From positions 1 to 25,238 of IMG/VR virus record IMGVR_UViG_3300047510_002839: a stretch of 25,238 nucleotides of DNA; one strand, given 5' to 3'. Under the pieces are notes generated by a model. That model was not told the DNA's origin and did no database searches. It saw only the letters and a program-made list of their open reading frames with translations. The first letter of the stretch is position 1. Each line of letters begins with the position of its first letter. This document shows positions 1 through 25,238 of this stretch, piece after piece. This stretch comes from a virus. Made by a program: the position numbers and the translations under genes.

Positions 1-172
1 ATAACGTGTAGTTAATGTTTCTTAGATTAACTAAAATTTTATCTCCATCAACATAGATTGATGGGTTTGTAAGTGCTGGTCCTTTTAAATCTGTTGATGG
101 TATAACCAATGGATGAATGCTTCCACCATTTTCAATAGCAAGTTTTACGAAATTGTTATCATTTGCAGTCAT
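1..172 (-). CDS. Partial protein, possibly glycoside-hydrolase-like (N-terminal 57 residues)
   Basis: The frame opens at ATG 172-170 and stays open to the left window edge, giving 57 residues that begin MTANDNNFVKLAIENGGSIH. An in-frame stop lies 15 bases upstream of the ATG, so this is the first possible start. The later stretch NPSIYVDGDKILVNLRNINY resembles the first strands of five-bladed propeller glycosidase-like proteins (GH43/GH130 type) that, from memory, also occur in cyanophages. The catalytic part is outside the window, so that function is tentative. The gene is preceded by a T4-type late promoter octamer (229-236) and a palindromic leader. Its position after glycosyltransferase genes fits a carbohydrate-related role, but this is inference. 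Confidence 0.7.
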   Translation of the reverse strand, partial: MTANDNNFVKLAIENGGSIHPLVIPSTDLKGPALTNPSIYVDGDKILVNLRNINYTL

Positions 173-204
173 GTGAATCTTGAAGTATTACGATTAATTA
201 TAAC

Positions 205-222
205 ACAAATTATATAATTTGT
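205..222. promoter_or_regulatory. 18-bp perfect AT-rich palindrome in leader
   Basis: ACAAATTATATAATTTGT is a perfect inverted repeat lying between the late promoter at 229-236 and the ATG at 172. On the minus strand it falls at about the predicted transcript start. It could form a short 5' hairpin, act as a protein-binding site, or be a weak AT-only terminator for readthrough from the gene ending at 232. There is no G+C-rich stem, so a classical intrinsic terminator is unlikely. Confidence 0.4.
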
Positions 223-228
223 TTTAAA

Positions 229-236
229 TATTTATT
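229..236 (-). promoter_or_regulatory. Putative T4-type late promoter (AATAAATA)
   Basis: The minus strand reads AATAAATA, matching the NATAAATA consensus used for late genes of T4-like cyanophages. It overlaps the stop codon (234-232) of the preceding gene and lies 56 bases before the ATG at 172, in the only sizeable non-coding gap at this end. The motif is short and AT-rich, so the support is its position. Confidence 0.6.
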
Positions 237-843
237 CTTCTAAATGAGGAGCACAATATATGTCAGCAGAAATTACATATCTTGGTTCTTCACTATCAAT
301 AAAAACAGTACGATGATAAAGACAACTAGGAAAAATAATCCATGTTAATTCAATAGGAGTTGACATATAATTAATATCCATAGAGCACTGCGAAAATCTT
401 GGATCTGAAAATTCAGTTCCACCATATTTTTGATCTCCAGGAATCTTAAGATAAAAAACTCCAGAAAGAAATGCTGGATTATGATTGTGCCATGGTCTTA
501 ATCCACTTTCTAAATTTATAGATTTCCAACTTTTATATGCCCAGGAATTTAAATGAAAAGGTTTTAATTTTTCTTGATTATAAACAAAATTTTTTACATT
601 TTCAAGATAGAAAAAGCAAGAATCAATGAAAGTTGATCTGAGTTTTTCCCAATTTTTAGAATTGAATAAGTTTGTATTTGTTTGATATTTCGGATGAGAT
701 TGAGTATCAATATACTTACCAGATTCAATTAAATAATTAACATTATCAATCATCTGTTGTTGATCTTCTTCTGTTATTACATCAGAACAATCACATTGAA
801 TAATTGATGTTGGAAATATATTGTCTATTTTATATTGTTTCAT
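232..843 (-). CDS. 2OG-Fe(II) oxygenase family protein
   Basis: The 203-residue product looks like the phage 2OG-Fe(II) oxygenase group (2OG-FeII_Oxy_5 type). These enzymes use Fe(II), O2 and 2-oxoglutarate, usually to hydroxylate a protein or small molecule; the substrate here is unknown. Key motifs are HNHNPAFLSGVFYLKIP at about residues 119-135 (iron-ligand region), GGTEFSDPR just after it, and IIFPSCLYHRTVF followed by EEPRYVIS, which supply the distal His and the 2OG-binding Arg. I chose ATG 843-841 because it forms an ATGA overlap with the TGA of the upstream gene; a GTG 48 bases further upstream would lie inside that gene. It is the last gene of the left enzyme cluster. Confidence 0.82.
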   Translation of the reverse strand: MKQYKIDNIFPTSIIQCDCSDVITEEDQQQMIDNVNYLIESGKYIDTQSHPKYQTNTNLFNSKNWEKLRSTFIDSCFFYLENVKNFVYNQEKLKPFHLNSWAYKSWKSINLESGLRPWHNHNPAFLSGVFYLKIPGDQKYGGTEFSDPRFSQCSMDINYMSTPIELTWIIFPSCLYHRTVFIDSEEPRYVISADIYCAPHLEE

Positions 844-1610
844 AGAACCTGATTTATTTTTTCCCCAACATTTGATATTCTTTTGTTCCACCAGTCTATC
901 ACAGTTTCATTACTTAATCCAGTATCTAAAAGATTTTTACAAGTATCTACAGCATCAGACCAAGTTTCTGCAAATACCCATGGAGGATTCTCCTCGTACA
1001 TAAAAGTAGATTGTATCTCTTCCTTTGATCCAACCACCACAGGAATAGCACCATTCATAGATGCCTCATAAAGACGGAAGCAATCTAATGAAGAATTACC
1101 ACGTCCACAAGGAACAAAAATAGACTTAGAATATATCTTACACATTAAATCTTTTGGTGCGGATTTTCCAACAAAATTTTTTGAAATCTTATGAAACTCA
1201 TTCAACATTTCTTGTCGGTCATTTTTAATTTCACCAAGAAAAGACCAATTCAAAACCTTATCTTCATTAAAAACTTTACACCCATTCGTATATCCAAGAG
1301 GAATATGAATTGTGTTTGGAGTATAAGTGTACTGTGGATGATGATATTGTCTTAAGAATAAATCACAGTAATTACCTAACTGATTAAATTGTTGTAGGTT
1401 TTCTGCAATCAACTCATCAGAAAGGCAGGCTATAATTTTAGGTCTTTTCTTTTCAACAAGAGATAAAATTTCATTATATGAATGTGCTCTGGATGCAAAA
1501 ATAAAAACCTCACCACGTTCATTTAAGTTATGGGAAACTTTACCTTCTGGTAAAATTTCTTTTAGCAAAAAATCAGTTTCCCATAAACCATTTTCAATTA
1601 CAATCTTCAC
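840..1610 (-). CDS. Exostosin-like (GT47-type) glycosyltransferase
   Basis: A 256-residue protein whose C-terminal half carries FVPCGRGNSSLDCFRLYEAS and then MNGAIPVVVG (about residues 165-194). That is the exostosin signature (…D.FR.yEAl..G.iPVv…), which binds the nucleotide sugar. The first half (IIACLSDE, FLRQYHHPQY, IPLGYTNG) matches the N-terminal domain of GT-B exostosin-like enzymes. It probably transfers a sugar from a nucleotide-sugar donor to a glycan; donor and acceptor cannot be read from sequence. Its ATG overlaps the upstream TGA as ATGA (1610-1607), and no Shine-Dalgarno is visible, so translation is probably coupled to the fusion gene before it. It is shorter than eukaryotic exostosins but of normal size for phage and bacterial members. 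Confidence 0.8.
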   Translation of the reverse strand: MKIVIENGLWETDFLLKEILPEGKVSHNLNERGEVFIFASRAHSYNEILSLVEKKRPKIIACLSDELIAENLQQFNQLGNYCDLFLRQYHHPQYTYTPNTIHIPLGYTNGCKVFNEDKVLNWSFLGEIKNDRQEMLNEFHKISKNFVGKSAPKDLMCKIYSKSIFVPCGRGNSSLDCFRLYEASMNGAIPVVVGSKEEIQSTFMYEENPPWVFAETWSDAVDTCKNLLDTGLSNETVIDWWNKRISNVGEKINQVL

Positions 1611-3745
1611 AGATTAAATTGAGTTTTAATAGTTTCAATCAATTCTTTATTCTTTGAAACTACACCCAAACCAAAGGATTGAGGGAAAGTGCATTTTGGT
1701 AAATCAAGTTCATCAAAAAACTTTTTAACCTCATAAACTTTATTATCATAGTTTTCAACACAAACATCATGTAACAGAATTACACCATCTTCTTTTACAA
1801 ATTTACTCCAGGTTTCAAAATCTCGTTTGATATCTTCATAATGATGACTTCCATCAATGTGAAGAATATCAATCTTTTTATCCCATGTCTTAGCAACTTC
1901 TTCAAAATCACCTTTAATAAACTCTAGAGTATCTTGGAGGTGTAATTTTTCTCTTTTCATAGAAACAAATGGGTATGCATCTACTTTGCCAACAAAGTTA
2001 TCTCCTGCAAAGTTATCAATACCATAGACTTTACCAATTCTAGGTATAGCAAAACAAAAAGTAGAAAATCCAAAATCAACACCAAGATCAACGATTACTT
2101 CAGGATTAGTATATCTAACAATCCATTCAGCAAAATCACGATGTCCTTCCCAAGCAGTTGAAGGTGTATCATCAAGATTAGTTAAGAACAATTTATCAAT
2201 TGCACTATGTCGTTCTGGTAACCTTAGTGTATCTCTACTAAATCCGGATGCGAATACAATAATATTAGGATTTTGAGTTAATTTTCCAAGTTCTAAAAGA
2301 TTTGAAAATGCCAATCCTATGTAATTTTGTCCAAAACTCATTGCTTCACTCAGGGCATGGAATGTATAGTTTGCACCCAACTGAAGATTTCCAACCTTCA
2401 ACAATGCAGAACTTAACATAATAAAAACATTAACCCTATTCGGATCAGAATACGGCACAGAAATATTTAAGTATTCCTGACCAAGACTAATTGCTTTTTC
2501 AAAGTTTTTAACATCAAAATAATGCTTAAGAATAAACCAAAGGAAATAAATGTTTGATGAATCTTTAGCATACTCCCTTTCACAAATAGAGAGATAAAAC
2601 AATTGTTTATCTACAGTAGGTGGTTCTACTTGCTTGGTAATTTTAATAGTTGTATCAACACTAACTTCATTCAAATAGTTTTCTGTTGGTAAAAACTTTG
2701 GAGTTTCATGGATAGCACTAGTCCATATATAATTTTTTGTTCTATGAAAACGAACATGAGCAGCTTGACCTAGGGTAGGGTCTTCTTCTTCATCCTTCTT
2801 ATCATACCTCTCATGTTTAAAAGCAGTGAATTCGTCAGAAATTACTTCAAGACCATCAACAAATAGATCAGAAATATCTTCATTAAAATCTAGTGAGAAT
2901 GCCCAATCAGTTTCAACATAAGAAAGTGCCTGATTTCTTGCAACAGAGAAATCAAATTCTTCTCTGGTTTGTGGATGCTCATGGACAGTAATGCCAGCAT
3001 CTCTCAAAAGTTGAACCGTATTATCAGTACTTCCAGTATCAACAACTACAGTGTGTGAAAACTTTTTTGAATTCTCAATAAATTTTTCAACATTCTTTTC
3101 TTCATTTTTACAAATTGCATAAAGTGTTACATCCATTTTTTTACCCTCATTTGATTGTTTAACATGACACCAGTGCCAAATTTTCTGTGAATATGTATAT
3201 TCTAAATTTCCATTTAGAAAAAATACGGTTTTATCTTTAAAGTATTCGTTAACTGCTTGAATGACTCCACCCCAACAAGGAGCATAGTCATCTCCTGCAA
3301 TCATTCCACCTGGTTTAAGTTTAGGATACCAAGCAGCGATATCTGCTAAAACATTTTCATAATCATGTGAGGCATCAATAAAAATAAAATCAATACTTTC
3401 ATCTTTAAATTTAGATACCACATCTAAACTTGCCCCCTGAATGGGAGTCACAATATTTGATACTCCACATAAAGAAGTATACGTCTTAAAAAGTTCTAGT
3501 AGAGAAGATGAATGATCCTCAATATCTTTGATAAGTTCTGCATGTTCTTCGCTACCCTCAAAGGTATCGACTGCATAAACTTTTATATTTTTTTGAGATT
3601 CTTTAACTAGTTGCCCTAAACAAGAGGCAGATTTCCCCATCCAAGAACCTATTTCAACAAAGATAGATTCTTCGGGAAAAGTATTTACCGCTAATTTATA
3701 TACTAAATCTGAATCAAAAAATCCAGGTACATCTTTCCAATTCAT
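1607..3745 (-). CDS. Methyltransferase - GT2 glycosyltransferase - methyltransferase fusion
   Basis: This 712-residue protein has three enzyme modules. Residues 1 to about 195 are a SAM-dependent class I methyltransferase (Methyltransf_24-like): FVEIGSWMGKSA is motif I at 29-40, then VYAVDTFEGS, FIDASHDYENV and KPGGMIAGDDY. Residues about 204-375 are a GT2 domain: TLYAICKNEE, VVVDTGSTDNT (about 233-243), then FDFSVARNQA and SLDFNED in place of the DxD region. Residues about 380-490 are helical and TPR-like. Residues about 535-712 are a second class I methyltransferase: VIVDLGVDFGFSTF, VYGIDNF, HIDGSHHYEDI and DGVILLHDV. The start is ATG 3745 because it makes an ATGA overlap with the gene before it; a TTG 15 bases upstream belongs to the GGAA ribosome site. 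It probably makes and caps a methylated glycan; the substrate is unknown. Confidence 0.87.
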   Translation of the reverse strand: MNWKDVPGFFDSDLVYKLAVNTFPEESIFVEIGSWMGKSASCLGQLVKESQKNIKVYAVDTFEGSEEHAELIKDIEDHSSSLLELFKTYTSLCGVSNIVTPIQGASLDVVSKFKDESIDFIFIDASHDYENVLADIAAWYPKLKPGGMIAGDDYAPCWGGVIQAVNEYFKDKTVFFLNGNLEYTYSQKIWHWCHVKQSNEGKKMDVTLYAICKNEEKNVEKFIENSKKFSHTVVVDTGSTDNTVQLLRDAGITVHEHPQTREEFDFSVARNQALSYVETDWAFSLDFNEDISDLFVDGLEVISDEFTAFKHERYDKKDEEEDPTLGQAAHVRFHRTKNYIWTSAIHETPKFLPTENYLNEVSVDTTIKITKQVEPPTVDKQLFYLSICEREYAKDSSNIYFLWFILKHYFDVKNFEKAISLGQEYLNISVPYSDPNRVNVFIMLSSALLKVGNLQLGANYTFHALSEAMSFGQNYIGLAFSNLLELGKLTQNPNIIVFASGFSRDTLRLPERHSAIDKLFLTNLDDTPSTAWEGHRDFAEWIVRYTNPEVIVDLGVDFGFSTFCFAIPRIGKVYGIDNFAGDNFVGKVDAYPFVSMKREKLHLQDTLEFIKGDFEEVAKTWDKKIDILHIDGSHHYEDIKRDFETWSKFVKEDGVILLHDVCVENYDNKVYEVKKFFDELDLPKCTFPQSFGLGVVSKNKELIETIKTQFNL

Positions 3746-4440
3746 AAGTATTTTTTCCAATCAATGCAAGGTGATAATAAACTCGATTCACAATGTGTAG
3801 AATATCCAGGAATGCTAGAAATTAAGTTTCTTCCATTAGTATGTAGTTCCAAAAATTTACCATGATCATAGGATGGTTCATAATTTATTGAGTATTTAAT
3901 ATGTGTAGTTTTATCTTCCTTTAGAAATTTAAATTTAGTTGCGAAAGTATTAGTTGTGGATGGAACCGGCATCCAATGTGATAATTCAGTATGAAGAACC
4001 TTGGTCATAAAATCCTTATACATCTCCTGATACTTATCACCATGATCATAAAGAGTCACATACTCAACAGGTAAAGTAAATCCATCTAAAAGAATTTTAT
4101 CCCAACCTGGACGATGTACATAATCATCTTCTACGAAATAAATTATAGTTTCATCATCAAAATTTTGAGAGAGAATATGATTTACTGTTTTAATAAAACT
4201 TTGAGACTCTTTTCCACAATCAATCTCATAAACATTGGTTTCATTTTTTAAGAACGTATCTTCTCTTTCCCCATAATGCTTATCATATACGATTGTATAT
4301 TCTGTTGTTTCTGGATTTAGAGTATTCTTAAAGTTCTGAAATACTTTTTCTTTATCCCACCACTCTGGTCTTTGTTTTCCTGGGCTTTCTTGAATTTTGG
4401 AGTAATAACAATGCCTTAAAAATACTTGAATTTTTTTCAT
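3742..4440 (-). CDS. GT-A glycosyltransferase-like protein
   Basis: A 232-residue protein with no exact family recognised. It has the look of a short GT-A fold enzyme: an N-terminal strand (KKIQVFLRHCYYSK), a middle strand ending in an acidic triplet, IIYFVEDDYVHRPGWDK (about residues 99-115), where EDD would take the DxD metal and nucleotide-sugar role, and a C-terminal segment PGYSTHCESSLLSPCIDW. YDHGDKY (131-137) and SYDHGKFLELH add possible metal-binding His and Asp. It lies between a 2OG oxygenase and the methyltransferase-GT2 fusion. Start and stop overlap both neighbours by four bases (ATGA), and no Shine-Dalgarno is visible, consistent with coupled translation. Its function as a sugar transferase is inferred from fold-like motifs and neighbours. 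Confidence 0.72.
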   Translation of the reverse strand: MKKIQVFLRHCYYSKIQESPGKQRPEWWDKEKVFQNFKNTLNPETTEYTIVYDKHYGEREDTFLKNETNVYEIDCGKESQSFIKTVNHILSQNFDDETIIYFVEDDYVHRPGWDKILLDGFTLPVEYVTLYDHGDKYQEMYKDFMTKVLHTELSHWMPVPSTTNTFATKFKFLKEDKTTHIKYSINYEPSYDHGKFLELHTNGRNLISSIPGYSTHCESSLLSPCIDWKKYL

Positions 4441-5045
4441 ACTAAATTACCAGAGATAGAAATTCTAAAATCATCACTTGTAGTGAATGGATAAACACAA
4501 TGAGATAAGTGTGCAGGAAATAATACTATTCTTCTCTCCCAATCATGATCAACATATAGGGTTTCAAGAGTTAAGTTTCCAAGAATATTTGGATATAAGA
4601 ATTGAAATGCCGATGCCGCTTTATTTTTTGACTCTTTTACATGAGGAGCATTTAATTCATTCTCCACTTTGTAAGGAACCTTCAACCAACAAACAAAACT
4701 GAATGTTCCTCCGTGATGATGAACCGGATTAAACTCATTCTTCTTTTGAAAATTAACCCAAAGGTTTCCTGCTTCAAAATGAAAATCACCAAGTTTTCTT
4801 AAAAAGTTCCAATTCTCCCCATAAGACTTACACATCTCATTCATAAATGGTTCAAGATATGGAAGAGACTTTGGAAGACCATATTGCATTTCTATGTTTC
4901 CTGCAAGACCATCATTCCATTTTTGATGTCTACCCCAATCAGATTGGATTTCTTCAACCTCATCCATAATAATATTATAAAGATGATCTGGAAGGACTGC
5001 TGTTGTTACTCCAGGATTTGGTAGTGATATATGAGTAAATTCCAT
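4437..5045 (-). CDS. 2OG-Fe(II) oxygenase family protein
   Basis: The 202-residue product contains NPVHHHGGTFSFVCWLKVPY (about residues 106-125), the HxxG-type iron-binding region of phage 2OG oxygenases. It also has RRIVLFPAHLSHCVYPF followed by DDFRISISGNLV, where the distal His (about 182) and the 2OG-binding Arg (about 194) sit. It is diverged in sequence from the other two oxygenases in the window (232-843 and 9529-10029), so it is probably not a recent duplicate. I chose ATG 5045 with a short AG-rich leader (TAGAAAT). A TTG at 5060 would give a TTGA overlap with the sulfotransferase stop and five more residues, so the start is not certain. Target residue or molecule unknown. Confidence 0.82.
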   Translation of the reverse strand: MEFTHISLPNPGVTTAVLPDHLYNIIMDEVEEIQSDWGRHQKWNDGLAGNIEMQYGLPKSLPYLEPFMNEMCKSYGENWNFLRKLGDFHFEAGNLWVNFQKKNEFNPVHHHGGTFSFVCWLKVPYKVENELNAPHVKESKNKAASAFQFLYPNILGNLTLETLYVDHDWERRIVLFPAHLSHCVYPFTTSDDFRISISGNLV

Positions 5046-5056
5046 ATTTCTAAAAA

Positions 5057-5839
5057 TCAAATATTAAATTTAGAGTATATTTTTACATTTTCTTCTCCTA
5101 TTATATCAATAGGATTTTCTGATATTTTAGACAAAACCGGTCGAATTTTATGCAAATCTTTCAATCCCCAGTTTACATCTTTATCCTCAGAGCATGTATT
5201 TACGATATTATTTAAATTGTTTTCATGTTCAGGAACCTCTAAAAAATTATAAATTTTACTAATTTCTTGATTAGGATTAGAAATTAATTCATTATAATCA
5301 ACAAGATGAACTAGGTTTGGATAATTTCTAAGTCCATATATCATAGCACCATATGAAGGTGCAACATAATATCTCCAAATATATTCTGTACGGTTATTGT
5401 TTGTAATTGGTAGATTATCCTTTCTTAAATGATTATCTATGAAATTATCCACATGATTCGTTCTTTTTATCAATGAAATATATGATGTTAAAACTTCTGG
5501 AATAGGACGATATGTTGCAACAACTTTAGGTTTATTAGAAAGAAATTTTTGCACAGTGTCTAAATTCTTACCCCAAAACCTATGCTTATCTAAAATAATT
5601 GGTTTTGAAATATGATTATAAAAATTTGCTAACACTGACGAATAAACATTATAAGATACTTGTTCTCGATCAAATGTAAACTGAACATCTACACGCTCAA
5701 ATGTTTTTTCAATATCAGTTACAATATCACCCAAAGGTGATGTTGGAGATACATAAATGTCTGGATGTTGACTTAAAAGAGATCCCAATAATGTGGAACC
5801 ACTTCTTGGAAGACCTCCAAGAAAATATAATGTCTTCAT
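5057..5839 (-). CDS. Sulfotransferase family protein (PAPS-dependent type)
   Basis: The 260-residue product begins MKTLYFLGGLPRSGSTLLGS. GLPRSGSTLL is the 5'-phosphosulfate-binding loop of PAPS sulfotransferases (Sulfotransfer_3 type). KVVATYRPIPEVLTSYISL (about residues 105-123) fits the 3'-phosphate-binding strand and helix, with an Arg and a downstream Ser. HLVDYNELISNPNQEISKIY (about 178-197) is the usual family stretch before the C-terminal helix. It would transfer a sulfo group from PAPS to a hydroxyl on a sugar or protein. No PAPS-synthesis gene is in the window, so the host would supply the donor. It is the first gene after the single-propeller RCC1 gene, with a 23-base gap, and heads the left enzyme cluster. 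Its ribosome site is weak (AATAAGAT before ATG). Confidence 0.88.
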   Translation of the reverse strand: MKTLYFLGGLPRSGSTLLGSLLSQHPDIYVSPTSPLGDIVTDIEKTFERVDVQFTFDREQVSYNVYSSVLANFYNHISKPIILDKHRFWGKNLDTVQKFLSNKPKVVATYRPIPEVLTSYISLIKRTNHVDNFIDNHLRKDNLPITNNNRTEYIWRYYVAPSYGAMIYGLRNYPNLVHLVDYNELISNPNQEISKIYNFLEVPEHENNLNNIVNTCSEDKDVNWGLKDLHKIRPVLSKISENPIDIIGEENVKIYSKFNI

Positions 5840-5862
5840 ATCTTATTGCTTTTTATTATGTA

Positions 5863-7044
5863 TTATAGCACGGAATCATCGTATTTAAGTGCTGCCATAT
5901 GACTATATCCAGAACTCACTTTTTTCCAGTTATTTCCTCCGGCAAATGTGGTAACTGGAGTAGAAATTTTAGTATTAGTTGAAATACGATTTCCAAGTTT
6001 TCCACTAAATTCCGAACCCCAAGTCCATAAGGTTCCATCAGCCTTAATTGCTGCGGTATTTTCAAATCCACAACTTACTTGTTTCCAGTTAGTTCCTCCA
6101 GCAAATGTGGTAACTGGAGTGGATCTATCAGTCAAACCATTAGTTCCAAGTTTTCCGTCAAATCCATATCCCCAAGTCCACAGTGTTCCGTCGGTTTTGA
6201 TTGCTGCCGTGTTGTTACCTCCAGCACTTACTTGTTTCCAGTTAGTTCCTCCAGCAAATGTGGTAACTGGAGTGGATCTATCAGTCAAATCATTAGTTCC
6301 GAGAGCACCATTATATGCTCCACCCCAAGTCCATAAGGTTCCATCAGTTTTGATTACAGTAGTATGATATCCTCCACAACTTACTTGTTTCCAGTCTGTT
6401 CCTCCGGCAAATGTTGTGATTGGAGTTGATACAGTACCTGTTGTAATTCCATTTCCAAGTCGCCCCCGAAGTGAATTACCCCAAGTCCATAAGGTTCCAT
6501 CAGTCTTGATTGCTGTTGTATGTCGAATTCCAGTACTTACTTGTTTCCAGTCTGTTCCTCCAGCAAATGTGGTAACTGGAGTGGAGCTATTAGTCAAACC
6601 ATTAGTTCCAAGTCGTCCATAACCTCCATTACCCCAAACCCATAAGGTTCCGTCGGTCTTGATTGCTACTGTACAAAGTCTAGCAGCACTTACTTGTTTC
6701 CAATTAGTTCCTCCAGCAAAAGTAGTGACCGGAGTGGAATTGATGAAGTTTACAGAAGCATTTCCATTTATCCCATAAAAACCATATCCCCAGGACCATA
6801 GAGTTCCATCAGTTTTAATTGCCGCAGTATGATATCCTCCGGCACTAATTTCTTTCCAATTAGTTCCTCCTGTAAATGTAGTTACTGGAGTAGAAAAGAC
6901 ATTTATAGAAGTATTGCCTAATTGTCCTTCGCCTGCCGATCCCCAACCCCACAAATTTCCATTACGAAATAAATCTGCAGTAATAAAAATATCATCAAAA
7001 CTATAATCAAGTCCGTTTTGTCTGAAGTTATAAAATGTTGGCAT
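5863..7044 (-). CDS. RCC1-repeat protein, single seven-bladed propeller
   Basis: The 393-residue product has a 30-residue N-terminal lead followed by exactly seven RCC1-like units of about 52 residues. Each unit runs from LWxWG through a variable loop, STPVTTFAGGTNWKQVS and HTAAIKTDG. The first unit starts with the degenerate NLWGWG. The last ends early as AALKYDDSVL, as expected if N- and C-terminal strands close one propeller. The units share sequence with the giant proteins at 11384-18259 and 19035-24230 but lack their two variant unit types. The ribosome site is unusual: the leader before the ATG is pyrimidine-rich (TTCTTCTCCCCA). There is no signal peptide or membrane segment. It is probably a structural or receptor-binding protein; its place among enzyme genes rather than the fibre block is notable. 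Confidence 0.87.
   Translation of the reverse strand: MPTFYNFRQNGLDYSFDDIFITADLFRNGNLWGWGSAGEGQLGNTSINVFSTPVTTFTGGTNWKEISAGGYHTAAIKTDGTLWSWGYGFYGINGNASVNFINSTPVTTFAGGTNWKQVSAARLCTVAIKTDGTLWVWGNGGYGRLGTNGLTNSSTPVTTFAGGTDWKQVSTGIRHTTAIKTDGTLWTWGNSLRGRLGNGITTGTVSTPITTFAGGTDWKQVSCGGYHTTVIKTDGTLWTWGGAYNGALGTNDLTDRSTPVTTFAGGTNWKQVSAGGNNTAAIKTDGTLWTWGYGFDGKLGTNGLTDRSTPVTTFAGGTNWKQVSCGFENTAAIKADGTLWTWGSEFSGKLGNRISTNTKISTPVTTFAGGNNWKKVSSGYSHMAALKYDDSVL
5866..6954 (-). repeat. Seven tandem RCC1-like units (about 52 codons each)
   Basis: Seven in-frame units, counted by LWxWG and [ND]WK motifs. The DNA of the cores is strongly conserved between units while the loop between LG and STP changes. Adjacent units near 6100-6300 share a long near-identical block (variable segments GTNGLTDRS and GTNDLTDRS). 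Confidence 0.88.
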
Positions 7045-7057
7045 TGGGGAGAAGAAA

Positions 7058-7065
7058 TATTTTTA
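7058..7065 (-). promoter_or_regulatory. Weak candidate late promoter (TAAAAATA)
   Basis: The octamer differs from NATAAATA at one position. It overlaps the TAA of the upstream gene and lies 13 bases before the RCC1 ATG at 7044. Both features match the better promoters in this window (12 bases before the ATG at 19014, and overlap with the stop at 11384). It is kept only as a candidate. Confidence 0.3.
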
Positions 7066-7422
7066 CTTGGAAATAACTATTGGCGTATTCATTTTTTCAC
7101 TCCAATTGTTTAACCAATCCACCATTTCATCACTTATCTTTTTATTATTTATTGGAAGAACCTTTAGATATTGACCCATATGATTAGTTTCAACAGAAAT
7201 TAATACATTACACTTATCCGGTCTCATTTCTTCAGGTAATATATGTTGACTCCAGGCACACTGATAAGTTCTACAAACCTCTGGTCGTCCTTTGTGAACA
7301 CCACAACCACCATCTTCTAAAAATTTACAAGATTTTCCACACCCAAATTCCCATCCAAAAGCATCACCAACTAACCAAGAACAGCAAGCGGTGCAATCAC
7401 CACAAGATCTAAACTGTGACAT
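7063..7422 (-). CDS. YkgJ-family cysteine-cluster protein
   Basis: A 119-residue protein with nine cysteines in the YkgJ-type pattern: CGDCTACC at 7-14, CGKSC at 28-32, CGVH at 40, and RPEVCRTYQC at 46-55. Proteins of this family are thought to bind zinc or an iron-sulfur centre through these cysteines; the biochemical role is not established. After residue 60 the tail is predicted alpha/beta without cysteines. It has one of the strongest ribosome sites in the window (GGGAGGTAG about 4 bases before ATG), inside the end of the preceding gene, which it overlaps by 14 bases. Neighbours are glycosyltransferase-like genes upstream and the seven-unit RCC1 gene downstream. A helper role for metal-dependent enzymes is conceivable, but that is a guess. 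Confidence 0.82.
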   Translation of the reverse strand: MSQFRSCGDCTACCSWLVGDAFGWEFGCGKSCKFLEDGGCGVHKGRPEVCRTYQCAWSQHILPEEMRPDKCNVLISVETNHMGQYLKVLPINNKKISDEMVDWLNNWSEKMNTPIVISK

Positions 7423-8065
7423 AATCTACCTCCCTATAAAAATATTGATATGGTTCATAATCACCTGGTTGATATAAAGATTTCATGTTTCCATTTCCGG
7501 TTCCAATCCAGAACTCTCTATCTAATCTGAAATCGGAAGTCAAAAAAGAATCATCTAATTGATTTATATAAGAAGCATTAGCCCACCAAAAGTTCCCTAC
7601 AAAATGCTTTGTTCCTGCTTTCTCCCAAGATTGTCTACCATCACTCCAAGTTGTTGGTCCTAAAATCTTAAGATTACTTCCTACAGCATCATATTCGTCT
7701 AACTGCTCAACACAATCTTTCCACCGATCAATCACAAAATGTTCCATCATTAGTCTCCAACTCTCACCATTCATACTCTGATGAGTCAATCCTTTCATAT
7801 GAAAATAGAGAACTTTATAATCACTATTTTCTTTACAAAAATCTCTTAAAGAAATTAACGTTTCTGTTTCTTCTTTCCAATTCTCATTTATCTTTACCGT
7901 TGCATTTTCAGGAAGATTGAAAAGTTCTTTATCACCATTTAAACCAAAATGAATATGATTTGCTTTTTGTATTAAACCAGATGTATAAAGCCTATGAACC
8001 TGGGATTGGTACATGAACGCACCAAAAGAAAGTTGAGAGATATGATAGAAGATTGCTATTTTCAT
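7409..8065 (-). CDS. Glycosyltransferase-like protein (GNFWWA family)
   Basis: A 218-residue protein. KVLYFHMKGLTHQ (about residues 84-96), HFVGNFWWANASYIN (154-168) and REFWIG (183-188) recall a family found in phages and in bacterial polysaccharide loci and usually regarded as glycosyltransferase-like. I do not see a clear DxD; D126 in EYDAVGSN may be the equivalent. A role as a sugar transferase is inferred from this resemblance and from the neighbouring GT genes. The ATG overlaps the TGA of the upstream gene as ATGA (8065-8062), with AGGAT just before it as ribosome site. It overlaps the cysteine-cluster gene downstream by 14 bases. No signal peptide or membrane segment. Confidence 0.68.
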   Translation of the reverse strand: MKIAIFYHISQLSFGAFMYQSQVHRLYTSGLIQKANHIHFGLNGDKELFNLPENATVKINENWKEETETLISLRDFCKENSDYKVLYFHMKGLTHQSMNGESWRLMMEHFVIDRWKDCVEQLDEYDAVGSNLKILGPTTWSDGRQSWEKAGTKHFVGNFWWANASYINQLDDSFLTSDFRLDREFWIGTGNGNMKSLYQPGDYEPYQYFYREVDYVTV

Positions 8066-8841
8066 ATCCTATACTTAACCCCTTCCATTCCTTTAACAAC
8101 ATTTAATCCAAGATTTGGAATAGTAATTATATTTTTTTTATTCAAAAACCGATATAAGGAATGCTCAATATCAGTTCCGGCAGTATACTGCATCATTCTT
8201 TCCAGATATACAAATGCTTTTTCAAGTGAAGATACTGCCTCATAAAACAGTGATCTATCAAAAGACCACAATCCAGTCACCATCATTCCTTTGGCACCAT
8301 AAAGATAAGCATAGACATTTTCCAACTCTTTCTCATCAAAGTTTTCTTGTTCTTCTGTCAGATAATCGTATTTTTTAATCACATAATAATTTTCCAGAAA
8401 TTTACTTTCATAATCTTTAATATCAAAATAATCATTTAAAGTATATCTCCCCGTCAATTTAAAAACTCTTTGACTGTCATTGAACAAATTATGCTGCTGA
8501 ACAAAGTAAAGAGTATTCAGTAGACCCCTTGTTTCCAATAAAGATTTTCCGTATGTAATATACTTAGAATCCTTTTGAATATTCGCATAAAGTGCTTTCA
8601 ATCCAGGTTCATCATAAAACTCCAGAAATAAATCACACTCTTTTCTTAAGATCTCTTTATGTCTTTCTTCTATAGATCTGGAAGAACATTCAAATAATAT
8701 GATATAAGATTCTGGTGCTTTTTCTCTAACCGACTTAATTGTTTCCAGTGTCTGTTCAAATCTCTGCTCCTCTGTATAGGCACTAAACTTATCTTCCTGA
8801 AAATGCTTCAGTGCGGATCCAACTAAAAATAAAAACTTCAT
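8062..8841 (-). CDS. Uncharacterised protein, possibly glycosyltransferase-like
   Basis: A 259-residue protein starting MKFLFLVGSALKHF. I chose ATG 8841 because it makes an ATGA overlap with the upstream TGA and follows GAGAGG; an in-frame start 24 bases earlier would lie inside the upstream gene. Visible features are an N-terminal strand and helix, SYIILFECSSRS (second strand), RVFKLTGRYTLNDYFD (about residues 125-140) and TAGTDIEHSLYRFLN (about 220-234). The KLTGRY stretch followed by acidic residues is a pattern I associate with sugar-transferase-like proteins of polysaccharide loci, but I cannot place the family firmly. It sits between two glycosyltransferase-like genes, so a glycan role is likely by context only. 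Confidence 0.65.
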   Translation of the reverse strand: MKFLFLVGSALKHFQEDKFSAYTEEQRFEQTLETIKSVREKAPESYIILFECSSRSIEERHKEILRKECDLFLEFYDEPGLKALYANIQKDSKYITYGKSLLETRGLLNTLYFVQQHNLFNDSQRVFKLTGRYTLNDYFDIKDYESKFLENYYVIKKYDYLTEEQENFDEKELENVYAYLYGAKGMMVTGLWSFDRSLFYEAVSSLEKAFVYLERMMQYTAGTDIEHSLYRFLNKKNIITIPNLGLNVVKGMEGVKYRI

Positions 8842-9560
8842 AGCATACCTCTCTTCCAAGCCCATAATTGTTCATCGATTTGGTTCTCTTCACGGTAAGA
8901 ACCTTTTTCTATTTTATCCGTCCACATTTGAAGAAGATTAATTTTATCCTCTTCACTCACACAGAACTCATGATTAAACCAGTAGTTCATTTTCCCGTCT
9001 TTGGGAATTAACTGATAAAAACTTTCAACCTTTAATCCATACTTTGCAATATTACGACTCACCAAATAATCATCAAGAATATGGTGAGGTTCGTATCCAA
9101 AATTCTTTTCTAGATCCATAGGATTAATTTGATCTACAAATTGCTCTGGATCTTCATGTGGTTTCCAAGCATGTCTTGTCCAATCACTAAAGATACAAAC
9201 CCAGGTGCAGGCAGCAATGTTTCTTCCATCTCTTCTTACATAGTTATTGTGCTTGAAACGAAATGGATAGTAGTCATGACGATTAAAAATCACACAGTCT
9301 TTATCATAAATCTCTGTTAAGTCGGGACAGTTTGGATGTATCAAAGCATCCGCATCAATAAAAATTGTCCAATCATAATTTGCTCCAATCTCATACAACT
9401 GGAACTTTTCCATATTGCAAGAGAGATGTGGAAACTTTCTTTCGTTGATGATAATAAAATCTGCACCAATCTTTTCAGCATACTTCCTCATGTAAGGATA
9501 TGTGAATTTAGTGATTTCTTTATTGTAATTAATGTCCAGTGTAACGAGTGCTTTCTTCAT
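8838..9560 (-). CDS. GT8-like glycosyltransferase
   Basis: A 240-residue protein with the plan of a small GT-A enzyme. KKALVTLDINYNKEITKFTY is the N-terminal nucleotide-binding region. EKFQLYEIGANYDWTIFIDA then DALIHPN (about residues 51-77) holds the DxD motif (D69, D71) that binds metal and nucleotide-sugar. HHILDDYLVSRNIAKYGLKV (about 159-178) supplies the later acidic pair, and NYWFNHEF a possible late His. It probably transfers a hexose; donor and acceptor are unknown. The ATG at 9560 lies 32 bases inside the end of the preceding oxygenase gene, with GGA just upstream. Its own stop overlaps the next start by four bases. Confidence 0.78.
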   Translation of the reverse strand: MKKALVTLDINYNKEITKFTYPYMRKYAEKIGADFIIINERKFPHLSCNMEKFQLYEIGANYDWTIFIDADALIHPNCPDLTEIYDKDCVIFNRHDYYPFRFKHNNYVRRDGRNIAACTWVCIFSDWTRHAWKPHEDPEQFVDQINPMDLEKNFGYEPHHILDDYLVSRNIAKYGLKVESFYQLIPKDGKMNYWFNHEFCVSEEDKINLLQMWTDKIEKGSYREENQIDEQLWAWKRGML

Positions 9561-10029
9561 AATCCATATTAAAACTAATGACTATCCTTTGTTCCCGTTC
9601 TTCTTCAGTATAATGTGTGAATGAACTTGGAAAAATAATTAACAAACCAGGATAAGGTTTGATAGAAGTATTGGGAAGAATTAGTGGTACTGAATTTTTA
9701 CCGACAGAAACATAAAATGCTCCGCTTAAAATACTCTCACCATTTTCCCCATGATTATGTGCCTTTAATCTACTTCCAGGTTCTGTAATATTAAACCAAC
9801 TATTAATAAATTTAAGTTTTGAAATATCATACTTATCACAGTACAGTTTAACATATTTTTTAATAATTTTGTTTAAACTCTGCAACTCTTCATACATCAA
9901 TGTTGGCATTCCAAAGTTAAAACTAGAAGTCCCTTTTGTAAGAAGACCGTGATCACTAGTTTTACTTGAGTACAAGACATTACATATGCTATGTAGGTTC
10001 AAGAAGGATAGATCATATTGCTCTATCAT
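9529..10029 (-). CDS. 2OG-Fe(II) oxygenase family protein
   Basis: A 166-residue protein. KAHNHGENGESILSGAFYVS (about residues 89-108) is the iron-binding HxH/SGxxY region of the phage 2OG-FeII_Oxy_5 type. PGLLIIFPSSFTHYTEEE then QRIVISFN (about 127-154) gives the distal His (139) and the 2OG-binding Arg (148). SWFNITEPGSRL matches the strand just before the first His in this family. It has a strong ribosome site (GGAGGAG, 7 bases before ATG) inside the end of the upstream TPR/GT gene, which it overlaps by 17 bases. It is the shortest of the three oxygenases here and close to the minimal domain length. Substrate unknown. Confidence 0.85.
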   Translation of the reverse strand: MIEQYDLSFLNLHSICNVLYSSKTSDHGLLTKGTSSFNFGMPTLMYEELQSLNKIIKKYVKLYCDKYDISKLKFINSWFNITEPGSRLKAHNHGENGESILSGAFYVSVGKNSVPLILPNTSIKPYPGLLIIFPSSFTHYTEEEREQRIVISFNMDYEESTRYTGH

Positions 10030-11353
10030 TTAAAAACTCCTCCAATTGTTTCAGAGGTTCGTCCCAGTTTCTGGGTTTCTTTTGTTTAAACAGATGAACA
10101 TTATCTCCATACCACCAAGATTTTCCTGTGGAACTAGTCCAAAGATAATACTCCATAATAGGAACAAAGACGCAAACTTCCTTACCTTGTGCTGCTGCAA
10201 TATGAGCAATCGAAGTGCAGGAAGTAATTACCAGATCCATTTGAGATACAAGTGAGAATGTATCTGTAAAGTCACGATTAGGAATATCAAAAGTCTTTAC
10301 ATCATATCCTTCTGGTGGTGTTTGGTCTGGAAGTTGTAATGAATATAAAGATGCACTTGTTTTTGAGAGTGTATCAAATAATGGTTGAGGATCTATAGAA
10401 CGGAAATGTGCCTGTTCAAATCCAGAACCAGAGTTCCAGAACATTCCAATCTTATAGTTTTGATCTTCTTGTAGATAGGAATATTGCGTTTCTTTTTCTG
10501 GGAGTGGTTTTAAGTAAGGTGTTTGTCCCAAATCTTCTACCTTAAGATTGAGATAATAAGGAAGTGCAAGAGCATAAACCCACTGTGCATCTTTAGGTAG
10601 ATCTGGTTTGTCCCATACACATACAGTTTCAAATCCATTATAATTGAACAATTTTTGAATATCTCTTCTGGTTGTTGTCCAGATTGGTTTCATTCCAAGT
10701 TCTTCAAGATGTTTCATAAAACGAACGTGAATAATTTCATCACCAGCACCACACTGACTATCAATTACAATAGTTTGATTTGGAATAACTGTCCCATCCC
10801 ACTTTGGAAATGGTGGAAGTTCCCGATTTTTATATGCTTCTACTTCTCCTGCCTTGAGAAAATGTTGAAGTCCTGTGTGAATATCATCCTTGCGGAAGTA
10901 GTGACCAGAAAGATTATGATATGCTTTTCTTTCTATTTCTTCTGGTAATGATTTTTTAATCAGATCAAATAAAAGTTTTTCAGATTTCTCTTTTTGATTA
11001 AGAGCAGAATAAGAAAAAGTTTCCTCTAAAAGAAGTTCAGTATCTTGAGGATTTTGTGATTTGATTTTTGAAATTTGAGTTATTGCTTTTTCTGGATAAT
11101 TATTTTGATTGTATGCGTTAATTAAATTTTTTGCAGTCACATAAAGTTCTTCTTTTGACTTTGCCAACTTAAGTGCTTTTTCGCCATAAGTAATCGCATT
11201 CGAGAACTCTTTAATCTCAAAAAAAATCTTTGCTACATCATTATATTGTTGGAAAGTTTCTGCCCTCTTTCCAAATGCCTGAAGAACTTTTGTAGTAAGT
11301 TCCTTTTCTTCAAACGAATATAGTGTTTTTGTGACCAACTCAAGAGGGTTCAT
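10013..11353 (-). CDS. TPR protein with GT9/GT41-like glycosyltransferase domain
   Basis: A 446-residue protein. Residues about 30-170 are TPR-like helical pairs (for example SNAITYGEKALKLAKSKEEL and YHNLSGHYFRKDDIHTGLQH). Residues about 195-446 are a GT-B type domain: QCGAGDEIIHVRFMKHLEEL (about 200-219) is the N-terminal loop common in bacterial TPR glycosyltransferases, IGMFWNSGSGFEQAHFRSID (302-321) opens the C-terminal half, and DLVITSCTSIAHIAAAQGKE (373-392) is the donor-binding segment of heptosyltransferase-like enzymes. TPR-GT proteins can glycosylate proteins or lipid-linked sugars; which applies here is unknown. It is the first gene after the giant 2291-residue gene and sits behind a good late promoter at 11378-11385. 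No clear Shine-Dalgarno precedes the ATG. Confidence 0.82.
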   Translation of the reverse strand: MNPLELVTKTLYSFEEKELTTKVLQAFGKRAETFQQYNDVAKIFFEIKEFSNAITYGEKALKLAKSKEELYVTAKNLINAYNQNNYPEKAITQISKIKSQNPQDTELLLEETFSYSALNQKEKSEKLLFDLIKKSLPEEIERKAYHNLSGHYFRKDDIHTGLQHFLKAGEVEAYKNRELPPFPKWDGTVIPNQTIVIDSQCGAGDEIIHVRFMKHLEELGMKPIWTTTRRDIQKLFNYNGFETVCVWDKPDLPKDAQWVYALALPYYLNLKVEDLGQTPYLKPLPEKETQYSYLQEDQNYKIGMFWNSGSGFEQAHFRSIDPQPLFDTLSKTSASLYSLQLPDQTPPEGYDVKTFDIPNRDFTDTFSLVSQMDLVITSCTSIAHIAAAQGKEVCVFVPIMEYYLWTSSTGKSWWYGDNVHLFKQKKPRNWDEPLKQLEEFLNDRAI

Positions 11354-11377
11354 AAAGAATATTATGTTAATTTGTTG

Positions 11378-11385
11378 TATTTATC
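11378..11385 (-). promoter_or_regulatory. Putative T4-type late promoter (GATAAATA)
   Basis: The minus strand reads TGATAAATAC: the TGA stop of the giant RCC1 gene runs straight into an exact NATAAATA octamer. It lies 24 bases before the ATG at 11353, which would give a leader of roughly 15-20 bases. It would drive the middle enzyme cluster. Confidence 0.65.
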
Positions 11386-14300
11386 AAAAATCTACGGACT
11401 TGATTGCTGCTGCATTATTTGGACCAATACTTACTTGTTTCCAATCAGTTCCACCTGCAAATGTGGTAATCGGAGATAATATAGAACCTATTATTGTCCC
11501 GTTTCCAAGTTTACCGGCTCCGGCAAGACCCCAAGTCCATAGAGTTCCATCAGTTTTGATTGCTCCCGTTGAATACGAACTACTCACTTGTTTCCAATTA
11601 GATCCTCCTGCAAATGTGGTGGATGGAGTACTAACAACATTTGAATAATTAACTCCCAAGGATGCTGTAACTCCAAAAACATATAAAGATCCATTATTTT
11701 TAAGTGCTAAAGTACTTGATGCAGATGTAGAAACTTGTACCCAATCAGTTCCACCAGCAAATGTAGTTACCGGAGTAGATGAATTGTCTGTAGTGTTTAT
11801 ACCTAATACTCCAGAATAATTATACCCCCAAGTCCATAGAGTTCCATCAGTCTTAATTGCTGCTGTAGATGAATAACGTGAATCCGATAGTTCCCCTCCA
11901 CAACTTACTTGTTTCCAGTTAGTTCCACCGGCAAAAGTAGTGATTGGAGTAACTACATCTGTAAATGTATTAGATTCACCATTTCCAAGTTCTCCGTTTC
12001 TATTCGTTCCCCATAACCATAAGGTTCCATCAGTCTTAACTGCCGCAATGTGACTTTGTCCAGAACTTACTTGTTTCCAATTAGTTCCACCGGCAAAAGT
12101 AGTGATTGGAGTAAGAGATTGAAATCCATAACCAAGATCTCCAAGTTGACCATAAAAATTAGCACCCCAAACCCATAATGTCCCATCAGTTTTGATTGCT
12201 GCGGTTGTATATCCTCCACAACTTATTTGTTTCCAGTTGGTTCCTCCGGCAAATGTGGTGACTGGAGTATTAACTTCAATATCATTATTATTACCAACTT
12301 GCCCATTTATATTATAACCCCATAACCATAAAGTGCCATCGGTCTTAATTGCTCCAGTTGCAGAATATCCAGTACTCACTTGTTTCCAATTAGATCCTCC
12401 CGCAAATGTAGTGATTGGAGTAAGCACATTTGCAGATGAAACTTTATTATTACCAAGTCTACCATCAAATTCCACTCCCCAAGTCCATAGAGTTCCATCG
12501 GTCTTAATTGCTGCCGTAGTATAATATCCTGCTACTATTTGCTTCCAATTTGTCCCCCCTGTGAATGTGGTAACTGGTGTAAAAGCATTATTCGTATTAT
12601 TTGTACCCAATGATCCATATTGATTTGTGCCCCAAACCCATAAAGTTCCATCGGTCTTAATTGCCATCGATGCATAATCAAACTCAAAACTAAATCCTGA
12701 TGAAGATGATATAGTATAAAGATCTTCTGGATTTGATGTTGGCGTATTTGCCCAGTTAGTTCCACCGGCAAAAGTAGTTATTGGAGTACTAGTATATTGC
12801 TCAAATAATAATGATCCAATTCCTAAATTCGAATCATAACCCCAAGTCCATAGAGTTCCATCTGTCTTGATTGCTACTGTATGATTGTATCCAACATCCA
12901 CTTGTTTCCAATTAGTTCCACCGGCAAAGGTAGTTACTGGAGTTGATCTCTCTTCTGTTTTAGTATTTCCAAGTTCTCCTTTTGCATTAAGACCCCAAGT
13001 CCATAGAGTTCCATCATTTTTAACTGCTGCCGTATTTCTTCCCGAAATACTTACTTGTTTCCAGTTGGTTCCACCAGCAAAGGTAGTTGCAGGAATATTT
13101 CCATTACTAGTAGTTGAATTAGTATTCCCTATTAAATAATTATTTTCACCAAATATATACAATTCCTTATTAATTCCATCATCTTTAAGTGCTATTGTAT
13201 GAGAAAGACTGGTAAAGACTTGTTTCCAATTAGTTCCCCCGGCAAATGTGGTGACTGGAGTAGATCTATTAGTTATGCCCGTATTTCCAAGTTGTCCAGA
13301 ATTTCCATAACCCCAAGTCCATAAGGTTCCATCAGTCTTAATTGCTGCCGTATGAAGTTCTCCAGCACTGACTTGTTTCCAGTTGGTTCCTCCGGCAAAT
13401 GTAGTAACAGGAGTGGAGTTGATAATTGAAGTTGAGGCATTTCCAAGTCGTCCACTAATTCCATTACCCCAAGTCCACAAGGTTCCATCGGTCTTGATTG
13501 CTGATGTATGAAGAGCCCCAGCACTCACTTGTTTCCAGTTGGTTCCTCCGGCGAATGTGGTGACTGGAGTAAGTCTATCACCAGTTACAATACCATTTCC
13601 AAGTCTTCCATAAGTTCCACGACCCCAAGTCCATAAGGTTCCATCGGTCTTAATTGCTGCTGTATGAGCATCTCCAGAACTTACTTGTTTCCAATTGGTT
13701 CCTCCGGCAAATGTTGTGGTTGGAGTAAATCTATTAAATGAAGAAAACCCACCAAGAGCCCCAGTAGTTCCATTACCCCAAACCCATAAAGTTCCATCAT
13801 TTTTAACTGCTGCTGTATGCCTAGATCCAGCACTTACTTGCTTCCAGTTGACATTATTATCAATAAGAGTAGGAACAAAAAATCGTATTGATCCTGTTCC
13901 AGTATATGTAATATCTCCAAATGAATATAATCTTTTATTTACTCCATCATCAAAAAGTGCTACTGTATGATTGGTGCCAGAACTTACTTGTTTCCAGTTG
14001 GTTCCTCCGGCAAATGTGGTAATAGGAGTGGAGTTGATAATTGAAGTTGAGGCATTTCCAAGTCGTCCACTAATTCCATTACCCCAAGTCCACAAGGTTC
14101 CATCGGTCTTAATTGCAGCATTATGTCCAGGTCCAACATTTATTTGTTTCCAGTTGGTTCCTCCGGCAAAGGTAGTAACAGGAGTGGATACATTGGTTGT
14201 TACTGCATTTCCAAGTCTTCCGGAATTTCCATTACCCCAAGTCCAAAGAGTTCCATCAGTTTTGATTGCTGATGTATGTAAACTTCCGGAACCTACTTGT

Positions 14301-17300
14301 CTCCAATCAGTTCCTCCAGTAAATGTAGTGACTGGAGTGGATCTACTAGTCGTGTCCGCATTTCCAAGTCTCCCAAAAGATCCATAACCCCAAGTCCATA
14401 AGGTTCCATCGGTCTTGACTGCTACTGTATGTTGATTTCCAGAACTCACTTGTTTCCAGTTGGTTCCTCCAGTAAATGTTGTTTTTGGTTCATTATCATT
14501 TAGAATATTTACTGCTAATAAATTAGTATTTCCCCAAACATAAAGTTGCTTATTTACTCCATCATCTCTCAATGCTACTGTATGGTCATTACCAGAACTT
14601 ACTTGTTTCCAGTTAGTTCCTCCGGCAAATGTAGTAACAGGAGTGGATACACTAAGACCTACCGCTACCAAATTTCCAAGTTTTCCAGAACCTCCAAATC
14701 CCCAGGTCCAAAGAGTTCCATCGGTTTTGACTGCTGCTGTATGGTCATTACCAGAACTCACTTGTTTCCAATTAGTTCCTCCAGCAAATGTAGTGACTGG
14801 AGTAGATCTATTACCTGTTATAATGCCATTTCCAAGTCGTCCATTAACTCCATTACCCCAAACCCATAAGGTTCCATCGGTTTTAACTGCTGCCGTCTGA
14901 TTAATACCAGAACTGACTTGTTTCCAGTCGGTTCCTCCGGCAAAGGTAGTAACTGGTGTTAGTTTATTGGCAGTATCAGTATTCAATCCAAGTTGTCTAT
15001 TATTATTAATACCCCAAGTCCATAAGGTTCCATCGGTTTTGATTGCTACCGTATGAAATGCTCCAGCACTAACTTGTTTCCAATTAGTTCCTCCAGAGAA
15101 TGTAGTAACTGGTGTTAGGTTATTTGATTGATTATTAGTTCCAAGTCTTCCAAAATTTCCTGTACCCCAAACCCATAAGGTTCCATCAGTCTTAATTGCA
15201 CAAACGTGGTTGTATTTGCATGAAACTTGTTTCCAATTAGTTCCTCCAGCAAATGTAGTAATTGGAGTGGATATATTAATATTAATACTTGAATTAATGC
15301 CAAGTCTACCAAAATTATCAGAACCATTTGAACCCCATCCCCATAAAGTTCCATCGGTTTTAATTGCAAAAATACTTTCTCCGAAAGGAGTTGCTTCCGT
15401 ATAAACATTACAAGAAATTTGTTTCCAGTTAGTGCCTCCAGAAAATGTAGTGACGGGAGTTATTTTACTAAATAAATCATTAGTTCCGAGTTGACCATAG
15501 ACATTATCTCCCCAAGTCCATAAGGTTCCATCGGTCTTGATCGCCGCCGTATGTTTACCCCCGGCACTTAAGGTATAAAGATCTTCCGGTTCTACTGTAG
15601 GAGTATCTGCCCAGTTATTTCCTCCGGCAAAGGTAGTTACTGGAGTACTTATTGCAGATATAAATTGCGGTCTTCCAAGTTGTCCATTAGTTCCACTACC
15701 CCAAGTCCATAAAGTTCCATCAGTCTTGATTGCCGAAGTATGATCATTACCAGAACTCACTTGTTTCCAATCGGTTCCTCCGGCAAATGTAGTGATTGGA
15801 GTAGATCTAGACCCTGTTGCAATTCTATTTCCGAGTCTTCCATTAAATCCATTACCCCAAGTCCATAGGGTTCCATCAGTCTTGATTGCTGATGTATGAG
15901 AATTTCCACCACTTATTTGTTTCCAGTTGGTTCCTCCGGCAAATGTGGTTACTGGAGTAGATATATTACCTGATGCGACTGCATTTCCGAGTGTTCCTAA
16001 AGATGCACTACCCCAAGCCCATAGGGTTCCATCAGTCTTAATTGCAGAAGTATGTAAATTTCCAGCACTTAAGGTATAAAGATCTTCTGGTTCTACTGTA
16101 GGAGTATCTGCCCAGTTGTTTCCTCCAGCAAAGGTAGTTGCCGGAGTACTAATATTAAAAATAACAATACCAACATCTTGACTTCTTCCCCATGTCCACA
16201 AAGTTCCATCGGTTTTGATTGCTGCTGTATGATTGTATCCAACACTTATTTGTTTCCAGTTGATTCCTCCAGTAAATGTAGTGACTGGTGTAAAAGTATA
16301 CTCTATATTATCACCTATTCCCAAATAATAAGACCCATTCCCCCAAACCCATAGAGTTCCATCAGTCTTGATTGCGGCAGATCTTTCTCTCGATATAGAT
16401 AAAGTATAAAGATTTTCCGGATCAGTATCTATATCTGCCCAGTTGGTTCCTCCGACAAATGTGGTAACAGGAGTGGATCTATCGGTTATATCTGCATTTC
16501 CAAGACTTCCATATAATCCATTACCCCAAGTAAAAAGTTCTTTATTAACTCCATCATCCCTTAATGCCATTGTACGAGCACTTCCCGAACTTACTTGTTT
16601 CCAATTAGATCCTCCTGCAAATGTGGTGATTGGAGTGGATCTAAAAGTTACTTGGAAATTCCCAAGTGCCCCCAAACCACCATCACCCCAAGTCCATAAG
16701 GTTCCATCAGTCTTGATTGCTGCTGTATGAAAACCTCCAGCATTGACTTGTTTCCAATTAGTTCCCCCGGCAAATGTGGTGACTGGAGTAGATCTATTAG
16801 TTATGCCCGTATTTCCAAGTTGTCCAGAATTTCCACCACCCCAAGTCCATAGGGTTCCATCGGTCTTGATTGCAGTTGTATGTTCACCTCCACCACTTAC
16901 TTGTCTCCAATTGGTTCCTCCAGCAAAGGTAGTGACTGGAGTGGATATATTACCCGTTGTTACTGCATTTCCAAGTCGTCCAGAAGTTCCATATCCCCAA
17001 GTCCATAAGGTTCCATCAGTCTTAATTGCTGTGGTATAACGAAGTCCAGAACTTACTTGTTTCCAATTGGTTCCACCGGCAAATGTTGTGGTTGGAGTGG
17101 ATCTATTGCCTGTTATTATTGCATTTCCAAGTTGGCCATAATTTCCTACTCCCCAAGTCCATAGAGTTCCATCAGTCTTGATTGCTGATGTATGATAAAG
17201 TCCGGAGCTTACTTGTTTCCAGTTCGTTCCCCCAGTAAATGTAGTGACGGGAGTGGATTTATTGGTTATATCTGCATTTCCAAGTTGCCCATCTCCCCCA

Positions 17301-18259
17301 AAACTCCAAGTCCATAGGGTTCCATCGGTCTTAATTGCTGCGGTATGAAGATCCCCACCACTTACTTGCCTCCAGTTGGTTCCTCCAGTAAATGTAGTAA
17401 CTGGAGTGGATGCATTGCCTGTCGTTACTGCATTTCCAAGTCTTCCATATAATCCATTACCCCAAGTCCATAGAGTTCCATCAGTTTTGATTGCTGCTGT
17501 ATGTTGAAATCCAGCACTTAAGGTATAAAGATTTTCTGGATCTGTATCAACAATTGCCCAGTTAGTTCCTCCAGAAGATACGGTGATTGGTGTTGATATA
17601 TAAAAATCTGGATATGGTCTACCAAGGTTAGAAGAAGCAGAGCTACTACCCCAAGTCCATAAGGTTCCATCAGTCTTAATTGCTGCTATTTCATCACTTG
17701 AAAGACTTACTTGTTTCCAACTTCCTTGGGTATATAATGTAGTAACTGGATTTACTGATCCTAAAACAGCATTATTTCCAAAAACTCTGGAAAAATTAGA
17801 ACCCCAAAACCATAGAGTTCCATCAGTTTTGATTGCTGCTGTACTAAATTGTCCAGTACTTACTTGTTTCCAATTAGTTTCACCAGAAAAAGCAGTAATT
17901 GGAACGCTTCTGGGAACAGAAGATGAAGAATTAAATTGAACTGAAGTAACAATTGATCCCCAAGACCATAAGGTTCCATCAGTTTTTATTGCGAATGTAT
18001 TATTTGCACCAGTACTTACTTGTTTCCAATCAGTTCCTCCAGTAAATGTAGTGACTGGAGTAGATATACTACCTGTTGCAATTCTATTTCCGAGTCTTCC
18101 TGAACCTGCTTGTCCCCACATCCAAAGTTCTGGAGGAATTCCAATTTGCTGACCAATCTCCGGATAGACACTGATCAAATAATCTTTGGTAATTAATTTA
18201 GTTCCTAAGTCAATACCATCACTATCTCTAAAATTAGTTTGAACTCTATTGGAAGACAT
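11384..18259 (-). CDS. Giant RCC1-repeat structural protein, 42 units (six propellers)
   Basis: A 2291-residue protein. Residues 1-44 are a lead (FRDSDGIDLGTKLITKDYLI and on) of the sort I recall at the start of cyanophage tail-fibre proteins. From residue 45 to the end it is tandem RCC1-like units averaging 53-54 residues: LWTWG, variable loop, STPVTTFAGGTNWKQVS, SG..HTAAIKTDG. I count 42 units, i.e. six sets of seven. Five units carry an acidic insert ending PE(D/N)LYT(L/I) (near residues 235, 595, 710, 880, 1855). Four have AL(R/F/K)DDG(V/I)NK in place of AIKTDG. The first unit begins PPELWMWG and the last ends AAIKSVDF. No signal peptide or membrane segment. It is probably a long virion fibre or adhesin. 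No ribosome site is evident; it follows 18265-19014 by five bases. Confidence 0.9.
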   Translation of the reverse strand: MSSNRVQTNFRDSDGIDLGTKLITKDYLISVYPEIGQQIGIPPELWMWGQAGSGRLGNRIATGSISTPVTTFTGGTDWKQVSTGANNTFAIKTDGTLWSWGSIVTSVQFNSSSSVPRSVPITAFSGETNWKQVSTGQFSTAAIKTDGTLWFWGSNFSRVFGNNAVLGSVNPVTTLYTQGSWKQVSLSSDEIAAIKTDGTLWTWGSSSASSNLGRPYPDFYISTPITVSSGGTNWAIVDTDPENLYTLSAGFQHTAAIKTDGTLWTWGNGLYGRLGNAVTTGNASTPVTTFTGGTNWRQVSGGDLHTAAIKTDGTLWTWSFGGDGQLGNADITNKSTPVTTFTGGTNWKQVSSGLYHTSAIKTDGTLWTWGVGNYGQLGNAIITGNRSTPTTTFAGGTNWKQVSSGLRYTTAIKTDGTLWTWGYGTSGRLGNAVTTGNISTPVTTFAGGTNWRQVSGGGEHTTAIKTDGTLWTWGGGNSGQLGNTGITNRSTPVTTFAGGTNWKQVNAGGFHTAAIKTDGTLWTWGDGGLGALGNFQVTFRSTPITTFAGGSNWKQVSSGSARTMALRDDGVNKELFTWGNGLYGSLGNADITDRSTPVTTFVGGTNWADIDTDPENLYTLSISRERSAAIKTDGTLWVWGNGSYYLGIGDNIEYTFTPVTTFTGGINWKQISVGYNHTAAIKTDGTLWTWGRSQDVGIVIFNISTPATTFAGGNNWADTPTVEPEDLYTLSAGNLHTSAIKTDGTLWAWGSASLGTLGNAVASGNISTPVTTFAGGTNWKQISGGNSHTSAIKTDGTLWTWGNGFNGRLGNRIATGSRSTPITTFAGGTDWKQVSSGNDHTSAIKTDGTLWTWGSGTNGQLGRPQFISAISTPVTTFAGGNNWADTPTVEPEDLYTLSAGGKHTAAIKTDGTLWTWGDNVYGQLGTNDLFSKITPVTTFSGGTNWKQISCNVYTEATPFGESIFAIKTDGTLWGWGSNGSDNFGRLGINSSININISTPITTFAGGTNWKQVSCKYNHVCAIKTDGTLWVWGTGNFGRLGTNNQSNNLTPVTTFSGGTNWKQVSAGAFHTVAIKTDGTLWTWGINNNRQLGLNTDTANKLTPVTTFAGGTDWKQVSSGINQTAAVKTDGTLWVWGNGVNGRLGNGIITGNRSTPVTTFAGGTNWKQVSSGNDHTAAVKTDGTLWTWGFGGSGKLGNLVAVGLSVSTPVTTFAGGTNWKQVSSGNDHTVALRDDGVNKQLYVWGNTNLLAVNILNDNEPKTTFTGGTNWKQVSSGNQHTVAVKTDGTLWTWGYGSFGRLGNADTTSRSTPVTTFTGGTDWRQVGSGSLHTSAIKTDGTLWTWGNGNSGRLGNAVTTNVSTPVTTFAGGTNWKQINVGPGHNAAIKTDGTLWTWGNGISGRLGNASTSIINSTPITTFAGGTNWKQVSSGTNHTVALFDDGVNKRLYSFGDITYTGTGSIRFFVPTLIDNNVNWKQVSAGSRHTAAVKNDGTLWVWGNGTTGALGGFSSFNRFTPTTTFAGGTNWKQVSSGDAHTAAIKTDGTLWTWGRGTYGRLGNGIVTGDRLTPVTTFAGGTNWKQVSAGALHTSAIKTDGTLWTWGNGISGRLGNASTSIINSTPVTTFAGGTNWKQVSAGELHTAAIKTDGTLWTWGYGNSGQLGNTGITNRSTPVTTFAGGTNWKQVFTSLSHTIALKDDGINKELYIFGENNYLIGNTNSTTSNGNIPATTFAGGTNWKQVSISGRNTAAVKNDGTLWTWGLNAKGELGNTKTEERSTPVTTFAGGTNWKQVDVGYNHTVAIKTDGTLWTWGYDSNLGIGSLLFEQYTSTPITTFAGGTNWANTPTSNPEDLYTISSSSGFSFEFDYASMAIKTDGTLWVWGTNQYGSLGTNNTNNAFTPVTTFTGGTNWKQIVAGYYTTAAIKTDGTLWTWGVEFDGRLGNNKVSSANVLTPITTFAGGSNWKQVSTGYSATGAIKTDGTLWLWGYNINGQVGNNNDIEVNTPVTTFAGGTNWKQISCGGYTTAAIKTDGTLWVWGANFYGQLGDLGYGFQSLTPITTFAGGTNWKQVSSGQSHIAAVKTDGTLWLWGTNRNGELGNGESNTFTDVVTPITTFAGGTNWKQVSCGGELSDSRYSSTAAIKTDGTLWTWGYNYSGVLGINTTDNSSTPVTTFAGGTDWVQVSTSASSTLALKNNGSLYVFGVTASLGVNYSNVVSTPSTTFAGGSNWKQVSSSYSTGAIKTDGTLWTWGLAGAGKLGNGTIIGSILSPITTFAGGTDWKQVSIGPNNAAAIKSVDF
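11387..18127 (-). repeat. 42 tandem RCC1-like units (about 160 bp each)
   Basis: In-frame tandem array covering almost the whole gene. Core segments, for example the 20-mer CCAAGTCCATAAGGTTCCAT on the plus strand and close variants, recur in most units, while the 30-50 bp loop segment differs. One 87-bp block is identical at 13409-13495 and 14024-14110. Others are shared with the 19035-24230 gene (101 bp, 16923-17023 with 20392-20492; 86 bp, 14550-14635 with 20797-20882). Confidence 0.92.
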
Positions 18260-18264
18260 AGTTT

Positions 18265-19014
18265 TTAATTATTATTAAAATCTGAATTTAATTCGGAACT
18301 GGAATTGGATTCATATAAACTCAACTTTTTTTTATTTTTTGATTCCATATTTCTTTTCATTCTCTCCATAACTTTATCTTCAAGCAAAACAACATTATAA
18401 ACATCATCAATAGTTTCACATTCATCTATTTCGTTTATTTTTTGCAATTCCCAATCAAATGCCTGCTGAACTACTACATCAATTTCTCCAATAATTTGTT
18501 GAAGATTTTGTGGAGTAATTGATGCCCAAGTATTTTTAAATTTATAATTACAAGTCCCAGTGAATGAAGATAATTTCGAAGTTAGCAATAATCTCTCTTC
18601 TCTTGAAGTTGATATTTCTACAGGATTTCCATTAACAAAAATTTTAGCAACTGTATTTTCTTTATTTTTTCTTATTGGTGCAATTTCTTTTTTACGAAGT
18701 TCTTTGACTTCTTCCAAAGTTTTATCTATAATAGTATAAGTTAATTTAACACTGACCGGAACATTATTTTCTTCTACAATTTCCCAGGCGTAATTGCCAA
18801 TATTATGATATTTAAGATCATGTATTGGTATTTCTTTTTCTATCGAAACAAGATGACTTAAACCATCCGAAAAATGAATTGGAAGATCTCTAAAACTTTG
18901 AGAAGATATACGATCTTCAAGTTCAAGATCTTCCAATTCGCTATTAATCATACGCACATTTAGTCCCATTGGTCCAAGTATTAATGAGTTATTATGAATT
19001 AATGCGATTTCCAT
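18265..19014 (-). CDS. Tail-fibre-assembly-like protein (DUF4376-like C-terminal region)
   Basis: A 249-residue protein. The first 100 residues are mostly strand-rich (MEIALIHNNSLILGPMGLNV, then KYHNIGNYAWEIVEENNVPV). The region about 120-205 has FVNGNPVEISTSREERLLLT, NTWASITPQNLQQIIGEIDV and DWELQKINEIDECETIDDVY. This layout (short strand, helix with an Arg/Glu core, W-x-x-[IV]TP-x-N, long helix) resembles DUF4376-type proteins encoded beside phage tail fibres and thought to help their assembly. The C-terminus is low complexity (SNSSSELNSDFNNN). It lies between two giant RCC1 genes and has its own late promoter at 19027-19034. It is probably a chaperone or minor fibre component for the 2291-residue protein that follows by five bases. 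Confidence 0.65.
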   Translation of the reverse strand: MEIALIHNNSLILGPMGLNVRMINSELEDLELEDRISSQSFRDLPIHFSDGLSHLVSIEKEIPIHDLKYHNIGNYAWEIVEENNVPVSVKLTYTIIDKTLEEVKELRKKEIAPIRKNKENTVAKIFVNGNPVEISTSREERLLLTSKLSSFTGTCNYKFKNTWASITPQNLQQIIGEIDVVVQQAFDWELQKINEIDECETIDDVYNVVLLEDKVMERMKRNMESKNKKKLSLYESNSSSELNSDFNNN

Positions 19015-19026
19015 ATTTTTTTAAAT

Positions 19027-19034
19027 TATTTATC
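19027..19034 (-). promoter_or_regulatory. Putative T4-type late promoter (GATAAATA)
   Basis: The minus strand carries an exact NATAAATA octamer directly after the stop of the 1731-residue gene and only 12 bases before the ATG at 19014, leaving a nearly leaderless message. It would drive 18265-19014 and the giant gene after it, since the five-base gap between those two holds no promoter. Confidence 0.6.
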
Positions 19035-22000
19035 TTATGAGAGTGGATATTCTGCATTAATTCCAGATTGTACTGCTGATACATGTATCCTTCCAAAGGA
19101 CACTTGTTTCCAGTTGGTTCCTCCAGCAGTCGTAGTGATTGGAGTGTATGCTCTATTTTGAAAACTCTGTATAGTATTATTTCCTAACTGACCATCACCA
19201 TTATAACCCCAAGTCCATAAGGTTCCATCAGTCTTGATTGCTGCCGTATTTCCATATCCACCATCCACTTGCTTCCAATTAGTAGCATTACCATCAACTT
19301 CTACTGGAACCCAATTCTGAGGATTACCAAGTCCAAGTTCATAATCATCAAAATTAGATCCCCAAACATATAGTCTTTTATTTACACCATCATCATTAAG
19401 AGCAATTTGCACACCACCAGAACTATGCACTTGTTTCCAATTTGTTCCTCCAAGAAATGTCGTAATTGGTGTAGGTACACGTCCATCTACTACATCGGTT
19501 CCCATTATTATCCCATTCCCAAGTTCTCCATATCCTCCATAACCCCAAGTCCATAGGGTTCCATCAGTTTTTATTGCGAATGTATTATTATTTCCAGCAC
19601 TGACTTGTTTCCAGTTGGTTCCTCCGGCAAATGTAGTGATCGGAGTAGATGTAACGCCGATAAAAGAACCTGAAGCATCATCATTAATTCCAGGTTGAAT
19701 GTCAATTTGATTTGATATATTTTCATAAAAAACCATTTCCCAAACTAAAGTTGGTGATCCGAGTATCCCATTTTGAAAAGAAATATGACCTTCAAATCTT
19801 ACACGATAAGTTCTATTTGGAGAAGTTCCTTCCGTACCATAATAAATTCTTTGGGCAGATCTATCAGCGGTTGAAATTTGTATTTTTGGAATTGGTGGAG
19901 TTGCAGTTGTATAATTCCAATTAATAGTTTGATCATAATCATCGGCAGGTTTTGTTCCAAAAGTTATATAAGAATTAGTACTTACATAAATTTTATTATA
20001 CGATACTCCATTATAAGAAATATTAAAGGGTAAAGTTAATTCCCAAAATCCATCATCATCAGGGGCATATTGAGGACTAGGATTTTTAAAATCTGGAGTT
20101 GTAGATTGACTCAAAGATGCTGGACCTAATATCAATGTTGAAATGTTAGTTAAAATCCCACCAGAACCATCTGTTATTATTCTTTGACCATTGTTAGGTA
20201 CGGGATTAAAACTAGTTGTTCCAGATAATATAGTAGTTGTATTACATATTGCAGATAATCCAGCAACAACAAAAGAAAAAATTCCAAGTTGTCCTTCAGT
20301 ATTACTACCCCAAGTCCATAAGGTTCCATCAGTCTTAACTGCTGCCGTAAAATTACTTCCAGAACTTACTTGTTTCCAGTTGGTTCCTCCGGCAAAGGTA
20401 GTGACTGGAGTGGATATATTACCCGTTGTTACTGCATTTCCAAGTCGTCCAGAAGTTCCATATCCCCAAGTCCATAAGGTTCCATCAGTCTTGATTGCCG
20501 AAGTATGATCATTACCAGAACTCACTTGTCTCCAATCGGTTCCTCCGGCAAATGTAGTGATTGGAGTGGATCTACTAGTCGTGTCCGCATTTCCAAGTCT
20601 CCCAAAAGCTCCATAACCCCAAGTCCATAAGGTTCCATCGGTCTTTACTGCTGTAGTATGATTACCACTAGAACTTACTTGTTTCCAGTTGGTGCCTCCG
20701 GCAAAGGTAGTAATAGGAGTAAAGACTGATGGTGTAACATTTATGATAGAATTTCCTAATCTTCCTTGGTTTGCATTTCCCCAAACATAAAGTTGTTTAT
20801 TTACTCCATCATCTCTCAATGCTACTGTATGGTCATTACCAGAACTTACTTGTTTCCAGTTAGTTCCTCCGGCAAATGTAGTGACTGGAGTGGATCTACT
20901 GGTTGTGTCCGCATTTCCAAGTTTTCCACTATTTCCAGCACCCCAAGTCCATAAGGTTCCATCAGTCTTAACTGCTGTAGTATAATTACTACCAGAACTC
21001 ACTTGTTTCCAGTTGGTTCCTCCGGCAAATGTAGTAATAGGAGTGGACCTGGTACTTATAACTGAGGCATCTCCAATTTGACCATTACCCCCCAAACCCC
21101 AAGTCCAAAGAGTTCCATCGGTCTTAATTGCTACTGTATGAGCATCTCCACAACTTACTTGTTTCCAGTCGGTTCCTCCGGCAAAGGTAGTAACTGGAGT
21201 GGTTCTATTAATTAGAGATGCATTTCCAAGTCGTCCATTACTTGCAGTACCCCAAGTCCATAAAGTTCCATCGGTTTTGATTGCTGCAGTATGAGCATTT
21301 CCAGAACTTACTTGTTTCCAATTAGTAAACCATCCGTAAACCTCTATAGGATACTCAAATAGTGTTTCCCCAGTTCTAGAATTTCCAAGTCTTCCATTAG
21401 AAGTATTACCCCACACATAAAGTTGTTTATTCACTCCATCATCTCTAAGTGCCATTGTAAAAGAAAATGCACTCACTTGTTTCCAGTTGGTTCCTCCGGC
21501 AAAGGTAGTAACTGGTGTAGATCTATTTACTAGATCATTTATTCCAAGTTCCCCTCTGGAATTGTAACCCCAAGTCCATAAGGTTCCATCGGTCTTAATT
21601 GCTGCTGTATGAACATTTCCACAATCAACTTGTTTCCAGTCAGTTCCTCCTGCAAATGTGGTAACTGGTGTTAATGGACTAGATGCACCACCACTTCCAA
21701 TTTGTCCAAAAGTTATTTGTCCCCAAGCCCATAATGTTCCATCAGTTTTAACTGCTGCAGAATGACTTAATCCACCGCTTGCTTGTTTCCAGTTGGTCCC
21801 TCCAGCAAATGTGGTAATAGGAGTGGACCTATTAGATATGGCATTATTACCAAGTTTTCCAGAAATTCCCTCACCCCAAACCCATAAGGTTCCATCAGTC
21901 TTAACTGCTGTAGTATGATTATTACCACATCCAACATATTTCCAGTCAGTTCCTCCGGCGAATGTTGTAACTGGAGTAGATACGATGCCACTTATTGATG

Positions 22001-24230
22001 AATTTCCAAGTCTACCATTACCGGTAACACCCCAAGTCCATAAGGTTCCATCGGTTTTGATTGCTGCAGTATGAGCATTTCCAGAACTTACTTGTTTCCA
22101 ATTAGTTCCACCGGAAAATGTAGTAATTGGGGTGGATACATCAATTGTTTGAGAATTTCCAAGTTGACCGCTAGATCCGCCAGATCCAAATCCCCAAGTC
22201 CATAAAGTTCCATCAGTCTTAACTACTGCCGTAAAATTACTTCCAGAACTTACTTGTTTCCAGTTGGTCCCTCCAGCAAATGTGGTGACTGGAGTGGAAT
22301 TGTTAATTAAAGTTGAGGCATTTCCAAGTTGTCCATTAATTCCATTACCCCAAGTCCATAAGGTTCCATCGGTCTTGATCGCCGCCGTATGATTACCCCC
22401 GGCACTTAAGGTATAAAGATCTTCTGGTTCTACTGTAGGAGTATCTGCCCAGTTGTTTCCTCCGGCAAAGGTAGTTACTGGAGTAATTCTGCTCCCCAAA
22501 GATAAGGTTCCAAGTCGTGCATTAGTTCCAGCACCCCAAGTCCAAAGAGTTCCATCAGTTTTGATTGCTGATGTGTGAAATGTCCCAGCACTTACTTGTT
22601 TCCAATTGGTTCCTCCGGCAAAGGTAGTAACTGGAGTGGACTTATTATTATCTAAGACATTATTACCAAGTTTTCCGTTACTTGCCTCACCCCAAACCCA
22701 TAAAGTTCCATCAGTCTTAACTACTGCCGTAAAATTACTTCCAGAACTTACTTGTTTCCAGTTGGTCCCTCCAGCAAATGTGGTGACTGGAGTGGAATTT
22801 CCAAGTTGTCCATTAATTCCATTACCCCAAGTCCATAAGGTTCCATCGGTCTTGATCGCCGCCGTATGATTACCCCCGGCACTTAAGGTATAAAGATCTT
22901 CTGGTTCTACTGCAGGAGTATCTGCCCAGTTGTTTCCTCCGGCAAAGGTAGTTACTGGTGTCTCTACTTGAGATGCAGTATACCTTCCAAGTCTTCCATT
23001 AATTCCAGATCCCCAAGTCCATAAAGTTCCATCAGTCTTGATTGCCGATACAAAAGAAGATGAAGTGCTTATTTGTTTCCAATTAGTTCCACCAGAAAAT
23101 ACAGTAATTGGAGTGTATGAAAGATCTGATTGATTGTTTCCAAGTTGCCCACTAAAACCAGATCCCCAAATCCATAAAGTCCCATCAGTCTTGATTGCCG
23201 CACCACCATTAGCAGCAGAATTCAAAGTATAAAGATCTTCTGGATTTGTTGTAGGAGTATCTGCCCAGTTGTTTCCTCCGGCAAAGGTAGTTACTGGAGT
23301 AAATCTTCTTCTAAGTGGCCCATTTCCTAACTGACCATACAAAGAATTTCCCCAAGTCCAAAGAGTTCCATCAGTCTTGATTGCTGCTGCATGATTTGCA
23401 CCAGCACATACTTGTTTCCAGTTAGTTCCACCAACAAAAGTGGTAACAGGGGTAGATCTAGAAATTGAATCATTTGTCCCCAATTGTCCATCTGGATTAA
23501 ATCCATTAAATCCCCAAGTCCAAAGAGTTCCATCAGTCTTGATTGCTGCAGTAAATGCTCTTCCGGGAGATACTTGCTTCCAATCATTTCCCCCAGCAAA
23601 GGTGGTAACTGGAGTAAGTCTGCTATCATCACTTCCATTTCCAAGTTGATCATCACCTCCCTCACCCCAAGTCCATAAGGTTCCATCGGTTTTAATTGCC
23701 GCTACATGAAAAGCACCTCCAGAAACCGACCTCCAATTAGTTCCACCGGCAAAGGTAGTGACAGGAGTGCTTAAATGTATAAAAGATGACAGATTAACTC
23801 CCGCTATTCCAATATATCCCCAAGTCCATAAAGTTCCATCATTTTTGATCGCAAATGAGGCACTTCTACTAGTTGTAATTTGCTTCCAATCAGTTCCACC
23901 AGCAAAGGTGGTAATTGGAGTAGATTTATTGTTAGTGGTATCTCCATTACCCAAAAATCTAGCTGTACCCCAAGTCCATAGAGTTCCATCAGTTTTAATA
24001 GCAGCAGAATGTTCGTATCCAAGACTAACTTGTTTCCAATTAGTCCCACCGGCAGTAGTCGTAACTGGAGTTTGTCTACTTGAATTTATTACACCAATAC
24101 CTAGTCCATGACTGTAAGCATCAGATCCCCATATCCACAACTGATCTCCAATGTACTGATCAATCAACCAGTACTCATTTACAAAATAATTTTCAAGATC
24201 TCCTTCTGGTGAGAAAAACTGATTAGGCAT
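19035..24230 (-). CDS. Large RCC1-repeat structural protein, 28 units plus inserted domain
   Basis: A 1731-residue protein. Residues 1-30 are a lead (MPNQFFSPEGDLENYFVNEY and on), followed from residue 31 by RCC1-like units. I count 28 (four sets of seven), each with one LWxWG and one [ND]WK or NWAD motif. Three units have the acidic (A/T)(V/N)(E)PEDLYTL insert and three have DDGVNK in place of KTDG. Inside unit 25, between LG and TSTPITTF, is a 209-residue non-RCC1 domain (19656-20282). The ribosome site is GGAG, 10 bases before ATG 24230; the start overlaps the fibre gene stop by eight bases. The two homologous units at 22200-22481 and 22698-22958 are a recent duplication. It is probably a virion fibre or adhesin expressed with the S74 fibre gene. 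Confidence 0.9.
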   Translation of the reverse strand: MPNQFFSPEGDLENYFVNEYWLIDQYIGDQLWIWGSDAYSHGLGIGVINSSRQTPVTTTAGGTNWKQVSLGYEHSAAIKTDGTLWTWGTARFLGNGDTTNNKSTPITTFAGGTDWKQITTSRSASFAIKNDGTLWTWGYIGIAGVNLSSFIHLSTPVTTFAGGTNWRSVSGGAFHVAAIKTDGTLWTWGEGGDDQLGNGSDDSRLTPVTTFAGGNDWKQVSPGRAFTAAIKTDGTLWTWGFNGFNPDGQLGTNDSISRSTPVTTFVGGTNWKQVCAGANHAAAIKTDGTLWTWGNSLYGQLGNGPLRRRFTPVTTFAGGNNWADTPTTNPEDLYTLNSAANGGAAIKTDGTLWIWGSGFSGQLGNNQSDLSYTPITVFSGGTNWKQISTSSSFVSAIKTDGTLWTWGSGINGRLGRYTASQVETPVTTFAGGNNWADTPAVEPEDLYTLSAGGNHTAAIKTDGTLWTWGNGINGQLGNSTPVTTFAGGTNWKQVSSGSNFTAVVKTDGTLWVWGEASNGKLGNNVLDNNKSTPVTTFAGGTNWKQVSAGTFHTSAIKTDGTLWTWGAGTNARLGTLSLGSRITPVTTFAGGNNWADTPTVEPEDLYTLSAGGNHTAAIKTDGTLWTWGNGINGQLGNASTLINNSTPVTTFAGGTNWKQVSSGSNFTAVVKTDGTLWTWGFGSGGSSGQLGNSQTIDVSTPITTFSGGTNWKQVSSGNAHTAAIKTDGTLWTWGVTGNGRLGNSSISGIVSTPVTTFAGGTDWKYVGCGNNHTTAVKTDGTLWVWGEGISGKLGNNAISNRSTPITTFAGGTNWKQASGGLSHSAAVKTDGTLWAWGQITFGQIGSGGASSPLTPVTTFAGGTDWKQVDCGNVHTAAIKTDGTLWTWGYNSRGELGINDLVNRSTPVTTFAGGTNWKQVSAFSFTMALRDDGVNKQLYVWGNTSNGRLGNSRTGETLFEYPIEVYGWFTNWKQVSSGNAHTAAIKTDGTLWTWGTASNGRLGNASLINRTTPVTTFAGGTDWKQVSCGDAHTVAIKTDGTLWTWGLGGNGQIGDASVISTRSTPITTFAGGTNWKQVSSGSNYTTAVKTDGTLWTWGAGNSGKLGNADTTSRSTPVTTFAGGTNWKQVSSGNDHTVALRDDGVNKQLYVWGNANQGRLGNSIINVTPSVFTPITTFAGGTNWKQVSSSGNHTTAVKTDGTLWTWGYGAFGRLGNADTTSRSTPITTFAGGTDWRQVSSGNDHTSAIKTDGTLWTWGYGTSGRLGNAVTTGNISTPVTTFAGGTNWKQVSSGSNFTAAVKTDGTLWTWGSNTEGQLGIFSFVVAGLSAICNTTTILSGTTSFNPVPNNGQRIITDGSGGILTNISTLILGPASLSQSTTPDFKNPSPQYAPDDDGFWELTLPFNISYNGVSYNKIYVSTNSYITFGTKPADDYDQTINWNYTTATPPIPKIQISTADRSAQRIYYGTEGTSPNRTYRVRFEGHISFQNGILGSPTLVWEMVFYENISNQIDIQPGINDDASGSFIGVTSTPITTFAGGTNWKQVSAGNNNTFAIKTDGTLWTWGYGGYGELGNGIIMGTDVVDGRVPTPITTFLGGTNWKQVHSSGGVQIALNDDGVNKRLYVWGSNFDDYELGLGNPQNWVPVEVDGNATNWKQVDGGYGNTAAIKTDGTLWTWGYNGDGQLGNNTIQSFQNRAYTPITTTAGGTNWKQVSFGRIHVSAVQSGINAEYPLS
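19038..24140 (-). repeat. 28 tandem RCC1-like units interrupted by one domain
   Basis: In-frame units of about 160 bp, interrupted at 19656-20282. 22200-22301 is identical to 22698-22799 (102 bp). 22323-22435 is identical to 22800-22912 (113 bp). The second copy lacks the 21 bp at 22302-22322. Confidence 0.92.
19656..20282 (-). other. Inserted beta-rich domain, about 209 residues, within RCC1 array
   Basis: No RCC1 motifs occur here. The visible pattern is FWELTLPFNISYNGVSYNKI, IYVSTNSYITFG, NRTYRVRFEGHISFQNG, LVWEMVFYE, then NQIDIQPGINDD. Alternating hydrophobic strands with STNSYITFG followed by a late VWEMVFYE strand resemble NIDO-like beta-sandwich domains of surface proteins; this is a resemblance only. 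The preceding stretch (GQRIITDGSGGILTNISTLI) may be a separate small strand-rich linker. It replaces the loop of unit 25, the fourth blade of the last predicted propeller. Confidence 0.65.
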
Positions 24231-25238
24231 TTACTTTTTTCTCCAATTCTTCTATGCGAATTTGTTGTTCTTTGATTGCTTCAATTAGTACTCCTATTAT
24301 ATTTCCATAGGAAACCGTCTTCATTCCGTCGTCATTTGTTTGGACAACTTCCGGCAATACTTTTTCAATATCTTGTGCTATAACACCAATTGAAGGACTA
24401 CCATCTTCTACCCAATCAAATCTTACTCCATCTAATTGTTTTACAATTTCTATAGAATTATCTATATTGCGAATATTAGTTTTCTTATTTCTATCAGATA
24501 AAGAAGTAAAGACCGTGGCAAATAACGTTCCCGAAGATGGATTATACTGGAGTTTCGTATTTGAAACATAAGCAGTGGTATAAGTACCAGATGTAGTACT
24601 AGCTAAAGTTGGATACCAAGTTGCATTAGTGGCAACATCATTCTGTAAAGTTGCTCCTCCTGGTGCTTGTGCTGACCAACTTACTCCAGCGCCTGTAGAA
24701 ATTAAAACACTACCTGCGGCACCAACATTATTGAAGAAATCAATAAGACCATTTCTCAGTCTTAAATTACCAAAAACATCAAGTTTTTGTGATGGGTTTG
24801 TGGTTCCTACTCCAATGTTTCCACCAAAAGCACCTAAAGAAATAGTACCACTTGCATCAACATCAATACTTGGTAGTCCAGAAATATCATTTACATTAAA
24901 GATACTACCAGAAGTTAAATCATTGGTGATAGAGAATAATTGTCCAGAGGATCCTTCCCAGGACATTGTTCCACCATCAGTTGTATATGCCTTTTGAGTA
25001 ATGTGAGTTGCTGTTGAAGAGCTAGCAGAAACTAAAACATTTCCAAGAACATGAAGTCTTTGTAGTGGATTTGTGGTTCCTATACCAGTATTTGCAGAGA
25101 CATAAGCACCGCCAGTAACTTGAAGTCTTTGTGTTGCTGTTCCTGTATCAGTTTGACTGCCAATTAAAAGATTTCTACTACTATTAATTCTTACAGCAGC
25201 AGTATTCGCAATATAAAAATCGTGAGATGTATTAGAGT
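24223..25238 (-). CDS. Tail-fibre protein with C-terminal Peptidase_S74 chaperone domain (5' end outside window)
   Basis: The frame is open from the right edge to TAA 24225-24223, showing 337 residues. The Met at 24966 is internal: upstream codons continue the fibre pattern (GIGTTNPLQRLHVLGN, echoed by GVGTTNPSQKLDVFGN). Such GIGTTNPxxxLxVxGN motifs are typical of the shaft-to-S74 region in phage fibres. The C-terminal 90 residues are a Peptidase_S74 domain. SLSDRNKKTNIRNI holds the predicted self-cleavage site just before Ser (codon 24498-24496) with Lys five residues later, then FDWVEDG, IGVIAQDIEKVLPEVV and VSYGNIIGVLIEAIKEQQ. In known members this domain trimerises the fibre and cuts itself off. 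The coiled-coil tail EQQIRIEELEKKV ends the protein. It overlaps the RCC1 gene by eight bases. Confidence 0.93.
   Translation of the reverse strand, partial: SNTSHDFYIANTAAVRINSSRNLLIGSQTDTGTATQRLQVTGGAYVSANTGIGTTNPLQRLHVLGNVLVSASSSTATHITQKAYTTDGGTMSWEGSSGQLFSITNDLTSGSIFNVNDISGLPSIDVDASGTISLGAFGGNIGVGTTNPSQKLDVFGNLRLRNGLIDFFNNVGAAGSVLISTGAGVSWSAQAPGGATLQNDVATNATWYPTLASTTSGTYTTAYVSNTKLQYNPSSGTLFATVFTSLSDRNKKTNIRNIDNSIEIVKQLDGVRFDWVEDGSPSIGVIAQDIEKVLPEVVQTNDDGMKTVSYGNIIGVLIEAIKEQQIRIEELEKKVNA

Follow-up and report, generated by a model that had tools for sequence, protein, structure and literature searches.

Three RCC1-like genes in the neighbourhood of a tail fibre gene

The window analysed here is a whole stretch of 25,238 bases from the record of a cyanobacterial virus. 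All on its minus strand, it carries three genes, hereafter g1, g2 and g3, whose products match both the Pfam RCC1 repeat and the RCC1-like domain. PF00415 is found above its curated cut-off in each of them, with E values of 5e-54 for g1, 3e-253 for g2 and 6e-185 for g3, and their PHROG matches are phage families called 'regulator of chromosome condensation'. The product of the gene that precedes g3 matches Pfam Peptidase_S74 and the PHROG tail fibre / long tail fibre distal subunit. The coordinates of these genes and of the features described below are collected in Table 1.

Among annotated phages, the sole DNA match is the Synechococcus phage S-SRM01; the aligned part covers 14% of the query at about 76% identity. 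S-SRM01 and the window share the gene order long tail fibre distal subunit, RCC1, hypothetical, RCC1, TPR and 2OG oxygenase, which is followed after further genes by RCC1 and sulfotransferase. Beside and between the fibre genes, positions 232-11353 of the window hold a cassette of sulfotransferase-, 2OG-oxygenase- and glycosyltransferase/methyltransferase-like genes together with TPR. This cassette shows partial synteny with S-SRM01 and possibly modifies the virion or the host surface.

Table 1. Genes, predicted rings and their loop marks in the window, and brackets read in homologues
Feature	Positions	Strand	Description
g1	5863..7044	-	393 aa; single RCC1 propeller, 7 units; Pfam WD40_RLD/RCC1; type A N-terminus, MPTFYNF..DYSFDDIF..LFRNGN
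g2	11384..18259	-	2291 aa; 42 RCC1 units; type B N-terminus; five of each mark, OPEN and CLOSE; parsed as six seven-blade rings, nested or inserted
g2 putative inserted ring, units 34'-41	11600..12721	-	contiguous; OPEN 12710-12754, CLOSE 11672-11710; 7 units
g2 putative inserted ring, units 11'-32	13067..16411	-	OPEN 16400-16441, CLOSE 13148-13186; 21-14 = 7
g2 putative second-level ring, units 13'-27	13850..16081	-	OPEN 16070-16114, CLOSE 13916-13954; 14-7 = 7
g2 putative innermost ring, units 16'-23	14462..15580	-	contiguous; OPEN 15569-15613, CLOSE 14531-14569; 7 units
g2 putative inserted ring, units 4'-11	16445..17530	-	contiguous; OPEN 17519-17560, CLOSE 16523-16561; 7 own units
Protein between g3 and g2	18265..19014	-	249 aa; weak tail-fibre match (phrog_10508, E 2e-6)
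g3	19035..24230	-	1731 aa; 28 RCC1 units; type C N-terminus; three of each mark, OPEN and CLOSE; parsed as four seven-blade rings in concentric nesting
g3 putative first-level ring, units 6'-27	19281..23234	-	OPEN 23223-23267, CLOSE 19359-19397; 21-14 = 7
g3 putative second-level ring, units 8'-22	20691..22895	-	OPEN 22884-22928, CLOSE 20778-20816; 14-7 = 7
g3 putative innermost ring, units 11'-18	21324..22418	-	contiguous; OPEN 22407-22451, CLOSE 21408-21446; 7 units
Tail fibre / S74 chaperone protein, C-terminal part	24223..25236	-	directly upstream of g3; open at the window edge
L016 and L067-14			brackets (4,11)
L020			brackets (6,20)(8,15)
L021			bracket (6,13), twice
L044 and L066			brackets (3,17)(6,13)
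L101			brackets (3,10)(13,20), side by side

Unit numbers in the window and in a sister contig

Units were counted with a position-specific profile of the 52-residue unit, each protein being aligned cyclically. This recount gave 7 units for g1 and 42 for g2. For g3 the profile reads 29, because a domain of about 160 residues interrupts unit 25 and splits it, and the count resolves to 28. The same g2 protein with 42 units is found on a sister contig (L096, IMG/VR contig 3300047564_004945) together with a g3 protein of 1738 aa and 28 units. The original prediction of 7, 42 and 28 RCC1 units is thus borne out. It had also assumed one LWxWG and one [ND]W motif per unit, which does not hold: plain tallies for g1, g2 and g3 are 7/36/25 for LWxWG and 7/41/30 for [ND]W, the LWxWG counts of 36 and 25 being too low because of variant units.

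The domain of about 160 residues lies in the C-D loop of unit 25 of g3, at about 19731-20279 of the window (..GFWELTLPFNISYNG..SPNRTYRVRFEG..NQIDIQ..). A homologue of this domain occurs in another unit (24) of the 42-unit g2-type gene of a different phage (L067, 9995-17674). Unit 9 of the window g3 carries an in-frame deletion of 7 residues relative to L096:589-5805 (1731 versus 1738 aa) and is, outside this deletion, identical to unit 12.

Multiples of seven among homologues

Seven is the normal size of one RCC1 propeller. The chance of three multiples of seven had been put at 1 in 343, a figure made after the fact, and homologues were therefore counted. They were collected from five IMG/VR scans and one scan aimed at the closing loop, and statistics were computed on the non-redundant complete proteins of the TTFAGG-type family. 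This set comprises 73 proteins with 7 units and 17 expanded proteins with at least 13. Exact multiples of seven were obtained for 14 of the 17 expanded proteins in a blind count (binomial P 6.5e-10) and for 15 of 17 (P 2e-11) after inspection, when a merged unit in L060 was split; the null assumes residues modulo 7 to be evenly spread. The expected excess of sevens among homologues is thus real, although the figure of 1 in 343 was itself post hoc. In a wider census, 162 of 202 protein clusters have 7 units. Divergent RCC1 proteins (from Clostridioides and Brevibacillus phages and from bacteria) were kept out of the statistics, because their end blades and merged units put blind counts off by at least one.

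A gene that has 7 units at 21 other loci is reduced to 5 in L012, where two units were lost across a repeat measuring 114 bases in the intact copy. L056 has 6 units versus 7 in near-identical gene copies, and L033 has fewer units than near-identical copies on other contigs. Two further genes bring together the start and end of different RCC1 paralogues: L206:6188-8365 is a chimera with a type A start and a type B end, and L175:3501-4277 has a type B start and a type A neighbour. All five look like assembly artefacts. The two chimeras are probably assembly jumps through identical repeats, with real recombination between genes as the alternative. Exceptions still without explanation are L015 (5 units), L022 (13), L147 (3), L105 (27) and L281 (6), as well as S-SRM01 gp335 (L251:10288-11322), which has 6 units in a cultured isolate.

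Two loop marks that occur in expanded proteins

Expanded proteins carry two loop marks, OPEN and CLOSE, which are nearly absent from seven-unit proteins: 68 of the 73 seven-unit TTFAGG-type proteins have no mark, and neither mark is found in g1. In the OPEN loop (WADTPTVEPEDLYTLSAG), the A strand is duplicated, with a linker, and NWADTPTVEPEDLYTLSAG stands where NWKQVSAG is usual. CLOSE consists of a B-C turn of type ALRDDGVNKQLYVWG where AIKTDGTLWTWG is usual, after which comes a unit whose D strand is degenerate; its junction motif is DDGVNKxLY, x being Q, E or R. The D strands of these closing units are indeed degenerate, with a median of -1.4 versus 33.4 bits (P 9e-12). Both marks lie at D-to-A connections. 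In the balanced set, n propellers come with n-1 OPEN and n-1 CLOSE.

The mark definitions were derived from the sequences themselves, the discovery set being the window, L016, L020, L021 and L044; L101, L067, L097 and L203 were read only after the marks had been defined. Some CLOSE motifs are missing in L203 and in the 42-unit protein of L067 (L067-42). The latter has five OPEN and three recognisable CLOSE, all three of which pair to seven, and its missing CLOSEs are predicted at units 18 and 41, both among the five weakest D strands of the 42. No recognisable marks were found in the divergent expanded proteins L117, L055, L060 and L105, whose counts are 7n or near-7n.

Marks read as brackets delimit groups of seven units

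The marks were read as brackets, the last opened being paired with the first closed (LIFO) and nested units being subtracted. With this pairing, exactly seven own units are counted in 20 of 21 brackets, and every outer ring has seven. The sole misfit is the one bracket of L022 (13 units), which holds 6. The parse of g2 is (4 11)(11(13(16 23)27)32)(34 41), in which the ring of units 11'-32 is host to two deeper rings; that of g3 is (6(8(11 18)22)27), and the two proteins have a common relative bracket layout. FIFO pairing of the nested cases gives 9-16 units instead of 7. When the same marks were placed at random, an all-seven parse was obtained in 0 of 400,000 trials for g2 and in 27 of 400,000 for g3; the corresponding values are 70/39,900 for each two-insert protein and 7/182 for each one-insert protein.

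Blades are interchangeable except for the last

The similarity of units within g2 and g3 shows no clear peak at offsets 7, 14 and 21, and offset comparisons within and between the two proteins revealed neither periodicity nor a copied three-ring cassette. Blades thus appear to be shuffled or converted while the ring number is fixed. In seven-unit proteins, positions 1-6 are indistinguishable (leave-one-out near chance) and only the last unit has a signature. An attempt to place the blades of expanded proteins by position profiles from seven-unit proteins failed, because positions 1-6 carry no signature. The last-unit signature is found once, at the very end, in g2, L016, L020, L021, L044 and similar proteins; in L067-42 and L096, a terminal score is also obtained for two units that carry inserted domains. 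The original prediction that whole propellers are kept despite repeat shuffling stands insofar as totals stay at 7n with interchangeable blades. Free blades 1-6 together with 7n totals fit selection on ring number better than a recent copying of whole propellers.

Predicted structure of a 14-unit homologue

The structure of the 14-unit homologue L016, a protein of 792 aa, was predicted with AF2 from an alignment of 36 rows made of natural 14-unit windows, with L253 left out. The model has a pLDDT of 80.7 and a pTM of only 0.69; with only three aligned sequences, pLDDT was 36. Confidence is low at the predicted entry to the inner ring (residues 161-200, pLDDT 61-67) and at its predicted exit (residues 551-570, pLDDT 53-61). 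Apart from a loop insertion at 361-370, these are the least certain stretches of the protein. The hairpin 371-380, at the boundary between units 7 and 8, is intact with a pLDDT of 91. Foldseek matched the model to UVR8 (4dnv_A; TMt 0.88, rmsd 2.9, 378 columns), the match comprising one ring whose residues are not specified, and to HERC2 (0.82). Since the alignment rows were partly chosen for sharing marks, the model is support and not proof of the ring assignment.

Rings inserted in rings as the probable architecture

In RCC1 propellers, each repeat spans two blades, contributing strands C and D to one and then A and B to its successor. If the chain begins at C,D and finishes at A,B, its two ends would have to meet in a single ring, and added rings could consequently loop out only at D-to-A connections. 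We propose that g2 and g3 consist of seven-bladed rings inserted in other rings, and we regard this expansion model as a whole as likely. The products of g1, g2 and g3 would be fibre or adhesin proteins of RCC1-like seven-bladed beta-propellers, g1 forming one ring. Growth of g2 and g3 would have proceeded by insertion of whole seven-blade rings between strand D of blade n and strand A of blade n+1. The outermost ring would begin with C,D of its first blade and end with A,B, its chain ends meeting in a 'velcro' closure, while an inserted ring would extend from strand A in blade one to strand D in blade seven. Its entry would be marked by WADTPTVEPED-LYTLSAG and its exit by DDGVNK(Q/E/R)LY with a degenerate last D strand. 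Such insertions could lie next to one another, follow one another within the same loop, or be placed one within another. As read from the sequences, every additional propeller appears to be lodged in a loop between two blades of another propeller, and the nesting would reach a depth of four rings.

Seven blades are needed for each RCC1 ring, which would explain the grouping of units in sevens. Folding would require closed rings of seven blades, so that the total stays locked at 7n however freely individual blades are shuffled or converted; we infer that selection acts on ring closure. The two short loop motifs probably act as brackets that assign blades to rings, forming a protein grammar that reaches depth four while the blades themselves are freely shuffled.

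The original prediction had described the three proteins as strings of one, six and four propellers. A row of independent propellers, closed at unit 7, unit 14, unit 21 and so forth, would also give totals that are multiples of seven, and such arrangements do exist: the Chryseobacterium protein L394 (3429 onward) has 28 units with long non-RCC1 linkers after units 7, 14 and 21, and a linker follows unit 7 in phage L130 and unit 14 in L097, the last third of which is beaded. However, g2 and g3 have neither a linker nor a C-terminal-like unit at 7, 14 or 21, and a unit resembling a chain end is present only at the very end of each protein. With chains that start at strand C, a boundary between beads would moreover have to split a B-C hairpin of about four residues, and the 7|8 hairpin is intact in the AF2 model of L016. 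The loop marks sit elsewhere, and they pair as nested sevens. The 'string of beads' reading is thus probably wrong for the window proteins, and we consider it improbable. The linkers of L394, which separate four blocks of seven units, are apparently fibronectin-III-like. In L402 and other Bacteroidetes proteins, A,B come first, and a cut between D and A is possible.

Had whole propellers been duplicated in tandem recently, without lasting constraint or any particular topology, multiples of seven would be a by-product, and it would be explained why units are highly similar and some near-identical, such as units 9 and 12 of g3. Yet units at offsets 7, 14 and 21 are not clearly more similar than others, blade position is not recoverable, and the marks, though placed at varied distances, pair to seven. 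The missing seven-unit periodicity largely refutes this scenario, to which we give very little credence. It might finally be argued that short-read assembly sets the unit number and that the three multiples of seven arose by luck or by a counting artefact. Assembly does alter counts, as seen for L012 and L056, but its errors shift them away from 7n and not towards it; the proportion of expanded proteins at 7n and the agreement of the sister contig also speak against this explanation, which is hardly tenable.

A putative fibre or adhesin role

In addition to the S74 fibre gene that adjoins g3, a fibre context is found in S-SRM01, where genes for the baseplate wedge and the long tail fibre immediately precede the RCC1 orthologues. 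A seven-unit RCC1 ring is even present within S74 fibre proteins, at L294:5198-12052 and at L323:7649-11002, the latter with collagen repeats. At the sequence level, these two proteins provide direct evidence that RCC1 rings can serve as fibre domains. When virion proteins were searched with the type B N-terminus, only S-SRM01 was retrieved.

Because of the S74 neighbour, the S-SRM01 gene order and the RCC1 rings inside L294 and L323, the putative rings-in-rings proteins g2 and g3, like g1, are most likely fibres or adhesins, with many variable ring surfaces that would face the host, and we infer a receptor-binding role. The fibre role proposed earlier thus fits the gene neighbourhood and the relatives. 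Insertion of rings would enlarge the putative binding surface, and exchange of blades would vary it. If true, the bracket grammar would be a general route to very large branched phage adhesins. PHROG 4219, 7220 and 16766 owe their place in the category of DNA, RNA and nucleotide metabolism to the RCC1 name, and their context suggests that they are fibre proteins. We suggest re-annotating, as probable fibre proteins, those phage proteins that bear the label 'regulator of chromosome condensation'.

Comparison with known propellers

The window proteins show sequence matches to solved UVR8, HERC1, HERC2 and RCC1 chains, and the L016 model fold matches to UVR8 and HERC2. Like the propellers of the RCC1-like domain (RLD) family (RCC1, UVR8, HERC1/HERC2, RPGR; PF00415, PF13540, PF25390), they would have seven blades per ring, and both share the unit LWxWG...GxLG...TNWKQVSxG..HTAAIKTDG. 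The solved RLDs that were matched are single one-ring chains, whereas g2 and g3 have 28-42 units without linkers and with nested marks. In proteins with several RLDs, such as HERC2, the RLDs are separate domains. In DDB1-type interlocked propellers, both chain ends lie in one ring and the other rings lie between them. DDB1 differs from the window proteins in being WD40-like and not RCC1, with three rings, and is not known to have repeated bracket loops or the depth-four nesting proposed here.

Among phage RCC1 proteins (PHROG 7220, 4219, 16766; S-SRM01 gp335, gp337 and gp344), those of S-SRM01 stand in the gene order of the window. The three S-SRM01 proteins have 6, 7 and 7 units and carry no annotation beyond 'regulator of chromosome condensation'; RCC1 goes unmentioned in the S-SRM01 paper. 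The original prediction held that propeller 'beads' in phage fibres had not been described. In agreement, neither RCC1 propellers in phage fibres nor their multi-ring forms nor nested propellers were found in the full text of open-licence papers, which is weak evidence.

Globally repetitive beta-propellers form long arrays of near-identical blades, among which RCC1/BLIP-II is the third most populated group (PMC9218822). Pereira and Lupas (2022) described their amplification as proceeding without a counting system, with odd totals such as 15 and 47; the array of 47 blades could not be partitioned, and AlphaFold struggled with it (PMC9218822). In contrast to these arrays, those of the window have a partition that can be read from loop marks, and their totals are 7n. 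The division into rings, which is hard to read from the sequence of near-identical blades, is here legible and, as read from the marks, equal to seven and nested. With its members of 7, 14, 21, 28 and 42 units, the series makes the folding rules of repeat proteins, domain insertion and the diversification of phage adhesins testable.
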